Source of the DNA: Streptomyces pristinaespiralis | GTDB taxonomy: Bacteria > Actinomycetota > Actinomycetes > Streptomycetales > Streptomycetaceae | Length of the DNA: 64,000 nucleotides | Direction of reading: 5' to 3' | Assembly (NCBI RefSeq): GCF_001278075.1 | Contig: NZ_CP011340.1 | Span: 7,561,501-7,625,500, forward strand | Shown here: piece by piece, positions 1 through 64,000 of the stretch | How positions within the stretch are numbered: the stretch's first letter is position 1 | Layout of the letters: every line of letters begins with the position of its first letter | Translations under genes and position numbers: made by a program | Notes under the pieces: model-generated | The model's input: the letters and a program-made list of their open reading frames with translations, nothing else | Databases searched by the model: none | Told to the model about the DNA's origin: nothing

Positions 1-207
1 GCCCACGCGCTCCCGTTCGGTGAGGTGCAGGACGTGGTGCTCGTCGCCGGTGCCGCGGAGCCAGCGGGCGCCGGTGTCGGACTCGACGCTCTCAAGGCCC
101 CAGACCTCCTCGTAGAAGCCGGCGGCCTCCGTGAAGGCGGGCGTGTGCAGTTCGACGTAGCGCAGTGAGCGGAGCCGGGCGATCGGACCGGGCGGTGGAC
201 GGTGCAT
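1..207 (-). CDS. VOC-family (extradiol dioxygenase/glyoxalase fold) protein, N-terminal part only
   Basis: Only the first 69 codons are in the window; the gene runs off the left edge. The visible part has the first beta-alpha-beta module of the vicinal-oxygen-chelate fold: a strand RSLRYVELHTP with a candidate metal-ligand His, the helix AFTEAAGFYEEVWGLE, then a strand ending in GDEHHVLHLTE. This layout is typical of extradiol ring-cleavage dioxygenases and of lactoylglutathione-lyase relatives. The ATG at 207 has a GGAGAG box four bases upstream. The gene lies 30 bp after the aldehyde dehydrogenase, so the two are probably one operon, which favours a role in aromatic ring catabolism. The exact substrate cannot be read from this fragment. 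Confidence 0.75.
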   Translation of the reverse strand, partial: MHRPPPGPIARLRSLRYVELHTPAFTEAAGFYEEVWGLESVESDTGARWLRGTGDEHHVLHLTERERVG

Positions 208-237
208 GAGTCTCTCCAGACGGGCGGGCGTGCCGGG

Positions 238-1722
238 TCAGTTGGCCCAGGGGAGCGGGGAGGCGGAGGTTCCCCAGTACAGGGACTTCTGGCGCTGGTA
301 GGCGCGGATCGCGTCGCGGCCCTTCTCCGTGCCGAGGCCGCTGTCCTTCCATCCGCTGAACGGGGTGGAGGCGCTGAACTGCTTGTACGTGTTGATCCAG
401 ACGGTGCCGGCCTCGATGCGGCGGGCCAGGTGCCACGCGGCGCGCGCGTCGCGGGTCCAGATGCCGCAGGCGAGTCCGTAGACGGAGTCGTTGGCCTGGC
501 GGACGAGGTCGTCCTCGTCGTCGTAGGGCAGGGCGACGAGGACCGGACCGAAGATCTCCTCCTGGCAGGTGCGGGAGGTGTTGGGCAGGCCGTCGAGGAC
601 GGTCGGCAGGTAGTACGCACCGTCGCGGTACCGCTCACCCTCGGGGGCCGAGCCGCCGCACAGCACGCGGGCGCCTTCGGAGCGGGCGAGGTCGACGTAG
701 GCGGCGACCGCGTCGCGGTGGCGATGGTGCACCAGCGGGCCGACCTGTGTGGTGGGGTCCGTGCCCGGGCCGACGCGCAACGCCCGGACGCGTTCCACCA
801 GTTCGCCGACGAAGCGGTCGTGGATGTCGCGGGCGACGAACAGCCGCGAGCCGGCGATGCACGACTGGCCGCTGGACGAGAAGATCCCGAACATCACGCC
901 GGCGAGGGCCTGTTCGACGTCGGCGTCGGCGCGCACGATCGTCGGCGACTTGCCTCCGAGCTCCAGTGAGGCGGGGATCAGTTTCTGTGCGGCGACGGCG
1001 GCGATCGACCGGCCCGTGGCGGTACCGCCGGTGAAGCCGATGCGGGCGACGAGCGGATGGCGCACGATGGCGTCGCCGACCAGCCGGCCGCTGCCCGGCA
1101 GCACCGACAGCAGCGCCGTGGGCAGCCGGAACTCCTCCAGGGCCCGGGTGATGAGCCGGCCGAGGGCGAGCGAGACCAGCGGGGTCCAGGCGGCGGGCTT
1201 GAGGAGGACCGCGTTACCGGCGGCCAGCGCGGGGGCGAGCTTCTGGGCGTCGCTGGCGACGGGGGAGTTCCACGGGTTGATCGCGCCGACCACACCGATC
1301 GGCTCGTGGACGCTCATGGTGACGTAGGGGCCGCGGGAGGGGGTGAGGGTGTCCTCGGCCGTCTCGAGGGCGGCGGCCAGGTAGCGGAAAGTGCCGGCCG
1401 CGCTGAGCGCGAGGGCACGCGTCTCGGCCAGGGTCTTGCCGGTGTCCGCCGTCTGCAGCGCGGACAGTTCGTCAGCGTCGCGCTCGACGAGGTCACCGAT
1501 GCGGTGCAGCAACCGGGCCCTCTCGTGCGGAAGCAGGTCGCGCCAGGCGGGTTCCGCCGCGGCGCGGGCGGCGGCCTCCGCCGCCTCGGAGACCTCCTCC
1601 GCGGACGGGGAACCCACGGTGGCGAGGACGCGGCCGGTCGCGGGGTCGACGGTGTCGAGCGGCTCACCCGCACCGCGCCGCCACTGGCCGGCGATCAGGA
1701 TGTCGGTGGGGACGGTGGGCAC
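238..1722 (-). CDS. NAD(P)-dependent aldehyde dehydrogenase
   Basis: A 494-residue soluble enzyme of the ALDH superfamily, oxidising an aldehyde to the acid with NAD(P). The whole fold is present: the Asn of the INPWNSP motif near 149-154, the cofactor Lys at 175 (LLKPAAW), the general-base Glu 254 in LELGGKSP and the nucleophilic Cys 288 in GQSCIAGSR. The GTG start at 1722 is chosen for the GGAGG box seven bases upstream. It is first in a probable operon with the VOC gene and divergent from the MFS carrier. Many ring-cleavage pathways pair such an enzyme with an extradiol dioxygenase (for example semialdehyde oxidation), which is the inferred role. The specific aldehyde is unknown. Confidence 0.9.
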   Translation of the reverse strand: MPTVPTDILIAGQWRRGAGEPLDTVDPATGRVLATVGSPSAEEVSEAAEAAARAAAEPAWRDLLPHERARLLHRIGDLVERDADELSALQTADTGKTLAETRALALSAAGTFRYLAAALETAEDTLTPSRGPYVTMSVHEPIGVVGAINPWNSPVASDAQKLAPALAAGNAVLLKPAAWTPLVSLALGRLITRALEEFRLPTALLSVLPGSGRLVGDAIVRHPLVARIGFTGGTATGRSIAAVAAQKLIPASLELGGKSPTIVRADADVEQALAGVMFGIFSSSGQSCIAGSRLFVARDIHDRFVGELVERVRALRVGPGTDPTTQVGPLVHHRHRDAVAAYVDLARSEGARVLCGGSAPEGERYRDGAYYLPTVLDGLPNTSRTCQEEIFGPVLVALPYDDEDDLVRQANDSVYGLACGIWTRDARAAWHLARRIEAGTVWINTYKQFSASTPFSGWKDSGLGTEKGRDAIRAYQRQKSLYWGTSASPLPWAN

Positions 1723-1822
1723 GGCGGGACCTCCGGACGAGGCGGCGGGCAGGGGGACTTCGGGCGGTCGGGCACCGGAGGCGGCCGGGTCGGCCGGGCT
1801 GTGCGCCGTTCCTGAAGTGCTA

Positions 1823-1844
1823 GAAATCTAAGCGCTTAAGTTTC
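1823..1844. promoter_or_regulatory. Palindromic operator between aldehyde dehydrogenase and MFS genes
   Basis: A 22-bp near-perfect palindrome with outer arms GAAA/TTTC and core TCTAAGCGCTTAAG. It lies about 100 bp before the GTG of the aldehyde dehydrogenase. A second copy of its core lies at 1942-1954, next to the promoter of the MFS gene. The symmetry and duplication imply one dimeric regulator controlling both divergent units. The regulator is not identifiable here; the MarR gene at 4111 is one candidate among many. Confidence 0.65.
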
Positions 1845-1941
1845 TCGACGCAAGACCCCGAAGTGGAATCGTTGCCCGGGATGGCTTGAGCCTGGTCTCC
1901 GCGAGGTTGAGGATGAGGGGCGAGCGTACGGCTCCAAGATT

Positions 1942-1954
1942 TCTAAGCTCTTAA
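1942..1954. promoter_or_regulatory. Second copy of the TCTAAGC-type operator
   Basis: TCTAAGCTCTTAA differs by one base from the core of the palindrome at 1827-1839 (TCTAAGCGCTTAA). It ends four bases before the -35 hexamer of the predicted MFS promoter, a position suited to repression or activation of that gene. Confidence 0.55.
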
Positions 1955-1957
1955 CCA

Positions 1958-1986
1958 TTGACCGCTTAGGTATAGGAACCTACTGT
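1958..1986 (+). promoter_or_regulatory. Predicted sigma-70-type promoter for the MFS gene
   Basis: TTGACC (1958-1963) and TACTGT (1981-1986) are separated by 17 bp, matching the Streptomyces housekeeping pattern. The -10 end is 36 bp before the ATG at 2022. The duplicated operator abuts it upstream. Nothing else is seen in the 299-bp intergenic stretch apart from the two operator copies. Confidence 0.55.
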
Positions 1987-2021
1987 CTCCGCAACTCCCC
2001 TGGTTCGCGGAAGGACCCTCC

Positions 2022-3386
2022 ATGACGACTGTGGCCGGCAAGCCAGCCCTTGGCTCCATAGCCGCGAGACTCGAACGACTGCCGCACTCGCGCTGGCATG
2101 TCAAGGTCCGGTTCCTGATCGGCGCCGTCACCTTCTTCGAGGCGTTCGACCAGCTGCTGGCCGCCTCCGCCCTGCCCGTCCTGATGAAGGAATGGAACCT
2201 CACCACAGGCCAGGCCACCTTCGCGGTGACCGCGGCGTCCATCGGCATGCTCCTCGGCGCCATCGCCGCCGGCTGGATGGGCGACCGGATCGGCCGGGTG
2301 CGTACGGTGGCCCTCGGGGTCGGCGTCACGGGCCTCGCAAGCCTCGCCGTCGCCTTCTCCGGCAGCATCGAGACGTTCTCGCTGTTCCGGTTCGTCCAGG
2401 GACTCGGCATCGGCGGCGTGGTGCCCGTGGCGGCCACGTACATCAACGAGATCGCCCGCTCCGACAAGCGGGGCCGATTCGTCCTGCTCTACGAGATGAT
2501 CTTCCCCGCCGGTCTCGCCGCGGCCACCCTCGTCGCCGTCTGGGTGGTGCCCAACCTCGGCTGGCGCGCCATGTTCGTCATCGGCGCCCTGCCCGTGCTC
2601 ATCGCCGCCGCGCTGCCCCGTCATGTCGAGGAATCCCCGCGCTGGCTCCTTGCGCGAGGCCGCACGGAAGAGGCCGAGGCCGCCGTCGCCCGGATCGAGG
2701 CGCAGGTCGCCCGTGCCACCGCGGAACCGCTGCCGCTGCCCGCCGCCGAGGTCAAGGAGGACACCGGCCGGGGCCGGCTCGGCGACATCTTCAAGGGCCG
2801 CTACCTGCGCCGCACGGCGGTGCTGTCCGGCCTGTGGTTCGTGGCGTACTACGTCAACCACGGCATCTCCACCTGGCTGCCGTCCCTCTACACCAAGCAC
2901 TTCGGCCTCGATCTGACCACCGCGCTGGTCTACACGCTGCTCAGCAACGTCACAGGACTGCTCGGCACCTTCGTCGTCGCCATGGTCATCGACCGGATGG
3001 GCCGCAGGGCGGCGCTGATGGCCGCGCTCGGCGGTGGCGCGCTGTCCCTCGGGGTGCTCGCGCTGGCCGGCGCCACGTCGGGCGGGCAGGTCGCCGTCTT
3101 CGCCTCCTGCACGACCTTCTTCCTGTACGCGATCAACGCGGGGCTCTACCTGTACTCGCCCGAGCTGTACCCGACCTCCAACCGGGCCAAGGGCGCGGCG
3201 TTCGGCGGGCTGTGGAACCGGCTCGGCGTCATCATCGGCCCGGTCACCGTCGGGGCGATCATCGGCGCGGGCGGCAGTCTGTCCCTGGTCTTCGCGCAGC
3301 TCGCGGTCGTGGCCGCGGTGGGCGCTCTGATCGCCTGGTTCGCGGTCGAGACCAAGGGGCGGACGCTGGAGGAGCTCAACTCCTGA
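2022..3386 (+). CDS. MFS transporter of the sugar/aromatic-acid porter type
   Basis: A 454-residue integral membrane carrier with about 12 hydrophobic segments in two halves and a long central cytoplasmic loop near residues 205-255. Loop 2-3 carries the MFS signature GWMGDRIGRVRT, the paired signature DRMGRRAAL occurs in the second half, and PRHVEESPRWLLARGR is the family motif after segment 6. The short charged tail (ETKGRTLEELNS) is also typical. It is divergent from an aldehyde dehydrogenase/VOC operon and shares its operator, so it probably brings in the aromatic or organic acid substrate of that pathway by proton symport. A substrate cannot be assigned from sequence alone. Confidence 0.88.
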   Translation: MTTVAGKPALGSIAARLERLPHSRWHVKVRFLIGAVTFFEAFDQLLAASALPVLMKEWNLTTGQATFAVTAASIGMLLGAIAAGWMGDRIGRVRTVALGVGVTGLASLAVAFSGSIETFSLFRFVQGLGIGGVVPVAATYINEIARSDKRGRFVLLYEMIFPAGLAAATLVAVWVVPNLGWRAMFVIGALPVLIAAALPRHVEESPRWLLARGRTEEAEAAVARIEAQVARATAEPLPLPAAEVKEDTGRGRLGDIFKGRYLRRTAVLSGLWFVAYYVNHGISTWLPSLYTKHFGLDLTTALVYTLLSNVTGLLGTFVVAMVIDRMGRRAALMAALGGGALSLGVLALAGATSGGQVAVFASCTTFFLYAINAGLYLYSPELYPTSNRAKGAAFGGLWNRLGVIIGPVTVGAIIGAGGSLSLVFAQLAVVAAVGALIAWFAVETKGRTLEELNS

Positions 3387-3405
3387 CACGTCGGCGGTCC
3401 GCCGA

Positions 3406-3455
3406 GGGGCCGGTGCGGCGGGGTTGGTGACCACCACCCCGACGCACCGGCCCCC
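3406..3455 (+). terminator. Strong hairpin terminator after the MFS gene
   Basis: Twelve-base perfect arms, GGGGCCGGTGCG at 3406-3417 and its complement at 3443-3454, enclose a second GGGGT.../...ACCCC stem. It lies 20 bp after the MFS stop codon. There is no long T run, as is common in Streptomyces. Confidence 0.7.
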
Positions 3456-3479
3456 GTGTCTTTCCGAGGGCCGCGAGCA

Positions 3480-3956
3480 GCGCTGCGAGCTGCCGCCGCT
3501 CGCCACTGGCCGGCCCGGCCGGCGGCTCGCGCTGCTGATCGGCGCGGACGCGGCGGACACGGTCGGCGAGCTCGACACCTGCGGGCGGGCCTGGGCGAGC
3601 GCGCCCGGCAGGTCGTCCGAGTCGCGGGCCGCTGCCGCGGAACCTCCTCGGCCACGCCCGTCCCCCCGCCGACGACCTCCCTGGGTCGGCGACCGCATCA
3701 TTGAGCAGTTCGCCGCCCGCCTCGAGGAGCTGCTGTGCGAGGCCCGGCCCCTCTGTGCGAGGCCCGGCCCCTCTGGGCGGGGACCGGCGCCGCTTCCGCG
3801 ATGGCCGCCCGCGGCGTTGTCGCGGCCGGACCGGAGGCCGTCGACCTCGGCGCGGCAGCCCTGCCCGGGCTGCTGAGGAAGGCCGCCGGGCCCGCGGCGG
3901 CCGTGCTTGTCGCGCTCGTCGTGGTGCGGGTGCCGACCCGCCGCTCCCGGGCCTGA
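3480..3956 (+). pseudogene. Probable frameshifted gene remnant with a 20-bp tandem duplication
   Basis: Reading from about 3480, one frame gives protein-like text (GRRLALLIGADAADTVGELD, then VGDRIIEQFAARLEELL). It then hits two adjacent copies of a 20-bp unit (3734-3753 and 3754-3773). Removing one copy joins this frame exactly to the open frame that ends at 3956 with a hydrophobic stretch (AAAVLVALVVVRVP) and a basic tail. A 20-bp duplication shifts the frame by two, so the simplest reading is a gene broken by slippage. No start or family could be recognised and the upstream part is poor in coding signal, so the whole call is tentative. Nothing else is seen in the 3387-4104 gap besides the terminator. 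Confidence 0.35.
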
Positions 3957-4110
3957 CCGGCCCCGTTCCGCCGCGGTGGCCGTGACCCGGTCCGAGGCCC
4001 GCCCCGCGTGGCGTCCCCTCGCCCGTTCGGGCCGATCACCTCAGCAGTAAGATTCTCAGCGCCGTGACAAGCCGTACGGCTGTCCGGCGGAGCCGTACGA
4101 GGGGATGAGG

Positions 4111-4653
4111 ATGGCTGCATCGAGGCCGGCGGACCGGGACGCCGTCGCGCAGGTGATCGAGGACTGGGCGCGGGAGCGACCGGAGCTCGACACGAGCCCG
4201 CTGGAGGTCCTGGCCCGGCTGCACCGTTCCTTCCTGCGGTACAGCACCAGGCTCACCGCCTCGATCGAGCGGCACGGCCTGTCCGTCGCGGGCTTCGACG
4301 TGCTGACCGCTCTGCGGAGGTCGGGGGCGCCGTACCGGCTGACAGCGGGCCAGCTCGCCGACACCGGGCTGGTGTCCTCCGCCGGGGTGACCCTGCGGAT
4401 CGACCGTCTGGAGAAGGACGGTCTCATCGTGCGCGAGCGGGACGCGGACGACCGCCGCGTCGTCTACTCGCGGCTCACCGACAAGGGTCTCGCGACGGTG
4501 GACACCGTCTTCGAGGAGCACCTCGACAACGAACGCCGGATGCTCGCGGGGCTGTCGCCGTCCGAGCGCCGACAGGTCGCGAGGCTGCTGCGCAAGCTGG
4601 AGGACTCGATCCTCGCGTCGGACGACGAGACGGCCGCCGTCGAAACCCCGTGA
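4111..4653 (+). CDS. MarR-family transcriptional regulator
   Basis: A winged helix-turn-helix regulator of about 180 residues. The N-terminal dimerisation helices are followed by SVAGFDVLTALRRSG, the recognition region LTAGQLADTGLVSSAGVTLR and the wing (VRERDADDRRVVYSRLTDKG), all in the usual MarR order. Such dimers bind palindromic operators and release them on binding small phenolic or similar ligands. GAGGGG at 4099-4104 is six bases before the ATG at 4111 but directly abuts the in-frame ATG at 4105, so 4111 is preferred. Neighbours give no clear target. It may act on the palindromes near 1823-1954, but that is a guess. Confidence 0.88.
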   Translation: MAASRPADRDAVAQVIEDWARERPELDTSPLEVLARLHRSFLRYSTRLTASIERHGLSVAGFDVLTALRRSGAPYRLTAGQLADTGLVSSAGVTLRIDRLEKDGLIVRERDADDRRVVYSRLTDKGLATVDTVFEEHLDNERRMLAGLSPSERRQVARLLRKLEDSILASDDETAAVETP

Positions 4654-4893
4654 CCGGCCCGGTGGGCTGACGGCGGTCGGCGTGCCGCCCGCCCCTTGCC
4701 GTGCGGTCCGCTGTCCGGGGTCTCCATGGCTCCCGCCCGGCCGGTGCCGCTTCCGCCGCACGGCCGTGGTCCGCTCCGGGCCGGCGGAGGCGACTCCGCC
4801 GGCCTCGCCGCGGCTTCGGGGAGCAGCGCGGCCGCGACGGTCCCGACCACAGGATGCGCCGCCGCTCCGCGCAGTGCGTCCGGGGGCCGGGCG

Positions 4894-5112
4894 CTATCGC
4901 TCGTGGCGGCCGGTGAGCTCGTAGCCGGCCTCGTCGACGGCCGCCGCGACGTCGTCGTACGCGAGCTGCCGCTCGCTCGCGACGGTCACCTCGCCGGAGG
5001 CCAGGTCGACCTGCACGCTCTCCACTCCCGCCAGACCCTCCACCTCCGCGGTCACGGCGGCGACGCAGTGGCCGCACGTCATGCCCTTGACCTCGTACAC
5101 ATCCTTGACCAT
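4894..5112 (-). CDS. copZ: Heavy-metal-associated domain protein, CopZ-like copper chaperone
   Basis: A complete 72-residue HMA-domain protein that would bind Cu(I) and pass it to a P-type ATPase. The metal site is MTCGHC at residues 11-16 in the loop before helix 1, and the beta-alpha-beta-beta-alpha-beta fold follows (VESVQVDLASGEVTV, then DDVAAAVDEAGYEL). The start at 5112 is set by GGAGGG nine bases upstream. A CsoR-type palindrome lies 43 bp upstream, supporting copper induction. No CopA ATPase or CsoR gene is adjacent. Downstream, the 240 bp to the convergent MarR gene hold no recognisable gene. Confidence 0.9.
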   Translation of the reverse strand: MVKDVYEVKGMTCGHCVAAVTAEVEGLAGVESVQVDLASGEVTVASERQLAYDDVAAAVDEAGYELTGRHER

Positions 5113-5154
5113 CGCAGTGCTCCCTCCGGAACGGGACATCGTCCGCTCCAGTGT

Positions 5155-5171
5155 ATACCCCCTGGAGGTAT
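5155..5171. promoter_or_regulatory. CsoR-type copper operator
   Basis: ATACCCCCTGGAGGTAT is an imperfect palindrome of the form known for CsoR repressors (ATACC...GGTAT arms around a G/C core). It stands 43 bp before the copZ start. The repressor would leave the DNA when it binds Cu(I). Confidence 0.7.
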
Positions 5172-5331
5172 GTGCTGTGAGCGGGGTGCGTGACGGTTCC
5201 GGCGCAGGAATACGCAATCGTTTTCTTAACGTAGTCCCTTGGATTTCCTGGCTGATTGAGCCCACGAGCTCCTGTTTCTGACCGCTTTGAGTGTCGGTCA
5301 GGGGACGGAGCCGGCCACCCTGTCGGAACCG

Positions 5332-5360
5332 TTGACGTGGCCCTGTCCCGCTTGTACCGT
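5332..5360 (+). promoter_or_regulatory. Possible promoter of the secreted propeller protein
   Basis: TTGACG (5332-5337) and TACCGT (5355-5360) with a 17-bp spacer lie 50 bp before the ATG at 5410. The -10 box is weak but of a type used in Streptomyces. Confidence 0.4.
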
Positions 5361-5409
5361 CCCGCCTGAAATCGATTTCCCGAGCTGATCGATACCACGG
5401 GAGCCAGCC

Positions 5410-7170
5410 ATGCACAGAGCCGCCCGACCACCCGGACAGAGACGGCGTACCTCCGGCCGTGCCCTGGCCACCGCGTTGCTGGTGGTGTGCGCAGCGCTGA
5501 GCGCAGCGCCGCAGAGCACGGCCGCCGACGGGGAGGCCGGTGCCGTGGCGTCCGCCGGAGCCGACGCGGCAGCTACCGGGTCGCCGCCCGCGAGCGACTT
5601 CTTCGCCACGGTCGACGTGGCACCCGCCGCCTCCGTGGGCGCCCCCGCTATCGGCGACAACAAGAACCACGGCGACCTCTGGCCCAACTGCTGGGCCGAC
5701 GACGACAGCGTCTACACCGCCTACGGCGACGGCGTCGGATTCGGCGGCGCCTACAGCGACATCGGCGTCGCGAAGATCTCCGGCATGCCCGGCGGCCTCA
5801 CCGGCACCCAGCTCGCCACCGACGTCAGCCAGATCTGGACCGCCGACCACAACCGCAAGCCCACCGGCATGGCCTGCGTCGACGGCGCCCTCTACCTGGC
5901 GGTGCAGGACCTGGCGACCGACTTCAACGACGCGCCAGCCGCGACCATCGCCAAGTCCACGGACAAGGGCCGCACCTGGACGTGGGACCGTACCAGGCCG
6001 ATGTTCGGCGGCGGAGTCTTCACCACGGTGATGTTCCTGGACTACGGCAAGGACTACGCGAACGCCCCGGACGACTACGTCTACGCGTACGGCCTGGACC
6101 ACAACTGGCGGGACTCCTTCGACGACAGCGTGCCCGACCCCGTCGACCTGCATCTCGCCCGTGTCCACAAGAGCTCCGTGATGGACGAGAACGCCTGGCA
6201 GTACGCCGCGGGTCTCGACGCGTCGGGGAACCCGGTCTGGTCCACGGACATCAGCGGGCGGCAGCCCGTCCTCCACGACGACCGCCACATCTACCAGGAC
6301 GTCTTCACCCAGAACCGGGTACGGAACACCACCGTCCTCGGCCAGGGCGGCATCGTCCACAACAAGCCGCTGAACCGCTACATCTACACCTCGTGGACCG
6401 AGTACACCTTCGAGTTCTACGAGGCCACCAGCCCATGGGGCCCCTGGAAGCACTTCGCCACCAAGGACTTCGGCGGCTACCCGTGGACCCACACCAAGCA
6501 CGGCGGCTACGCGACCACCATCCCGTCGAAGTACATCAGCGCCGACGGCAGATCCATGTGGCTGCAGTCCAACGTCTGCCCCTGCGGCGGCGGTTACCCG
6601 CACGGCGACCACTGGGCCTACACCTTCTCGCTCCGGCAGCTGCGTCTGGAACCGCGCCAGGACACCACACCCGGCAACACCGCCGACCCCGGACGCGACC
6701 TCGGCCGCGAGCCCGGGACCGTGCCCGTCCAGCGGGCCACGCACTTCGGCAAGGACGCGTACTACAGCGACGGCAACAGGACCCAGAACGAGGACGACTG
6801 GAACGACGAGCGCAAGAGCGCGAGCTGGTGGGGATACACCTGGCCGCGCCGGTACATGATGAACAAGGTCGTCTACACGACGGGCGGCATGTTCTCCGAC
6901 GGCGGCTGGTTCGCCGGCGACCTGCGGGTCCAGGTCCGGCGCGACAACCAGTGGGTCGACGTCTCCGGCCAGCGCATCGGCCCCGCGTACCCGTACGACA
7001 GCACCGCCGGAGCCAACCGCACCTACACCTTCTCCTTCGATCCCACGGCGGGCGACGGCGTGCGCGTCATCGGACGGCCCGGCGGTGAGAAGACGTTCAC
7101 CTCCGTCGCGGAGCTCGAGGTCCACTACGACGCGGGCGGTGTCATGCTCGGCGGCTCCCCGACCGATTGA
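5410..7170 (+). CDS. Secreted DUF4185/sialidase-like propeller protein with C-terminal beta-sandwich
   Basis: A 586-residue exported protein. A basic N-terminus and hydrophobic core (ALATALLVVCAALSAAPQSTAA) form a Sec signal peptide. Residues about 60-420 have repeated beta-propeller-like blades with Trp/Asp/Gly-rich turns (STDKGRTWTWDRTRP, VYAYGLDHNW, WTEYTFEFYEATSPWGPW), the pattern of DUF4185-type or sialidase-fold proteins. Residues about 440-575 resemble a discoidin-like carbohydrate-binding sandwich, with NKVVYTTGG early and a late strand VAELEVHYD. It probably binds or hydrolyses an extracellular glycan; no catalytic set is certain. The stop at 7168-7170 cuts directly into a decayed FG-GAP/VCBS repeat, so the protein may once have been longer. 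Confidence 0.65.
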   Translation: MHRAARPPGQRRRTSGRALATALLVVCAALSAAPQSTAADGEAGAVASAGADAAATGSPPASDFFATVDVAPAASVGAPAIGDNKNHGDLWPNCWADDDSVYTAYGDGVGFGGAYSDIGVAKISGMPGGLTGTQLATDVSQIWTADHNRKPTGMACVDGALYLAVQDLATDFNDAPAATIAKSTDKGRTWTWDRTRPMFGGGVFTTVMFLDYGKDYANAPDDYVYAYGLDHNWRDSFDDSVPDPVDLHLARVHKSSVMDENAWQYAAGLDASGNPVWSTDISGRQPVLHDDRHIYQDVFTQNRVRNTTVLGQGGIVHNKPLNRYIYTSWTEYTFEFYEATSPWGPWKHFATKDFGGYPWTHTKHGGYATTIPSKYISADGRSMWLQSNVCPCGGGYPHGDHWAYTFSLRQLRLEPRQDTTPGNTADPGRDLGREPGTVPVQRATHFGKDAYYSDGNRTQNEDDWNDERKSASWWGYTWPRRYMMNKVVYTTGGMFSDGGWFAGDLRVQVRRDNQWVDVSGQRIGPAYPYDSTAGANRTYTFSFDPTAGDGVRVIGRPGGEKTFTSVAELEVHYDAGGVMLGGSPTD

Positions 7171-7312
7171 CCGGCGACGGCAAGGACGACATCGTCACCT
7201 TCACCAAGAACGCCGAAGCCGCCGTCCACGCGGCCCTGTCGACCGGCACCGCCTCGGCGGACGGCAGAAGTGGAACGACTTCTTCGGCCTGCCCGGCGAA
7301 ACCTCCGTCTGA
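7167..7312 (+). pseudogene. Decayed FG-GAP/VCBS repeat after the propeller gene
   Basis: Just past the stop at 7170, another frame reads LTGDGKDDIVTFTKN...AALSTGTAS, a calcium-binding FG-GAP/VCBS motif (DGKDDIV). Near 7262 a further frameshift is needed to reach KWNDFFGLPGETSV and a stop at 7310-7312, which completes the usual repeat (K-W-x-D-F/Y-F). About one blade survives across two frames, as expected of a fossil of a C-terminal propeller lost from the upstream gene. The rest of the 7171-7538 gap holds no gene. Confidence 0.6.
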
Positions 7313-7482
7313 CCATCACGCATCGCGGGGTGCGCACCGCCCAGGTGCGTACCCCGGACGTCCGCGCGCCGGACCGTACCCCTCACCTTTCAGGTCTGAA
7401 CCGATTGCCTGACGGGAGGGGCTGACGGGACGCCGCTTCCCCCTCGCATGGCGATCAACGGAAACGAGGCGTGATGATGGAA

Positions 7483-7518
7483 AGGCCGGTACGCCTCAGG
7501 CAGAGGCCGGTGCGCCTC
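7483..7518. repeat. Two tandem copies of AGGCCGGTRCGCCTC, 21 bp apart
   Basis: AGGCCGGTACGCCTC (7483-7497) and AGGCCGGTGCGCCTC (7504-7518) are each partly self-complementary (AGGC/GCCT) and start 21 bp apart, two helical turns. They end 20 bp before the glutamine amidotransferase ATG. They could be a duplicated operator or a pair of small hairpins in the leader. Confidence 0.4.
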
Positions 7519-7538
7519 GAGCAGGGGAGAGGGTCCAC

Positions 7539-8402
7539 ATGTGCCGATGGGTGGCCTACACGGGAACGCCGGTGCTCCTCGACTCGCTGCTCTACCGCCC
7601 CGCACACTCCCTGATCGACCAGAGCCTGCATTCCCGGATGGGCGTCGAGACCACCAACGGCGACGGGTTCGGCATCGGCTGGTACACGCCCGACGGCGGC
7701 ACTCCGGCGGTGATCAGGGACACCGGACCCGCGTGGAACAACCGCAACCTGCGGGAGATCTCGGCGCACATCCGCTCCCACCTCTTCTTCGCCCACATCA
7801 GGGCGTCGACGGGCTCCGCCATCCAGCAGACGAACTGCCACCCGTTCCGGCACGGGAGGTGGCTGTGGATGCACAACGGCGCCATCGCCGACTTCCACCG
7901 GCTGCGCCGGGACCTCTGCATGGTCATCGACCCGTCGCTGTTCGCCGACATCGAGGGTTCGACGGACTCCGAGGTGATGTTCTTCCTGGCGCTCACCTTC
8001 GGGCTGGACCAGGACCCGCCGACGGCCGTCGCCCGCATGGCGGGCCATGTGGAGTCCCTGGGCCGCCGGCACGGCGTGGAATTTCCGCTCCAGATGACCG
8101 TCGCGGTGTCCGACGGGGAGCGGCTGTGGGCCTTCCGCTACTCCAGCGAGCGCCGTTCACGCTCCCTGTACCACAGCGCCGAGGTCGAGACCCTGCGCGC
8201 GCTGCACCCCGACATAAAGTTCCTGCAAGGGCTCTCCGAGGACACCCGCCTCGTCGTGTCGGAGCCGCTGAGCGGACTGCCCGGGGCGTGGACCGAGTTC
8301 CCCGAGAGCAGCTACGGCGAGGTCGGCGCGGGCTCGGCCTTCGTCCGGTCCTTCGAACCGATGCCGGCCGACGGGGAGCTTCCGCGCAGCCCCGTGCCGT
8401 GA
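7539..8402 (+). CDS. Class II glutamine amidotransferase (YafJ/EgtC-like)
   Basis: A 287-residue Ntn-hydrolase. After removal of Met1 the N-terminal nucleophile would be Cys2 (MCRWVAYTG), as in class II amidotransferases and the ergothioneine enzyme EgtC. The family motifs GDGFGIGWY, FFAHIRAST and WMHNGAIADFHRLR follow, matching the glutamine-binding and oxyanion regions. It would release ammonia from glutamine or cleave a gamma-glutamyl amide. No egt genes surround it, so it is more like the stand-alone YafJ group of unknown acceptor. A strong AGGGGAGAGGG box precedes the ATG. The neighbours are unrelated, and the paired repeat directly upstream may control it. Confidence 0.88.
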   Translation: MCRWVAYTGTPVLLDSLLYRPAHSLIDQSLHSRMGVETTNGDGFGIGWYTPDGGTPAVIRDTGPAWNNRNLREISAHIRSHLFFAHIRASTGSAIQQTNCHPFRHGRWLWMHNGAIADFHRLRRDLCMVIDPSLFADIEGSTDSEVMFFLALTFGLDQDPPTAVARMAGHVESLGRRHGVEFPLQMTVAVSDGERLWAFRYSSERRSRSLYHSAEVETLRALHPDIKFLQGLSEDTRLVVSEPLSGLPGAWTEFPESSYGEVGAGSAFVRSFEPMPADGELPRSPVP

Positions 8403-8428
8403 GGGCCGGTCCGCCGGGCCCGCCGCGA

Positions 8429-8917
8429 TCAGGGCGCCGGGTGCCCGGGGCTCAGACCGATGACATCGCTCAGCCGCAGCACGTCACCACGGGGCAGCGG
8501 CTCGGCGGCCGTGTCGACGGGCGTGAGGCAGAACCCCACGTGGTCCCCCCAGTCGGCCCGCTCCTCCACCCTGCCGATGAACCAGGCGCAGGCGTCGGCC
8601 AGCACCGGAACGCCGTGCGCCCCCGGCTCCCAGCGCGCCGGCCCGAACTTGTCGACATCGTCGCCGCTCTCGCCGCCGAACAGCCGGGCCAGCCCGTGCT
8701 GGTCGCGGCCGAGCAGATGCACCCCCAGGTACGGGGCCCGACTCGCCACGCGGTAGGTGTGGTTCACCTTGGACAGCCACACCACGAAGCGCACCGGACT
8801 CAGCGAGGACTGGGAGGCGAACCCGACCAGGCAGCCGGCCCGCCGCCCGTCCGCGGCCGCCGTGACGACGTACACCGGCGGGTCGAGCAGGTCGGTGAAT
8901 CCCTTGACGTCCACCAT
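8429..8917 (-). CDS. Flavin reductase-like FMN-binding protein
   Basis: About 162 residues with the split-barrel flavin reductase fold: VYVVTAAADGRRAGCLVGFASQ near the N-terminus (the FMN phosphate contact region), then PVRFVVWLSKVNHTYRVA and PYLGVHLLGRDQ. Proteins of this group use NAD(P)H to reduce FMN or bind flavin for a partner monooxygenase. The start at 8917 is preferred because GGGAGG lies eight bases upstream; a longer Arg-rich extension to 9016 is possible but has no ribosome site and is not protein-like. It stands alone between a convergent amidotransferase and the LacI gene in the same direction. Confidence 0.85.
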   Translation of the reverse strand: MVDVKGFTDLLDPPVYVVTAAADGRRAGCLVGFASQSSLSPVRFVVWLSKVNHTYRVASRAPYLGVHLLGRDQHGLARLFGGESGDDVDKFGPARWEPGAHGVPVLADACAWFIGRVEERADWGDHVGFCLTPVDTAAEPLPRGDVLRLSDVIGLSPGHPAP

Positions 8918-9064
8918 GGCGAAATCCTCCCGGACGACCCTGACTGCCCGCACCGGCCGCGCCGCCGTGCCGTGCGGCCGCTTCCTTCCGGTTGCCCGGC
9001 GCCGCCGTCGCGACACGGGGAACGGGCGATGCGTGGACGGCGGGCCGAAGGCGGGGCGCGCTGA

Positions 9065-10093
9065 TCAGGCCGAGTCCCGGCGGACCAGTTCCGTCGGCAG
9101 GATGAGCGCGGCGGGTTCCTCACCGCCGATCCTGGCCAGCAGCATCCGCACCATCTCCTTGCTGATCCGGTCCCACGGCTGCCGGATCGTGGTGAGCGCG
9201 GGGCGGGTCGACACCGCGGCCGGCGAGTCGTCGAAGCCGCCGACGGCGATGTCCTCCGGCACTCGGCGCCCGGCCCTGGCCAGGGCGTCGAGGACGCCCT
9301 GGGCCATCAGGTCCGACGCCACGAACACGGCGTCGATGTCCGGGGCCCGCCGCAGCAGCAGTTCCGCGGCCTGCTCGCCGCTGGCCCTGCTGTAGTCGCC
9401 CGTGGCGATCAGCAGGTCGTCGGCGGGCAGCCCGCACTCGGCCAGCGTCTCCCGGTAGCCGGCGAGACGTTCGACGCCACCGGGGGTGTCCGGCGGGCCG
9501 GAGACGGTGGCGATCCGGCGGCGGCCCGACGCGTGCAGGTAGCGCACCATGTCGCGGGCGCCTTCCCGGTCGTCCGCCGCCACGTAGCCGATCCTGGCCT
9601 GCTGCCCGAGGGGCTTCCCGCAGGCGACCACCGGCACGCCCGCCGCCTGGAGTTCGCCGGCCACCGGGTCGCCGGAGTGGCTGGAGACGAGCAGGACGCC
9701 GTCCACGTGCCCGGCCTGGATGTACCGCAGATTGCGCCGCCGTTCGTCCTCGCTGCCGGCGATCATCAGCAGCAGCGGGATGTCCTGCGAGGCGAGGGCC
9801 TGGGTGCAGGAACGCAGCAGCACATTGAAGTTCGGGTCCTCGAAGAAGCGCTCCTGCGGTTCGGTCAGCAGGAACGCGACCGAGTCGGACCTTCCGGTGA
9901 TCAGCGAGCGGGCGTGCCGGTTGACGACGTAACCCGTCCTGCGGATGGCGTTGTTGACGGCCGTCTGTGCCGCAGGGCTGACGTAGTGGCCTCCGTTGAG
10001 GACCCGTGAGACGGTCCCGCGGGAGACTCCCGCCTCACGCGCGACATCGTGGATCGTCACCGATCGGCGCTTGCCGTCCGGGCCGCGGTTCAT
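9065..10093 (-). CDS. LacI-family regulator of the galactan ABC/galactosidase genes
   Basis: A 342-residue LacI/GalR repressor. The DNA-binding head begins VTIHDVAREAGVSRGTVSRV, with the hinge helix region ahead of a periplasmic-binding-protein-like ligand core that holds the expected VDGVLLVSSH and IDAVFVASDLMAQGVLDAL motifs and the C-terminal GFDDSP. It is the last gene of the importer operon (26 bp after the second permease). It most likely binds the LacI-type palindrome at 13347-13362 between that operon and the GH42 gene, with a galacto-oligosaccharide as inducer. The start at 10093 has GAGGGG about eight bases upstream. Confidence 0.9.
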   Translation of the reverse strand: MNRGPDGKRRSVTIHDVAREAGVSRGTVSRVLNGGHYVSPAAQTAVNNAIRRTGYVVNRHARSLITGRSDSVAFLLTEPQERFFEDPNFNVLLRSCTQALASQDIPLLLMIAGSEDERRRNLRYIQAGHVDGVLLVSSHSGDPVAGELQAAGVPVVACGKPLGQQARIGYVAADDREGARDMVRYLHASGRRRIATVSGPPDTPGGVERLAGYRETLAECGLPADDLLIATGDYSRASGEQAAELLLRRAPDIDAVFVASDLMAQGVLDALARAGRRVPEDIAVGGFDDSPAAVSTRPALTTIRQPWDRISKEMVRMLLARIGGEEPAALILPTELVRRDSA

Positions 10094-10119
10094 GGCTGTG
10101 TCCCCTCGTTCCCCTGACG

Positions 10120-11037
10120 TCATGACTTTACGGCCCCGGACAGCAGGTCGAGACTCCAGAACCGCTGGACGACCAGGAAAAGGGCGATCAGCGGGACGAT
10201 CGCGAGCAGGGCGCCGGTGATGACGAGCGTGTAGAGGGCGGGTGTGCTGGAGCCTTGGGCGAGCAGCGTGAACAGCCCGACCGTCATGGGGAACTTGGTG
10301 TCGTCGCTGAGCATGATGTACGGCAGCAGGAAGTTGTTCCAGATGGCCACGAACTGGAAGAGGAAGATCGTCACCAGGCCGGGCGACATCATCGGGACGC
10401 CGACCCGCAGGAAGATGCGCCACTCGCCCGCTCCGTCCATCCGGCCCGCCTCGACGAGCTCCATGGGGACGGCGGCCTGCGCGTAGATCCGGCCGAGGTA
10501 GACGCCGTACGGGGAGAGGATCAGCGGCAGCAGTACGGACAGGTAGGAGTCCGTCATGTCGGCCTTCGCCATCAGCAGGTACTGGGGGATCGCGAGGATG
10601 ACGGGGGGCATCAGCACGCCGGCGAGCAGCACGTTGAAGACGGCCTCACGGCCGCGGAAGCGGTAGATCGCGAGCGCGTAGCCGGAGACGGCGGAGACCA
10701 TCGTGGACAGCACGGCGCCCAGACCGGCGTAGAGGGCGGAGTTGCCCATCCAGCGCCAGTAGATGCCGTCTCGGTAGGCGTCGAGGTCGGCGAGGTTGTC
10801 GCCGAGACCGCTGCCGGGCAGGAACGTGAAGGTGGAGAACAGCTCCGTGCCCGACTTGGTGGAGGCGACCAGGACCCAGGCGACGGGCAGCAGGCAGTAC
10901 AGGGCGCCGAGCAGCAGGGCGGCGGTGGGCAGCAGGGCGGCGCGGCGCCTCGGCGGCGGCCCCTGGGAGGTGCCGGGGGTGGTGCCGGCGGCCGGGGCGG
11001 CACGTCGGCGCCGCGCGGGGAGCGTGGGCGTGCTCAT
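10120..11037 (-). CDS. Carbohydrate ABC importer permease (MalG type)
   Basis: A 305-residue inner-membrane permease with an Ala/Pro/Arg-rich cytoplasmic start, then about six membrane segments, the first being LLLGALYCLLPVAWVLVAS. The EAA loop that docks the ATPase is MELVEAGRMDGAGEWRIF, followed by the conserved QFVAIWNNFLLP segment. The ATG overlaps the stop of the partner permease (ATGA), so the two are translationally coupled. No ATPase gene is in this operon, so a shared MsiK-type ATPase is expected to serve it. Context with GH42 and GH53 suggests galacto-oligosaccharide import. Confidence 0.9.
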   Translation of the reverse strand: MSTPTLPARRRRAAPAAGTTPGTSQGPPPRRRAALLPTAALLLGALYCLLPVAWVLVASTKSGTELFSTFTFLPGSGLGDNLADLDAYRDGIYWRWMGNSALYAGLGAVLSTMVSAVSGYALAIYRFRGREAVFNVLLAGVLMPPVILAIPQYLLMAKADMTDSYLSVLLPLILSPYGVYLGRIYAQAAVPMELVEAGRMDGAGEWRIFLRVGVPMMSPGLVTIFLFQFVAIWNNFLLPYIMLSDDTKFPMTVGLFTLLAQGSSTPALYTLVITGALLAIVPLIALFLVVQRFWSLDLLSGAVKS

Positions 11038-11981
11038 CGGGATCCTTGTTGCTTGGCGCGGGAGTTGGAGGCCCTGAGCAGGGCGAAGGACAGGGCGAAG
11101 GTGGCGGCGGCCAGAACCACGGCGGTGGCGGAGGCCGCGTGGACGTTCCCGGCCACGAAGGCGTCGTTGTACACCTTCATCAGCGGGCTCCACGTGGTGG
11201 AGATGCCGTTGGTCAGCGGCTTGAGGGTGGTCGGCTCGCTGAAGACCTGGAGGGTGGCGATGACCGAGAAGAAGAACGTCAGCACCAGCGAGGGCACCAC
11301 CATCGGGATCTTGATCCGCAGGGCGATCTGGAGCGGTGTGGCGCCGTCCAGCTTCGCCGCCTCGTACACCTCGGCCGGGATGGACCGCAGCGAGGTGTAG
11401 ATCACGATCATGTTGAAACCGGTGCCGCCCCAGACGGCGATGTTCGCCAGCGACAGGAACAGCGGCCCGCCGTCGAGGAGATCGGGCCGCGGCAGCCCCA
11501 GCCGGCCGAGGACGTGGTGGAAGGGGCTGACGTCCGGCAGGTAGAGGAAGCCCCACAGCAGGGCGGCGACCACGCCGGGGATGGCGTACGGCAGGAAGAT
11601 CGTGAGCCGGGAGAAGGCGCGCGCCCGGACCCGCTCGGTGTCCAGCAGCAGCGCGAACAGCAGCGCGAGGCCGAGCATGACGGGCACGACGATCGCCCCG
11701 TAGCCGAGGACACGCAGGGCGCCCTGGCCGAGTTCGGCATCGGTGAGCGCGGCGGTGTAGTTCGAGAGGCCGGCCCAGACCTCGGTCCGGGCGTTCCTGC
11801 CGAGGCCCAGACCCTCGACGTCGACCTTGTGGAGGCTGAGCCAGAGGGCGTAGCCGACGGGCAGCGCGAAGAACAGGGCGAACAGGACGACGGCCGGTGC
11901 GAGGAAGCCGTACGGGGCGGACCTCGCCCCGTACGGCCGCCGACGGCCGTTCGCCTCGCGGCGGGTACGGGGCAGGGTCAC
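11034..11981 (-). CDS. Carbohydrate ABC importer permease (MalF type)
   Basis: A 315-residue permease starting at the GTG whose last bases overlap the stop of the binding-protein gene (GTGA). Six main membrane segments are visible, the first being YGFLAPAVVLFALFFALPVG. The ATPase-docking loop reads PAEVYEAAKLDGATPLQIA. It forms the transmembrane heterodimer with the next gene. Substrate is inferred from the adjacent beta-galactosidase and endo-galactanase genes, namely beta-1,4-galacto-oligosaccharides. Confidence 0.9.
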   Translation of the reverse strand: MTLPRTRREANGRRRPYGARSAPYGFLAPAVVLFALFFALPVGYALWLSLHKVDVEGLGLGRNARTEVWAGLSNYTAALTDAELGQGALRVLGYGAIVVPVMLGLALLFALLLDTERVRARAFSRLTIFLPYAIPGVVAALLWGFLYLPDVSPFHHVLGRLGLPRPDLLDGGPLFLSLANIAVWGGTGFNMIVIYTSLRSIPAEVYEAAKLDGATPLQIALRIKIPMVVPSLVLTFFFSVIATLQVFSEPTTLKPLTNGISTTWSPLMKVYNDAFVAGNVHAASATAVVLAAATFALSFALLRASNSRAKQQGSR

Positions 11982-13288
11982 CGCGCGACCTCGAAGCCCT
12001 GCTTCTTCAGGTCGGCGACGGTGGTGTCCTGCATCCTGCCGAGGGAGGCGCCGAAGTCGGACCTGGCCTTGGCCGCCTTGCCGAACTCGTCCTTGAAGGC
12101 GGCGTACGCGACGTTGACGTTGGGTCCCCAGTAGGCGGGGGCGGCGGTCTTGGCTATCTCGGCGGCCTCGGTGTAGAAGTCGGGCTGGTTGGCGAAGAAG
12201 GCCGGCGCCTCCACCAGGGCTCCGCTGGTCTGGGCGGACGTGGCCGCCGGATAGATGCCGCCCTCCTTGACCAGGGCGGCCAGCGCCTCCGGGTCCGTGT
12301 TGAGCCAGGTGGCGAACTTCGCGGCGGCGTCCTTGTGCTTCGAGTCCGTGGTGACGGCCGTGGTGGAGCCGCCCCAGCTGCCGGTGACGTTCTTGTGGTC
12401 GTACCACTGGGGGAGCGGAGCCATCTTCCACTTGCCCTTGGTGTCGGGGGCCGCCGTGGTGAGCGTGCCGGGCGCCCAGACCGCGCTCACCCAGGCGATC
12501 TGCTTGCCCGTGTTGAGGGCCTTGTTCCAGGCGGGCGTGTACATGGGCTGGTTGTCGACGGCGCCCTCCTCGACCAGACCGCCCCAGAAGTCCGCGACCT
12601 TCTGCGTCGCCGGGTCGTCGATGGCGACCTTCCACTTCTGGCCCTCCGTGGTCCACCACTTGGCGCCGGCCTGCTGGGCGAGACCGGCGAAGAGGCCGGA
12701 GTCGTTGGAGGAGAAGGTCGTCAGCGCCTTGTCCGGGGCCTTCTTCTTCAGCGCGCGGGCGGTCTCGGCGAACTGCTCCCAGGTGGCGGGGACGCTGAGC
12801 CCGTACTCCTCGAACAGGTCGGCGCGGTAGTAGAACATCATCGGCCCTGAGTCCTGCGGAACCGCGTAGACGGCGTCCGTGCCGAGCGTCGTCTGCTGCC
12901 ACACGCCCGGGGCGAACTCGTCCTTGATGCCGCCGACCTCGTCCGAGATGTCGGCGAGGGCGTCGTTGCTGACGAGGGTCGGCAGGGCCTGGTACTCGGC
13001 CTGGACGAGGTCGGGGGCCTTCTTCGCCTTCGAGGCGGTGATGATCTTGGTGACGAGATCGTCGCCGGAGGCCTGCTTCTGGACGGTGACCTCGATGTCC
13101 GGGTTCTTCTTGTTCCAGATGGCCGCCACCTTGTCCATGCCGGGCGCCCAGGCCCAGTAGGTCAGCGAGACCGGTCCGGAATCCGCCTGGTCGCCGCCGT
13201 CCGAGGAACCGCAGGCGGTGAGCGCCGTCGCCCCGAGGGCGACGGCTGTGGCGGTGGCCGCGAGGCGGCGGTGCAGCGTGGTGGACAT
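11978..13288 (-). CDS. Extracellular sugar-binding lipoprotein of the galactan ABC importer
   Basis: A 436-residue solute-binding protein. Its lipoprotein signal runs RRLAATATAVALGATALTAC with the lipid-carrying Cys in LTACGSS. The mature part has the family 1 extracellular solute-binding layout: LTYWAWAPGMDKVAAIWNKK near the N-terminus, the hinge region VYAVPQDSGPMMFYYRADLF, and many aromatic residues for sugar stacking (KWWTTEG, PQWYDHK). The ATG at 13288 is first in the operon with the two permeases and the LacI gene. A LacI-type operator lies about 59 bp upstream, shared with the divergent GH42 gene. Confidence 0.92.
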   Translation of the reverse strand: MSTTLHRRLAATATAVALGATALTACGSSDGGDQADSGPVSLTYWAWAPGMDKVAAIWNKKNPDIEVTVQKQASGDDLVTKIITASKAKKAPDLVQAEYQALPTLVSNDALADISDEVGGIKDEFAPGVWQQTTLGTDAVYAVPQDSGPMMFYYRADLFEEYGLSVPATWEQFAETARALKKKAPDKALTTFSSNDSGLFAGLAQQAGAKWWTTEGQKWKVAIDDPATQKVADFWGGLVEEGAVDNQPMYTPAWNKALNTGKQIAWVSAVWAPGTLTTAAPDTKGKWKMAPLPQWYDHKNVTGSWGGSTTAVTTDSKHKDAAAKFATWLNTDPEALAALVKEGGIYPAATSAQTSGALVEAPAFFANQPDFYTEAAEIAKTAAPAYWGPNVNVAYAAFKDEFGKAAKARSDFGASLGRMQDTTVADLKKQGFEVAR

Positions 13289-13346
13289 GGGTGCTTCTCC
13301 CTGACCGAAGGGGCCTCCCGCTCGACGGGGGAGGCCTGCCCTGCAT

Positions 13347-13362
13347 CTGTGAGCGTTCACAG
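13347..13362. promoter_or_regulatory. LacI-type operator between galactan importer and GH42 gene
   Basis: CTGTGAGCGTTCACAG is a near-perfect 16-bp palindrome of the TGTGA-n-TCACA class bound by many Streptomyces LacI repressors of sugar uptake. It lies in the 196-bp divergent gap, so one repressor, most simply the LacI protein at 9065-10093, can control both sides. Confidence 0.7.
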
Positions 13363-13484
13363 TAGGGAAACATCCCGGACACTTGTCAATGGTTGTTCCT
13401 GTGCGGTTATGTTGCATCACTGCATCGAAGCTGATGTGTGCACGTTCCCAGTTTCTCGATATTTTGACGCTTCAGGAGACATTC

Positions 13485-15506
13485 ATGCCGGAGACCACTC
13501 CCCAGGGGCCGGACCGGCTCGCGTTCGGTGGGGACTACAACCCCGAGCAGTGGCCGGAAAGCGTCTGGCACGAGGACGTCCGGCTGATGCGCGAGGCCGG
13601 GGTCACCATGGTGAGCGTCGGGATCTTCTCCTGGGCGCTGCTCGAACCCGAGCCCGGCGGCTACGACTTCGGCTGGCTCGACCGGGTCCTCGACCTGCTC
13701 CACGAGAACGGCATCCGCGCCGACCTCGGCACGCCCACCGCCTCCCCGCCGGCCTGGTTCTACCGGGCCCACCCGGACGCGCTGCCCGTCGGCCGGGAGG
13801 GGCTGCGCCACTCCTTCGGCTCGCGTGCCGCGATCTGCCACAGCAGCCCCGCCTACCGCGAGGCCGCCGCACGGATCACCACCGAACTCGGCCGGCGGTA
13901 CGCCGGCCACCCCGCCCTCGCCATGTGGCACGTCCACAACGAGTACGGCGTTCCTGTCAGCGCGTGCTACTGCGACAACTGCGCCGCGCACTTCCGCCGC
14001 TGGCTGCAGGCCCGCTACGGAACGGTCGAGGCGGTCAACGACGCCTGGGGAACCGCCTTCTGGGGCCTGCGCTACCGGTCGTTCGACGAGATCGACCCGC
14101 CGCGGCTGACCCCGACGGTCGGCAACCCCGCCCAGCAGCTCGACCACCGCCGCTTCGCCGACGACACCATGCGCGAGAACTTCCGCATGGAGCGGGACAT
14201 CCTGCACCGGCTCGCGCCCGGCGTCCCCGTCACCACCAACTTCATGACCGCGCTCAGCCAGTGCGACACGATCGACTACTGGGCCTGGGGCCGCGAGGTC
14301 GACCTCGTCACCAACGACCACTATCTGATGACCGACGGCCGCCGCACCCACGTCAACCTGGCGATGGCCGCCGACCTCACGCGCTCCGTCGCCGGCGGCG
14401 CCCCCTGGCTGCTGCTCGAGCACTCCACCAGTGGCGTCAGCTGGCAGCCGCGCAACCCCGCCAAGCGCCCCGGAGAGATGGCCCGCAACTCGCTCGCCCA
14501 TGTGGCCCGCGGCTCCGAGGGCGCCATGTTCTTCCAGTGGCGCCAGTCCCGGAAGGGCGCCGAGAAGTTCCACTCCGCGATGCTGCCGCACGCCGGGACC
14601 GACACCCGGATCTGGCGCGAGGTGGTCGCGCTCGGGGCCGACATCGGCTCGCTCGCCGGGCTGCGGGGGACCCGTACCGTCCCCGACGTCGGCATGGTGT
14701 GGGACTGGCACTCGTGGTGGGCGCAGGGCCTCGAATGGCGGCCCAGCGAGGACCACGACGCCCGCGAGCGTGCCGACAGCTTCTACGAGGCGCTCTACGA
14801 CCGGCACCTGACCGTCGACTTCGCCCACCCCGGAGCCGACCTGTCCGCCTACCCCCTGGTCGTCGTCCCGGCCCTCTATCTCGCCACCGAGGAATCGGGC
14901 CGCAATCTGCGCGCCTATGTCGAGAACGGCGGCACCCTCGTCGTCTCGTACTTCTCCGGCATCGTCGACGAGCACGACGCCGTGCACCCCGGCGCCTACC
15001 CGGGTGTGCTGCGCGACGTGCTCGGCCTGACCGTCGAGGAGTGGTCACCGCTCGGGGCGGGCGAGAGCGTGCGGATCACCGGGCCGCAGGACGCCACGGT
15101 CACCGGCGACGTGTGGACCGAGTTCGTGGTGCCGCGAGGGGCCGAGACGGTGTGGACGTACGCCGACGGACCGGCCGCGGGCGGCCCCGCCGTCACCCGT
15201 CACCGCCTGGGCAGGGGCACCGCCTGGTACGTCTCCTCCCGGCTCGACCCCCTCGCGCTGGACGCCGTCCTCGAGAGCGCCTGCGAGGACGCCGGCATCG
15301 CACCCCGGACCGAACTGCCCCGCGACGTCGAGGTGGTACGCCGCTGCGGCGACGGCGGCGACTACCTCTTCGCCGTCAACCACACCCCGCACGACACCAA
15401 GGTTCCCCTCGAGCGCCCCGGCACCGAACTGCTCAGCGGCGAGCACGCCGCCGGACACCTCGCCGTCCCGGCCGGCGCCGTCAAGGTCGTACGGCTTGAC
15501 GCCTGA
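13485..15506 (+). CDS. GH42 beta-galactosidase
   Basis: A 673-residue intracellular glycoside hydrolase family 42 enzyme, releasing beta-galactose from short galacto-oligosaccharides. The TIM barrel starts at FGGDYNPEQWP. The acid/base is Glu 153 in WHVHNEYG, and the nucleophile is Glu 312 in LLLEHSTSG. A CxCxxC cluster (Cys 161, 163, 166) fits the structural zinc site known in some GH42 enzymes. The trimerisation domain (roughly 390-600) and a small C-terminal sandwich follow. No signal peptide is present. The start at 13485 has AGGAG five bases upstream. It leads an operon with the GH53 galactanase and is divergent from the importer. Confidence 0.95.
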   Translation: MPETTPQGPDRLAFGGDYNPEQWPESVWHEDVRLMREAGVTMVSVGIFSWALLEPEPGGYDFGWLDRVLDLLHENGIRADLGTPTASPPAWFYRAHPDALPVGREGLRHSFGSRAAICHSSPAYREAAARITTELGRRYAGHPALAMWHVHNEYGVPVSACYCDNCAAHFRRWLQARYGTVEAVNDAWGTAFWGLRYRSFDEIDPPRLTPTVGNPAQQLDHRRFADDTMRENFRMERDILHRLAPGVPVTTNFMTALSQCDTIDYWAWGREVDLVTNDHYLMTDGRRTHVNLAMAADLTRSVAGGAPWLLLEHSTSGVSWQPRNPAKRPGEMARNSLAHVARGSEGAMFFQWRQSRKGAEKFHSAMLPHAGTDTRIWREVVALGADIGSLAGLRGTRTVPDVGMVWDWHSWWAQGLEWRPSEDHDARERADSFYEALYDRHLTVDFAHPGADLSAYPLVVVPALYLATEESGRNLRAYVENGGTLVVSYFSGIVDEHDAVHPGAYPGVLRDVLGLTVEEWSPLGAGESVRITGPQDATVTGDVWTEFVVPRGAETVWTYADGPAAGGPAVTRHRLGRGTAWYVSSRLDPLALDAVLESACEDAGIAPRTELPRDVEVVRRCGDGGDYLFAVNHTPHDTKVPLERPGTELLSGEHAAGHLAVPAGAVKVVRLDA

Positions 15507-15604
15507 CGACACCAGAACCCCCGGGCGCGGCCGCCGGATCGCCGGCCGCCCCCGGGCGCATCGCACCGCCCATCCCCGCCCACCACCGTCGAAGGGACTC
15601 GACG

Positions 15605-17170
15605 ATGCACACGGCCCCACACTTCCTCCGCAGACTGCTCAAAGCCGCCGCCCTGCCCGCGCTGGGCGCCCTGCTGATCACGGCACTGCCCGCACAACCG
15701 GTCAGCGCGGCGGCCACGCTCACCAACACCGGCTTCGAATCGGGCACGACCGGCTGGTCCACCTACTCCGCCGCGGGTCAGCACGCGGCGTCCTACACCG
15801 AGGCCGGCGGGCGCACCGGCAGCAACCGCCTCACGCACTGGTCGTCCTCCGCGTACAAGGTGGAGACGTACCAATACCTCTCCGGACTCACCGACGGGAC
15901 GTACAAGCTGAGCGCCTGGGTGCGCTCGAGCGGTGGCCAGAGCGCGGCCTACCTGGCGCTGCGCAACTGCGGATCGGCGGAACAGCGCACCGACCTGCCG
16001 CCCACCCCCGACGGCAGGTGGATACGCCTCGTCACCTCCGTCAGGGTGACCGGCGGGCAGTGCACCGTCAGCATCAACTCCGACGCGAGGGCCGGGAACT
16101 GGCTGAACGTCGACGACCTCACCTTCACCCCGGGTTCTACCGGCCTGAGCGTCAAGGGCGTCGACGTCTCCACGCTGAAGAAGAGCGAGGACCTCGGCGG
16201 CGTGTACCGCACGGCCGCGGGGACCACCGGTGACGGGCTCGGCATCCTGAAGTCGGCGGGGGCCAACTACGGCCGGCTCAAGGTCTGGGTGGACCCGGCC
16301 GACGGCTACAACAACAAGGCCCGCGTGCTCCAGACCGCCAAGCGGATCAAGGCCCAGGGCATGAAGCTGCTGGTCGACTTCCACTACTCGGACATCTGGG
16401 CCGACCCGGGCGCCCAGACGAAGCCCGCGGCCTGGTCCTCGCACTCCTACGACCAGCTCACCAAGGACGTGTACGACCACACCTACGACGTCCTGAACGC
16501 CCTCAAGGCGCAGGGCACCACCGCCGACATGGTGCAGATCGGCAACGAGATCAACACCGGCATGCTCTGGCCGGAGGGCTCCACGGAGAACTGGGACCGG
16601 ACCGCCGGGCTGCTCAAGTCCGGCATCTCCGCGGCGAAGGCCGTCTCCTCCTCCACCCGGATCGCCCTGCACCTGGCGCACGGCGGGGACAACGGCCTGT
16701 ACCGCTGGTGGTTCGACAACGCCACCTCCCGGGGCGTCGGTTTCGACGTCATCGCCGTCTCCTTCTACGGCTACTGGCATGGAGCGCTCTCCGACCTCCA
16801 GGCCAACCTGGACGACGTCTCCACCCGCTACGCCAAGCCCGTCATGGTCGTCGAGACCGCCTACCCCTTCCGGCTCGACAGCAAGGACAGCCACGAGAAC
16901 ATCATCGACCTGCCCGGCGAGCTGGTGTCCGGATACCCGGCGAGCCCGGCCGGCCAGGCGGCCTGGGTGCGCGACGTGATGAACGTGGTCGAGGCCGTGC
17001 CGAACGGCCGCGGCCTGGGCGTCGTCTACTGGGAGCCCGCCTGGACGGCCGTCACGGGCAACGGCTGGGACCCGGCCGACCCGTCGTCCGGCAACGGCTG
17101 GGAGAACCAGGCCCTCTTCGACTACGAGAACAGGCTGCTGCCCGCCGCGAACTGGCTGAGCCACCGCTGA
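15605..17170 (+). CDS. Secreted GH53 endo-beta-1,4-galactanase with N-terminal binding domain
   Basis: A 521-residue exported enzyme that cuts beta-1,4-galactan side chains of pectin. A Sec signal peptide (to about residue 36) is followed by a beta-sandwich domain (about 38-178, NTGFESGTTGWSTYS start, NWLNVDDLTF end) of carbohydrate-binding type, possibly CBM61-like. The GH53 barrel then begins at VKGVDVSTLKKSE. The acid/base is Glu 315 in QIGNEINTG, and the nucleophile is Glu 417 in VVETAYPF. GAAGGGA lies before the ATG. It follows GH42 by 98 bp in the same direction. The products would be imported by the 10-13 kb transporter and split by GH42 or GH2. Confidence 0.95.
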   Translation: MHTAPHFLRRLLKAAALPALGALLITALPAQPVSAAATLTNTGFESGTTGWSTYSAAGQHAASYTEAGGRTGSNRLTHWSSSAYKVETYQYLSGLTDGTYKLSAWVRSSGGQSAAYLALRNCGSAEQRTDLPPTPDGRWIRLVTSVRVTGGQCTVSINSDARAGNWLNVDDLTFTPGSTGLSVKGVDVSTLKKSEDLGGVYRTAAGTTGDGLGILKSAGANYGRLKVWVDPADGYNNKARVLQTAKRIKAQGMKLLVDFHYSDIWADPGAQTKPAAWSSHSYDQLTKDVYDHTYDVLNALKAQGTTADMVQIGNEINTGMLWPEGSTENWDRTAGLLKSGISAAKAVSSSTRIALHLAHGGDNGLYRWWFDNATSRGVGFDVIAVSFYGYWHGALSDLQANLDDVSTRYAKPVMVVETAYPFRLDSKDSHENIIDLPGELVSGYPASPAGQAAWVRDVMNVVEAVPNGRGLGVVYWEPAWTAVTGNGWDPADPSSGNGWENQALFDYENRLLPAANWLSHR

Positions 17171-17175
17171 CCCGC

Positions 17176-17213
17176 GCCGTACGCGCCCCGGCTCCGGCCA
17201 GGGCGCGTACGGC
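17176..17213. terminator. Bidirectional hairpin terminator between GH53 and GH2 genes
   Basis: Perfect 13-base arms, GCCGTACGCGCCC (17176-17188) and its complement (17201-17213), sit in the 51-bp gap between two convergent genes and can end transcription from both sides. Confidence 0.75.
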
Positions 17214-17221
17214 CGCGCCCG

Positions 17222-20167
<2,946 letters not shown>

Positions 20168-20215
20168 TCACCCTCCGTCGTCCGGCCCGGGTTCTGCAAG
20201 AGGGTCCGGCCAAGT

Positions 20216-20250
20216 GTCCGAAATATTGTGCACAGTTCGGGATACCGAAC
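20216..20250. promoter_or_regulatory. Composite IclR-type operator 1 (GH2 side)
   Basis: Two 16-bp half-units starting 19 bp apart: GTCCGAAATATTGTGC (20216) and GTTCGGGATACCGAAC (20235), the second a near-perfect palindrome. It is about 120 bp before the GH2 start. The same two-box, 19-bp arrangement recurs nine more times in the window. Confidence 0.7.
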
Positions 20251-20313
20251 ATTCATGCCGTGGGGCGAGGTGCGAGGGCTGGTGCCCGACGGGTCGCTCG
20301 GTTACGGTCTGCC

Positions 20314-20348
20314 GTCCGGGGTATCGCATGGTGTTCGTAATCCCGAAC
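20314..20348. promoter_or_regulatory. Composite IclR-type operator 2 (importer side)
   Basis: GTCCGGGGTATCGCAT (20314) and GTTCGTAATCCCGAAC (20333) start 19 bp apart. It is nearer to the plus-strand importer gene at 20477. Confidence 0.65.
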
Positions 20349-20414
20349 GTGATGCCGGGGATTTGTGGCCGTCCAAACCGTTGACGCGGTCTCTCGGGCA
20401 CCCCTACATTTCGT

Positions 20415-20428
20415 GGCAAGCGCTTTCC
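20415..20428. promoter_or_regulatory. LacI/CcpA-type operator before the second ABC importer
   Basis: GGCAAGCGCTTTCC is an imperfect palindrome centred on GC, 49 bp before the ATG at 20477. Its inner 12-mer (20416-20427) is the exact reverse complement of GAAAGCGCTTGC at 29477-29488. A nearby TGAAACGATTCA (20429-20440) is also symmetric. The rest of the 20096-20476 gap holds only these boxes and the two composite operators. Confidence 0.6.
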
Positions 20429-20476
20429 TGAAACGATTCATTCACCATTCATCCATCATTGGCGAGAGGGTGCATC

Positions 20477-21760
20477 ATGCGTATGTCCAGGCATGTGGAG
20501 AGGCGGACCTTCCTCAAGGCGGCCGGCGCGAGCCTGGCCGGTGCGGGACTGACCGCCGCCGGCTGCGGCGCCGGCAGCGGCTCGTCCGGCGGGCCCGTCA
20601 CCATCCGCTACGCCTGGTGGGGCGCGGACGACCGGGCGAAGAAGATCAACCGGACGGTCGCCCTCTTCGAGAAGAAGCACCCGAAGATCAAGGTCAAGAC
20701 GGACTTCCAGCAGTACGGCGATTTCTGGAAGAAGTTCAACACCCAGGCGGCGGGCGGCAATCCGCCGGACGTCTTCCAGAACGCCATCGGCTTCCTGCGG
20801 AAGTACGACGCCAAGCGCGTCCTGCTCGACCTCGACGCTCAGGCGAAGAAGGGCAACCTGGACCTCGGCGACTTCCGGGCCGGACTCGAGAAGTTCGGGG
20901 TGGTCGACGGCAGACTGCTCGGCGTGCCGGTCGGCTCCAACTCCATGGGCCTGATCATCGACGAGCGGGTCTTCGAGAAGGCCGGCGTCACCCCGGCCCC
21001 GGGCTGGACATGGGACGACTGGGACGACGCCCTCGTCAAGATCCACGACAAGGCCGGGGTCGCGGGCGACTCGGGCCCCTTCGGCATCATGTACCTCTAC
21101 GACCTGATCCTCCGCCAGAACGGCAAGGCCTTCTTCACCGAGAAGGGCCTCGGATTCACCGAGAGCGACCTCGTCCCGTACTGGACCGAGTCGATGAAGC
21201 GCGTCAGGACGGGCCTGTACGCGGACCAGAAGAAGGTCGAGCAGATCAAGCCCAAGTCCGCCCTCGCGGCGGGGCTCGCCGGCGGCGAGTTCACCTGGGA
21301 CAACTTCACGGCCCGCTACTCCGCCGAGGGCAAGAGCTCGTACGCCATCGCCCCCATCCCCACCGCCGACGGCAAGAAGACCGGCCAGTACCTCGGTTCG
21401 CTGATGCTCAGCGGCAGCGCCCGCACCAAGCACCCCGCGGAGGTGGCCACCTTCATCGACTTCATGGTCCACGACCCCGAGGTCGGCCGGATCATGGGGT
21501 ACGACCGCGGCGTGCTCTCCACCAATGAGCAGTACGAGGCGTTCGACCCCACCGACCCGGTCAGCAAGAAGATCGCCGCGTACGAGAAGCAGATCGCCGC
21601 CGCCGGCACGCTGGAGACCATCACCCCCCACCCCGCCGGCGCGGACGTCGTCGAGGCCGCGTTCCTGCGGATCGCCGCCGACATGGCGCTCGGCAAGGCC
21701 CCCGTCGAGGAATCCGCGCGGCAGTTCTTCACCGAGGCGAAGACGGCGCTCGGCTCCTGA
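20477..21760 (+). CDS. Sugar-binding lipoprotein of the second ABC importer
   Basis: A 427-residue solute-binding protein. The N-terminus has a twin-arginine-like RRTFLKAAGASLAGAGL core and ends in a lipobox-like TAAGC, so it is probably a Tat-exported lipoprotein. The mature region has VTIRYAWWGADDRAKKINRTV and the two-lobe family 1 layout with PVGSNSMGLIIDERVF at the hinge. GAGAGGG lies six bases before the ATG at 20477. It opens a four-gene operon with two permeases and a YesL-like protein. Divergent GH2 and downstream PL26-type lyase suggest a pectic oligosaccharide (galactose- or rhamnogalacturonan-derived) as ligand; this is inference. Confidence 0.9.
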   Translation: MRMSRHVERRTFLKAAGASLAGAGLTAAGCGAGSGSSGGPVTIRYAWWGADDRAKKINRTVALFEKKHPKIKVKTDFQQYGDFWKKFNTQAAGGNPPDVFQNAIGFLRKYDAKRVLLDLDAQAKKGNLDLGDFRAGLEKFGVVDGRLLGVPVGSNSMGLIIDERVFEKAGVTPAPGWTWDDWDDALVKIHDKAGVAGDSGPFGIMYLYDLILRQNGKAFFTEKGLGFTESDLVPYWTESMKRVRTGLYADQKKVEQIKPKSALAAGLAGGEFTWDNFTARYSAEGKSSYAIAPIPTADGKKTGQYLGSLMLSGSARTKHPAEVATFIDFMVHDPEVGRIMGYDRGVLSTNEQYEAFDPTDPVSKKIAAYEKQIAAAGTLETITPHPAGADVVEAAFLRIAADMALGKAPVEESARQFFTEAKTALGS

Positions 21761-22740
21761 TGGGAACGCCACCCGTGACCCAGCTCGAGGAATCCGTGCG
21801 GCAGGTGGCGGACAAGGCCCCTGCCGCCGGCACGACGCCCTCGCCCGTCCGCCGCCGCGGACGCAAGGACGGCCTGATCGGCTACCTGTTCATGTCGCCC
21901 TGGATCGCCGGCTTCCTGCTGCTCACCGCGGGACCGATGGTCGCCTCCCTCTACTTCGCCTTCACCGACTACAACCTCTTCGACTCCCCGAAGTGGATCG
22001 GCCTCGGCAACTTCTCCGAGATGTTCGCCGACCCGCGCTGGCGCACATCGGTCGAGGTCACCGCCAAGTACGTCCTCATCGGGACGCCGCTGAAGCTGCT
22101 CCTCGCCCTCGGCGTCGCGCTGCTGCTGGCGCAGAGCCGGCGCGGACAGGCCTTCTACCGGGCCGCCTTCTACGCCCCCTCGCTCGTCGGCGCCAGTGTG
22201 TCCGTCGCCATCGTGTGGCGCGCCCTGTTCTCCGACGACGCGGTGGTGGACCGGGCCCAGACGTTCCTCGGCATGGACGTCGGCGGCTGGATCGGCGACC
22301 CCGCCTGGGTCCTCTACTGCCTGGTGGCACTGACCGTCTGGCAGTTCGGCGCGCCGATGGTCATCTTCCTGGCCGGACTCAAGCAGGTGCCCAAGGAGCT
22401 GTACGAGGCGGCCCAGGTCGACGGCGCCGGACCGTGGCGGCGCTTCTGGCACATCACCCTGCCGATGATCTCGCCGGTGATGTTCTTCAACGTCCTGCTG
22501 GAGACCATCCATTCGTTCCAGATCTTCGGATCGGCCTACATCATGAGCAACGGCAGCTGCGGACCCGCGGACGCCACGCTCGTCTACACCTGCTACCTGT
22601 ACCAGCAAGGCTTCGAGAACAGCCGGATGGGCTTCGCGTCCGCCATGGCGTGGATGCTGCTGATCGCCGTCGGCCTGGTCACCGCGGTGCTGTTCTGGTC
22701 CCAGCGCCGCTGGGTGCACTACGAGGAGGCGTCCCGATGA
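21760..22740 (+). CDS. Carbohydrate ABC importer permease (MalF/LplB type)
   Basis: A 326-residue permease with six main membrane segments, the first being IGYLFMSPWIAGFLLLTAGP. The EAA loop is PKELYEAAQVDGAGPWRRF. The ATG shares a base with the preceding stop (TGATG), so translation is coupled. No ATPase is encoded nearby; a shared MsiK-type protein is expected. Confidence 0.92.
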   Translation: MGTPPVTQLEESVRQVADKAPAAGTTPSPVRRRGRKDGLIGYLFMSPWIAGFLLLTAGPMVASLYFAFTDYNLFDSPKWIGLGNFSEMFADPRWRTSVEVTAKYVLIGTPLKLLLALGVALLLAQSRRGQAFYRAAFYAPSLVGASVSVAIVWRALFSDDAVVDRAQTFLGMDVGGWIGDPAWVLYCLVALTVWQFGAPMVIFLAGLKQVPKELYEAAQVDGAGPWRRFWHITLPMISPVMFFNVLLETIHSFQIFGSAYIMSNGSCGPADATLVYTCYLYQQGFENSRMGFASAMAWMLLIAVGLVTAVLFWSQRRWVHYEEASR

Positions 22741-23597
22741 GCGGCACGGTCAACACCAGCGCGCGCCGCGGCGGCGGGTCACTGCTCTGGCACGTCGGTG
22801 CCCTGGCGCTGCTCGCCGTGGTCCTCTATCCGGTGATCTGGGTCATCGGCGGCTCCCTGAAGCCCAGCGACGACATCATCGGCAGCCTGGACCTGTTCCC
22901 GACCGATCCCATCGTCGAGAACTACCGGCGGCTGACCGACGGCATCGCTGACATCCCCATCACCACCTTCTTCGTCAATTCCACCTTCCTCGCGGTCGGT
23001 TCGGTGGCCGGCGTACTGCTGTCGTGCTCGCTGGCGGCCTACGCCTTCGCCAAGATCCGGTTCCCCGGGCGGAATCTGATGTTCGCGCTGATGATCGGCA
23101 CGCTGCTGCTGCCGTACCACGTACTCCTCATCCCGCAGTACGTGCTGTTCCAGAAGCTGGAACTGATCAACACCTATGTGCCGCTGCTGCTCGGCAAGTA
23201 CCTCGCGACCGACGCCTTCTTCGTCTTCCTCATGCTGCAGTTCATGCGGAACCTGCCGAGGGAGCTGGACGAGGCCGCCCGGCTGGACGGCTGCGGTCAT
23301 CTGCGCATCTACTGGTCGATCGTGCTGCCGCTGTGCCGGCCGGCCCTGATCACCAGTGCCATCTTCACCTTCATCAACGCGTGGAACGACTTCATGGGCC
23401 CGCTGATCTACCTGAACGAGCCGGAGAAATACACCGTCTCGCTCGGACTGAAGATGTTCATCGACCAGGACGCCGTCGCCGACTACGGCGGCATGATCGC
23501 CATGTCGCTCGTCGCGCTGCTGCCCGTGCTGGCCTTCTTCCTCGCCTTCCAGCGCTACCTGATCGACGGCATGGCGACCTCGGGCCTGAAGGGCTGA
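22737..23597 (+). CDS. Carbohydrate ABC importer permease (MalG type)
   Basis: A 286-residue permease overlapping the preceding gene by four bases (ATGA). It has about six membrane helices, an EAA loop reading PRELDEAARLDGCGHLRIY and the conserved FINAWNDFMGPLIYLN segment. It completes the membrane channel of this importer. Confidence 0.92.
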   Translation: MSGTVNTSARRGGGSLLWHVGALALLAVVLYPVIWVIGGSLKPSDDIIGSLDLFPTDPIVENYRRLTDGIADIPITTFFVNSTFLAVGSVAGVLLSCSLAAYAFAKIRFPGRNLMFALMIGTLLLPYHVLLIPQYVLFQKLELINTYVPLLLGKYLATDAFFVFLMLQFMRNLPRELDEAARLDGCGHLRIYWSIVLPLCRPALITSAIFTFINAWNDFMGPLIYLNEPEKYTVSLGLKMFIDQDAVADYGGMIAMSLVALLPVLAFFLAFQRYLIDGMATSGLKG

Positions 23598-23603
23598 ACG
23601 GCC

Positions 23604-24191
23604 ATGACAGCGCGCTCCCTGCCGCAGCAGGGGTCCCGGCTCTCCACCGGATTCGGCGTCTTCGCCGAATGTCTGCTCACCGGCGTGTGGATGACCCTCG
23701 CCGCCGTGCCACTGGTGACGGCCCCGGCCGCCTTCGCCGCCGGCGTCCGCCATCTGCGGCGCCACCTGCGGCACGAGGCGACGGGCCTGCGGCACTTCGC
23801 CGGTGACTTCCGTGCCGCGGTGCGTGGCGGGTGGCTCGTCGGACTGTCCGGTCCGGTGGCCCTGTGGCTGCTTTGGCTCAACCTGGCCGCCGTCCGCGCC
23901 GGGCTGCCGGGCGGACCGTTCGTGGGCGCGGTCGCGGTCCTCGCCGCCATTGGGGCCGTGGTCGCGGTGCTCAGGGCGGCAGCGGTGTGGGATCCAGGCG
24001 CGTCCTGGCCCGCGCTGCTGCGCGCGGCCGCCCGGCGCACCCTGCGCGACCCGGCGGGATCGCTGCTGCTGGTGGGCGGGTTCGCGGTGGTGGCCGGGAC
24101 CGCCTGGGCCGTGGCACCGCTGGCGGTCCCCGTGACGGGGGCGGTCGCGGCCGCGGCGGTGGCGGTCGAGGCACGGCACGCCGCCGGCTGA
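23604..24191 (+). CDS. DUF624/YesL-like membrane protein
   Basis: A 195-residue membrane protein, six bases after the second permease. It has about four to five hydrophobic segments (VWMTLAAVPLVTAPAAFAAG, LSGPVALWLLWLN, then PFVGAVAVLAAIGAVVAVLR and SLLLVGGFAVVAGTAWAVAP). The length and the position at the end of a family 1 sugar ABC operon match the YesL/DUF624 group, found beside pectin and rhamnogalacturonan transporters in Bacillus and actinobacteria. Its molecular role is unknown. The assignment rests on topology and context more than on motifs. Confidence 0.65.
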   Translation: MTARSLPQQGSRLSTGFGVFAECLLTGVWMTLAAVPLVTAPAAFAAGVRHLRRHLRHEATGLRHFAGDFRAAVRGGWLVGLSGPVALWLLWLNLAAVRAGLPGGPFVGAVAVLAAIGAVVAVLRAAAVWDPGASWPALLRAAARRTLRDPAGSLLLVGGFAVVAGTAWAVAPLAVPVTGAVAAAAVAVEARHAAG

Positions 24192-24239
24192 CGGGCGGGG
24201 CCGCACGCGCGTGGCCCCGCGGGCCGGAGGCCAGGCACG

Positions 24240-24510
24240 AGCGTGACCCCGCAGGCCCGCACTGCCGTAAGCCCGCACAGCAGTAAGCCTGCACGTCGCA
24301 CGTCCGTAAGCCCGCGTCTTCGCACGCTGCACGTCCGCAAGCCCCGCACGTCGTCACCACCGGCCTTGAGTAGGCCGCACCTCTGCACGCCGCACCATCC
24401 CCAGCGCGCACGTCCGCACCGCCGCACCGCCGCGAGCCCGCTTGTCCGCACCGCCGCACCACCGCGAGCCCGCACCTCCGCACCGCCGCGAGCCCGCCCG
24501 GACCACCCGT
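24240..24510. repeat. Degenerate tandem repeats in a 436-bp gap
   Basis: The stretch between the YesL-like gene and the lyase gene is built of short imperfect repeats. The 5' part repeats CGTAAGCCCGCA-like units; the 3' part repeats a unit of about 24-30 bp containing GTCCGCACCGCCGCACC and CGCGAGCCCGC. No gene, terminator or operator of the types found elsewhere was seen in 24192-24627. Confidence 0.6.
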
Positions 24511-24627
24511 TCCGTGCGCTCCCACGAACTCAGTTCGTCCGTCGCCGCGTTCGCGGTCTCAGCACTTCTGCTCTGCCCTGCTCAAGGCCCCGTCCGTCAC
24601 CGCTCAGGTCTCACAGAAGGAAGCGTC

Positions 24628-27366
24628 ATGTCTCCGATCTCCCGCAGGTCCCTGCTCTCGGCGGCCGCGGCCGCCGGCGCGGCCGCCCAGTTCAGCTGGG
24701 CACTCGGCAGCACGACCGCGCAGGCGGCGCCCCGTCAGGCGGCCGCCGGCCCCGAACCGGTGACACTGAAGTGGCTGGAGGACGACGGGCTCGGGGCCGC
24801 CCCCGGCACGACCCTCGGCGTGCCCTGGCCGAAGGGCGCGTACGCCAAGGACCAGACGTTCTCGCTGACCACCGCCGACGGCAGGCAGGTGCCGGTCCAG
24901 TCGTGGCCGCTCGCGCAGTGGCCCGACGGCTCCCTGAAGTGGACCGCCCACGCCATCGGCCCCGAGACCTCGGCCAAGAGCTTCACGCTCACCGCGGGCG
25001 AGCCCGCCGCACCCGGCCGTCGGATCACCGTCACCACCAAGGGGGGCACGGTCGACGTCTCCACGGGCGTCATCACCGCCCGCCTCGGCACGAGCGGGTC
25101 CTCCCTCGTCAGGTCCGTGACCCGCGGCGGCACCGAGATCGCCAGGAACGGGCGCCTCGTGCTGCTCCGCCAGGGCGAGATCGAGGACGGCGACCAGGGC
25201 CGGGAGTCCTACGAGCGCTTCGAGAGTGCCATCCACGAGACCGAGGTCGAACAGGACGGTCCCGTACGGGCGGTCGTCCGCATCGACGGCAAGCACCGCC
25301 GGGGAAACCGGAGCTGGCTGCCGTTCTCCGTCCGTCTCTACTTCTACGCCGGCGCCGAGTCGTTCCGCATGGTGCACACCATCACCTACGACGGCACCCA
25401 GGAACCCGGCAGGGCGGACGGCGACTTCATCCGCGGCCTCGGTGTCCGCTTCACCGTGCCGATGCGGGACCCTTCGTACGACCGGCACATCCGGATCGGC
25501 GGCGACGGCACCGGACTGCTCCGGGAGGCCGTCAAGGGCATCACCGGACTGCGCCGCGATCCGGGAGCGGCCGTCCAGGCGGCCCAGTTCGAGGGACGCG
25601 CACTTCCGGATCCGGCCACCTGGGACCAGCGCGTCACCAGCCGTCTGCACCTGATCCCCGAGTGGGGCGACTACACCCTCAGCCAGCTCTCCGCCGACGG
25701 GTTCACCCTGCGCAAGCGCACCAAGAAGGGACACGGCTGGATCGCGTCCGGCGGTGGGCGCCGCGCGTCCGGCTTCGGCTATGTCGGCGGCGTGAGCGGC
25801 GGACTGTCCTTCGGTCTCCGCGACTTCTGGGAGAAGCACCCCGCCGGTCTCGACATCCGCGACGCGCACACCGACAGCGCCGAGGTCACCCTCTGGCTCT
25901 GGTCACCCGAGGCACAGCCCATGGACCTGCGCTTCTACCACGACGGTCTCGGCCAGGACACCTACGCCGAGCAGCTCGAGGGCCTGAACATCACGTACGA
26001 GGACTACGAGCCCGGCTTCGGCACCCCGTACGGCATCGCCCGCACCAGCGAACTCCTCTTCTGGGCCCACGACTCGACGCCCGAGGCCGGCACCCTGGCC
26101 AAGGAGACGTCCGCCGTCCGCACCCCGCCGCAGCTCGCCGCCCCGCCCGCCCACATGGTCGCGGCCAAGGTGTTCGGCGGCCTGTTCTCCGAGCCCGACC
26201 GGTCCGACCCCGCCAAGGCCCGGATCGAGGACCACCTCGACTTCCTCTTCACGTACTACCGCGACCAGGTGGACATGCGGCGCTGGTACGGCTTCTGGGA
26301 CTACGGCGACATCATGCACAGCTACGACCCGGCCCGGCACCAGTGGCGGTACGACGTCGGCGGCTACGCGTGGGACAACTCCGAGCTCTCCCCTGACCTG
26401 TGGCTCTGGTACGCCTACCTCCGCTCCGGCCGCGCCGACATCTTCCGCTTCGCCGAGGCCATGACCCGCCACACCGGCGAGGTCGACGTCTACCACCTGG
26501 GCAAGTGGGCCGGCCTCGGCACCCGGCACGGCATCCAGCACTACGCCGACAGCGCCAAGCAGCAGCGCATCGCCAACACCACCTACCGGCGCTTCTACTA
26601 CTTCCTCACCGCCGACGAACGCACCGGCGACCTGATGCACGCGAACGTCGACTCCGACGAGACGTTCCTCGTGCTCGACCCGATCCGTAAGATCCGCACC
26701 GAGCCCTACACGCCCGACCGGCACGCCCTGTCCATCGGCTTCGGCACCGACTGGAGCGGACTGGTCTCCGCATGGCTCACCGAATGGGAGCGCGGCGGTC
26801 CCAAGGCGGCGAAGGCGAAGGCCAGGATCCTGTCCACGATGGAGACGATCGCCGCCCAGCCCAACGGCTTCGTCCAGGGCAGCGGCCTGTACGACCTCGA
26901 CACCGGCCGCTTCGCCGTCGAGAAGGAGCCCAAGGTCGGCGTCTCGCACCTGTCCGCCGTCTTCGGCCTGAACGAACTCTGCGCGGAGCTGATCGACCTG
27001 ATCGACATGCCGGCGTTCCGCGAGGCGTATCTCGACTACTGCCGCTACTTCAACGCGACCAAGGCCGAGCAGGCCGCACGCTACGGCTCGAACTTCGGCT
27101 CACTGATCCTCTTCCAGGGCCACTCCAGGCTGGACGCGTACGCGGCCGTCCAGACCGGCGACGAGAGGCTCGCGCGCCGCGCCTGGGAGAAGTTCTACAA
27201 CAGCGACGGCTACCGGGAATCGGCGCCGTGGGCCACGGAAGAGGTCGACGGGCCCGTCACGCTGGTGCCGGGCAGCGAGGCCAACTGGGTCTACACCAAC
27301 GACACCGCGCTGTACGGGCTCGCGGCCATCGAGAACCTGGCGCTGGTCGGCGACCGGATGCCGTGA
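24628..27366 (+). CDS. Tat-exported exo-rhamnogalacturonan lyase-like protein (PL26 type)
   Basis: A 912-residue exported protein with a Tat signal (SRRSLLSAAAAAGAAAQF, cleavage near AQAAP). The N-terminal beta-rich region (about 45-560) and the helical barrel region (about 570-890, with YYRDQVDMRRWYGFWDYGD, GGYAWDNSEL and SHLSAVFGLNELCAEL) fit the PcRGLX/PL26 three-domain plan of exo-rhamnogalacturonan lyases, which remove unsaturated disaccharides from the pectin backbone by beta-elimination. The start at 24628 has GAAGGAA eight bases upstream. The family call is from memory of the fold and overall text, so a sister glycosidase-like family cannot be excluded. It ends 12 bp from the convergent PmoA-like gene. 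Confidence 0.7.
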   Translation: MSPISRRSLLSAAAAAGAAAQFSWALGSTTAQAAPRQAAAGPEPVTLKWLEDDGLGAAPGTTLGVPWPKGAYAKDQTFSLTTADGRQVPVQSWPLAQWPDGSLKWTAHAIGPETSAKSFTLTAGEPAAPGRRITVTTKGGTVDVSTGVITARLGTSGSSLVRSVTRGGTEIARNGRLVLLRQGEIEDGDQGRESYERFESAIHETEVEQDGPVRAVVRIDGKHRRGNRSWLPFSVRLYFYAGAESFRMVHTITYDGTQEPGRADGDFIRGLGVRFTVPMRDPSYDRHIRIGGDGTGLLREAVKGITGLRRDPGAAVQAAQFEGRALPDPATWDQRVTSRLHLIPEWGDYTLSQLSADGFTLRKRTKKGHGWIASGGGRRASGFGYVGGVSGGLSFGLRDFWEKHPAGLDIRDAHTDSAEVTLWLWSPEAQPMDLRFYHDGLGQDTYAEQLEGLNITYEDYEPGFGTPYGIARTSELLFWAHDSTPEAGTLAKETSAVRTPPQLAAPPAHMVAAKVFGGLFSEPDRSDPAKARIEDHLDFLFTYYRDQVDMRRWYGFWDYGDIMHSYDPARHQWRYDVGGYAWDNSELSPDLWLWYAYLRSGRADIFRFAEAMTRHTGEVDVYHLGKWAGLGTRHGIQHYADSAKQQRIANTTYRRFYYFLTADERTGDLMHANVDSDETFLVLDPIRKIRTEPYTPDRHALSIGFGTDWSGLVSAWLTEWERGGPKAAKAKARILSTMETIAAQPNGFVQGSGLYDLDTGRFAVEKEPKVGVSHLSAVFGLNELCAELIDLIDMPAFREAYLDYCRYFNATKAEQAARYGSNFGSLILFQGHSRLDAYAAVQTGDERLARRAWEKFYNSDGYRESAPWATEEVDGPVTLVPGSEANWVYTNDTALYGLAAIENLALVGDRMP

Positions 27367-27378
27367 GGCGCTCCGCCC

Positions 27379-28308
27379 TCACCAGGACCGCAGGTGGGAC
27401 TCGATCCGCCTGCGGTCCAGGACGCCGTCGGCCACCACGATCCGGTAGCGGTACGAGAAGGCGGCACCGGAGGGGAGCGTGAACTCCTCGAAGAAGGCCC
27501 ACGAGAGGGCGACGGTCGGGGTCGGCTCCGACCGTACGAACCAGTGGGACGGGCTGACGGCGGCCTCGTTCTCCGGGGCGTGGGCGAAGACCAGGGTGCT
27601 GTGCGCGTCGACGCCGTCGTGCTCGCCGGTGAAGGCGAGCCAGGGCGCGGCGCGGCCCATCATGTCGGCGGCCCCTGCCTCGCCCGCGCCGCCGTGCCCG
27701 TCCGGGCCCACGACGTCGCCGCCGGTGAGGTCGCGGGGCCCGCGCCAGTGCAGCCCGGTGTAACCGGCCGCCTGCCGCCCGGCGGTCGTCGGTGAGCCGA
27801 ACCGCAGGGGCTCCGGGCGGGTGTTGGTGAGGTGGATGGACCAGTCGAGCGCCCAGGATCCGTCCGCCGGCTCGACGGAGTGGACGGTGAGCGTGCGCCG
27901 CTCCCGTGCCCATTCCGCGCCGCCGTTCTCGATCCAGGTGAGCCGCTCCCGCATCGTCAGCCGGTTCCCGGCCACGCCGACGGCGTCGAAGCCGTCGTGC
28001 CGCATCCACCCGATCCGGTCGGGCAGCGGCAGATAGCCCTCGCCGTGGACGTAGGAGTTGCCGCCCCAGAAGTTCTGCCCCGACAGATGGCTCGCGGTCA
28101 TCTGAAGGCCTTTGTGCCAGCGGTGGTCGCTCGGCCGGTATCCCGTCACCAGGCGGCCGGAGAGGGTCCGCAGCGGGTGCACGTACGGCTTGCGGGACTC
28201 GAAGGGCTCAGGGTCGGGGCGGTAGACGTACGTCATCAGCTCCACGCCGCCGTGCGACACGACGACCTTCTCACCGTGCGTGTGGGTCACGGTGACCGGA
28301 GCGCTCAT
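27379..28308 (-). CDS. PmoA-like (DUF6807) protein
   Basis: A 309-residue protein without signal peptide. It carries HPLRTLSGRLVTGYRPSDHR followed by WHKGLQM, then GLHWRGPRDLTGG near the middle and a C-terminal WFVRSEPTPTVALSWAF. These match the DUF6807 group often annotated as methane-oxygenase PmoA, a misleading name since no membrane helices are present. The fold is a galactose-mutarotase-like beta-sandwich. It is translationally coupled to the Gfo/Idh/MocA gene (4-bp overlap), a pairing seen in sugar clusters of actinobacteria, so it may act on the oxidoreductase substrate or product. The true activity is unknown. Confidence 0.7.
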   Translation of the reverse strand: MSAPVTVTHTHGEKVVVSHGGVELMTYVYRPDPEPFESRKPYVHPLRTLSGRLVTGYRPSDHRWHKGLQMTASHLSGQNFWGGNSYVHGEGYLPLPDRIGWMRHDGFDAVGVAGNRLTMRERLTWIENGGAEWARERRTLTVHSVEPADGSWALDWSIHLTNTRPEPLRFGSPTTAGRQAAGYTGLHWRGPRDLTGGDVVGPDGHGGAGEAGAADMMGRAAPWLAFTGEHDGVDAHSTLVFAHAPENEAAVSPSHWFVRSEPTPTVALSWAFFEEFTLPSGAAFSYRYRIVVADGVLDRRRIESHLRSW

Positions 28309-29447
28309 CGGTGTCCGCCGGCCGTGTCCGCGGGGGCCCAGGCGGGGTGCCCGCCGTGCATGGCGGTGTAGTACGGATCGTCGGACGTGATCTCACCGGC
28401 TCGTACGGGCATGCCGGTGAAGGCCGCCTTGTAGAGCGCGGCGACGAACTCCAGTGTCCGCCGCGCGTCGGGGCCGCTGCCCGGCGGGCGGGTCCCGGCA
28501 CGCATCGCCGCGAGGACGGACTCCAGTTGCGCGGAGTGCGAGCTGGGCAGATCCGCCGCGGGCGTCCGCCACGTCTCGACGCGGCGCTCGTCGGCGGCGG
28601 CGTGCGGGGCCGGCGTGTAGACCCAGTCGGCGTTGGAGTGGCCGTAAAGGTGGGTGAGTTCGACGGTGGCGTCGGAGCAGTCGATGCGGATCCGGCTGAC
28701 CTCGTGCGGTGACACGACGCTGTTGACGACGGTGGCCATGGTGCCGTTCGCGAAACGGACGAGCGCCGTCGAGACGTCCTCGCTCTCGACGTCGTGCACG
28801 AGCCGGCCCGCCATCGCCCGTATCTCGGCCCAGTCGCCGAGCAGGTGCAGCAGCAGGTCCATCTGGTGGATGCCGTGCCCCATGGCGGGGCCGCCGCCCT
28901 CCGTGGACCAGCGGCCCCGCCAGGGGACGGCGTAGTAGGCGCCGTCGCGGTACCACGTCGTCTGGCAGTGCGCGACGAGCGGCGTGCCCAGTTGCCCGGT
29001 GGTGAGCAGTGCGCGGGCGTGCGCCGCGCCGGAGCCGTAGCGGTGCTGGAAGACGACGGACGCGTAGGGGCCCGGGGAGCCGTCCGGACCCTCGGCCGCG
29101 GCGATGGCGTCGTACTCGGCGAGCGACAGGCACAGCGGTTTCTCGCACAGCACCCAGGCGCCCGCCCGCAGCACCTCGACGGTCTGTTCGCGGTGGAAGG
29201 CGGGCGGGGAGCCGAGCAGCACCAGGTCGGGGCGGGCGGTGGCGAGCATCTCGTCGAGACGGGTGAAGCCGTCGACCCCGTTCCCCGCGGCGGCGCGGAA
29301 GGCGTCGAGCTGTGCCGTGTTCACGTCGACGGCGGCGACCAGTTCCACCTCTGCACAGTGGTCGGCCAGGGCGGGGAGGTGGCTGCCGTGGGCGATGGCT
29401 CCGGTGCCGACGACGGCGGCACGCAGACGGCCGCGGGGACGTGTCAT
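28305..29447 (-). CDS. Gfo/Idh/MocA-family sugar oxidoreductase
   Basis: A 380-residue NAD(P)-dependent dehydrogenase. The Rossmann start is AAVVGTGAIAHGSHLPAL, the catalytic Lys lies in VLCEKPLCLS and the C-terminal beta-sheet domain contains GPAMGHGIHQMDLLLHLLGD with the usual His/Asp pair. It would oxidise or reduce a sugar or sugar derivative. It is the first gene of a two-gene unit with the PmoA-like protein. A LacI-type box (GAAAGCGCTTGC) lies 30 bp upstream of the ATG, identical to one before the second ABC importer, linking this enzyme with that importer. Confidence 0.88.
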   Translation of the reverse strand: MTRPRGRLRAAVVGTGAIAHGSHLPALADHCAEVELVAAVDVNTAQLDAFRAAAGNGVDGFTRLDEMLATARPDLVLLGSPPAFHREQTVEVLRAGAWVLCEKPLCLSLAEYDAIAAAEGPDGSPGPYASVVFQHRYGSGAAHARALLTTGQLGTPLVAHCQTTWYRDGAYYAVPWRGRWSTEGGGPAMGHGIHQMDLLLHLLGDWAEIRAMAGRLVHDVESEDVSTALVRFANGTMATVVNSVVSPHEVSRIRIDCSDATVELTHLYGHSNADWVYTPAPHAAADERRVETWRTPAADLPSSHSAQLESVLAAMRAGTRPPGSGPDARRTLEFVAALYKAAFTGMPVRAGEITSDDPYYTAMHGGHPAWAPADTAGGHR

Positions 29448-29476
29448 GAAGAGGACTCCTCGCGCGAAAGTGCGTA

Positions 29477-29488
29477 GAAAGCGCTTGC
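29477..29488. promoter_or_regulatory. LacI-type operator before the Gfo/Idh/MocA gene
   Basis: GAAAGCGCTTGC is identical, as reverse complement, to 20416-20427 before the ABC importer at 20477. It lies 30 bp upstream of the start at 29447, suggesting co-regulation of the two units by one LacI-family repressor. Confidence 0.6.
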
Positions 29489-29594
29489 TGGCGAGCCACC
29501 CTATGGGTGCCGCCGCGCGCGCGACAACCCCCGTCGTGTCCGGGCGGCCGAATGCGGGGCCCGGTTCGACGGGTCGGCGGTACGGCCCTCATTT

Positions 29595-29610
29595 GTTCGG
29601 CATTGCGAAC
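29595..29610. promoter_or_regulatory. Single IclR-type palindrome
   Basis: GTTCGGCATTGCGAAC matches the 16-bp box of the composite operators. A weak partner, GGTCGACCAACCGTGC, starts 19 bp on at 29614, so this may be an eleventh, degenerate composite site. Confidence 0.45.
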
Positions 29611-29679
29611 GCTGGTCGACCAACCGTGCCGGGTTGTGCGCAAAGCGTTGACGGCCGCCGACGTGGTTCCTAGGGTGCC

Positions 29680-29714
29680 GTTCGAAGTTCTGATCGCTGT
29701 CCGGTATATCGAAC
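29680..29714. promoter_or_regulatory. Composite IclR-type operator 3 (secreted GH51)
   Basis: GTTCGAAGTTCTGATC (29680) and GTCCGGTATATCGAAC (29699) start 19 bp apart and end 18 bp before the ATG at 29733, a position suited to repression. Confidence 0.75.
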
Positions 29715-29732
29715 GACTTCGAGGATGTGCGT

Positions 29733-32210
29733 ATGGCACGCAGACGATGGCGGCTCGGGCTCACCCTGGGAGCCCTGCTCGCCGGAACGCTCGGCGCGGG
29801 ACCCGGCGCGGCGGCCGAACCCGCCGACTACACCATCTCCGTCGACGCAGCCGGTACGGGCGCCAAGATCGACGACACGATGTACGGCGTCTTCTACGAG
29901 GACATCAACCGCGCCGCGGACGGCGGGCTCTACGCCGAACTCGTGCAGAACCGCTCCTTCGAGTACCGGCCCGCGGACAACGCCGCCTACACCCCGCTGA
30001 CCTCGTGGACCGTCTCCGGCGGCGCGAGAGCCATGGAGGACGACGGGCGCCTGAACGACCGCAACCGCACCTACCTTTCCCTGGACGCCGGTGCCCTGGT
30101 CACGAACGCCGGCTACAACACCGGCATCGCGGTGGAGAAGGGGAAGCGGTACGACTTCTCCGTCCATGCCCGCGCCGGCAGGGCGGCACCGCTGACCGTC
30201 ACCCTGCACGACGCCCACGGCGAGCTCGCCGAAGGCCGCCGGGTCGTCGCACGCGGCGGCTGGGCCGAGTACAGGGCGACGTTCACAGCGCGCCGTACCT
30301 CCACGACGGGCCGCCTCACCGTCGCCGCCGCACGGCCGGCCGCCCTCGACATGGTCTCCCTCTTCCCCCGTGACACCTACAAGGGCCGCGAGAACGGCCT
30401 GCGCAAGGACCTCGCGGAGAAGATCGAGGCCCTTCACCCGGGCTTCCTCCGCTTCCCCGGCGGCTGCCTGGTCAACACCGGCAGCCACGAGGGGTACGAC
30501 GAGGCGTCCGGCTGGGAGCGCCGCCGCTCGTACCAGTGGAAGGACACCATCGGCCCGGTCGAGGAGCGGGCCACCAACGCCAACTTCTGGGGTTACAACC
30601 AGAGCTACGGACTGGGCTACTACGAGTACTTCCAGTTCGCCGAGGACATCGGCGCGATGCCGCTGCCCGTCGTCCCCGCGCTGGTCACCGGCTGCGGTCA
30701 GAACCGGGCCACCGACGACCCCGCCCTGCTGCGGCGGCACATCCAGGACACGCTGGACCTCATCGAGTTCGCCAACGGGCCGGTGAGCTCCGAGTGGGGC
30801 GGCAAGCGCGCGGACATGGGGCACCCGGAGCCGTTCCGCCTCACCCACATCGGGGTGGGCAACGAGGAGAACCTGCCCAAGGAGTTCTTCACCCGCTTCG
30901 AGCAGTTCCGCACCGCGATCGAGGCCGCCCACCCGGACATCACGGTGATCGCCAACTCCGGCCCCGACGACGCCGGGACGACCTTCGACGAGGCCTGGCG
31001 GCTCAGCCGTGAGTCCGGTGTGGACATGGTCGACGAGCACTACTACAACAGCCCGCAGTGGTTCCTCGAGAACAACGAGCGCTACGACGCCTACGACCGG
31101 GCCGGCCCCGAGGTCTTCCTCGGCGAGTACGCCTCCCAGGGCAACACGTTCGGCAACGCCCTCGCGGAAGCGGCCTTCATGACCGGCCTGGAACGCAACG
31201 CCGACATCGTGAAACTCGCCTCGTACGCGCCGCTGCTCGCGAACAAGGACTACGTGCAGTGGCAGCCGGACATGATCTGGTTCGACAACGCGAGGTCCTG
31301 GGGCTCGGCCAACTACGAGACGCAGAAGCTCTTCATGACCAACGTGGGCGACGAGGTCGTCCCCTCCACCGCGTCCACCACGCCGACCACCTCGGGGCCG
31401 ATCACCGGCGCCGTCGGCCTGTCCACGTGGGCGACCAGCGCCGCGTACGACGACGTCGAGGTCACCGGCTCCGACGGCACGACCCTGCTGTCCGACGACT
31501 TCTCCGCCGGCGACGACCGGTGGACGAAGGCCACGGGCGCCGGGTCCTGGGCCGTGCAGGACGGCGCGTACGTCCAGAGCGACGAGGCGGCGGAGAACAC
31601 CCTCGTGACCGCGGGCGACCCGGCCTGGCAGAACTACGACCTCCGGGTGAAGGCCACCAAGAAGTCCGGCAGGGAGGGCTTCCTCGTCGCCTTCGGTGTC
31701 AAGGACACCGGCAACTACTACTGGTGGAACCTGGGCGGCTGGAACAACACCCGCTCCGCCGTCGAGAAGAGCGTCGGCGGGGCCAAGCAGACCATGACGG
31801 AGAACGCCACGACCATCGAGACCGGCCGCACCTACGACCTCCACGTCGAGGTGCGCGGACGGCAGGTGTCGCTCTACGTCGACGGCCGGAAGTGGGGCGG
31901 GTTCACCGACGACAAGGTCGCGGAGCCCTTCCGTCAGGTCGTCACCCGTGACGCGGCCACCGGCGAACTCATCGTCAAGGTCGTCAACGCCCAGGCGTCA
32001 CCGGCCCGGACGGCGATCGATCTCGGTGCGGGGACCGAGGTGGCCGGGCCGGCCCGGGTGACCACCCTCGCGGCCGACCCGGCCGCGCAGAACACGGCCG
32101 ACGAGCGGCCGGTCCGGCCGCGGTCCTCGACCTTCGACGGGGTCGGCAGCACCTTCTCGTACACCTTCCCGGCCCATTCCGTGACCTTCATGAGGATCAG
32201 GACCGGGTGA
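29733..32210 (+). CDS. Secreted GH51 alpha-L-arabinofuranosidase with inserted binding domain
   Basis: An 825-residue exported enzyme. A Sec signal covers about residues 1-28. An N-terminal CBM4-like sandwich (about 65-215) lies inside the GH51 frame. The barrel has FLRFPGGCLVNTG, acid/base Glu 378 in GVGNEEN and nucleophile Glu 465 in VFLGEYAS. Residues about 555-735 form an extra laminin-G/concanavalin-like sandwich (TLLSDDFSAGDDRW, NYYWWNLGGWNN) placed between barrel and C-terminal sandwich. It removes terminal arabinofuranose from arabinan or arabinoxylan outside the cell. The ATG at 29733 is preferred over GTG 29727 because GAGG is eight bases upstream. A composite operator directly precedes it. 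Confidence 0.93.
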   Translation: MARRRWRLGLTLGALLAGTLGAGPGAAAEPADYTISVDAAGTGAKIDDTMYGVFYEDINRAADGGLYAELVQNRSFEYRPADNAAYTPLTSWTVSGGARAMEDDGRLNDRNRTYLSLDAGALVTNAGYNTGIAVEKGKRYDFSVHARAGRAAPLTVTLHDAHGELAEGRRVVARGGWAEYRATFTARRTSTTGRLTVAAARPAALDMVSLFPRDTYKGRENGLRKDLAEKIEALHPGFLRFPGGCLVNTGSHEGYDEASGWERRRSYQWKDTIGPVEERATNANFWGYNQSYGLGYYEYFQFAEDIGAMPLPVVPALVTGCGQNRATDDPALLRRHIQDTLDLIEFANGPVSSEWGGKRADMGHPEPFRLTHIGVGNEENLPKEFFTRFEQFRTAIEAAHPDITVIANSGPDDAGTTFDEAWRLSRESGVDMVDEHYYNSPQWFLENNERYDAYDRAGPEVFLGEYASQGNTFGNALAEAAFMTGLERNADIVKLASYAPLLANKDYVQWQPDMIWFDNARSWGSANYETQKLFMTNVGDEVVPSTASTTPTTSGPITGAVGLSTWATSAAYDDVEVTGSDGTTLLSDDFSAGDDRWTKATGAGSWAVQDGAYVQSDEAAENTLVTAGDPAWQNYDLRVKATKKSGREGFLVAFGVKDTGNYYWWNLGGWNNTRSAVEKSVGGAKQTMTENATTIETGRTYDLHVEVRGRQVSLYVDGRKWGGFTDDKVAEPFRQVVTRDAATGELIVKVVNAQASPARTAIDLGAGTEVAGPARVTTLAADPAAQNTADERPVRPRSSTFDGVGSTFSYTFPAHSVTFMRIRTG

Positions 32211-32388
32211 GGAACGCGTGCGGGGTGCGCGCCGGGCGCGCACCCCGCACGCGCCTTCACTCTCCCGCCGCCCCGCGAACGACCCGGGGCGAGCAGCCCT
32301 TCCGCGGTCCGGGCCGACCGGTCCGGACGAACACCGACACACCCGAACGAGCCGCGTCGCGCGGCCACCGACGAGAGCGAGTCCACCC

Positions 32389-33573
32389 ATGACGACCAGC
32401 AGACGTGCCGTGCTGACGGCGGCGGCGGCAGCCGCGGCGACAGCGGCCACCGCGGCGACGACCCCGGCCGCGGCCGCCGGCACCACGACGGCCCCGAGGG
32501 GGACCCGGCAAGCCCGCGGCCCCGTCCGGCAGCGGTTCGGGTCCCTGGCCGACGGCACCGCCGTCGACCTGTGGACGCTGGAGAACGAGGGCATCCGTCT
32601 GCGCGTCCTGTCGTACGGCGGAATCGTCCAGGGGCTGGAGGTTCCCGACCGCCGGGGGCGGTGGGCGAACGTGTCCCTCGGCTTCGGCAACCTGGACGAC
32701 TACGTGGCGAAGAGCCCGTACTTCGGCGCGGTGATCGGCCGTTACGGCAACCGCATTGCCGGCGGCAGGTTCACGCTGGACGGGACCACCCACCGGCTTC
32801 CGGCGAACGACGGCCCCAACAGCCTGCACGGCGGCGACCAGGGCTTCGACAAACGGGTCTGGGACGTCGAGCCGTTCCGCCGGGGCACCGACACCGGCCT
32901 CACCCTGCGGCGCGTCAGCCCGCACGGCGAGATGGGATACCCCGGCACCCTCACCGTCCGGGTCGACTACACCCTCACCGCTCGCGGCGAGTTCCGCGTC
33001 GACTACGAGGCGACGACGGACCGCGCCACGGTCGTGAACCTCACCAACCACACCTACTTCAACCTCGCGGGCGAGGGGAGCGGCACCGTTCACGACCACC
33101 GGCTGCGCATCGACGCCTCCCGCTACACGCCGGTGGACGCCACACTGATCCCGACGGGCGTCCTGGCCCGCGTCGCCCGCAGCCCCTTCGACTTCCGGCT
33201 GGGCAAGCCGATCGGCGAGGACCTCCGCCAAGGGCACGAGCAGATCCTCCTGGGGCAGGGGTACGACCACAACTTCGTGCTCGACAAGGGGATCACCGCG
33301 CAGCCGCGGAAGGCCGTCACGGTCACCGAGCCCACGTCGGGGCGGGTCATGACCATCGCCACCACGGAGCCGGGTCTGCAGTTCTACAGCGGCAACTTCC
33401 TCGACGGCACCCTGAAGGGCACCTCCGGCCGGGTGTACCGGCAGGGCGACGGGTTCTGCCTGGAGACCCAGCACTTCCCCGACTCGCCCAACCGGCCCGA
33501 GTTCCCGACCACGGTGCTCCGGCCCGGGCAGGTGTACCGGTCCTCGACCGTGCACTCCTTCGGCACGCTCTGA
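32389..33573 (+). CDS. galM: Exported aldose 1-epimerase (mutarotase)
   Basis: A 394-residue GalM-type enzyme interconverting alpha and beta anomers of aldoses. It has an Ala-rich export signal with twin arginine (SRRAVLTAAAAAAA), so it acts outside the cell. Family motifs are YGGIVQGLEVPDRRG, GRYGNRIAGGRF, the catalytic-His motif NHTYFNLAG and the catalytic Glu in FCLETQHFPDSPN. It is in the same direction as the secreted GH51 (178 bp gap), and would equilibrate arabinose or galactose released at the cell surface before uptake by ChvE-MmsAB. Confidence 0.93.
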   Translation: MTTSRRAVLTAAAAAAATAATAATTPAAAAGTTTAPRGTRQARGPVRQRFGSLADGTAVDLWTLENEGIRLRVLSYGGIVQGLEVPDRRGRWANVSLGFGNLDDYVAKSPYFGAVIGRYGNRIAGGRFTLDGTTHRLPANDGPNSLHGGDQGFDKRVWDVEPFRRGTDTGLTLRRVSPHGEMGYPGTLTVRVDYTLTARGEFRVDYEATTDRATVVNLTNHTYFNLAGEGSGTVHDHRLRIDASRYTPVDATLIPTGVLARVARSPFDFRLGKPIGEDLRQGHEQILLGQGYDHNFVLDKGITAQPRKAVTVTEPTSGRVMTIATTEPGLQFYSGNFLDGTLKGTSGRVYRQGDGFCLETQHFPDSPNRPEFPTTVLRPGQVYRSSTVHSFGTL

Positions 33574-33586
33574 GCGGACGCCCACA

Positions 33587-33630
33587 GCACCGTGCCCCGG
33601 CCCTCCGCGAGGAGGACCGGGGCACGGTGC
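33587..33630. terminator. Bidirectional terminator between galM and mmsB
   Basis: Fourteen-base perfect arms (GCACCGTGCCCCGG at 33587-33600 and its complement at 33617-33630) with an inner CCTCC/GGAGG stem, in the 73-bp gap between convergent genes. Confidence 0.8.
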
Positions 33631-33646
33631 CGCGTCGGGCCGGCCG

Positions 33647-34885
33647 TCAGGAGCCGACCTTCCGCTTGTTCCAGACGTCGAACCCGACCGCGGCCAGCAG
33701 CACCAGTCCCTTGATGACCTGCTGGTAGTCGCTGCCGATGCCGACGAGCGACATGCCGTTGTTCAGTACGCCGAGGACCAGGCCGCCGATGATCGCGCCG
33801 AACACCGTCCCGACGCCGCCGCTCATCGACGCGCCGCCGATGAAGGCGGCGGCGATCGCCTCGAGTTCGAAGTTCACGCCGGCCTGCGGGACACCGGCGT
33901 TGAGGCGGGCGGCGTAGACGACGCCCGCGAGGGCCGCGAGCACGCCCATGTTCACGAAGACCAGGAAGGTGACCCGCTTGTCCTTCACGCCGGAGAGCTT
34001 GGCCGCCGCCTGGTTGCCGCCGAGCGCGTACACATGACGACCGACGACCGCGTTGCGCATGACGAAGCCGAAGCCGACGAGCAGGGCCGCGAGGAGCAGC
34101 AGCACGACCGGGGCGCCCCGGTAGCTGGCGAGGGTGAGGGTGAAGGCCAGGACCGCGGCGCTCAGCGCGGCGCACTTGGCGATGAAGAGGTTCCTGGGAA
34201 GCACGTCGAGCTCGTACTTCTGCTGGCGGCGGCGGTCCCTGACCTCCTGCCACAGGGCGAACGCGAGCAGCGCGAAGCCCATCAGCAGCGTGAGGTTGTG
34301 GTAGTTGGTGACCGGCCCGATCTCCGGCAGGTAGCCGGTGGCGATCTTCTGGAAGCCCTCGGGGAACGGCCCCAGGGAGCGGCTGCCGAGGAGGATCTGG
34401 GTCCCGCCGCGGAACAGCAGCATGCCCGCCAGTGTGACGATGAACGACGGGATGCCGACGTACGCGATCCAGAAGCCCTGCCACGCGCCGGCGAGTGCGC
34501 CGATCGCGAGGGAGAGGACGAGCGCGAGCACCCAGGGCACGTCGTGCTCGACCATCATCACCGCGGCCGCGGCGGAGACGAAGGCGGCCAGCGAGCCGAC
34601 CGACAGGTCGATGTGGCCCGAGATGATGACGATCATCATGCCGATGCCGAGCACCAGGATGTAGCTGTTCTGGAGGACGAGGTTGGTGACGTTGTTCGGC
34701 AGCAGCAGGACGCCGTCGGTCCATATCTGGAACAGCACGACGATGAGCGCCAGTGCGACGAGCATTCCGTACTGCCGCATGTTGCGCCGTGCCGCGTCGA
34801 GCAGCAGTTCCTTCGTGCCGTGGCGCGTCGGCGGGGGCGTGCTGGGGGAGGCGCTGGTCGGCGCGTCGGTGGTGGCCGGGCCCAT
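33647..34885 (-). CDS. mmsB: Monosaccharide ABC importer permease MmsB
   Basis: A 412-residue permease of the ribose/xylose/galactose (CUT2) class. It has about ten hydrophobic segments, with the CUT2 motifs SYILVLGIGMMIVIISGHID and DLSVGSLAAF, PSFIVTLAGMLLFRGG and the late AAAFIGGASMSGGVGTVFG. Its partner ATPase gene ends five bases upstream of this start region. The start at 34885 has AGAGG nine bases before it. It is the last gene of the four-gene operon that begins with the unclassified TIM-barrel-like gene at 38638. Confidence 0.93.
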   Translation of the reverse strand: MGPATTDAPTSASPSTPPPTRHGTKELLLDAARRNMRQYGMLVALALIVVLFQIWTDGVLLLPNNVTNLVLQNSYILVLGIGMMIVIISGHIDLSVGSLAAFVSAAAAVMMVEHDVPWVLALVLSLAIGALAGAWQGFWIAYVGIPSFIVTLAGMLLFRGGTQILLGSRSLGPFPEGFQKIATGYLPEIGPVTNYHNLTLLMGFALLAFALWQEVRDRRRQQKYELDVLPRNLFIAKCAALSAAVLAFTLTLASYRGAPVVLLLLAALLVGFGFVMRNAVVGRHVYALGGNQAAAKLSGVKDKRVTFLVFVNMGVLAALAGVVYAARLNAGVPQAGVNFELEAIAAAFIGGASMSGGVGTVFGAIIGGLVLGVLNNGMSLVGIGSDYQQVIKGLVLLAAVGFDVWNKRKVGS

Positions 34886-34890
34886 GTCGG

Positions 34891-36452
<1,562 letters not shown>

Positions 36453-36453
<1 letters not shown>

Positions 36454-37562
36454 CAGAGGTCGCTCGCCTTGATGTAGCCCGAGTCGACCAGCACCTGCTT
36501 GTAGTTGGTCACGTCGACGCTGACCGGGTCGAGCAGGAAGGCGGGCACGACCTTCTTCTCGTTGTCGTAGGTGGTGGTGTCGTTGACCTCGGGCTTCTTG
36601 TCGTTCAGTACGGCGTCGGCCATCTGGACCGCCTGCTTGGCGAGCGCCCGGGTGTCCTTGTAGACCGTCTGGGTCTGCTGCCCGGCGATGATGGACTTGA
36701 CCGAGGCGACCTCGGCGTCCTGCCCGGTCACGACCGGGTAGGGCTTTGCCTTCGTGCCGTAGCCGTCCGACTTGAGCGCGGAGAGGATGCCGATCGATAT
36801 GCCGTCGTACGGGGAGAGCACCGCGTCGACGGACTCCGAGCCGTACGAGCCGGTCAGCAGGTCGTCCATGCGCTTCTGCGCGGTGCCGCCGTCCCAGCGC
36901 AGCGTGGTGATCTGCTCCAGCCTGGTCTGTCCGCTGCGGACGACGAGCTGCTTCTTGTCGATGTACGGCTTGAGGACCTTCCAGGCGCCCTGGAAGAAGA
37001 AGCGGGTGTTGTTGTCGTCGGGAGAGCCGGCGAACAGCTCGATGGTGAACGGGCCTTCGGCGCTGCCGTCCTTCAGCCCCAGTTTGTCCACGATGTAGCC
37101 GGCCTGGAGTTCGCCGACCTTCTCATTGTCGAAGGACGCGTAGTAACTGACGGCCTCGCTGCCGAGGATGAGCCGGTCGTAGGAGATGACCTTGACGCCC
37201 TGCTCGCTCGCCTGGCGCAGCACGTCACCGAGGGCACGTCCGTCGATGGCCGCGACCACGAGGACGTCGACCCCCTTGGTGATCATGTTCTCGATCTGGG
37301 AGACCTGCTGGTCGACGTCGTCCTCGCCGTACTGAAGGTCCGTCTTGTACCCGAGCTTCTTGAACTCGGCGGCCATGTTGTTGCCGTCGGCGATCCAGCG
37401 TTCCGAGGACTTCGTCGGCATGGCGATCCCGACGGTGGATCCCTTGCCTCCCGCTGGCTCCTGCTTGCTGCCGCCCGTGCTGCTCTGGCCGCAGGCGGCG
37501 AGGGACAGGGCGAGGGCGGCGGTGACCGCGGTGACCGCGGCTCGGCGGTTGCGCATCTTCAT
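36453..37562 (-). CDS. chvE: Multiple-monosaccharide-binding lipoprotein ChvE
   Basis: A 369-residue periplasmic-binding-protein-like lipoprotein with signal [15 protein letters not shown] and lipid Cys in LAAC. The mature protein has [39 protein letters not shown], the Arg-Leu ligand loop VISYDRLI and [14 protein letters not shown], all in the order of ChvE/XylF-type proteins that bind L-arabinose, D-xylose, D-galactose or glucose. Context (arabinanases, lactonase, sugar-acid dehydratase) makes L-arabinose the most likely ligand. The ATG overlaps the stop of the upstream gene by one base. Confidence 0.93.
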
Positions 37563-38638
37563 CAGTCCTTAGGTGAGGGCACGACCGCCGGAGAGGCGGT
37601 GGCAAGGTCGGTGACGGGCGGATCGGTGACAGCGGGGCCGGTGACGGACGGCCCGGTCCCGGGGAGGTCCGTCACGGGGAAGCGGTGCAGAGGGCCGGGG
37701 AGACGCGAGCCGAGCGGCGACATCCCGCCGTCGGCGCCGAGACGGGCCAGCAGGTCGAGCGTGAGCCGGCCGCGCCGGACCCGTTCCCGGGCGGAGGCCA
37801 GCATCGTGTCGCGCATGTGGGCGCCGTACGGGTAGAAGCCGGGCGCCTTGCTCAGTCCGAACTTCAGATAGAGGGGAGCGCCGCGCCTGATGAGCTCGGC
37901 CGCCTCGTACATGCGCACATAGCCGCCGAGGTCGTCCGGCGCCTCCACATAGAGGTCCATCGGCGCCGCGCTGGCCCGCCGGATCTCGGTGAGGTGGGCG
38001 AGCGTCAGGTCGGAGGGCACATTGACCGAGTCGGCGCCGAGCCGTTCATGGACGGCGTACGCCGCCGGGTTGACCGGACCCACCAGCGCGGACACCTTGA
38101 ACGTCGTGTCGGCCGGCAACACCCCCTGGGCGCGCAGCCGGTGCAGGCACCAGAGCACCCCTTCGTCGGCGACGAGGAGACAGCGCACGCCGAGGGCGGT
38201 CGCGCGGAGCGCGTCCTCGACACAGCCGGCGAGCGCGTCGTGACCACGGGCCCGCAGTCCGGAGCCGCCGGACTCGGTGCGGGTCGAGGCTCCGATGTCC
38301 CAGCTGCCGCGCGGTCCGGTGAACAGGCAGAGCTCGATGCCGCGTTCGGCGCAGGCGCCGGTCATCTCGGTGATCTCGTCGTCGGAGAGCATCCACACGC
38401 CGCTGCCCTGGCTGATGCGGTGGACCGGCAGGTCCAGCCGGGCGGCCTCCTTGAGCACGACGGCCAGCACCTCCGGGCCCTCGCAGGAGGGGATCTCGGT
38501 GCGCCAGCTGCCGCCGTCGGGGAACCGGTGCGGGGAGGCGTCCGAGGGATTCTCTGCCGGTGCGGCCAGGCCCAGTGCGGCGAGTGCCGCTCCACCGGGG
38601 CGGCGCGCTCCGGAGGTTCGAGCAGGGGGAGGGGTCAC
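37562..38638 (-). CDS. Uncharacterised TIM-barrel-like protein, first gene of the chvE operon
   Basis: A 358-residue soluble protein that I cannot assign with confidence. It alternates short strands ending in small/acidic residues with helices: [101 protein letters not shown] and [12 protein letters not shown]. This is a TIM-barrel rhythm and faintly recalls the U32 peptidase family. A paralogue is at 47689-48666. It starts at GTG 38638 (GAGG upstream), is translationally coupled to chvE, and has a composite IclR-type operator 15 bp upstream. The C-terminus has a Pro/Val/Thr-rich tail ([19 protein letters not shown]). Role in sugar catabolism is inferred only. Confidence 0.75.
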
Positions 38639-38652
38639 GAGCAACCTCTATT

Positions 38653-38687
38653 GTTCGAAATATCGGACGTCGTTCGAGATTCTGGGG
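38653..38687. promoter_or_regulatory. Composite IclR-type operator 4 (chvE operon)
   Basis: GTTCGAAATATCGGAC (38653) and GTTCGAGATTCTGGGG (38672) start 19 bp apart, 15 bp upstream of the GTG at 38638. Confidence 0.75.
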
Positions 38688-38784
38688 CGACGTTAAGGAT
38701 CCAGCCACCTGGGTGTCAATGGGTCGGACGGTCGAACACGAAGATCCCCGACGCCTTACCGGGAAGGGGCACCGGCGATAGACT

Positions 38785-38819
38785 GTTCGCTCTGCCGATC
38801 AAGCGTTGATATATCGAAC
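38785..38819. promoter_or_regulatory. Composite IclR-type operator 5 (iclR autoregulation)
   Basis: GTTCGCTCTGCCGATC (38785) and CGTTGATATATCGAAC (38804) start 19 bp apart and end 12 bp before the IclR gene start, overlapping its probable promoter. This supports autoregulation and the naming of this protein as the regulator of all ten sites. Confidence 0.7.
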
Positions 38820-38831
38820 AAGGGGAAAGCC

Positions 38832-39605
38832 ATGGGACGCCTCGTGCCCGCTGTCACCCGTGCTCTCGACATTCTGGAGCTCTTCCTCGACGGGGACGGG
38901 ACGCTTTCGGCCCCCGATATCGTCCGGAAGCTCCAGCTGCCGCGCACCACCGTGCACGAACTCATCACCACGCTCGCGGCCCGCTCCTACATCGTGCCGG
39001 TGGACGGCCGCTCCGGCCGCTACCGCCTCGGCGTACGCCTCTATCAGCTGGGCAGCCGCTACGCCGAGCAGCTCGACCTCGCCCACGAGGGCCAGGAGGT
39101 GGCCCGCTCCGTCGCCGAGACCTGCGACGAGACCGTCCATGTCGCGATTCTCGACGGCACTCACGTCCTCTACATCGCGAAGGTGGACTCCACCCACGCC
39201 GTCCGCATGGTCTCCGCCGCCGGCCGCAGCCTGCCCGCCCACTGCACGGCGGTGGGCAAGATGCTGCTCGCCTCCCTCCCCGACAGCGAGCTCGACACCC
39301 GACTCGCGCCGGGCACCGAGCTGGCCGCCATGACGCCCAACAGCATCACCGACCCGGCCGTCCTGCGTACCGAACTCGAGGCCGTGCGGGCGGCCGGCAT
39401 CGCCCTGGAGCGCCGGGAGTCGAACGCGGACGTCAGCTGTGTCGCCGCGCCCGTGCGGGACCGTTCGGGCCGGGTCGTCGCCGCGCTGTCCATCTCCGTG
39501 CCGATGATCCGCTGGAGCGAGGAACGCCGCGCGGAGCTCGAACAGCTGGCCGCCAAGGGCGCCGCCGACCTGTCCGAGCGCCTCGGGCACCGGGCCGCCG
39601 CGTGA
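38832..39605 (+). CDS. IclR-family regulator, likely master regulator of the arabinan/arabinose genes
   Basis: A 257-residue IclR regulator. The winged helix (about 1-68: VPAVTRALDILELFL, then LSAPDIVRKLQLPRTTVHEL) is followed by a ligand-binding domain of the GAF-like IclR type, with RSLPAHCTAVGKMLLASL and SCVAAPVRDRSGRVVAALSI. Such proteins often bind as dimers of dimers to paired palindromes and answer to small acids. Ten composite sites with fixed 19-bp box spacing lie in the neighbourhood, one immediately before this gene. GGGGAAAG precedes the ATG. The lactonase gene downstream overlaps its stop (GTGA), so the two form an operon. A sugar acid or lactone is the suggested effector. Confidence 0.92.
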   Translation: MGRLVPAVTRALDILELFLDGDGTLSAPDIVRKLQLPRTTVHELITTLAARSYIVPVDGRSGRYRLGVRLYQLGSRYAEQLDLAHEGQEVARSVAETCDETVHVAILDGTHVLYIAKVDSTHAVRMVSAAGRSLPAHCTAVGKMLLASLPDSELDTRLAPGTELAAMTPNSITDPAVLRTELEAVRAAGIALERRESNADVSCVAAPVRDRSGRVVAALSISVPMIRWSEERRAELEQLAAKGAADLSERLGHRAAA

Positions 39606-40453
39606 AGGGCGTGGAGGTGGCGGTCCGCCACGACGCGCTGCTCGGCGAGGGCCCCACCTGGGACCCGGCGGCCGAACGGCTGCTGTGGGTCGACATCCTC
39701 CGCTCGCGCGTCCACACCTACGACCCCGCCAACGGTCGCCGTACCGTCATGGCCACCGGGCAGCACGTCGGCGCGGCCAAGCCCCGGGCGGGCGGGGGCC
39801 TCGTCGTCAACCTCCGTGACGGCGTGGGGCTCTACGACAGCGACGCCGCCTTTCGCTGGCTGCACCGGGATCCGGTCGCGGGGCGCCGGGCCAACGACGC
39901 CGCGGTCGCCCCCGACGGCTCACTGTGGACGGGGACGATGCGCTACGACGAGGCTCCGGGCGGCGGGACGCTCACCAGGACGGCGCCCGACGGCACGGCG
40001 GCGACCGTCCTCGCCGACGTCACCGTCAGCAACGGCACCGGGTGGAGCCCCGACGGCCGCCGGATGTACTACATCGACTCACCGACCCGCCGGATCGACG
40101 TGTTCGACCTGCGGCCCGGTGACCCCCTGCCGGTGAACCGGCGTCCGCTGGCCGTCGTCGAGGACGGCGCCGGCTACCCCGACGGACTCACCGTCGACGC
40201 GGACGGCTGCGTCTGGGTCGCCCTGTGGGACGGGGCCGCGCTGCGCCGCTACACACCGGAGGGCGTCCTCGACCGCGTCGTGGAGCTCCCGGTGCGACGG
40301 CCCACCTCCTGTGCGTTCGGCGGCGCGGGTCTGACCGACCTCTATGTCACGTCCGCCCGCAAGGGGCAGGCCGCGCCGCATCCCCTCTCCGGCTCGCTGC
40401 TGGTGGTGCCCGGCGCCGGGCGCGGGATGGTTCAGCCCGCTTTCGCCGGCTGA
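39602..40453 (+). CDS. SMP-30/gluconolactonase-family sugar lactonase
   Basis: A 283-residue six-bladed propeller lactonase that opens aldonolactones to the acid. Metal ligands of the family are visible: Glu 16 in LGEGPTWD, Asn in RRANDAAVAPDG, Asn in VTVSNGTGWSPDG and Asp in GYPDGLTVDADGCVW. Its GTG overlaps the stop of iclR. With the sugar dehydrogenase, the enolase-superfamily dehydratase and the semialdehyde dehydrogenase near 49-52 kb it fits as L-arabinono-1,4-lactonase (or galactonolactonase) in an oxidative pathway. The substrate is inferred from context. Confidence 0.88.
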   Translation: MKGVEVAVRHDALLGEGPTWDPAAERLLWVDILRSRVHTYDPANGRRTVMATGQHVGAAKPRAGGGLVVNLRDGVGLYDSDAAFRWLHRDPVAGRRANDAAVAPDGSLWTGTMRYDEAPGGGTLTRTAPDGTAATVLADVTVSNGTGWSPDGRRMYYIDSPTRRIDVFDLRPGDPLPVNRRPLAVVEDGAGYPDGLTVDADGCVWVALWDGAALRRYTPEGVLDRVVELPVRRPTSCAFGGAGLTDLYVTSARKGQAAPHPLSGSLLVVPGAGRGMVQPAFAG

Positions 40454-40457
40454 AAGG

Positions 40458-40488
40458 GGGCCCCTCCGCGGGTGTGGCGGAGGGGCCC
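40458..40488 (+). terminator. Hairpin terminator after the lactonase gene
   Basis: GGGCCCCTCCGC (40458-40469) pairs perfectly with GCGGAGGGGCCC (40477-40488) around a 7-base loop, starting 5 bp after the stop. It separates the iclR operon from the arabinanase operon. Confidence 0.75.
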
Positions 40489-40523
40489 GACCCGGGTGTG
40501 ACGAGGGCTCAACAAGCAATGAC

Positions 40524-40558
40524 GTTCGGGGAGTCGAACGTCGTTCGTCATTTCAGCG
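40524..40558. promoter_or_regulatory. Composite IclR-type operator 6 (distal, arabinan operon)
   Basis: GTTCGGGGAGTCGAAC (40524) and GTTCGTCATTTCAGCG (40543) start 19 bp apart. It is one of two composite sites before the GH43 gene at 40692. Confidence 0.65.
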
Positions 40559-40597
40559 AAAGTCATTGACGTTCGGCTTCCCCGCCTCTACGGTCCC

Positions 40598-40632
40598 GTT
40601 CGAAGTTGCGAGCGAGTGTCGAAATTTCGAAC
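40598..40632. promoter_or_regulatory. Composite IclR-type operator 7 (proximal, arabinan operon)
   Basis: GTTCGAAGTTGCGAGC (40598) and TGTCGAAATTTCGAAC (40617) start 19 bp apart, 59 bp before the ATG at 40692. The second box contains the perfect palindrome GTTCGAAATTTCGA on the other strand. Confidence 0.75.
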
Positions 40633-40691
40633 GTTGATATCGACGGCTCCGCCCCCCGCATCCCCTCGTCCGATGAAGGAGCCCGCCCTTC

Positions 40692-41720
40692 ATGAACGCC
40701 CCGCGCCCCCGGCCCGGCCACCGCCTGCGAGCGGTCCTCGCCACCACCGCCGTCACCGCCGCACTCGTCGGCGCCGGCGTCCTCCCCGGCCACGCCGCCC
40801 CGGCGGCCCCGACCGCCTCCGCGGGCCATCCGGATCCCCGTCCCGTCACCGGCGACACCGAGGTCCACGACCCGTCCGCCGTCCGCCTCAAGGACGGCAC
40901 GTACGTCGTCTACTCCACCCACGGCGGGATCGAGGCCCGCACCTCGCGCGACGGCAGGACGTGGCAGCGCGCCGGATCCGCCTTCACCGACATCCCCGAC
41001 TGGTGGCGCGCCTACTCCGCGGAAGGCGACCCGTGGGCGCCCGAGGTCACCTACCGCGACGGCGTCTACTGGCTCTACTACGCCGTCTCCTCCTTCGGCT
41101 CCAACCACTCCGCGATCGGCCTGGCCACCTCCCGCAGCGGCCGGCCCGGCACCTGGGAGGACCGCGGAAAGGTCTTCTCCACCACCACGGGCGACCACTA
41201 CAACGCCATCGACCCCGCCGTCCTCCAGGCACGCGGCCGGCTCTGGATGTCCTTCGGTTCGTACTGGACCGGCATCCGCATGATCGAGCTCGACCCCGCC
41301 ACCGGCAAGCCCCGCACCGCCGACCCCGAGGTCCTGCACCTCGCCACCCGCCCCGACGAGCCCTACGCCGTCGAGGCGCCCTACATCGTCGAACACCAGG
41401 GCAGCTACTACCTGTTCGTCTCCTACGACCGCTGCTGCGCCGGTACCGACTCCACCTACAACATCCGCGTCGGACGGGCCGCGCACCCCGCCGGTCCCTA
41501 CTACGACCGCGACGGCACCGCGATGACCGACGGCGGCGGTGAACTCCTCCTCGCCGGCCACGGCCGGTACGTCGGCACCGGCGGTCAGTCCGTGCTCCGC
41601 GACCGCGGCCGGGACGTCCTCGTCTACCACTACTACGACGCCGACGACGCCGGCGTGCCCAAGCTCGGCCTCAACCCTCTGAGCTGGGGCAAGGACGGCT
41701 GGCCCGTCGTCACCCCCTGA
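40692..41720 (+). CDS. Secreted GH43 endo-1,5-alpha-L-arabinanase (first copy)
   Basis: A 342-residue exported enzyme with a signal peptide to about residue 40 and a five-bladed GH43 propeller. Catalytic residues are visible: base Asp 60 in EVHDPSAV, pKa-modulating Asp 174 in YNAIDPAV and acid Glu 228 in YAVEAPYI. The motif SYDRCCAGTDSTYNIRVGR is typical of the arabinanase subfamily. It cuts internal alpha-1,5 links of arabinan side chains. It leads an operon of six genes (GH43, GH51, importer of three genes, second GH43), with two composite IclR-type operators upstream. Confidence 0.94.
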   Translation: MNAPRPRPGHRLRAVLATTAVTAALVGAGVLPGHAAPAAPTASAGHPDPRPVTGDTEVHDPSAVRLKDGTYVVYSTHGGIEARTSRDGRTWQRAGSAFTDIPDWWRAYSAEGDPWAPEVTYRDGVYWLYYAVSSFGSNHSAIGLATSRSGRPGTWEDRGKVFSTTTGDHYNAIDPAVLQARGRLWMSFGSYWTGIRMIELDPATGKPRTADPEVLHLATRPDEPYAVEAPYIVEHQGSYYLFVSYDRCCAGTDSTYNIRVGRAAHPAGPYYDRDGTAMTDGGGELLLAGHGRYVGTGGQSVLRDRGRDVLVYHYYDADDAGVPKLGLNPLSWGKDGWPVVTP

Positions 41721-41746
41721 CCCCCCGAACATCCCGGAAGGACACC

Positions 41747-43276
41747 ATGCCCGACAGCAACGCCCGCTTCACGCTCGACCCCGCCTTCACCGTGGGCGAG
41801 GTGAACCCCCGTCTCTTCGGCTCCTTCGTCGAGCACCTGGGCCGCTGCGTGTACACCGGCATCTTCGAACCGGACCACCCGTCCGCCGACGAGGCCGGGC
41901 TGCGCACCGACGTCCTCGAACTGGTCCGGGAACTGGGCGTCACCGCCGTCCGCTACCCGGGAGGCAACTTCGTCTCCGGCTACCGGTGGGAGGACTCCGT
42001 CGGCCCCGCCGAGGAGCGGCCGCGCCGCCTCGACCTCGCCTGGCGGTCGACGGAGACCAACCGCTTCGGACTGAGCGAGTTCATGGCGTTCCTGGGGAAG
42101 ATCGGGCCGCAGGCGGAGCCCATGATGGCCGTCAACCTCGGTACGCGGGGCGTGGCCGAGGCACTTGAGCTCCAGGAGTACGCCAACCACCCCGCCGGCA
42201 CCGCCCTTTCCGATCGGCGCATCGCCCACGGCGACAAGGACCCGTTCGGCATCCGTCTGTGGTGTCTCGGCAACGAGATGGACGGTCCCTGGCAGACCGG
42301 GCACAAGACGGCGGAGGAGTACGGCCGCCTCGCCGCGGAGACCGCCCGGGCGATGCGGCAGATCGACCCCGGCCTCGAACTGGTCGCCTGCGGCAGCTCG
42401 AGCCAGGCCATGCCCACCTTCGCCACCTGGGAGGCGACGGTCCTCCAGGAGGCGTACGACCTCGTCGACCACATCTCGCTGCACGCCTACTACGAGGAGA
42501 TCGACGGCGACCGCGACTCGTTCCTCGCCTCCGCCGTGGACATGGAGTCGTTCATCGAGAACGTCGTCGCCACCTGCGACCACGTCGGTGCCCGGCTCAA
42601 GTCGAAGAAGCGCATCCAGCTCTCCTTCGACGAGTGGAACGTCTGGTACATGAAGCGGTTCGAGGCGGAGAACACGGCCAACCCCCTGGACTGGCCCGAG
42701 GCCCCGCGGCTGCTCGAGGACAACTACAGCGTCACCGACGCCGTCGTCTTCGGCTCGCTGCTCATCGCCCTGCTCCGGCACGCCGACCGGGTGACCGTCG
42801 CCTGCCTCGCGCAGCTCGTCAACGTGATCGCCCCGATCATGACGGAGCCCGGCGGCCCGGCCTGGCGGCAGACCACGTTCTTCCCCTTCGCCCAGGCCTC
42901 CCGCTACGGGCGCGGCGAGGTCCTCGACGTACGCGCCGACTCGCCCACCTACCGGACGGCCGCCTACGGCGAGGTCCCGCTGCTGCACGCCACCGCCGTA
43001 CGCGACAAGGACACCGGCGCCGTCACCGTCTTCGCCGTCAACCGGAGCCAGAGCGACCCGCTGCCGCTCCGGATCGCCCTCACCGGGCTGGACGTCACCC
43101 ACGTCGAGGAGCACAGCGTCCTCAGCGACGCCGACCCGGAGGCCCGCAACACCCTCGCGGAGCCCGAGCGCGTCGTGCCGCACGCGGGTGAGGGGGCCGT
43201 GCTCGCGGGCGGCGTCCTCGACGTCACCCTCGAGCCCCTGTCCTGGAACGTGATCCGGCTGGCCGCCGGCGCCTGA
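41747..43276 (+). CDS. abfA: Intracellular GH51 alpha-L-arabinofuranosidase
   Basis: A 509-residue cytoplasmic enzyme, the classic length for AbfA. The barrel shows FGSFVEHLGRCVYTGIF, RYPGGNFVSGYRWEDSVGP, acid/base Glu 177 in LWCLGNEMDGPWQ and nucleophile Glu 296 in LSFDEWNVWY, with a C-terminal beta-sandwich. There is no signal peptide. It would release L-arabinose from imported arabino-oligosaccharides. It lies 26 bp after the GH43 gene and 111 bp before the importer binding protein. Confidence 0.96.
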   Translation: MPDSNARFTLDPAFTVGEVNPRLFGSFVEHLGRCVYTGIFEPDHPSADEAGLRTDVLELVRELGVTAVRYPGGNFVSGYRWEDSVGPAEERPRRLDLAWRSTETNRFGLSEFMAFLGKIGPQAEPMMAVNLGTRGVAEALELQEYANHPAGTALSDRRIAHGDKDPFGIRLWCLGNEMDGPWQTGHKTAEEYGRLAAETARAMRQIDPGLELVACGSSSQAMPTFATWEATVLQEAYDLVDHISLHAYYEEIDGDRDSFLASAVDMESFIENVVATCDHVGARLKSKKRIQLSFDEWNVWYMKRFEAENTANPLDWPEAPRLLEDNYSVTDAVVFGSLLIALLRHADRVTVACLAQLVNVIAPIMTEPGGPAWRQTTFFPFAQASRYGRGEVLDVRADSPTYRTAAYGEVPLLHATAVRDKDTGAVTVFAVNRSQSDPLPLRIALTGLDVTHVEEHSVLSDADPEARNTLAEPERVVPHAGEGAVLAGGVLDVTLEPLSWNVIRLAAGA

Positions 43277-43387
43277 CACCGCACAAGCCGCCGCCCGCCC
43301 CCGGTCGCGTCAGGCACCGGGGCCGGGCGGCCCCTCCCGGGACACCGCACCACACGCCGACCCCTTCTTCCTCGGAGACGAGCCGCC

Positions 43388-44728
43388 ATGCATCCACATC
43401 GCCTCAGCCGGCGCCGCGCCCTCGCCGGCGGCATCGGCGCCCTGGCCGCCACCGCGGCCCTCGGCCCGCTGTCCGGCTGCGCCGCACCGTCCACCGCCGC
43501 CGGCCCCGGGCAGACCCGCCTGCGGTTCTGGCACCTGTTCGGCGGCGGGGACGGCGTCAACATGCAGGGCATGCTCGACGCGTTCCGTGCCGAGCACCCG
43601 GACGTCTCCCTGGAGGCGGCCACCCTCCAGTGGGGTGCCCCCTACTACACGAAGCTGGGCATGGCAGGCGCCGGCGGACGCGCGCCCGAACTGGCCGTGC
43701 TGCACCTGGCCAGGCTCGCCGGGTTCGCCCCCGGCCGGCTCCTCGACCCCTTCGACCTCGACCTCCTGGCCGACCTCGGGGTCCGCGAGCAGGACTTCCC
43801 GGCCGGCATCTGGCAGCGCGGGCAGGTGGCCGGCGAGCAGTACGCCGTCCCCCTCGACACCCACCCCTTCGTCCTCTACTACCAGACCGAACTGTGCGAG
43901 AAGGCCGGACTCATGGCGGGCGGCAAACTCAAACGCATCGAAGGGGCCGAGGAGTTCGCCGACGCGCTGCGCGCCGCGAAGAAGGTGACCGGTCAGCCCG
44001 GCCTCGTCACCGAGACCCTCGGACCCGACTGCATCACCCCGTGGCGGCTGTTCGCCACCTTCTACTCGCAGACCGGCGGCAAGGTCCTCTCCGAGGACGG
44101 GAAGCGCCTCGCCCTCGACGACACCAAGGCGCTGCGCGTGCTCGAGTACATGGCCGGCCTCGCGGAGGAGGGGCTGATGGTGCGCCGCGCCGACTACGGC
44201 GCCTCCGTCGGCATCTTCAACGGCGGGAAGACCGCCTTCCACCTCAACGGCGAATGGGAGATCTCCTCCTTCCGCACCACCGGCATCCCGTTCTCCATGA
44301 CCACCGTGCCCACGCTCTTCGGCCGGCCCGGCACGCAGGCCGACTGCCACGCCTTCGTCCTCCCGCACCAGGCCGACCGCGGCGGCGCGACGAACGAGGC
44401 CGCGCACGAGCTCGTCGCCTGGCTGCTCCGCAACTCCGTCGCCTGGGCCGAAGGCGGCCATGTGCCCGCCTATCTCCCGGTTCTCAAGGACCCCGCGTAC
44501 CTCGAACTGAAACCGCAGTCCGAGTACCGCGGCGCGATCGACGACGTGGCGCTCGACGAGCCCGCCTGGTTCGCCGGCTCCGCCTCCCGGATGTGGATCG
44601 AACTCGGCGCCGTCTTCTCCGGAGTGCTCACCGGATCCCGCAGCCCGCGCGGCGCCCTCACGGAGGCCAAGGCCCGCCTCCGGACCCTCCTCGACACCCC
44701 CGACCCACTCCCCGGAGCCGCGTCATGA
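43388..44728 (+). CDS. Binding lipoprotein of the arabino-oligosaccharide ABC importer
   Basis: A 446-residue solute-binding protein with a twin-arginine signal (LSRRRALAGGIGALAATAAL) and lipobox LSGC. The mature part begins LRFWHLFGGGDGVNMQGML, with PLDTHPFVLYYQTELCEKAG at the hinge and AFHLNGEWEISSFRTTG in the C-lobe. Position between AbfA and two permeases inside an arabinanase operon makes arabino-oligosaccharides the probable cargo. Confidence 0.9.
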   Translation: MHPHRLSRRRALAGGIGALAATAALGPLSGCAAPSTAAGPGQTRLRFWHLFGGGDGVNMQGMLDAFRAEHPDVSLEAATLQWGAPYYTKLGMAGAGGRAPELAVLHLARLAGFAPGRLLDPFDLDLLADLGVREQDFPAGIWQRGQVAGEQYAVPLDTHPFVLYYQTELCEKAGLMAGGKLKRIEGAEEFADALRAAKKVTGQPGLVTETLGPDCITPWRLFATFYSQTGGKVLSEDGKRLALDDTKALRVLEYMAGLAEEGLMVRRADYGASVGIFNGGKTAFHLNGEWEISSFRTTGIPFSMTTVPTLFGRPGTQADCHAFVLPHQADRGGATNEAAHELVAWLLRNSVAWAEGGHVPAYLPVLKDPAYLELKPQSEYRGAIDDVALDEPAWFAGSASRMWIELGAVFSGVLTGSRSPRGALTEAKARLRTLLDTPDPLPGAAS

Positions 44729-45684
44729 CCACCACCACCGCGGCACCGCCGTCACCGGTGAACAAGCGCGCCACCGCCCCCGGCCGGCCGGTCCGCTCCG
44801 TCCACCGCAAGTGGACCGAGCACGGCCTGGTGTTCGTCGCCCCGTTCCTGGTCGTCTACGCGATGTTCCTGATCTGGCCGCTGCTCTCCGGCCTTGGGAT
44901 GAGCATGACCAGCGAGAACATCACCGGAACGGGAGGGGAGTTCGTCGGCCTCGACAACTACGCCGAAGCCGTCGCCGACCCCGACGTCTGGTCCTCGCTG
45001 TGGAACACGGTCTGGTTCACCGTGCTCTCCACCGTCCCGCTCGTCCTCGTGGGTCTCGGACTGGCCCTGCTGTCCCACCAGTTGCGGGTGGTGCAGTGGC
45101 TGTGGCGGCTCAGCTGGTTCGCGCCGTTCCTGCTCCCGTCCGGAGTCGTCTGCCTGCTCTTCGCGCAGATGATCTTCCCGTCCGGCTTCGGCCTGGCCGA
45201 CCAGATGCTGGCCGCCGTAGGACTCGAACCGGGCATCGGATGGCTCAGCGAAGAGCGTTACGCGATGCTCTCGATCGTGGCGACCACCGTCTGGTGGACC
45301 GTCGGCTTCAACTTCCTGCTCTACCTCGCCGCCCTCCAGGCCATCCCCGTCCACCTCTACGAGGCCGCCGAACTCGACGGCGCCGGGGCCTGGAACCGGC
45401 TGTGGCACATCACCCTGCCGATGCTGCGCCGCACCACGGGACTGGTGGTGGTCCTCCAGGTCCTCGCGTCGCTGAAGATCTTCGACCAGGTCTACATCAT
45501 GACCGGCGGCGGCCCGGACGAATCGACCCGGCCGATCCTGCAGTACGTCTACCAACAGGGCTTCACCGGCTACCGCATCGGCTACGCCTCAGCGGTCTCC
45601 TACATCTTCTTCGCCCTGATCCTGATCGTCTCCCTGGTGCAGCCGATGCTGTCCCGGCGCCGAGCTGAGGAGGCCGCCAAGTGA
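44725..45684 (+). CDS. ABC importer permease (MalF type), arabinan operon
   Basis: A 319-residue permease overlapping the binding-protein gene by four bases (ATGA). It has about six membrane helices beginning GLVFVAPFLVVYAMFLIWPL, an EAA loop IPVHLYEAAELDGAGAWNRL and the family segment IFDQVYIMTGGGPDEST. It pairs with the following permease. The ATPase is expected from elsewhere in the genome (MsiK type). Confidence 0.92.
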   Translation: MTTTTAAPPSPVNKRATAPGRPVRSVHRKWTEHGLVFVAPFLVVYAMFLIWPLLSGLGMSMTSENITGTGGEFVGLDNYAEAVADPDVWSSLWNTVWFTVLSTVPLVLVGLGLALLSHQLRVVQWLWRLSWFAPFLLPSGVVCLLFAQMIFPSGFGLADQMLAAVGLEPGIGWLSEERYAMLSIVATTVWWTVGFNFLLYLAALQAIPVHLYEAAELDGAGAWNRLWHITLPMLRRTTGLVVVLQVLASLKIFDQVYIMTGGGPDESTRPILQYVYQQGFTGYRIGYASAVSYIFFALILIVSLVQPMLSRRRAEEAAK

Positions 45685-46580
45685 GCGGTTCCGCCACCAT
45701 CGCCCCCCGACGCGCGCCCCGCGCCGGCTCCGGCGCCGGCCCCGCGGGCCGAAGGCCCCGCTGGAGCGCCGGCCGGATCACCCTGCTCGTCATCGCCCTG
45801 GTCCTCACCGTGGCCTGGCTGATCCCGCTCGCATGGGCGGTCGCCACCTCGCTGAAGCCGGAGGGCGAGACCACGAAGACCCCGCTCGAGTGGATCGGTT
45901 CGCGGATCACGTTCGAGGCGTACAGCAAGGTCTGGGAGTCCGGCGATCTGATGCGCTGGATGATGAACTCCGCGTACATCTCCGTCATGACGACCGTGCT
46001 GACGGTCCTGACCTGCGCGATGGCCGCGTACGGCTTCACCCGCACCGACTTCCGCGGCCGCAAGCTGCTCTACGGACTGGTGCTCGCCGGCATCATGGTC
46101 CCGCCGCAGGTGCTCATCGCCCCCCTGTTCACCGAGATGGTGCAGCTCGGACTCGTCGACACCTACTGGGGAGTGATCCTGCCCCAGGTCGCGGTCCCCG
46201 CCATGGTCTTCATCCTGGTGAAGTTCTTCGAGGGGGTACCCCGCGAGCTGGAGGAGGCCGCGTTCGTCGACGGCGCCGGCCGCTGGCGGGTGTTCTGGAC
46301 GATCGTGATGCCACTGTCCCGGCCGGTGCTGGCCGCTGTCGCGATCTTCACCTTCATCTCCACCTGGAACAACTTCCTCTGGCCGTTCCTGGTGACCACC
46401 GATCCCGGCGGCATGACCCTCCCCGTCGGCCTGGTCAACGTCCAGTCCTCGTTCGGCGTCCGCTACGCCCAGATCATGGCGGCGCTCGTGATCGCCGGAC
46501 TGCCCCTGCTGATCGTATTCATGCTCTTCCAGCGGCAGATCGTGCGCGGTATCGCGCACACCGGTCTCGCCGGCCAGTAG
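45681..46580 (+). CDS. ABC importer permease (MalG type), arabinan operon
   Basis: A 299-residue permease starting at GTG 45681 inside the previous stop (GTGA). It has six main hydrophobic segments, an EAA loop PRELEEAAFVDGAGRWRVF and FISTWNNFLWPFLVTTDPGG near the C-terminus. It completes the importer. Confidence 0.92.
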   Translation: MSGSATIAPRRAPRAGSGAGPAGRRPRWSAGRITLLVIALVLTVAWLIPLAWAVATSLKPEGETTKTPLEWIGSRITFEAYSKVWESGDLMRWMMNSAYISVMTTVLTVLTCAMAAYGFTRTDFRGRKLLYGLVLAGIMVPPQVLIAPLFTEMVQLGLVDTYWGVILPQVAVPAMVFILVKFFEGVPRELEEAAFVDGAGRWRVFWTIVMPLSRPVLAAVAIFTFISTWNNFLWPFLVTTDPGGMTLPVGLVNVQSSFGVRYAQIMAALVIAGLPLLIVFMLFQRQIVRGIAHTGLAGQ

Positions 46581-46636
46581 GACGGGCCCGAAGAGCGGGC
46601 CCGTCGGCACGGTTGTCCGAAGAAGGAGTCATCGCA

Positions 46637-47626
46637 ATGAGCCGCACAGCACTCCTGCCCCGCCCGCTCGCACGCGCACTGGTGTCGATCCCCCTGGCCA
46701 CATTGATGGCCCTGGCTCCGGGTACGGCACTCGCCTACCCGGCGCCGGGGCACGTGACCGGCGACATCGTGGTGCACGACCCCACCATGGTCCGCCGTTC
46801 CGACGGCACCTACCTGCTCTACGCCACCGGCGGCGGACTGGCCATGCGCTCGTCCACCGACCGGGTCGCCTTCCGCGCCGGGGGCTCCGCGTTCCCCACC
46901 GTCCCCTCCTGGTGGAGCCGCTACTCCTCCGTACCGGAGGCCTGGGCCCCCGACATCTCCTACCACGGCGGCAAGTACCTGATGTACTACGCCGTTTCCC
47001 GCTTCGGCTCCAACACGTCGGCGATCGGCTTCGCGACCTCCTCCACCGGAATGCCGGGCAGCTGGACCGACCACGGCATCGTGCACAGCACCGACGCGTC
47101 GAGCGACCACAACGCCATCGACCCGAACCTGTTCGTCGACGACGACGGAACCTGGTGGCTCACCTTCGGCTCCTGGTGGACCGGGATCAAGATGATCCGC
47201 CTCGACCCGGGCACCGGCAAGCAGCACGCCGGTGACAGGACGCGGTACTCCCTCGCCTCCCGGCCCACCGGCAGCCGCGCCGTCGAGGCGCCGCAACTGG
47301 TCAAGCGCAACGGCGTCTACTACCTCTTCGCCTCGTACGACACGTGCTGCGCCGGCACCTCGTCCACCTACAAGATCAAGGTCGGCCGGGCGAGCCGGGT
47401 CACCGGGCCCTACACCGACCGCGCCGGCGTACCGATGATGAACAACGGCGGCACGGTCGTCCTCGAGTCCCACGACCGGGTGATCGGTCCGGGCGGGCAG
47501 TCCGTCATCAAGGACGCCGACGGCCACCTGCTCGTCTACCACTACTACGACGGCCAGGACGGCGGCACCCCCAAGCTCGGGGTCAATCTGCTGGGCTGGG
47601 GCGGCGGCTGGCCGGCCGTCTACTGA
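46637..47626 (+). CDS. Secreted GH43 endo-1,5-alpha-L-arabinanase (second copy)
   Basis: A 329-residue exported paralogue of the GH43 enzyme at 40692. The signal peptide ends near GTALAYP. Catalytic Asp 48 (VVHDPTMV), Asp 162 (HNAIDPNL) and Glu 217 (RAVEAPQL) are all present, as is the Cys-Cys motif SYDTCCAGTSSTYKIKVGR. It lies 56 bp after the importer and closes the operon. The two copies keep the same motifs but differ throughout, so they may prefer branched versus linear arabinan, or endo versus exo attack. Confidence 0.94.
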   Translation: MSRTALLPRPLARALVSIPLATLMALAPGTALAYPAPGHVTGDIVVHDPTMVRRSDGTYLLYATGGGLAMRSSTDRVAFRAGGSAFPTVPSWWSRYSSVPEAWAPDISYHGGKYLMYYAVSRFGSNTSAIGFATSSTGMPGSWTDHGIVHSTDASSDHNAIDPNLFVDDDGTWWLTFGSWWTGIKMIRLDPGTGKQHAGDRTRYSLASRPTGSRAVEAPQLVKRNGVYYLFASYDTCCAGTSSTYKIKVGRASRVTGPYTDRAGVPMMNNGGTVVLESHDRVIGPGGQSVIKDADGHLLVYHYYDGQDGGTPKLGVNLLGWGGGWPAVY

Positions 47627-47641
47627 CCGGCACGCGCGGCA

Positions 47642-47681
47642 CGAAGGCCGGGGCGCACCGATCGGTGCGCCCCGGCCTTCG
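47642..47681. terminator. Perfect 40-bp palindromic bidirectional terminator
   Basis: Two 19-base arms (47642-47660 and 47663-47681, beginning CGAAGGCCGGGG) flank a central AT with no mismatch. It lies in the 62-bp gap between the convergent GH43 gene and the second TIM-barrel-like gene. Confidence 0.85.
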
Positions 47682-47688
47682 CGGTGTC

Positions 47689-48666
47689 TCAGACTCCTGC
47701 GTCCTCGAAGCGCCGGAGCTCGCCCGGCAGCCGCGAACCGAGCGGCGACATCGCGTCGCCGGCGCCGTGCCGGGCCAGCAGGTCGAGCACCAGCCGGCCG
47801 CGGCGGACCCGCTCACGGGCGGTGCTGAGGACGGTCTCCCGCAGGTGCAGGCCGGAGGGATAGATCGAAGGGGCCTTGGAGAGGCCGAACTTGAGGTAGA
47901 GCGGGGCACCACGGCGGATCAGCTCGGCGATCTCGTACATACGGATGTAGCCGCCGAGGTCGTCAGGCGCCTCCACGTACATGTCCATCGGCGCCCGGCT
48001 CACCCGGCGGATCTGGGTGAGGTGGTCCAGCGTCAGGTCGCTGGGGACGTTGAGGGAGTCGGCGCCGAGCTGCTCGTACACGGCGTACGCGGCGGGGTTG
48101 ACGGGGCCGATGAGTGCGGAGACCTTCAACGTGGTGCCGGCGGGCAGGAGACCGCGCGACCGCGCCCGGTGCAGGGTCCACAGCACCCCCTCGTCGGCGA
48201 CGAGCAGACAGCGCACGCCCAGCTCCGTGGCGCGGACGGCGTCCTCCACGCAGCCGGCGACCGCGTCGTGCCCCCGGGCGCGCAGCCCGCCGCCCCGCGA
48301 GTCGGTGCGGGTGGATCCGCCGATGTCCCAGGTGCCGCGGGGTCCGGTGAACAGGCAGAGCTCGATGTCGCGTTCGGCGGTCGCGTCCACCATCTCCGTG
48401 ATCTCGTCGTCGCCGAGCATCCAGACGCCGCTGCCCTGGCTGACGCGGTGCACGGGGACGTCGAGCCGGGTCGACTCCTTGAGCACCGCGGCCAGCGCCT
48501 CGGGGCCCTCCACGGAGGGGATCTCCACCCGCCAGCGGCCACCGTCGGGGAAGGAGTGCGGGGAGGCGTCGGCGGGGTCGAGGGCGGGGCCCTCGAGCCC
48601 GAGGACGGCGAGGGCGCGTTCACCGGGCCGGCGAGGTGTTGAGCGAGGCATTGCGGACGGGGACAT
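47689..48666 (-). CDS. Uncharacterised TIM-barrel-like protein, paralogue of the chvE-operon protein
   Basis: A 325-residue soluble protein closely related to the product of 37562-38638. Shared blocks include [89 protein letters not shown] and [11 protein letters not shown]. Lysines in the KVSAL and YLKFGLSK strands and acids at several predicted strand ends are conserved, so an active site in a barrel is plausible. It lacks the Pro-rich tail of its paralogue. The ATG at 48666 follows GAGGAG, with a composite IclR-type operator 21 bp upstream. It is probably an enzyme of the oxidative sugar pathway; identity unknown. Confidence 0.75.
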   Translation of the reverse strand: MSPSAMPRSTPRRPGERALAVLGLEGPALDPADASPHSFPDGGRWRVEIPSVEGPEALAAVLKESTRLDVPVHRVSQGSGVWMLGDDEITEMVDATAERDIELCLFTGPRGTWDIGGSTRTDSRGGGLRARGHDAVAGCVEDAVRATELGVRCLLVADEGVLWTLHRARSRGLLPAGTTLKVSALIGPVNPAAYAVYEQLGADSLNVPSDLTLDHLTQIRRVSRAPMDMYVEAPDDLGGYIRMYEIAELIRRGAPLYLKFGLSKAPSIYPSGLHLRETVLSTARERVRRGRLVLDLLARHGAGDAMSPLGSRLPGELRRFEDAGV

Positions 48667-48686
48667 GGATCTCCTCGACTGAATTG

Positions 48687-48721
48687 GTTCGATATTGCGA
48701 ACAACGTTCGAGACTTTGGGT
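48687..48721. promoter_or_regulatory. Composite IclR-type operator 8 (second TIM-barrel-like gene)
   Basis: GTTCGATATTGCGAAC (48687) and GTTCGAGACTTTGGGT (48706) start 19 bp apart, 21 bp upstream of the ATG at 48666. Confidence 0.75.
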
Positions 48722-48760
48722 ACGGGCCGGGCGGCGTGACCGCCGCCCGGCGTCTTCGTC

Positions 48761-49807
48761 TCAGGGGTGCAGCAGTACCTTGCCGACCGCGGGGTCGCCC
48801 GATCCCACCAGGCCGATGGCGTACTCGAAGTCGTCGAGCGACAGCTCGTGCGTGACCAGGGGCAGCGGTGTGAGCAGCCCGGCGGCGAAGGCGCGTACCG
48901 CGTGCGCCCAGGCCGCGGGGGTCGCGCCGAACACGGTCTGCACCTCCAGCTGGCGCACCACCAGATCGGTCGGGTCGAGCCCGGCGGCCCCGGCCGCGGG
49001 GATGCCGGTGAGCACCAGGCGGCCGCCGCGCCGCAGCAGACCGGCGGAGGTGCGGGCGGCCGACGCCGAACCGGCGGCCTCGACGACGACGTCGAACCCG
49101 TCCGGCAGGGGCAGTTCGTCCACCGTGCGGTACTCGGTCGCGCCGAAGGCGCGGGCGAGCGCGGCACGGTCCGGCCGGGTGCCGACCATCAGCAGTGCGG
49201 CGGGGGAGCAGGCGGCGAGCAGCTGCACGGCGAGCATGCCGAGCGTGCCCGTGCCCACGACGGCGACCCGCTCACCGGGCCGCACGTCCGCCTTGAGGGC
49301 CGCCGCGGCGACACACGCGGCGGGTTCGAGCAGCGCGGCGGCCGTCAGATCGGCGTCGTCCGGCAGCGGGTGGAGCAGCCGGGCCGGGAGGGTGAGGGTC
49401 GCGGCCATCGCTCCGGCCTGCGTGAAACCCGTCTCCTCGTACCCGGCGCCGCACAGGGTGGTGTCACCGGCGTGGCAGCGGTCGCACACCTGGCAGTTGC
49501 GGAAACCTTCGCCGACCACCTTCCGGCCGACGAGCGAGCCGGGCACGCCGTCCCCGACGGCGGCGACCGTCCCCGACCACTCGTGTCCCGGGGTGACGGG
49601 GTAACGGACGTACCCCTCCGGGCGGTTGCCCTGGAACACCTCCCGGTCGCTGCCGCAGATGCCGACGGCGGCGACGCGGACCTGGGCCTCACCCGGGCCG
49701 GGGCGCAGCGGCGTGTGTCCGGCGAGCCGGAACCGGCCGGGGCCGTCGAGCACGACCGCCCGCGAGGGGGCCGCCGCGCCGCCGGTGCCCGGCGGCGTGG
49801 GGCTCAC
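48761..49807 (-). CDS. Zinc-dependent medium-chain alcohol/sugar dehydrogenase
   Basis: A 348-residue MDR enzyme. Catalytic zinc ligands are seen in VGICGSDREVF (Cys) and VTPGHEWSG (His-Glu). Structural zinc cysteines are partly present in FRNCQVCDRCHAGDTTLC. The Rossmann motif is VAVVGTGTLGMLAVQLL. It would oxidise a sugar or polyol with NAD(P). Its GTG overlaps the dehydratase stop (GTGA), so it is co-translated with a sugar-acid dehydratase. The step is either sugar 1-dehydrogenation feeding the lactonase or polyol oxidation; the former is favoured by context only. Confidence 0.85.
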   Translation of the reverse strand: MSPTPPGTGGAAAPSRAVVLDGPGRFRLAGHTPLRPGPGEAQVRVAAVGICGSDREVFQGNRPEGYVRYPVTPGHEWSGTVAAVGDGVPGSLVGRKVVGEGFRNCQVCDRCHAGDTTLCGAGYEETGFTQAGAMAATLTLPARLLHPLPDDADLTAAALLEPAACVAAAALKADVRPGERVAVVGTGTLGMLAVQLLAACSPAALLMVGTRPDRAALARAFGATEYRTVDELPLPDGFDVVVEAAGSASAARTSAGLLRRGGRLVLTGIPAAGAAGLDPTDLVVRQLEVQTVFGATPAAWAHAVRAFAAGLLTPLPLVTHELSLDDFEYAIGLVGSGDPAVGKVLLHP

Positions 49808-50970
49808 GGCTGCTTCCCCTTCGGGGCGCGCTTCTCCCAGCCCTCGGCCCACAGGTCGAACCGGGCCTGCTGCTGCGGGAATTCGGCGGCCGCGTCGGTG
49901 TCGAGCTCCACCCCGAGCCCCGGTGCGTGGGACAGCTCGAAGCAACCGGTCTCGGGGTCGACCTGCGGGGCGCCCTTGACGACCTTCTTGATCTCGGCGT
50001 CCGCGAAGTCGTTGAAGTGCTCGAGCACCTTGAAGTTCGGGGTGGAGAAGCCGACCTGCAGCGACGCGGCGGTCAGGACGGGGCCGCCCACGTTGTGCGG
50101 TGCGACCAGCATGTAGTGCGTCTCCGCCGTGGCGGCGAGCTTGCGGGTCTCCCAGATGCCGCCGATGTGGCCGACGTCCGGCTGGAGGATGTCGGCGGCC
50201 TGCGACTCGAACAGCTCGCGGAACTCGATGCGGTCGTGAATGCGCTCACCGGTGGCGACGGGCATGTCGACCTTCTCCGCCACCTTCTTCAGGGCCTTGA
50301 GGTTCTCCGGCGGCACCGGCTCCTCCAGCCAGGCCGGCCGGAAGGGGGCCAGCTCGTTCGCCAGCCGTACGGCGGTGGAGGGGGAGAAGCGGCCGTGCAT
50401 CTCGAGCATCAGCTCCGCGTCGGGTCCGATGGCGTCCCGCACGGCCTCGATCAGCGACACGGAGTAGAGCGTCTCCTCGTGCGACAGCTCGTAGTGGCCG
50501 GTGCCGAACGGGTCGATCTTCAGCGCCCGGTACCCGCGCTCCATGACCGTGCGCGCGGCCTTGTGGTAGGCCTCCGGGGTCCGCTCCGTGGTGTACCAAC
50601 CGTTGGCATAGGCCTTGACGCGGTCGTGGACCTTCCCGCCGAGCAACTGCCAGACGGGCACGCCGAGCGCCTTGCCCTTGATGTCCCAGCAGGCCATCTC
50701 CACGCACGCGATGCCGGACATCACGATCTCGCCGGCGCGCCCGTAGTCGCCGTACTTCATGCGGCGCACGAGGTCCTCCACGGCGAACGGGTCGGACCCG
50801 GCGATGTGGTTGGCCTCGGCCTCCCGCAGATAGCCCACCAGCGCGTCGGTGTGGCCCAGCATGCGGGTCTCCCCGATGCCGGTGAGCCCCTCGTCGGTGT
50901 GCACCTGGACGTAGGTGAGATTGCGCCAGGGCGTGCCGATCACATGTGTGCTGATTCCCGTGATGCGCAA
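49804..50970 (-). CDS. Enolase-superfamily sugar-acid dehydratase (mandelate racemase group)
   Basis: A 388-residue enzyme of the galactonate dehydratase-like branch. The capping domain (about 1-125) is followed by the barrel. Lys 151 lies in RALKIDPFG. Mg ligands are Glu 190 (LMLEMHGRF, with candidate acid His 192), Glu 216 (AWLEEPVPPEN) and Glu 242 (ATGERIHDR). Asp 265 and His 292 (QPDVGHIGG, APHNVGGP) form the general-base dyad. It would dehydrate an aldonic acid to the 2-keto-3-deoxy acid. The TTG start at 50970 has GGAG eight bases upstream and a composite operator 19 bp upstream. L-arabinonate is the favoured substrate from context; D-galactonate is the main alternative. Confidence 0.87.
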   Translation of the reverse strand: MRITGISTHVIGTPWRNLTYVQVHTDEGLTGIGETRMLGHTDALVGYLREAEANHIAGSDPFAVEDLVRRMKYGDYGRAGEIVMSGIACVEMACWDIKGKALGVPVWQLLGGKVHDRVKAYANGWYTTERTPEAYHKAARTVMERGYRALKIDPFGTGHYELSHEETLYSVSLIEAVRDAIGPDAELMLEMHGRFSPSTAVRLANELAPFRPAWLEEPVPPENLKALKKVAEKVDMPVATGERIHDRIEFRELFESQAADILQPDVGHIGGIWETRKLAATAETHYMLVAPHNVGGPVLTAASLQVGFSTPNFKVLEHFNDFADAEIKKVVKGAPQVDPETGCFELSHAPGLGVELDTDAAAEFPQQQARFDLWAEGWEKRAPKGKQP

Positions 50971-50988
50971 GGCAGTTGCTCCAGTCGT

Positions 50989-51023
50989 GTTCGATATTTC
51001 GACAGGCGTTCGAAATTCTGCCG
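50989..51023. promoter_or_regulatory. Composite IclR-type operator 9 (dehydratase operon)
   Basis: GTTCGATATTTCGACA (50989) and GTTCGAAATTCTGCCG (51008) start 19 bp apart, 19 bp upstream of the TTG start at 50970. Confidence 0.75.
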
Positions 51024-51106
51024 CGACAGTAGGGACGGAGATGAACGCGTGTCAATGGGGCGCCGGCACGCTTGACCGCTTTTCCGTAGAAGCATAGCCT
51101 GCAGGC

Positions 51107-51141
51107 GTCCGAAATAAGGAACGCTGTCCGATATCTCGAAC
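51107..51141. promoter_or_regulatory. Composite IclR-type operator 10 (semialdehyde dehydrogenase)
   Basis: GTCCGAAATAAGGAAC (51107) and GTCCGATATCTCGAAC (51126) start 19 bp apart, 36 bp upstream of the GTG at 51178. Confidence 0.75.
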
Positions 51142-51177
51142 GTATCGGGAACATCCCCTCGTCTTGGAGGCACGCAC

Positions 51178-52707
51178 GTGAGTACCACACCAGTCTGGAG
51201 TGTCGACCCCCGTAGCGGGAAGCGGCGGGAGCGGGTCGGGGTGGAGGCTTCTGCGGGGGAGGTGGGTGTGGTGGTGCGGGCCGCGTGGGAGGCGCGGGGT
51301 TCGTTGGTGGATCGTGGTGTGCGGGCGGGGTTCCTGCGGGGGGCGGCGGCTCTGCTGGAGGCGTCGGGGGACGTTCTGGTGGAGGTGGCGGACGCGGAGA
51401 CGGCGCTGGGTGGGGTGCGGTTGCGTGGTGAGCTGGCGCGGACGTGTTATCAGTTGCGGGCGTTCGCGGATGTGGTGGAGGAGGGGTCGTTCCTGGGGGT
51501 GATCATCGATCATCCTGATGCGGCGGCGACGCCGCCGGTGCCGGATCTGCGGCGTTTCAAGGTGCCGTTGGGTGTGGTGGCGGTGTATGCGGCGTCGAAT
51601 TTTCCGTTCGCGTTCTCGGTGGCGGGTGGGGACACGGCCAGTGCGTTGGCGGCGGGGTGTCCGGTGGTGGTGAAGGCGCATCCGGATCATCCGGGGTTGT
51701 CAGAGCGGGTGGCGGCGGTGTTGCGGCGGGCGGCGGTGGAGCGGGGGTTGCCTGCGGGGGTGGTGGGGCTGGTGCATGGTTTCGAGGCGGGTGTGGCGTT
51801 GGTGGGGCATCCGCTGGTGGCGGCGGCGGGGTTCACCGGGTCGGTGCGTGGTGGGCGGGCGTTGTTCGACGCGGCGGCGGCGCGGCCGGTGCCGATCCCG
51901 TTCCATGGGGAGCTGGGTTCGCTCAATCCGGTGGTGGTGACACAGGCGGCGGCGTCGGAGCGGGCGGAGGAGATCGGTGCGGGGCTGGCGGGGTCGATGA
52001 CGCTGGGGGTGGGGCAGTTCTGTGTGAAGCCGGGTCTGGTGCTGGTTCCGGCGTCGCCGGAGGGTGACCGGCTGGTGGAGGCGTTGGCGGGCGGGGTGGC
52101 GCGGGCGGCGGCGGGGGTGCTGCTGGACGGGCGGATGCGGGACAACTTCGTGGCGGGGGTGGCCGAGCGGGCCGCATTGGCGGGGGTGGAGTGTCCGGTG
52201 GTGCCGGGCGGGGAGGGGGAGCGGGGGGTGCGGGCCGGGTTCTTGACCGTGCCGGCGGGCCGGCTGACGGAGCCGGGTGCGCATGATGTGCTGTTGGAGG
52301 AGTGTTTCGGTCCGGTCACGGTGGTCGCGCGGTACGGGGATCCGGCCGAGGTGGATGCGGTGCTGGCGCGGTTGCCGGGCAATCTGACGGCGACGGTGCA
52401 TCTGTCGGCCGGGGAGAGTGAGGGGCAGGGGCGGGCGGGTGAGCTGTTGGCCCGGCTGACGCCGTTGGCGGGCCGGGTGCTGGTCAACGGCTGGCCGACC
52501 GGTGTCGCGGTCGCGCCCGCGCAGCATCACGGCGGCCCCTACCCGGCCACCACCTCCACCTCCACCTCCGTGGGCGCCACGGCCATCGAACGCTGGCTCC
52601 GCCCGGTCACCTACCAGCACACCCCCCAGGCGCTCCTCCCGCCGGAACTGCGCGACGACAACCCGCTCGGGCTTCCCCGACGCGTCAACGGCCGCCTGCA
52701 ACACTGA
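51178..52707 (+). CDS. Aldehyde dehydrogenase of the alpha-ketoglutarate semialdehyde (2,5-dioxovalerate) type
   Basis: A 509-residue NADP-type ALDH. Cofactor Lys 166 (VVVKAHPDHPG), base Glu 245 (PFHGELGSLNP) and nucleophile Cys 282 (GVGQFCVKPGLV) give the pattern of alpha-ketoglutarate semialdehyde dehydrogenases, which finish oxidative pentose or sugar-acid pathways by making 2-oxoglutarate. GGAGG lies before the GTG start. From the start to about 52490 the codons end overwhelmingly in G, with frequent TTG, GAT and CAT that neighbours avoid; the last 70 codons return to the C-ending usage of the region. This suggests a mosaic gene. It is divergent from the dehydratase operon with its own composite operator. 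Confidence 0.9.
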   Translation: MSTTPVWSVDPRSGKRRERVGVEASAGEVGVVVRAAWEARGSLVDRGVRAGFLRGAAALLEASGDVLVEVADAETALGGVRLRGELARTCYQLRAFADVVEEGSFLGVIIDHPDAAATPPVPDLRRFKVPLGVVAVYAASNFPFAFSVAGGDTASALAAGCPVVVKAHPDHPGLSERVAAVLRRAAVERGLPAGVVGLVHGFEAGVALVGHPLVAAAGFTGSVRGGRALFDAAAARPVPIPFHGELGSLNPVVVTQAAASERAEEIGAGLAGSMTLGVGQFCVKPGLVLVPASPEGDRLVEALAGGVARAAAGVLLDGRMRDNFVAGVAERAALAGVECPVVPGGEGERGVRAGFLTVPAGRLTEPGAHDVLLEECFGPVTVVARYGDPAEVDAVLARLPGNLTATVHLSAGESEGQGRAGELLARLTPLAGRVLVNGWPTGVAVAPAQHHGGPYPATTSTSTSVGATAIERWLRPVTYQHTPQALLPPELRDDNPLGLPRRVNGRLQH

Positions 52708-52736
52708 CCCGCACGTCCGGCGCCGTGAGCACTGAT

Positions 52737-52779
52737 CGCCGGTGAGGAACAGCGCCCCGGGCGCCGCGCCTCACCGGCG
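52737..52779. terminator. Bidirectional hairpin terminator
   Basis: CGCCGGTGAGG (52737-52747) pairs with CCTCACCGGCG (52769-52779), with an inner CGCC/GGCG stem, in the gap between the convergent semialdehyde dehydrogenase and Fpg/Nei genes. Confidence 0.7.
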
Positions 52780-52785
52780 CGCCGG

Positions 52786-53574
52786 TCAGGAACCGTCCGG
52801 CTGGCAGCGCGGACACCACACCGTCCCGCGCCCGCCGACACGTCCACGGCTCAGCGGCCCGTCGCACCGCGGGCATGTGGGGTCGCTGTCGTCACGCCGG
52901 CCGGTGAGCCACGACCTCCGCGGCGGAACGCGCCCGGCACGCACCGACGAGCGCAGGGTGCGGCGCATCTCGCTGTGCAGGCGCCCGAGCTCGGCGTCGT
53001 CGAGACGGTCCGCGCGGCGGGTGGGACGCAGGCCGGCGCGCCACAGGATCTCGTCGGCGAGCAGATTGCCCAGACCGGCCAGCACGGACTGATCGGTGAG
53101 GGCCGCTTTGACGCGGCCGCGACGCCGGGAGAGCAGGTCCTTGAACGCGGCCCGGTCCAGCGACAACGCGTCCGGCCCCTGGCCGTGCAGGATCCGCGCG
53201 ACATCGGCGTCGGGGTCCTCGGCGAGCCACAGGCCCTGGAGTTTGCGCTGGTCGCGGAAGCGCAACTCCTCACGGCCCAGGGCGAGGACGACCCGGTCGT
53301 GCGGATCCGGCGGGTCACCGGCCCGGCAGCACACCAGCTGTCCGGTCATGCCGAAGTGCATCATCAGGGTCGGGCCGTCGGTACGGGCCAGCAGCCACTT
53401 CCCGTGCCGCGCCGGTTCGGCGAACCGGCGGCCCTGAAGCGCCCGGCCCAGCCGCGCGACGGTGACGCCGTGCAGCACACCGGCGTCGTGCACCTCGACC
53501 CGTTCGATCCGCTTGCCGCGCGCACAGGAGTCCAGGACCTCCCGGAACCCTTCCACATCGGGCAGTTCGGGCAC
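52786..53574 (-). CDS. Fpg/Nei-family DNA glycosylase
   Basis: A 262-residue base-excision repair enzyme that removes oxidised bases and nicks the strand. After Met removal the catalytic Pro2-Glu3 (MPELPDVEG) is exposed. The helix-two-turn-helix region holds LAGLGNLLADEILWRAGL, with Asn and Lys/Arg contacts. The C-terminal zinc finger has two Cys pairs (TCPRCDG and WCPRCQ). Start GTG 53574. It lies at the edge of the sugar locus with unrelated housekeeping neighbours. Confidence 0.94.
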   Translation of the reverse strand: MPELPDVEGFREVLDSCARGKRIERVEVHDAGVLHGVTVARLGRALQGRRFAEPARHGKWLLARTDGPTLMMHFGMTGQLVCCRAGDPPDPHDRVVLALGREELRFRDQRKLQGLWLAEDPDADVARILHGQGPDALSLDRAAFKDLLSRRRGRVKAALTDQSVLAGLGNLLADEILWRAGLRPTRRADRLDDAELGRLHSEMRRTLRSSVRAGRVPPRRSWLTGRRDDSDPTCPRCDGPLSRGRVGGRGTVWCPRCQPDGS

Positions 53575-53625
53575 GACGTCCTCCGACCGTCTCGTACGTC
53601 CGGAGCCGGTGGGCGGGGCCGACGG

Positions 53626-53979
53626 TCAGCGACCGCGCCCCGGGCCTCCGGCGAACCGCCGCAGCCCCCGCAGCCGGCGCCGGTACCGGGCCCCTCGCGG
53701 TCGCCGGCTTCCCGCACCCGCGGACCTCGCACCGTCGCGGTCCGGCGTCCACCGTCCGTCGGGCGACAGGGCCCGCCCCTGGCGTTCCGCCTGCGCCTGG
53801 ATCTCGTAGTGGGAGACATGAGCGGTCACCCGGAACGCCTCGTCGTGGGAGGCCAGAGCCGCCCGGACCGCCGCGCCGGCGATGCCGCGGCGGCGGACGT
53901 GGACCGCGATCCAGGCGAAGCACCCCAGGGTCGCGGCGAGACAGCTTGCGAACACCAGCAGCGGCAGCAGGTCACCCAT
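53626..53979 (-). CDS. Small single-pass membrane protein of unknown function
   Basis: A 117-residue protein with one N-terminal membrane segment (LLPLLVFASCLAATLGCFAWIAV) followed by a short conserved-looking soluble region (AALASHDEAFRVTAHVSHYEIQAQAE) and an Arg/Gly-rich basic tail. The tail could bind nucleic acid or anionic lipid, but no family is recognised. It lies 51 bp upstream of Fpg/Nei in the same direction and may be co-transcribed. Confidence 0.6.
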   Translation of the reverse strand: MGDLLPLLVFASCLAATLGCFAWIAVHVRRRGIAGAAVRAALASHDEAFRVTAHVSHYEIQAQAERQGRALSPDGRWTPDRDGARSAGAGSRRPRGARYRRRLRGLRRFAGGPGRGR

Positions 53980-54042
53980 GTACCGAGCCTACGACCACGT
54001 CGATCGGCGGACGACGCCCTCGGGGCGGGAGCTGCCGGAGCA

Positions 54043-55272
54043 TCAGGAACCCGTCCCCGGCGGACGGTGTCTGCGGCGCTGCCGCAGGATGAGGACGGAT
54101 GCCAGGCCGGACGCGCCCACGAACGCACCCACCCAGGCGTACGCCATGCCGGTGCCCGTCTCCGCGGAGTGGGCGGCGGCCCGGGCGGGCGGCGCGGCGG
54201 CCGGGGTGACGGGGCCGGGTCCGGCCGGGGTGACGGGGCCAGGTCCGGCCGGGGGCGCCTTCTCCACGACCGGGGGCTCCAGCGACCCGACGGGCTCGAC
54301 ACGGTCGGCGGCGGAGAAGCCCCAGTCGAGCAGGGAGCGGGCCTCCTCGTAGACCTTGTGGCCACCGCCCGACTGCGGGTTCAGCACGGTCACCACCAGG
54401 GTGCGTCCGTCCCGGCGGGCGGCGGCGACCAGCGTGTTGCCGGCGTTGGAGGTGTAGCCGTTCTTGACGCCGATGATCCCCGGGTAGCGCTCCACACCGT
54501 CCGCGCCGGTCAGCAGCCGGTTGGTGTTCCTGATGCCGTAGGTCCAGGTGGGGCTGCCGTCGTCGCGGGTGCCCCCGGGGAAGGGTGCGTCGACCGTGGA
54601 CGCGTACGACGCGAACTGCGGGTCCGTCAGGCCCGCCCGCCCGAACACCGCCAGGTCGAAGGCGGAGGAGACCTGCCCGGGTTCGTCGTAGCCGTCGGGG
54701 GAGACCACGTGCGTGTCGAACGCGCCCAGCGCACGGGCCTTGGCCTGCATCTGCTCCGCCGTGGCCGCCCAGCCGCCGTTCATCTCGGCGAGGACGCGCA
54801 CGGCGTCGTTGCCGGAGCTGAGGAAGACGCCGCGCCACAGGTCGTCCATCGTGTACGTGCGTCCGGGCGCGATACCGACCAGGCTGCTCCCCTCGCCCAC
54901 TCCCGCGAGTTCCTCCTCTGTGACCTTGTGCGGCGGGGCGTCGGCCAGGTGCGGAAGCGCGGTGAGGGCGAAGAGCGTCTTGATGGTGCTGGCGGGAGGC
55001 AGCCGGCGGTGCGCGTCGTGCGCGGCGAGCACGTCGCCGGTGTCGGCGTCGGCCACCAGCCAGGAGAGGGCGGAGACGTCCTCGGGGAGGTCGGGGGCCC
55101 CGTTGAGGGGCCCGACATGGGTGCCGGGCCGTTGCAGCAGCGACGCGTCGGCGGAGGCGGGTCGAGGCGTGGGCTCGGCCTGAGCGGCGGGAGCCGGCAG
55201 CAGGCCGAAGGCGGTGGCGGCGACGGCTGTCGCGCAGCAAAAGGCCAGCCGTGCAGTAAATCTGATGATCAT
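54043..55272 (-). CDS. Secreted, C-terminally anchored D-alanyl-D-alanine carboxypeptidase
   Basis: A 409-residue penicillin-binding-protein-type peptidase (S11). A signal peptide ends near AAQAEP. The active-site set is SxxK at Ser 95-Lys 98 (PPASTIKT), SGN at 153-155 (LSSGNDAV) and K-N-G at 270-272 (GVKNGYTS) in place of the usual K-T-G. It trims the terminal D-Ala of peptidoglycan stem peptides. A Pro/Ala/Gly-rich linker with a 24-bp-unit repeat (GPGPVTPA twice, near 54200-54250) leads to a C-terminal membrane helix (MAYAWVGAFVGASGLASVLI) and basic tail. The start is uncertain since no good ribosome site is seen and the frame stays open upstream. Confidence 0.88.
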   Translation of the reverse strand: MIIRFTARLAFCCATAVAATAFGLLPAPAAQAEPTPRPASADASLLQRPGTHVGPLNGAPDLPEDVSALSWLVADADTGDVLAAHDAHRRLPPASTIKTLFALTALPHLADAPPHKVTEEELAGVGEGSSLVGIAPGRTYTMDDLWRGVFLSSGNDAVRVLAEMNGGWAATAEQMQAKARALGAFDTHVVSPDGYDEPGQVSSAFDLAVFGRAGLTDPQFASYASTVDAPFPGGTRDDGSPTWTYGIRNTNRLLTGADGVERYPGIIGVKNGYTSNAGNTLVAAARRDGRTLVVTVLNPQSGGGHKVYEEARSLLDWGFSAADRVEPVGSLEPPVVEKAPPAGPGPVTPAGPGPVTPAAAPPARAAAHSAETGTGMAYAWVGAFVGASGLASVLILRQRRRHRPPGTGS

Positions 55273-55339
55273 TCGGTCAGCGTAGGAACGGGCAACCGGA
55301 CGCGCAGTTCCGCTGAGCCGACCGGCGGAAGCGGCCTGC

Positions 55340-55915
55340 CCACGGTGCCGCACCAGGCCCCGGTTCACGCCCGCCGCACCCGTGTGCTCGACCGCGCTGC
55401 ACCCGACCCGCGCTGCCTCGCCGCGGGCTTGACCCGGCCCGGCCCTGGCGCACGCGCGCTGCACCCGGCTCTGGTTCGCCCGCCGCGGGCACGCCGCACC
55501 TCCGCCGCATCCGGCGCGGAGGCAACCGTGCCGCACCCGACCGGGGCTCACACTGCCCGGGTCCGCTCGCGCCGGACCCGGCGCCGTGCGCACCACGCCG
55601 CGCACGTGGGCTCGACCGCGCGGCACCCGACCCGCGTTGCCCCGCCGCGGGCTCACCCGGCCCCGGTTCACAATGCCCTGCCCCGGGCGCACGCGCGCTG
55701 CGCCCGGCGCCGTGCGCACCACGCCGCGCCGGTGGGCTCGATCGCGCTGCACCCGACCCGCGTTGCCCCGCCGCGGGCTGAGGCGGCCCGGGTCCACCCG
55801 GTCCCGGTTCACGATGCCCTGCCCCGGGCGCACGCGTGCTGCGCCCGGCCCCCGGTTCACGCTGCCCTGCCCTGGGCGCACGCGCGCCGCACCCGGCGCC
55901 GGTTCGCTCTCGCCG
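55340..55915. repeat. GC-rich long tandem repeats in a 772-bp intergenic region
   Basis: Two clear copies of a unit of about 126-138 bp start at 55581 and 55707 (each with GCGCCGTGCGCACCACGCCG, then ACCCGACCCGCGTTGCCCCG). A partial third copy lies at about 55851-55907 and a diverged earlier copy at about 55360-55490. The minus strand is open through it in the frame of the DD-carboxypeptidase, but the translation is Arg/Gly/Val-rich repeat text, so it is judged non-coding. No gene was found in 55273-56044. Confidence 0.65.
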
Positions 55916-56044
55916 CACCCTGCCCTCGGCTCACCGCACGGCAGCCGGGCCCGGTGTCATCCGCACGGAAGCGCGGCCGGGGCCATCCGTAGGGGAGCCC
56001 GGCCCGGGCTCATCGACACCCCAGCGCGGCCCGAGGTCGCAGAA

Positions 56045-56446
56045 CTACCTCGCCGCGTCCATTCGTCGCCGCAGCGTCGCCGCGAAGTCCTCCGCGGCCA
56101 CCAGCTGGGCGCGGAGCTTCTCGCAGCGCGCGTCGGCGACCTGGCGGTAGGAGTCCAGGCGGGCGTGGAGCAGTTCACGCTCCTCGGCGGCCGGCGGGTC
56201 CGCGCTGTCCGCGATGCGGTCGGTGATCTCCAGCAGGTCCCGCATCTCGTCCAGCGAGAAGTCGAGCGGCTTCATCCGCCGGATGACCATCAGGCGCTCG
56301 ACGTCGGCTTCGGTATAGAGGCGGAAGCCGCCCTTGCTGCGGGCGGAAGGGGTGACGAGGCCGACCTCCTCGTAGTGGCGGATCGTTCGAAGCGACAAGC
56401 CGGTCCGCTCGGCCACCTCGCCGATCTGCATCTGGCGCTCAGCCAT
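56045..56446 (-). CDS. MerR-family transcriptional regulator
   Basis: A 133-residue regulator. The winged helix MQIGEVAERTGLSLRTIRHY, EEVGLVTPSARSKGGFRLY and the following helices are canonical for MerR. The dimerisation helix (about 85-130) is long and has no clear metal-binding Cys cluster; the one Cys, in ADARCEKLRAQL, is not in a metal site arrangement. It bends the promoter DNA of its target to activate it. It is divergent from the SulP gene across a 396-bp gap, which makes that gene a candidate target. No clear MerR-type 19-20-bp-spaced promoter palindrome could be pinned in the gap. Confidence 0.88.
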   Translation of the reverse strand: MAERQMQIGEVAERTGLSLRTIRHYEEVGLVTPSARSKGGFRLYTEADVERLMVIRRMKPLDFSLDEMRDLLEITDRIADSADPPAAEERELLHARLDSYRQVADARCEKLRAQLVAAEDFAATLRRRMDAAR

Positions 56447-56842
56447 CGCCCTGCCGTCTCCTCTGCCTCACGCCTGCCTCACGCCACGTTTCCGTGGTTC
56501 GAAGCGACTCAGAATACGAGCTCGAATCCTATGGGCCGCATGCCGTCGGCCCGCGATGCGCAGGCACCTCCGCAAACTCTTCCCTCACGTCAGGGTATAG
56601 TTCCGGGCAGAGAGCCCGACCTGTGCCGTGCACGGCGAGGGCCGCCCCGCCCAGGTGTCAGCGCGGTGGGACGACAGACTTCCGGGCGATGATGCCCGAC
56701 CGGTGGCTGCCACAGCTGCCGCTCCGTCCGGCAGGCCCCAAGGCCCGGCCGCCGGGGACTCCGCACCGGATCCGTGCGGGGTCGAGATACTCAGCGCGTG
56801 TGTTCAGCGGATGGACGTGTGCGCCCGAACAGGAACGGTTGC
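56447..56842. other. 396-bp divergent intergenic region, MerR gene to SulP gene
   Basis: It contains no convincing gene. The first 90 bp next to the MerR gene are less GC-rich than the surroundings and hold TTCGAAGCGACTCAGAATAC and GAGCTCGAATCC, which might include promoter elements of the MerR gene. No operator repeated elsewhere in the window is present. Confidence 0.4.
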
Positions 56843-58345
56843 ATGTCTTCTTCGCTGTCCGAAGGACGCCGGCTGCGCATGTCCGCGCCCGACTGGCTCG
56901 CCTCGCCGAAGGTCTTCCGGACCGAGGTGCTGGCCGGCCTGGTGGTGGCGCTCGCGCTGATCCCCGAAGCCATCTCGTTCTCCATCATCGCGGGGGTCGA
57001 CCCGGCCGTCGGTCTGTTCGCGTCGTTCACGATGGCCGTGGTGATCTCGGTCGTCGGCGGCCGCAAGGCCATGATCTCCGCCGCCACCGGGGCGGTCGCT
57101 CTGGTCATCGCGCCGCTGAACCAGCAGTACGGCCTCGGGTACCTCGTGGCCGCCGTGATCCTCGGCGGACTCTTCCAGATCGTGCTCGGCGCGCTGGGCG
57201 TGGCCAAACTGATGCGGTTCGTGCCGCGCAGCGTGATGGTCGGCTTCGTCAACTCCCTCGCGATCCTGATCTTCATCGCGCAGGTGCCGGAGATGCGTGA
57301 CGTCCCCTGGGCCGTCTATCCGCTGATCGCCGCCGGTCTGGTGCTCATGGTGCTCTTCCCCAGGATCACCAAGGTCGTTCCCGCGCCGCTGGTCTCCATC
57401 GTGGTCCTGACCGTCATCACCGTCGGCGCCGGTATCGCGGTGCCCGATGTCGGCGACAAGGGCGCGCTTCCTTCGTCGCTGCCGGTGCCGGGACTGCCCG
57501 ATGTGCCCTTCACCATGGAGACGCTGACGATCATCGCGCCGTACGCCTTCGCGCTCGCGCTGGTCGGCCTGATGGAGTCGCTGATGACGGCCAAGCTCGT
57601 CGACGACCTCACCGACACGCGCTCCAGCAAGACCCGGGAGTCCATCGGCCAGGGCGTGGCCAATGTCGTCACCGGCTTCTTCGGCGGTATGGGCGGCTGC
57701 GCCATGATCGGCCAGACCATGATCAACGTGAAGGTCTCCGGCGCCCGCACCCGGCTGTCCACCTTCCTGGCCGGCGCCTTCCTCATGGTGCTGTGCGTGG
57801 TCTTCGGGCCGGTCGTCTCCGACATCCCGATGGCCGCCCTGGTCGCCGTCATGATCATGGTGTCGGCGGCCACCTTCGACTGGCACTCGATCCGGCCGAA
57901 GACGCTGAAGCGGATGCCGGTGGGCGAGACGACCGTCATGCTCGTCACCGTCGCCGCCGTGGTCGCCACCCACAACCTCGCCATCGGTGTCGTCCTCGGC
58001 TCCGTCACCGCGATGGTGATCTTCGCCAGGCGGGTGGCGCGTCTCGCCGAGGTCACGGGCGTGGTGGACCCGGACGGCAAGCAGGCCGTCTACGCGGTCA
58101 CCGGCGAGCTCTTCTTCGCCTCCTCCAACGACCTCGTCCACCGCTTCGACTACAAGGACGACCCGGACGACGTGGTCATCGACCTCACCGACGCCCACAT
58201 CTGGGACGCGTCCTCGGTCGCCGCCCTGGACGCGATCGAGAACAAGTACGCGCAGCGCGGCAAGAAGGTCACCATCGTCGGGCTGAACAGGCCCAGCGCG
58301 GAGATGCACGACAGGCTCGCCGGGCGGCTCACAGCCGGGCACTGA
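56843..58345 (+). CDS. SulP-family anion transporter with STAS domain
   Basis: A 500-residue membrane carrier (SLC26/SulP), for sulfate, bicarbonate or a similar anion. About 10-12 membrane segments are followed by a C-terminal STAS domain (about 400-500: VYAVTGELFFASSNDLVHRF, DVVIDLTDAHIWDASSVAAL). The family motifs VALALIPEAISFSIIAGVDP and VGLFASFTMAVV are near the N-terminus. The ATG at 56843 has AGGA nine bases upstream; ATG 56879 is an alternative. No carbonic anhydrase is fused or adjacent. The divergent MerR gene may regulate it. Confidence 0.92.
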   Translation: MSSSLSEGRRLRMSAPDWLASPKVFRTEVLAGLVVALALIPEAISFSIIAGVDPAVGLFASFTMAVVISVVGGRKAMISAATGAVALVIAPLNQQYGLGYLVAAVILGGLFQIVLGALGVAKLMRFVPRSVMVGFVNSLAILIFIAQVPEMRDVPWAVYPLIAAGLVLMVLFPRITKVVPAPLVSIVVLTVITVGAGIAVPDVGDKGALPSSLPVPGLPDVPFTMETLTIIAPYAFALALVGLMESLMTAKLVDDLTDTRSSKTRESIGQGVANVVTGFFGGMGGCAMIGQTMINVKVSGARTRLSTFLAGAFLMVLCVVFGPVVSDIPMAALVAVMIMVSAATFDWHSIRPKTLKRMPVGETTVMLVTVAAVVATHNLAIGVVLGSVTAMVIFARRVARLAEVTGVVDPDGKQAVYAVTGELFFASSNDLVHRFDYKDDPDDVVIDLTDAHIWDASSVAALDAIENKYAQRGKKVTIVGLNRPSAEMHDRLAGRLTAGH

Positions 58346-58353
58346 GCGACGCA

Positions 58354-58397
58354 CAGCGCCCCTGCCGGCGGTCCGAGGGCCGCCGGCAGGGGCGCTG
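58354..58397. terminator. Strong terminator after the SulP gene
   Basis: Eighteen-base perfect arms (58354-58371, CAGCGCCCCTGCCGGCGG, and its complement at 58380-58397) with an 8-base loop, between two convergent genes. Confidence 0.85.
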
Positions 58398-58428
58398 TCC
58401 TTCCTGTGCCCGCCGGTGTGCGGCGGCG

Positions 58429-59163
58429 TCAGTCGCGGTCGACCTCCTCGCGCTGGATCTCGCCGTTGGCCGCGTCGACGTCGTAGGTCGTCTTGTACCA
58501 GTCGTCCTGAGTGACGACGTCGACCGACCAGACCACCTTGCCGGCGTCGTCGTCGTCCAGCTGGACGGCGACGACGGTGCCCTTCTTCTGCCCGGTCGCC
58601 GTCTTCACCGCCTGCTCGGCCGTCAGTTTGGCCTTGCTCAGCCGGTCGGCGGTCTCCCGCTTGTCCTCTGCGCTCTGCTCGCCCTCGGGCTGCGACGGGA
58701 GCACCCGGCCGGTAGCGGCGTCGATGTGGACGGTGTGGCGGGTGCCGTCCTGGGTGGCGACCTCGGCGGCCCACTGGGGGCTGCCCGGGCTCGGTGCGGG
58801 ACTCGCGGTGCTGTCGCTCTCCGCGCGTGTCAGCTCGATCTCGACCAGTTTGCTGCCCGACACCTCGCCGACGGCCGTGTCGGCCGCCTTGTCCCAGGTG
58901 ACGGTGGCGGCCGGGACGAGGGCGCGGCGCTCGGCCTGGTCGTCGGTGAGCCGGGTCTCGGTGCCGGTGGGGCTGGGGGAGCCGGTCGGGCTCGCTGTGC
59001 CGGTGGGGCGCGCCGTGTCGGTGGGGCTGCCGGTCGGCGCGGCCGCCGGACTCACCTCGTTCCCCTTCTCGCTGCCGCAGCCGGTGAGGAACAGAGCCGA
59101 GCAGGCGAGGAGACATGCGGGGAGTGCGGCCCGAAGGCGAAGGGCATGAGTCGTTACGTTCAT
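58429..59163 (-). CDS. PepSY-domain lipoprotein
   Basis: A 244-residue exported lipoprotein with signal ACLLACSALFLTGC and lipid Cys in LTGC. A Thr/Ser/Pro-rich linker (about 38-70, repeated PTG units) leads to two PepSY modules, one with KLVEIELTRAES and HTVHIDAATGRVL, the other with LTAEQAVKTATGQ, VVWSVDVVTQDDWY and TYDVDAANGEI. PepSY proteins are small extracytoplasmic domains thought to inhibit or tune proteases and cell-wall enzymes. The start at 59163 lacks a strong ribosome site; ATG 59199 is an in-frame alternative. It stands alone. Confidence 0.85.
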   Translation of the reverse strand: MNVTTHALRLRAALPACLLACSALFLTGCGSEKGNEVSPAAAPTGSPTDTARPTGTASPTGSPSPTGTETRLTDDQAERRALVPAATVTWDKAADTAVGEVSGSKLVEIELTRAESDSTASPAPSPGSPQWAAEVATQDGTRHTVHIDAATGRVLPSQPEGEQSAEDKRETADRLSKAKLTAEQAVKTATGQKKGTVVAVQLDDDDAGKVVWSVDVVTQDDWYKTTYDVDAANGEIQREEVDRD

Positions 59164-59408
59164 GTCGCCACGCGTAACCCCTGGTTCCCCGGGAGACACG
59201 GCCTGCCGCGAAGATCACCCGATCGCGTCCGCCCCACCGGCGGCGGCCCGCACCTGCCGACCCGCCGCGGAGCGAGCCCGCCGGCGCCCCAGGCGGCGAG
59301 GTCCCGGCCCGTCGGCACAGCACCCCACCCGTCGGCGCCACCTCTGCCCCACCGACACGGCCGCGCCCGGCACCACGACCCCACCGGCACCGCACCCGGG
59401 CGGGTGCC

Positions 59409-60029
59409 TCACACCGACGTCGTCCACCGGGGTGCGGTGTCGGCCCAGGCCCGTTCCCATCCGGCGTCGCGCCTTCTGTCCAGCGCCATCGCCGTCACGC
59501 CGTAGGCGCCCGCCCCGGTGAGGGCGACCGCCACGCCCGCCGTGGCCGCCCACCCCAGCGCACGGCTGCGGATCTCGCCCGCCGCCATGGGCGGATCGGT
59601 CAGACGCCCCTGGGCGTCGCGCCACACGCGGACCGTGCTGCCCGCGGACAGCCCGGGCCGGACATCGGCCTGCCCGGTGCGCGGCCGCCCGTCGGGGCCG
59701 AAGAAGCGGACCTCGGCCGGGTACAGGGTGTGGCGGGCCTCCTCGGAGCCCGGTTCCGGGTGGCGGGGAACGTCCCGCACCAGCACCGCGTCGACGGGGG
59801 CCCGCGAGCGGGCGTCGGCCGCGGCGCCCGCCCGCAGCGAACCGTGCACGGAGTTGTGCACGATCACCGTCGCCGCGGGCGCGGCCGCCGCCACCGCGAG
59901 GGCCAGCACCAGCCCGGTCCAGGCCTGGAGCGCGTCGGAGCGGCGGCGCAGGGGGCCGCGCCGCCACCGCCACAGCCGTACGCGCGCCCGCGCGGGCGGT
60001 GGCTGCGCCCGGGGCAGGGGGGCGGTCAC
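59409..60029 (-). CDS. Rv1733c-like membrane protein
   Basis: A 206-residue membrane protein with a basic N-terminus (RVRLWRWRRGPLRRRSDALQ), a first helix (GLVLALAVAAAAPAATVIVH), an extracytoplasmic middle (EARHTLYPAEVRFFGPDGRP, GSTVRVWRDAQGRLTDPP) and a second helix (GWAATAGVAVALTGAGAYGV) before a short tail. This two-helix layout matches the Rv1733c family, whose namesake belongs to the mycobacterial dormancy regulon. It overlaps the MreB-like gene by four bases, so it is in one operon with it. Function unknown. Confidence 0.75.
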   Translation of the reverse strand: MTAPLPRAQPPPARARVRLWRWRRGPLRRRSDALQAWTGLVLALAVAAAAPAATVIVHNSVHGSLRAGAAADARSRAPVDAVLVRDVPRHPEPGSEEARHTLYPAEVRFFGPDGRPRTGQADVRPGLSAGSTVRVWRDAQGRLTDPPMAAGEIRSRALGWAATAGVAVALTGAGAYGVTAMALDRRRDAGWERAWADTAPRWTTSV

Positions 60030-60850
60030 CTCGTCCCCCGTTCCGGTACGTACTCCTCCGCGCCGGTCGCGGGGTGGCGGTGGGCCGACTCCATGACGTA
60101 CGAGGCGCCCCTCAGCGCGGCCGTGTGCGGCGCCGGAACCGGCTGGACCGGGACCCGCAAGCGCCCCGTGAGGTCGTAGGTGAACTCCGGCCGCAACGCG
60201 CCGCCGCCCGCCAGGAGCAGACCCCGCCCCAGGGCGTCCAGGGTCTGCTCGGACTCGTCGAGCCGCAGCATGTCGGTGACCATGGCGACCACCGCCCCCG
60301 AGATGTCGCGGAAGGTGACGGAGCCGCCGATGTCCCCGGTGCCCAGCGACGTGCGGTACGCGTCCGTCACCTCGCCGTCGCAGAGCAGCGCGACCTCCGT
60401 GACGTGCGCGCCGATGTCCGCGACGAGCAGCGGCCGGCCCAGGTCCGCGCCCGCTCCCAGCGCGATGGCCTTCGCGGTGGGGACGGTCAGGACCGTACGG
60501 GGATGCAGCACCTCGAGCGCGGTGAGGGCCGCGCTGCGGAACCGGGGCCCGCCGAGCACCGGTGTGGTGATGACGATCAGCGGGCGGCTGAAGCCCGGAA
60601 CCCGGCGCCGGAACAGCCGCTCGAGCATCCGGGCGGTGCCCTCGGGGTCGACGATGTCACCGCGCCGGACGGGGTACACGGCCTCGGCGCCCGGCGACGT
60701 CACGGTCGGGACGTCGAGGACGACACCGCGGCCCGGGGACCAGGCCCGGGTGCGGGAGCTGCCGATGTCGATGGCGAAGCGCGGGCAGGTACGGCAGACG
60801 GGCCGAGCCGATCGACGGCGCCCGCCGGGCCGGACACCGAAGCCGGTCAC
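60026..60850 (-). CDS. MreB/actin-fold protein
   Basis: A 274-residue protein of the actin/MreB ATPase fold but shorter than true MreB (about 340). Phosphate 1 is FAIDIGSSRTRAW, phosphate 2 is LLVADIGAHVTEVALL and the adenosine motif is RGLLLAGGGALRPEF. The region around TVPTAKAIALGAGADLG matches MreB text between these. The GTG start overlaps the DksA/TraR stop (GTGA). It is clearly not in the usual mreBCD context; its operon partners are stress-type genes. It may be a specialised filament or a regulatory ATPase. Confidence 0.8.
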   Translation of the reverse strand: MTGFGVRPGGRRRSARPVCRTCPRFAIDIGSSRTRAWSPGRGVVLDVPTVTSPGAEAVYPVRRGDIVDPEGTARMLERLFRRRVPGFSRPLIVITTPVLGGPRFRSAALTALEVLHPRTVLTVPTAKAIALGAGADLGRPLLVADIGAHVTEVALLCDGEVTDAYRTSLGTGDIGGSVTFRDISGAVVAMVTDMLRLDESEQTLDALGRGLLLAGGGALRPEFTYDLTGRLRVPVQPVPAPHTAALRGASYVMESAHRHPATGAEEYVPERGTR

Positions 60851-61209
60851 CGTCCGGCCTCCCCGCCCCGCGGGCAGCGCCCGCAGTAGCGTGCCTGCGG
60901 CACGACGGTGAGACGCTCCAGCGGGATGGGGCGCGCACAGACCTGGCACAGGCCGTACCGGCCCTGGTCCATGCGTTCCAGCGCGGCCTCCACGTCGGAC
61001 AGGACCATGCGCGCGGACGCGCTGAGCTTCACCTGTACCTCGAGCTGTGAGGCCGACCGCCGGCGGAGCGCGTCACCGGCCCGCGACGGGCGGGTGAACC
61101 GCTCCAACTGCTCCAGGCGGAAAGCGCGTTGCTCCGTCAGGCTCGAGCGCAGCGCCGCAAGGTCGTCGGCGGACAGCGGAGCCGCGGCGTCGGCGATCCG
61201 GTGGTTCAC
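60847..61209 (-). CDS. DksA/TraR-type C4 zinc-finger protein (first copy)
   Basis: A 120-residue coiled-coil plus zinc-finger protein. The N-terminal helix pair (about 12-82) ends at MVLSDVEAALERMDQGRYG, and the finger is LCQVCARPIPLERL with the second pair YCGRC. The order is as in TraR/DksA proteins that enter the RNA polymerase secondary channel and act with ppGpp. It is first of a three-gene operon with the MreB-like and Rv1733c-like genes. Confidence 0.88.
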   Translation of the reverse strand: MNHRIADAAAPLSADDLAALRSSLTEQRAFRLEQLERFTRPSRAGDALRRRSASQLEVQVKLSASARMVLSDVEAALERMDQGRYGLCQVCARPIPLERLTVVPQARYCGRCPRGGEAGR

Positions 61210-61258
61210 GAAATCACCCCTCCAGGTGCACGAAGGACAGGACCGGGAGCCCCGCCCG

Positions 61259-61585
61259 TCACGACGTCCGGCGCTGGCAGCCGACGCAGCAGCGCGCGTA
61301 GGGCAGGATCTCCAGACGCTCGACGGGAATGGGCCGCCTGCACTCCTCGCAGAGCCCGTATCCGCCCGCCTCCAGCCGTACGAAGGCCGCGTCGATCTCC
61401 GCCAGCACCCGCCGGATGGAGGTCTTCTGCGCGATCATCAGCTCGCGCGGGGCGTCGTTCCCCTCCTGCTCGATCGCCTCGAGCTGTGTCAGGCGGGAGT
61501 TGCGCTCGTGCTGGAGACGCTGACCGACCTCGTGGGCGGTGAGACGCTCGGGAAGGGAGTCGGAGCGGGCCGCGTCGAGCGACAT
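61259..61585 (-). CDS. DksA/TraR-type C4 zinc-finger protein (second copy)
   Basis: A 108-residue paralogue of the preceding entry: helix pair (about 15-72), then YGLCEECRRPIPVERLEIL and the second Cys pair in CCVGCQ. The ATG at 61585 has AAGGA eight bases upstream. It lies 49 bp upstream of the first copy in the same direction, so both probably belong to one stress-type operon. Confidence 0.88.
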   Translation of the reverse strand: MSLDAARSDSLPERLTAHEVGQRLQHERNSRLTQLEAIEQEGNDAPRELMIAQKTSIRRVLAEIDAAFVRLEAGGYGLCEECRRPIPVERLEILPYARCCVGCQRRTS

Positions 61586-61948
61586 GGGAGGAGTCCTTCC
61601 GAGGGAGTCGAACGCCGTGGGGGTCCGCTCGCGGTGCGCCCGGACGACCCGTGCTCCCGCGAGGACACCGTGCTCCCGCCGGAGGGGGCGGGAGGGCGAA
61701 GGGTTCATGACCGCAACCCTCGCCGGTGCGCCGGGCCCGCACCATCGGTCCCAGCACCCATTTCCCGGGGGGCCGGCAGTGCACGCGGTGCGGGGCCGCG
61801 AGCCCCGTGACCGGCGCGAACGGCCTGTGCTGCCGATCGACAGGCGCTCCATGGGTGGGGCAGGCTGAGCAGCCCCGGGTGCGGGTCGTGCCCGGCGGTG
61901 ACCCATAGTGGATGGCAAACCGCGAAGACTGTGGAGGTCCGGTACGCC
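61586..61948. other. 363-bp divergent intergenic region, DksA/TraR gene to histidine kinase
   Basis: No gene is supported here. The area near 61735-61760 (CACCATCGGTCCCAGCACCC) has a loose resemblance to GGGAC/GTCCC-type boxes bound by DosR/OsdR-like regulators, but the symmetry is poor and no second copy was found. Confidence 0.35.
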
Positions 61949-62950
61949 GTGTCACTGTTCTGGCGGATTTTCGCCCTCAACGCGCTGGTCCTCGGTCTGG
62001 CGACGGCGCTGCTGCTGTGGGCGCCGGTGACCGTCTCTGTGCCGGTACTGCTCACCGAGGCCGTCATCCTGGTGGGCGGCCTGGGTGTGATGCTCGTCGC
62101 CAACGCGGCCCTGCTGCGCATCGGACTGGCGCCGCTGGAGCGGCTCACCCGGCTCATGACCACCGTCGACCTGCTCCGGCCGGGGCAGCGGCTGCCGGGA
62201 CCGCCCGGACAGGGCGGCGTCGCCGAACTGATCAGCACCTTCAACGACATGCTGGAGCGGCTGGAGACCGAGCGCGCCACCAGCAGTGCCCGCGCGCTGT
62301 CGGCGCAGGAGGCCGAGCGCCGCCGTATCGCGCAGGAACTCCACGACGAGGTGGGCCAGAGCATGACCGCCGTGCTGCTCACGCTGAAACGTCTCGCCGA
62401 CCAGTCCCCCGAGCCCTTGCGGGCCGAGGTGCGCCAGGCGCAGGAGACCACGCGCGAAAGCCTCGACGAGGTGCGCAGGCTCGCCCGCCGGCTGCGGCCC
62501 GGTGTGCTGGAGGACCTCGGCCTGGTCAGCGCGCTCACCGCGCTCAGCTCCGACTTCGCCACCCACACCGGGCTGCGCATCGAGCGCGACTTCGACGCCG
62601 CGCTCCCGGCGCTCGCGCGGGAGACCGAGCTGGTGCTGTACCGCGTCGCCCAGGAGGGCCTGACCAACATCGCGCGGCACGCGGAGGCGGAGAACGTCCG
62701 GCTCGCCGTGCGCCGTGCGCCCGGCGCCGTCGTGCTGAGCATCGCCGACGACGGCCGCGGCACCGGTCTCGCCCGCGAGGGCGCGGGGATCCGCGGCATG
62801 CGGGAAAGGGCCCTGCTGATCGGCGCAACCCTCGACATCGCGCCGGACGGCGCGGGGGGCACCCGGGTGTCCCTCTCCGTGCCCGACGGCTCCGCCCCCG
62901 TCCCGGCGGTGTCGGCCGGGACGGCACGCGCCGGGAAGGAGGTGGCGTAG
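61949..62950 (+). CDS. Sensor histidine kinase (NarL-system type)
   Basis: A 333-residue membrane kinase of the HPK7 class. Two membrane helices (about 5-25 and 33-58) flank a very short external loop, then a HAMP-like segment (about 60-110). The phosphoacceptor His 132 lies in RRIAQELHDEVGQS, and the ATPase has VLYRVAQEGLTNIARHAEA (N box) and SIADDGRGTG (G1 box). GTG 61949 has GGAGG 11 bases upstream. With so little external sequence it may sense membrane state or rely on a partner. It is coupled to the response regulator 2 bp downstream. Confidence 0.93.
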   Translation: MSLFWRIFALNALVLGLATALLLWAPVTVSVPVLLTEAVILVGGLGVMLVANAALLRIGLAPLERLTRLMTTVDLLRPGQRLPGPPGQGGVAELISTFNDMLERLETERATSSARALSAQEAERRRIAQELHDEVGQSMTAVLLTLKRLADQSPEPLRAEVRQAQETTRESLDEVRRLARRLRPGVLEDLGLVSALTALSSDFATHTGLRIERDFDAALPALARETELVLYRVAQEGLTNIARHAEAENVRLAVRRAPGAVVLSIADDGRGTGLAREGAGIRGMRERALLIGATLDIAPDGAGGTRVSLSVPDGSAPVPAVSAGTARAGKEVA

Positions 62951-62952
62951 CC

Positions 62953-63612
62953 GTGCCCGAGCCGGACGAGATCCGCATCCTGCTCGCCGACGACCACGCG
63001 CTGGTGCGGCGCGGCGTGCGGCTGATCCTCGACGGTGAGCCCGGTCTCCGGGTCGTCGCGGAGGCCGGCGACGGCGCGGAGGCGATCGCCATGGCCCGCA
63101 GCCACACCGTCGACCTGGCCGTCCTCGACATCGCCATGCCCCGGATGACCGGCCTCCAGGCGGCCCGTGAACTCGCGGCGCTCCAGCCCGGACTGCGCAT
63201 CCTCATGCTGACGATGTACGACAACGAGCAGTACTTCTTCCAGGCGCTCAAGGCCGGGGCCTGCGGATACGTCCTCAAATCGGTGGCGGACAGGGACCTG
63301 TTGGCGGCGTGCAGGGCCGCGATGCGCGGGGAGCCGTTCCTGTACCCGGGCGCGGTCACGGCGCTGATCCGCAACTACCTCGACCGGGCCAGGCAGGGCC
63401 ACGAGACGCCCGACCAGATCCTCACCGCGCGTGAGGAGGAGGTCCTCAAACTCGTCGCTGAGGGCCGGTCCTCCAAGGACATCGCGGAGATTCTGTTCAT
63501 CAGCGTCAAGACCGTCCAGCGTCATCGCGCGAACCTGCTGCGCAAGCTCGGTCTGCGGGACCGCCTCGACCTGACCCGCTACGCGATCAGGGCCGGCCTC
63601 ATCGAACCCTGA
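62953..63612 (+). CDS. NarL/FixJ-family response regulator
   Basis: A 219-residue regulator. The receiver has the acidic pair in LLADDHALVRRG, phospho-acceptor Asp 59 in LAVLDIAMP and the conserved Lys in YVLKSVAD. The C-terminal LuxR-type helix-turn-helix (LTAREEEVLKLVAEGRSSKD, VKTVQRHRANLLRKL) would bind target promoters. It forms a two-gene operon with the kinase. Candidate targets are the divergent DksA/TraR-MreB-like genes, by proximity only. Confidence 0.94.
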   Translation: MPEPDEIRILLADDHALVRRGVRLILDGEPGLRVVAEAGDGAEAIAMARSHTVDLAVLDIAMPRMTGLQAARELAALQPGLRILMLTMYDNEQYFFQALKAGACGYVLKSVADRDLLAACRAAMRGEPFLYPGAVTALIRNYLDRARQGHETPDQILTAREEEVLKLVAEGRSSKDIAEILFISVKTVQRHRANLLRKLGLRDRLDLTRYAIRAGLIEP

Positions 63613-63617
63613 CACCG

Positions 63618-63716
63618 GCTCGAGCACAGGTGGGCTCCGGGTCCGGACGCGCTCGAGCGCAGGTGGGCTCCGGGTCCGGACGCGCTCGAGCGCAGGTGGG
63701 CTCCGGGTCCGGACGC
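63618..63716. repeat. Three tandem copies of a 33-bp repeat
   Basis: Units begin at 63618, 63651 and 63684 (each GCTCGAGCRCAGGTGGGCTC and then CGGGTCCGGACGC); the second and third are identical and the first differs by one base. The stretch ends with a partial GCTCGA at 63717. It starts 6 bp after the response-regulator stop. No protein is supported; it could act as stacked hairpins after the operon. Confidence 0.8.
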
Positions 63717-63891
63717 GCTCGAACCCCGACGCCGCTCGAACCCTTGCCCGGCACGGGAGCCCGGTGCGGCGCCGACGGGGAGGAAGGGCCGCCGACAGGG
63801 TCGCCGACACCACCTCCTACACTCGGTCACTGCTCTCGGCCGCGGTCGGCGCGGCGACGAGGCGACCCCCTGTGAAAGGACCCTGTTCGAG

Positions 63892-64000
63892 ATGAGTTCC
63901 GCAGACCGTTCCGAGGCACCGATCTACGCGGACCTGGTGGAGGAGCGCGGCGACGTTCCCGCCGACGCCCGGCGGACCGCCGAGGAGACCCTGCGGGAGA
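63892..64000 (+). CDS. N-terminus of an unrecognised protein, cut by the window edge
   Basis: The frame from ATG 63892 stays open to the window end (36 codons). The start MSSADRSEAPIYADLVEERG is acidic and helix-rich, without signal peptide. AAAGGA lies 12 bases upstream, further than ideal. No family can be named from this piece. Confidence 0.55.
   Translation, partial: MSSADRSEAPIYADLVEERGDVPADARRTAEETLRE

Follow-up and report, generated by a model that had tools for sequence, protein, structure and literature searches.

Tandem palindromes as putative operators of an IclR-family regulator at arabinan and sugar utilization genes of Streptomyces pristinaespiralis

Overview

The window analyzed here, a 64,000-nt stretch of Streptomyces pristinaespiralis DNA, contains eleven tandem palindromic sites which, with a probability of roughly 0.8, are operators of the IclR-family regulator encoded at 38832-39605; this protein would repress the arabinan and sugar genes of the locus until released by an inducer. 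New here is the phasing of the sites: six of the eleven operators (five by a strict test) lie 0-6 bp after a -10-like hexamer, and the relatives agree. We infer binding by IclR, tetramer occupancy, the transcription start points, repression, the inducer, and the pathway assignment. Members of the genus Streptomyces are degraders of plant litter, and the sites provide a concrete regulon model for their use of arabinan and arabinogalactan. The model also ties an orphan TIM-barrel family to a likely pathway step, while the fixed promoter-operator phasing suggests how the regulation works, along with an inducible promoter design ready for use in laboratory Streptomyces. The sites and genes are listed in Table 1; the substrates of the enzymes are putative and were assigned from family membership.

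Table 1. Paired sites and genes of the locus (window coordinates)
Feature	Coordinates	Strand	Remarks
Paired operator, lacZ (GH2) side of lacZ/importer-2 divergent region	20216..20250		32.4 bits; no phased promoter; absent from genome E<=1 list
Paired operator, importer-2 (sbp2) side	20314..20348		29.5 bits; E 0.2; separate -35/-10 downstream at 20381/20405
Eleventh paired operator, gfo side of gfo/GH51 divergent region	29595..29629		20.0 bits, weaker box -0.2; absent from genome E<=1 list
Paired operator at GH51 promoter	29680..29714		36.1 bits; -10 ends 3 bp upstream; in genome E<=1 list
Three-box operator at tim1-chvE-gguA-gguB promoter	38653..38687		30.1 bits; -10 gap 2; in genome E<=1 list
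iclR autoregulatory paired operator (predicted)	38785..38819		26.0 bits; E 0.44; counterpart in 80/80 named relatives
Arabinan operon distal operator (gh43a), three-box type	40524..40558		21.8 bits; E 0.89
Arabinan operon proximal operator	40598..40632		39.7 bits; -10 gap 3; E 1.3e-5
Three-box operator upstream of tim2, inside mr-adh-tim2 gene run	48687..48721		32.9 bits; in genome E<=1 list
Three-box operator at mr (sugar-acid dehydratase) operon promoter	50989..51023		28.2 bits; -10 gap 2; in genome E<=1 list
Paired operator at aldehyde dehydrogenase promoter	51107..51141		37.6 bits; -10 gap 6; in genome E<=1 list
GH2 beta-galactosidase (lacZ)	17222..20095	-	
Importer 2: solute-binding protein and two permeases	20459..23597	+	
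Gfo/Idh/MocA oxidoreductase (gfo)	28305..29447	-	
GH51 arabinofuranosidase with carbohydrate-binding domain	29727..32210	+	
gguB-like permease	33647..34894	-	Start approximate
gguA-like sugar ABC ATPase	34891..36453	-	
chvE sugar-binding protein	36453..37562	-	Above cut-off of NCBIfam ChvE equivalog
tim1, tim2 paralogue	37562..38644	-	77% identical to tim2
iclR, IclR-family regulator, proposed binder of the sites	38832..39605	+	257 aa; HTH_IclR and IclR_C domains
SMP-30/gluconolactonase family, probable sugar lactonase	39602..40453	+	4-bp overlap with iclR; next after iclR in 80/80 named loci
GH43, arabinanase-like	40692..41720	+	Closest NCBIfam AbnA, under its cut-off
GH51-type arabinofuranosidase	41747..43276	+	C-terminal domain match
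Sugar ABC solute-binding protein, importer 1	43388..44728	+	
ABC permease	44776..45684	+	Start approximate
ABC permease	45681..46580	+	
Second GH43	46637..47626	+	Domain seen in longer open frame
tim2, orphan TIM-barrel protein	47689..48666	-	No family match; predicted 8-stranded barrel
Zinc alcohol dehydrogenase family, candidate sugar 1-dehydrogenase	48761..49807	-	
mr, mandelate racemase/enolase-superfamily sugar-acid dehydratase	49804..50970	-	Function from family
Aldehyde dehydrogenase, candidate ketoglutarate-semialdehyde dehydrogenase	51178..52707	+	

Architecture of the paired sites

The sequence-only reading had reported ten sites, each consisting of two 16-bp boxes whose starts are exactly 19 bp apart, and all ten were located with this architecture (1-6 mismatches per box to GTTCGAAATNTCGAAC). 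An eleventh site at 29595-29629, between gfo (minus strand) and the GH51 gene (plus strand), had been overlooked. According to our own gene calls, the eleven sites are spread over six intergenic regions, five of which carry two sites each. As part of the IclR explanation as a whole, it is quite probable that the operator unit consists of two 16-bp palindromes, GTTCG-N6-CGAAC, with centers 19 bp apart, sometimes with three half-sites only. The outermost half-site matched at only one of five positions at 38653, 40524, 48687, and 50989, and these four sites were therefore classed as three-box rather than four-box operators. They show three half-sites in alternating directions (4/11 window sites), of which one box can be weak (3/5 at 50989), and the mr and tim sites of relatives have a similar three-box form.

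A weight matrix built from other species ranked the eleven sites as the top eleven pairs of the window. When both boxes were required (each at least -1, sum at least 19), this matrix gave 11 pairs at spacing 19 and at most two at any other spacing from 5 to 80; when the weaker box was allowed any score, 7 and 12 did as well as 19, which we read as a single strong box overlapping itself. Scoring against the consensus (T>=17) yielded 10 pairs at spacing 19, a mean of 0.56 and a maximum of 3 over 50 other spacings (10-60), and zero pairs at spacing 19 in five Markov-1 sequences. At the laxer T>=15, spacing 19 was not exceptional (15 pairs; 21 at spacing 39). In a leave-one-out analysis, every one of the 11 sites ranked first of approximately 63,170 positions, with scores of 17.9-37.3 and a best other score of no more than 6.0.

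Distribution in the genome and among relatives

Whether paired sites are as frequent next to unrelated genes, the refutation test set by the sequence-only reading, was examined with an operator profile over the 8.53-Mb genome (150 scored out of 2938 first-look candidates), and they are not: of 12 places at E<=1, nine fell in the window, and the three outside it adjoin GH127/GH2 or GH62/GH10 genes. With this number of scored candidates (and 114 per genome in the comparisons below), weak sites can be lost. The pair pattern matched 30 times in the genome, compared with 2 matches for the reversed pattern. Single boxes with up to two mismatches matched 312 times versus 82 in the reversed control, and the single-box scan was set aside as too unspecific for a regulon test. 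A pattern including the outer half-site (62 matches versus 3) was dropped for naming targets because many of its matches were isolated. Some matches of the pair pattern, for instance those near 970762, 3274261, and 8055612, were set aside, having no good matrix pair in the stretches examined.

An iclR orthologue was present in 42 of 61 Streptomyces genomes, and the operator profile was positive in 39 of these 42 and in none of the 19 others (114 candidates scored per genome). Since 17 of the 48 rows of the profile (R1) came from genomes later searched with it, the positive counts are partly circular, whereas the 0/19 is unaffected; the relatives are also close, so the counts are not independent events. 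The three genomes missed by the profile (G041, G047, and G058) each have a pair at spacing 19 by iclR, at 26.3-38.2 bits.

Comparison of orthologous loci, which the sequence-only reading had proposed as a check, showed that all 80 named Streptomyces relatives carry a pair at a distance of 49-142 bp on the upstream side of iclR. Spacing 19 accounted for 136 pairs in these loci, compared with at most 15 for any other spacing from 10 to 60, and was the best spacing upstream of iclR in 56 of 57 further loci (some from the same genomes as the 80). It was also the best spacing upstream of mr in 29 of 30 loci, one of them the window's own; in seven of the 29, the best pair is probably the site of the divergent neighbor (iclR or aldh), and the remaining 22 mr-proximal pairs lay outside the training set of the matrix. 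At the tim genes of relatives, a pair at spacing 19 of at least 16.4 bits was found in 20/29 cases, and 19 was the best spacing in 14/29. A close mr orthologue (E<=1e-150) was present in 40 of the 61 genomes, all with iclR; G047 and G058 have iclR without a close mr orthologue, and no lactonase was found in the 6.5 kb examined in G058, though iclR and the pair were present. In an order-level sample, iclR was found at E<=1e-75 in 92 of 147 genomes, in one of five genera.

The iclR product belongs to the IclR family (PF09339, 48.2 bits, cut-off 22; PF01614, 168.1 bits, cut-off 24). It scored below the cut-off of the PcaR/PcaU/PobR model TIGR02431 (143 of 284.75 bits) and below those of the KdgR, BhcR, IclR, and AllR equivalogs (165.7/275, 166.3/350, 116.7/380, and 113.6/406 bits, respectively). 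The pair upstream of iclR in 80/80 named relatives and the presence/absence pattern across the 61 genomes support the window IclR as the putative binder of the paired sites.

Position of the operators relative to promoters

The operator starts 0-6 bp past a -10-like hexamer at six of the eleven window sites, namely at the promoters of tim1-chvE, the mr operon, GH51, the arabinan operon, the aldehyde dehydrogenase, and iclR. Five of the eleven sites, iclR's own not among them, passed a strict -35/-10 test; of 127,880 positions in total, 56 passed, and within the six intergenic regions themselves 42 of 2,484 did. A promoter in the phased position is missing at five of the eleven sites (lacZ, sbp2, gfo, distal gh43a, and tim2). 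In relatives, the distance from the end of TANNNT to the operator was 2 bp at 82/86 iclR promoters, 3-4 bp at 35/35 importer promoters, 2-4 bp at 20/20 GH51 promoters, and 2-3 bp at 24/30 mr promoters.

An operator located 0-6 bp after a -10-like hexamer should therefore cover the transcription start, and a position over the predicted start favors steric repression. The earlier proposal that IclR represses all ten sites had been argued from their location 12-60 bp before the start codon. That distance describes 7/11 sites (8-59 bp to the assumed start), but those at 20216, 20314, 29595, and 40524 are 110-147 bp away; repression is better supported by promoter geometry than by start-codon distance. 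Phasing backs the proposal at six sites, whereas a phased promoter is lacking at lacZ, sbp2, distal gh43a, and tim2, and the statement that all ten sites are repressed is its shakiest part.

Proposed regulation and alternatives

With centers 19 bp, or about two turns, apart, two IclR dimers would sit as a tetramer on one face of the DNA. If the hexamer ends at -7, bound IclR would extend over about -4 to +31 and prevent either initiation or escape from the promoter. The inducer would be a product of arabinan or arabinogalactan breakdown, with L-arabinose or one of its oxidized intermediates as the likeliest candidate; by releasing IclR it would turn on the arabinosidases, the two importers as well as the ChvE importer, and an oxidative route for sugar acids, the predicted parts of which are the dehydrogenase, lactonase, dehydratase, orphan TIM-barrel enzyme, and semialdehyde dehydrogenase. 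More tentatively, and with the odds somewhat against so complete a picture, one autoregulated IclR tetramer may clamp the genes for arabinan degradation, for uptake, and for an oxidative L-arabinose pathway at their transcription start (about -4 to +31) in about two-thirds of the sampled Streptomyces (42/61), with a four-box grade for most glycosidases, importers, and iclR and a three-box grade for the sugar-acid enzymes, and tim1 and tim2 may encode a new enzyme acting after the dehydratase. The L-arabinose isomerase domain PF02610 was not found in the S. pristinaespiralis genome. However, 54 of the 61 genomes gave no match to it, 15 of them from among the 19 that lack iclR, and its absence is therefore no proof of the oxidative route; mutual exclusion of isomerase and iclR was discarded as too few cases were available (isomerase in 3/42 iclR genomes and 4/19 others).

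An operator over the transcription start normally means blocked transcription, and the six operators just past a -10-like hexamer, together with the same phasing at the iclR, importer, GH51, and mr promoters of relatives, make it unlikely that IclR binds these sites mainly as an inducer-dependent activator or dual regulator. Such a role would suit the four sites lying 110-147 bp from a start codon and the sbp2 site, which is upstream of a recognizable -35, and it has a precedent in the XacR-type IclR proteins of haloarchaea, where IclR-like regulators of sugar catabolism are activators (PMC11519228). It is less probable still that another IclR paralogue of the genome, such as the one encoded next to a second aldehyde dehydrogenase near 6.56 Mb, uses the sites as well or in place of the window IclR. 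This paralogue has a related pair (19.4 bits) in its own promoter region, and the adjacent aldehyde dehydrogenase is 99% identical to that of the window; however, the two regulators are only 30% identical, the paralogue's site is missing from the genome E<=1 list (150/2938 candidates scored), and over the 61 genomes the operators track the orthologue of the window IclR.

The sites were originally selected by eye in GC-rich DNA, where single boxes are frequent and spacing 19 does not stand out at a lax threshold. Nevertheless, the spacing, leave-one-out, cross-species, and genome-wide tests, including the excess of the pair pattern over its reversal, are all contrary to an origin of the pairs by chance or base composition, which we reject as extremely improbable. 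Repression by the window IclR remains the preferred reading.

Comparison with known systems

Among the matches listed, titles and abstract openings of the open-access literature contained no description of this regulon, and the main text of a survey of IclR regulators (Suvorova and Gelfand 2021, PMC8222616) contains no word beginning with "arabin"; the IclR orthologous group of this locus may be among its supplementary tables. The arabinan/arabinose regulon and its orphan enzyme may be undescribed, whereas IclR operators of the tandem and three-box types have been reported in that survey. Its group 1, subgroup NGT-12-ACN, has the 16-bp consensus NGTYCRAW4TYGRACN, which fits GTTCGAAATATCGAAC; the consensus from relatives only, GTTCGAAATTTCGAAC, also agrees with it, although many individual boxes deviate. 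The subgroup shows an overrepresentation of dehydrogenase COGs 1012 and 1028. Tandem palindromes with centers 18-22 nt apart were predicted for 94 of 181 IclR orthologous groups, a range that includes the 19 bp of all eleven window sites and the excess at 19 in the window and relatives. Unlike here, a fixed phasing to the -10 element is not among the group 1 features in the parts of the survey compared here.

The same survey cites tetrameric IclR proteins such as TtgV, and adjacent sites occupied by one tetramer would be the natural reading of the 19-bp tandem. The PcaU, PobR, and HmgR operators cited there combine a palindrome with an extra half-site, like the tim1, mr, tim2, and distal gh43a sites; these systems differ in that the window IclR is under the cut-off of the PcaR/PcaU/PobR subfamily model and the present locus deals with sugars instead of aromatics. 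In another Streptomyces, an IclR-like protein, likened by the authors to an allantoin repressor, was pulled down at the promoters of two xylanases and a xylose isomerase (PMC12772271). PMC11519228 also cites XacR of Haloferax volcanii, which resembles the present regulator in being IclR-like and governing xylose and arabinose catabolism but is an archaeal activator.

Paired operators in the window and the genome

Checked against the window sequence, the ten sites of the sequence-only reading, each a pair of 16-bp palindromic boxes, proved to have the right coordinates and an exact 19-bp offset. A matrix trained on 80 loci from relatives recovered all ten among its top eleven pairs; the eleventh, at 29595, had been missed, leaving the earlier count short by one, and the next score was 10.8 bits, from the overlap of one strong box. 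Every held-out site ranked first in the window in a leave-one-out analysis. When both boxes were required, spacing 19 gave 11 pairs and any other spacing at most 2; with the consensus score at a threshold of >=17, 10 pairs stood at spacing 19 versus a mean of 0.56 at other spacings, and at >=15 no excess was left in the window. By our own gene calls, all eleven sites are intergenic, in six regions, five of which hold two sites each.

The genome is a single contig of 8,532,592 bp (window, bases 7,561,501-7,625,500), in which a box plus an inner half-site with <=3 mismatches matched 30 times versus 2 for a reversed control. The paired boxes, which might have been as common beside unrelated genes, were not: the 35-bp operator profile R1 (E<=1; 150 of 2938 first-look candidates scored) returned 17 rows for 12 distinct places, nine of them window sites (20216 and 29595 were absent) and three outside. 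Two of the latter lie between genes for a GH127-type beta-L-arabinofuranosidase and a LacZ-type GH2 enzyme, and the third between GH62 and GH10 genes. A weaker pair (19.4 bits) separates an IclR paralogue gene from a second aldehyde dehydrogenase gene. The window's aldh has a 99% identical copy about 1 Mb away, which suggests recent duplication; the IclR gene that this copy adjoins is another one, with 30% identity to the window's iclR.

Gene content and the orphan TIM-barrel family

Pfam and NCBIfam scans of the window identified glycosidases of families GH2, GH43 and GH51, a ChvE-type importer besides two sugar importers, an SMP-30/gluconolactonase gene overlapped by the regulator gene iclR, and the genes mr (mandelate-racemase-superfamily dehydratase), adh (zinc dehydrogenase) and aldh (aldehyde dehydrogenase); the paralogous tim1 and tim2 received no family assignment. 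Beside the Gfo/Idh gene lie a DUF6807 gene and a PcRGLX-like gene, the latter presumably for a lyase of the rhamnogalacturonan type, which may point to a broader use of pectin. The S. pristinaespiralis genome yielded no L-arabinose isomerase domain; the lactonase, dehydratase and aldehyde dehydrogenase fit, by family, a putative oxidative pentose route.

The tim1 and tim2 products, 77% identical, belong to an orphan TIM-barrel family, for which at least 1495 of the candidates scored were homologues at E<=1e-5; in a listing of 120 of them, the annotation was hypothetical or, where a name was given, peptidase U32. The predicted tim2 structure is an eight-stranded barrel (mean pLDDT 74, pTM 0.77) with generic barrel matches, class II aldolases among them. 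In relatives the tim gene sits with mr, adh (29/29) and chvE (25/29), and tim2 may act after the dehydratase.

Coordinates of features in the window and of the second aldh copy
Feature	Position	Strand
AAGCGCTT boxes	20415-20428	
PcRGLX-like gene	24442-27366	+
DUF6807 gene	27379-28308	-
tim1	37562-38644	-
iclR	38832-39605	+
Lactonase gene	39602-40453	
Distal gh43a site	40524	
tim2	47689-48666	-
Hairpin	48725-48752	
aldh	51178-52707	+
Second aldh copy	L175:5004-6563	

Association of the sites with IclR

Orthologues of iclR were 82-86% identical in Streptomyces relatives, and in 80 of 80 Streptomyces loci the lactonase gene followed directly and a 19-bp pair lay 49-142 bp upstream of iclR. A second set of 57 loci, sharing some genomes with the first, had 19 as the best spacing in 56. 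Among 61 genomes, 42 carried iclR, and the 40 with a close mr orthologue all fell within these (three further genomes, over the cut-off only through 35-45% paralogues, were left out). R1 matched in 39 of the 42, a count that is partly circular because 17 of its 48 training rows came from the same genomes, and in none of the 19 genomes without iclR, a half free of that circularity; the three missed genomes each had a pair by iclR. The adh gene accompanied mr in 29 of 30 loci, the window's included, and upstream of mr spacing 19 scored best in all but one of the 30, with an mr-proximal pair in 22. This comparative evidence supports the interpretation of the pairs as IclR operators, at which binding and repression are predicted.

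Promoter phasing

Alignment of the sites by direction of transcription revealed a fixed relation between operator and promoter. In relatives, TANNNT ended 2 bp before the operator in 82 of 86 iclR promoters, and the distance was 3-4 bp at importer promoters (35/35), 2-4 bp at GH51 (20/20) and 2-3 bp at mr (24/30), with TTGMC mostly 17-18 bp upstream of the hexamer. Five window sites passed a strict -35/-10 test (gaps 2, 2, 3, 3 and 6), against a background of 56/127,880 positions overall and 42/2,484 inside the same intergenic regions; by eye, the window's iclR site is immediately preceded by TAGACT, with a poor -35. Assuming that -7 is the last base of the -10, the operator would cover about -4 to +31, and repression by occlusion is therefore predicted.

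The lacZ, sbp2 (importer 2), gfo and distal gh43a (arabinan operon) sites do not fit this phasing, and neither the window's tim2 site nor 22 tim sites from relatives showed a phased promoter; looping, roadblock or activation may operate at these sites. The tim2 operator sits directly after a strong GC-rich hairpin on its adh side (103-nt region, -41.1 kcal/mol, z -3.5), possibly a terminator or attenuator inside the operon. AAGCGCTT boxes, which we take to be typical LacI-family operators, occur just past the sbp2 -10 and within the -35/-10 spacer of several relatives' importer and GH51 promoters (e.g. in the compared stretch L003), where dual control is possible.

Comparison with known operators

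The sequence-only observation is confirmed and extended, and the promoter phasing and the orphan tim enzyme are the parts that merit following up. Half-site counts split the window operators into a four-box class and a three-box class (tim1, mr, tim2 and distal gh43a), and the outer half-site is also missing from many mr and tim sites in relatives. The architecture is of an already known kind: according to PMC8222616, four-box-type tandem and three-box operators both occur in the IclR family.
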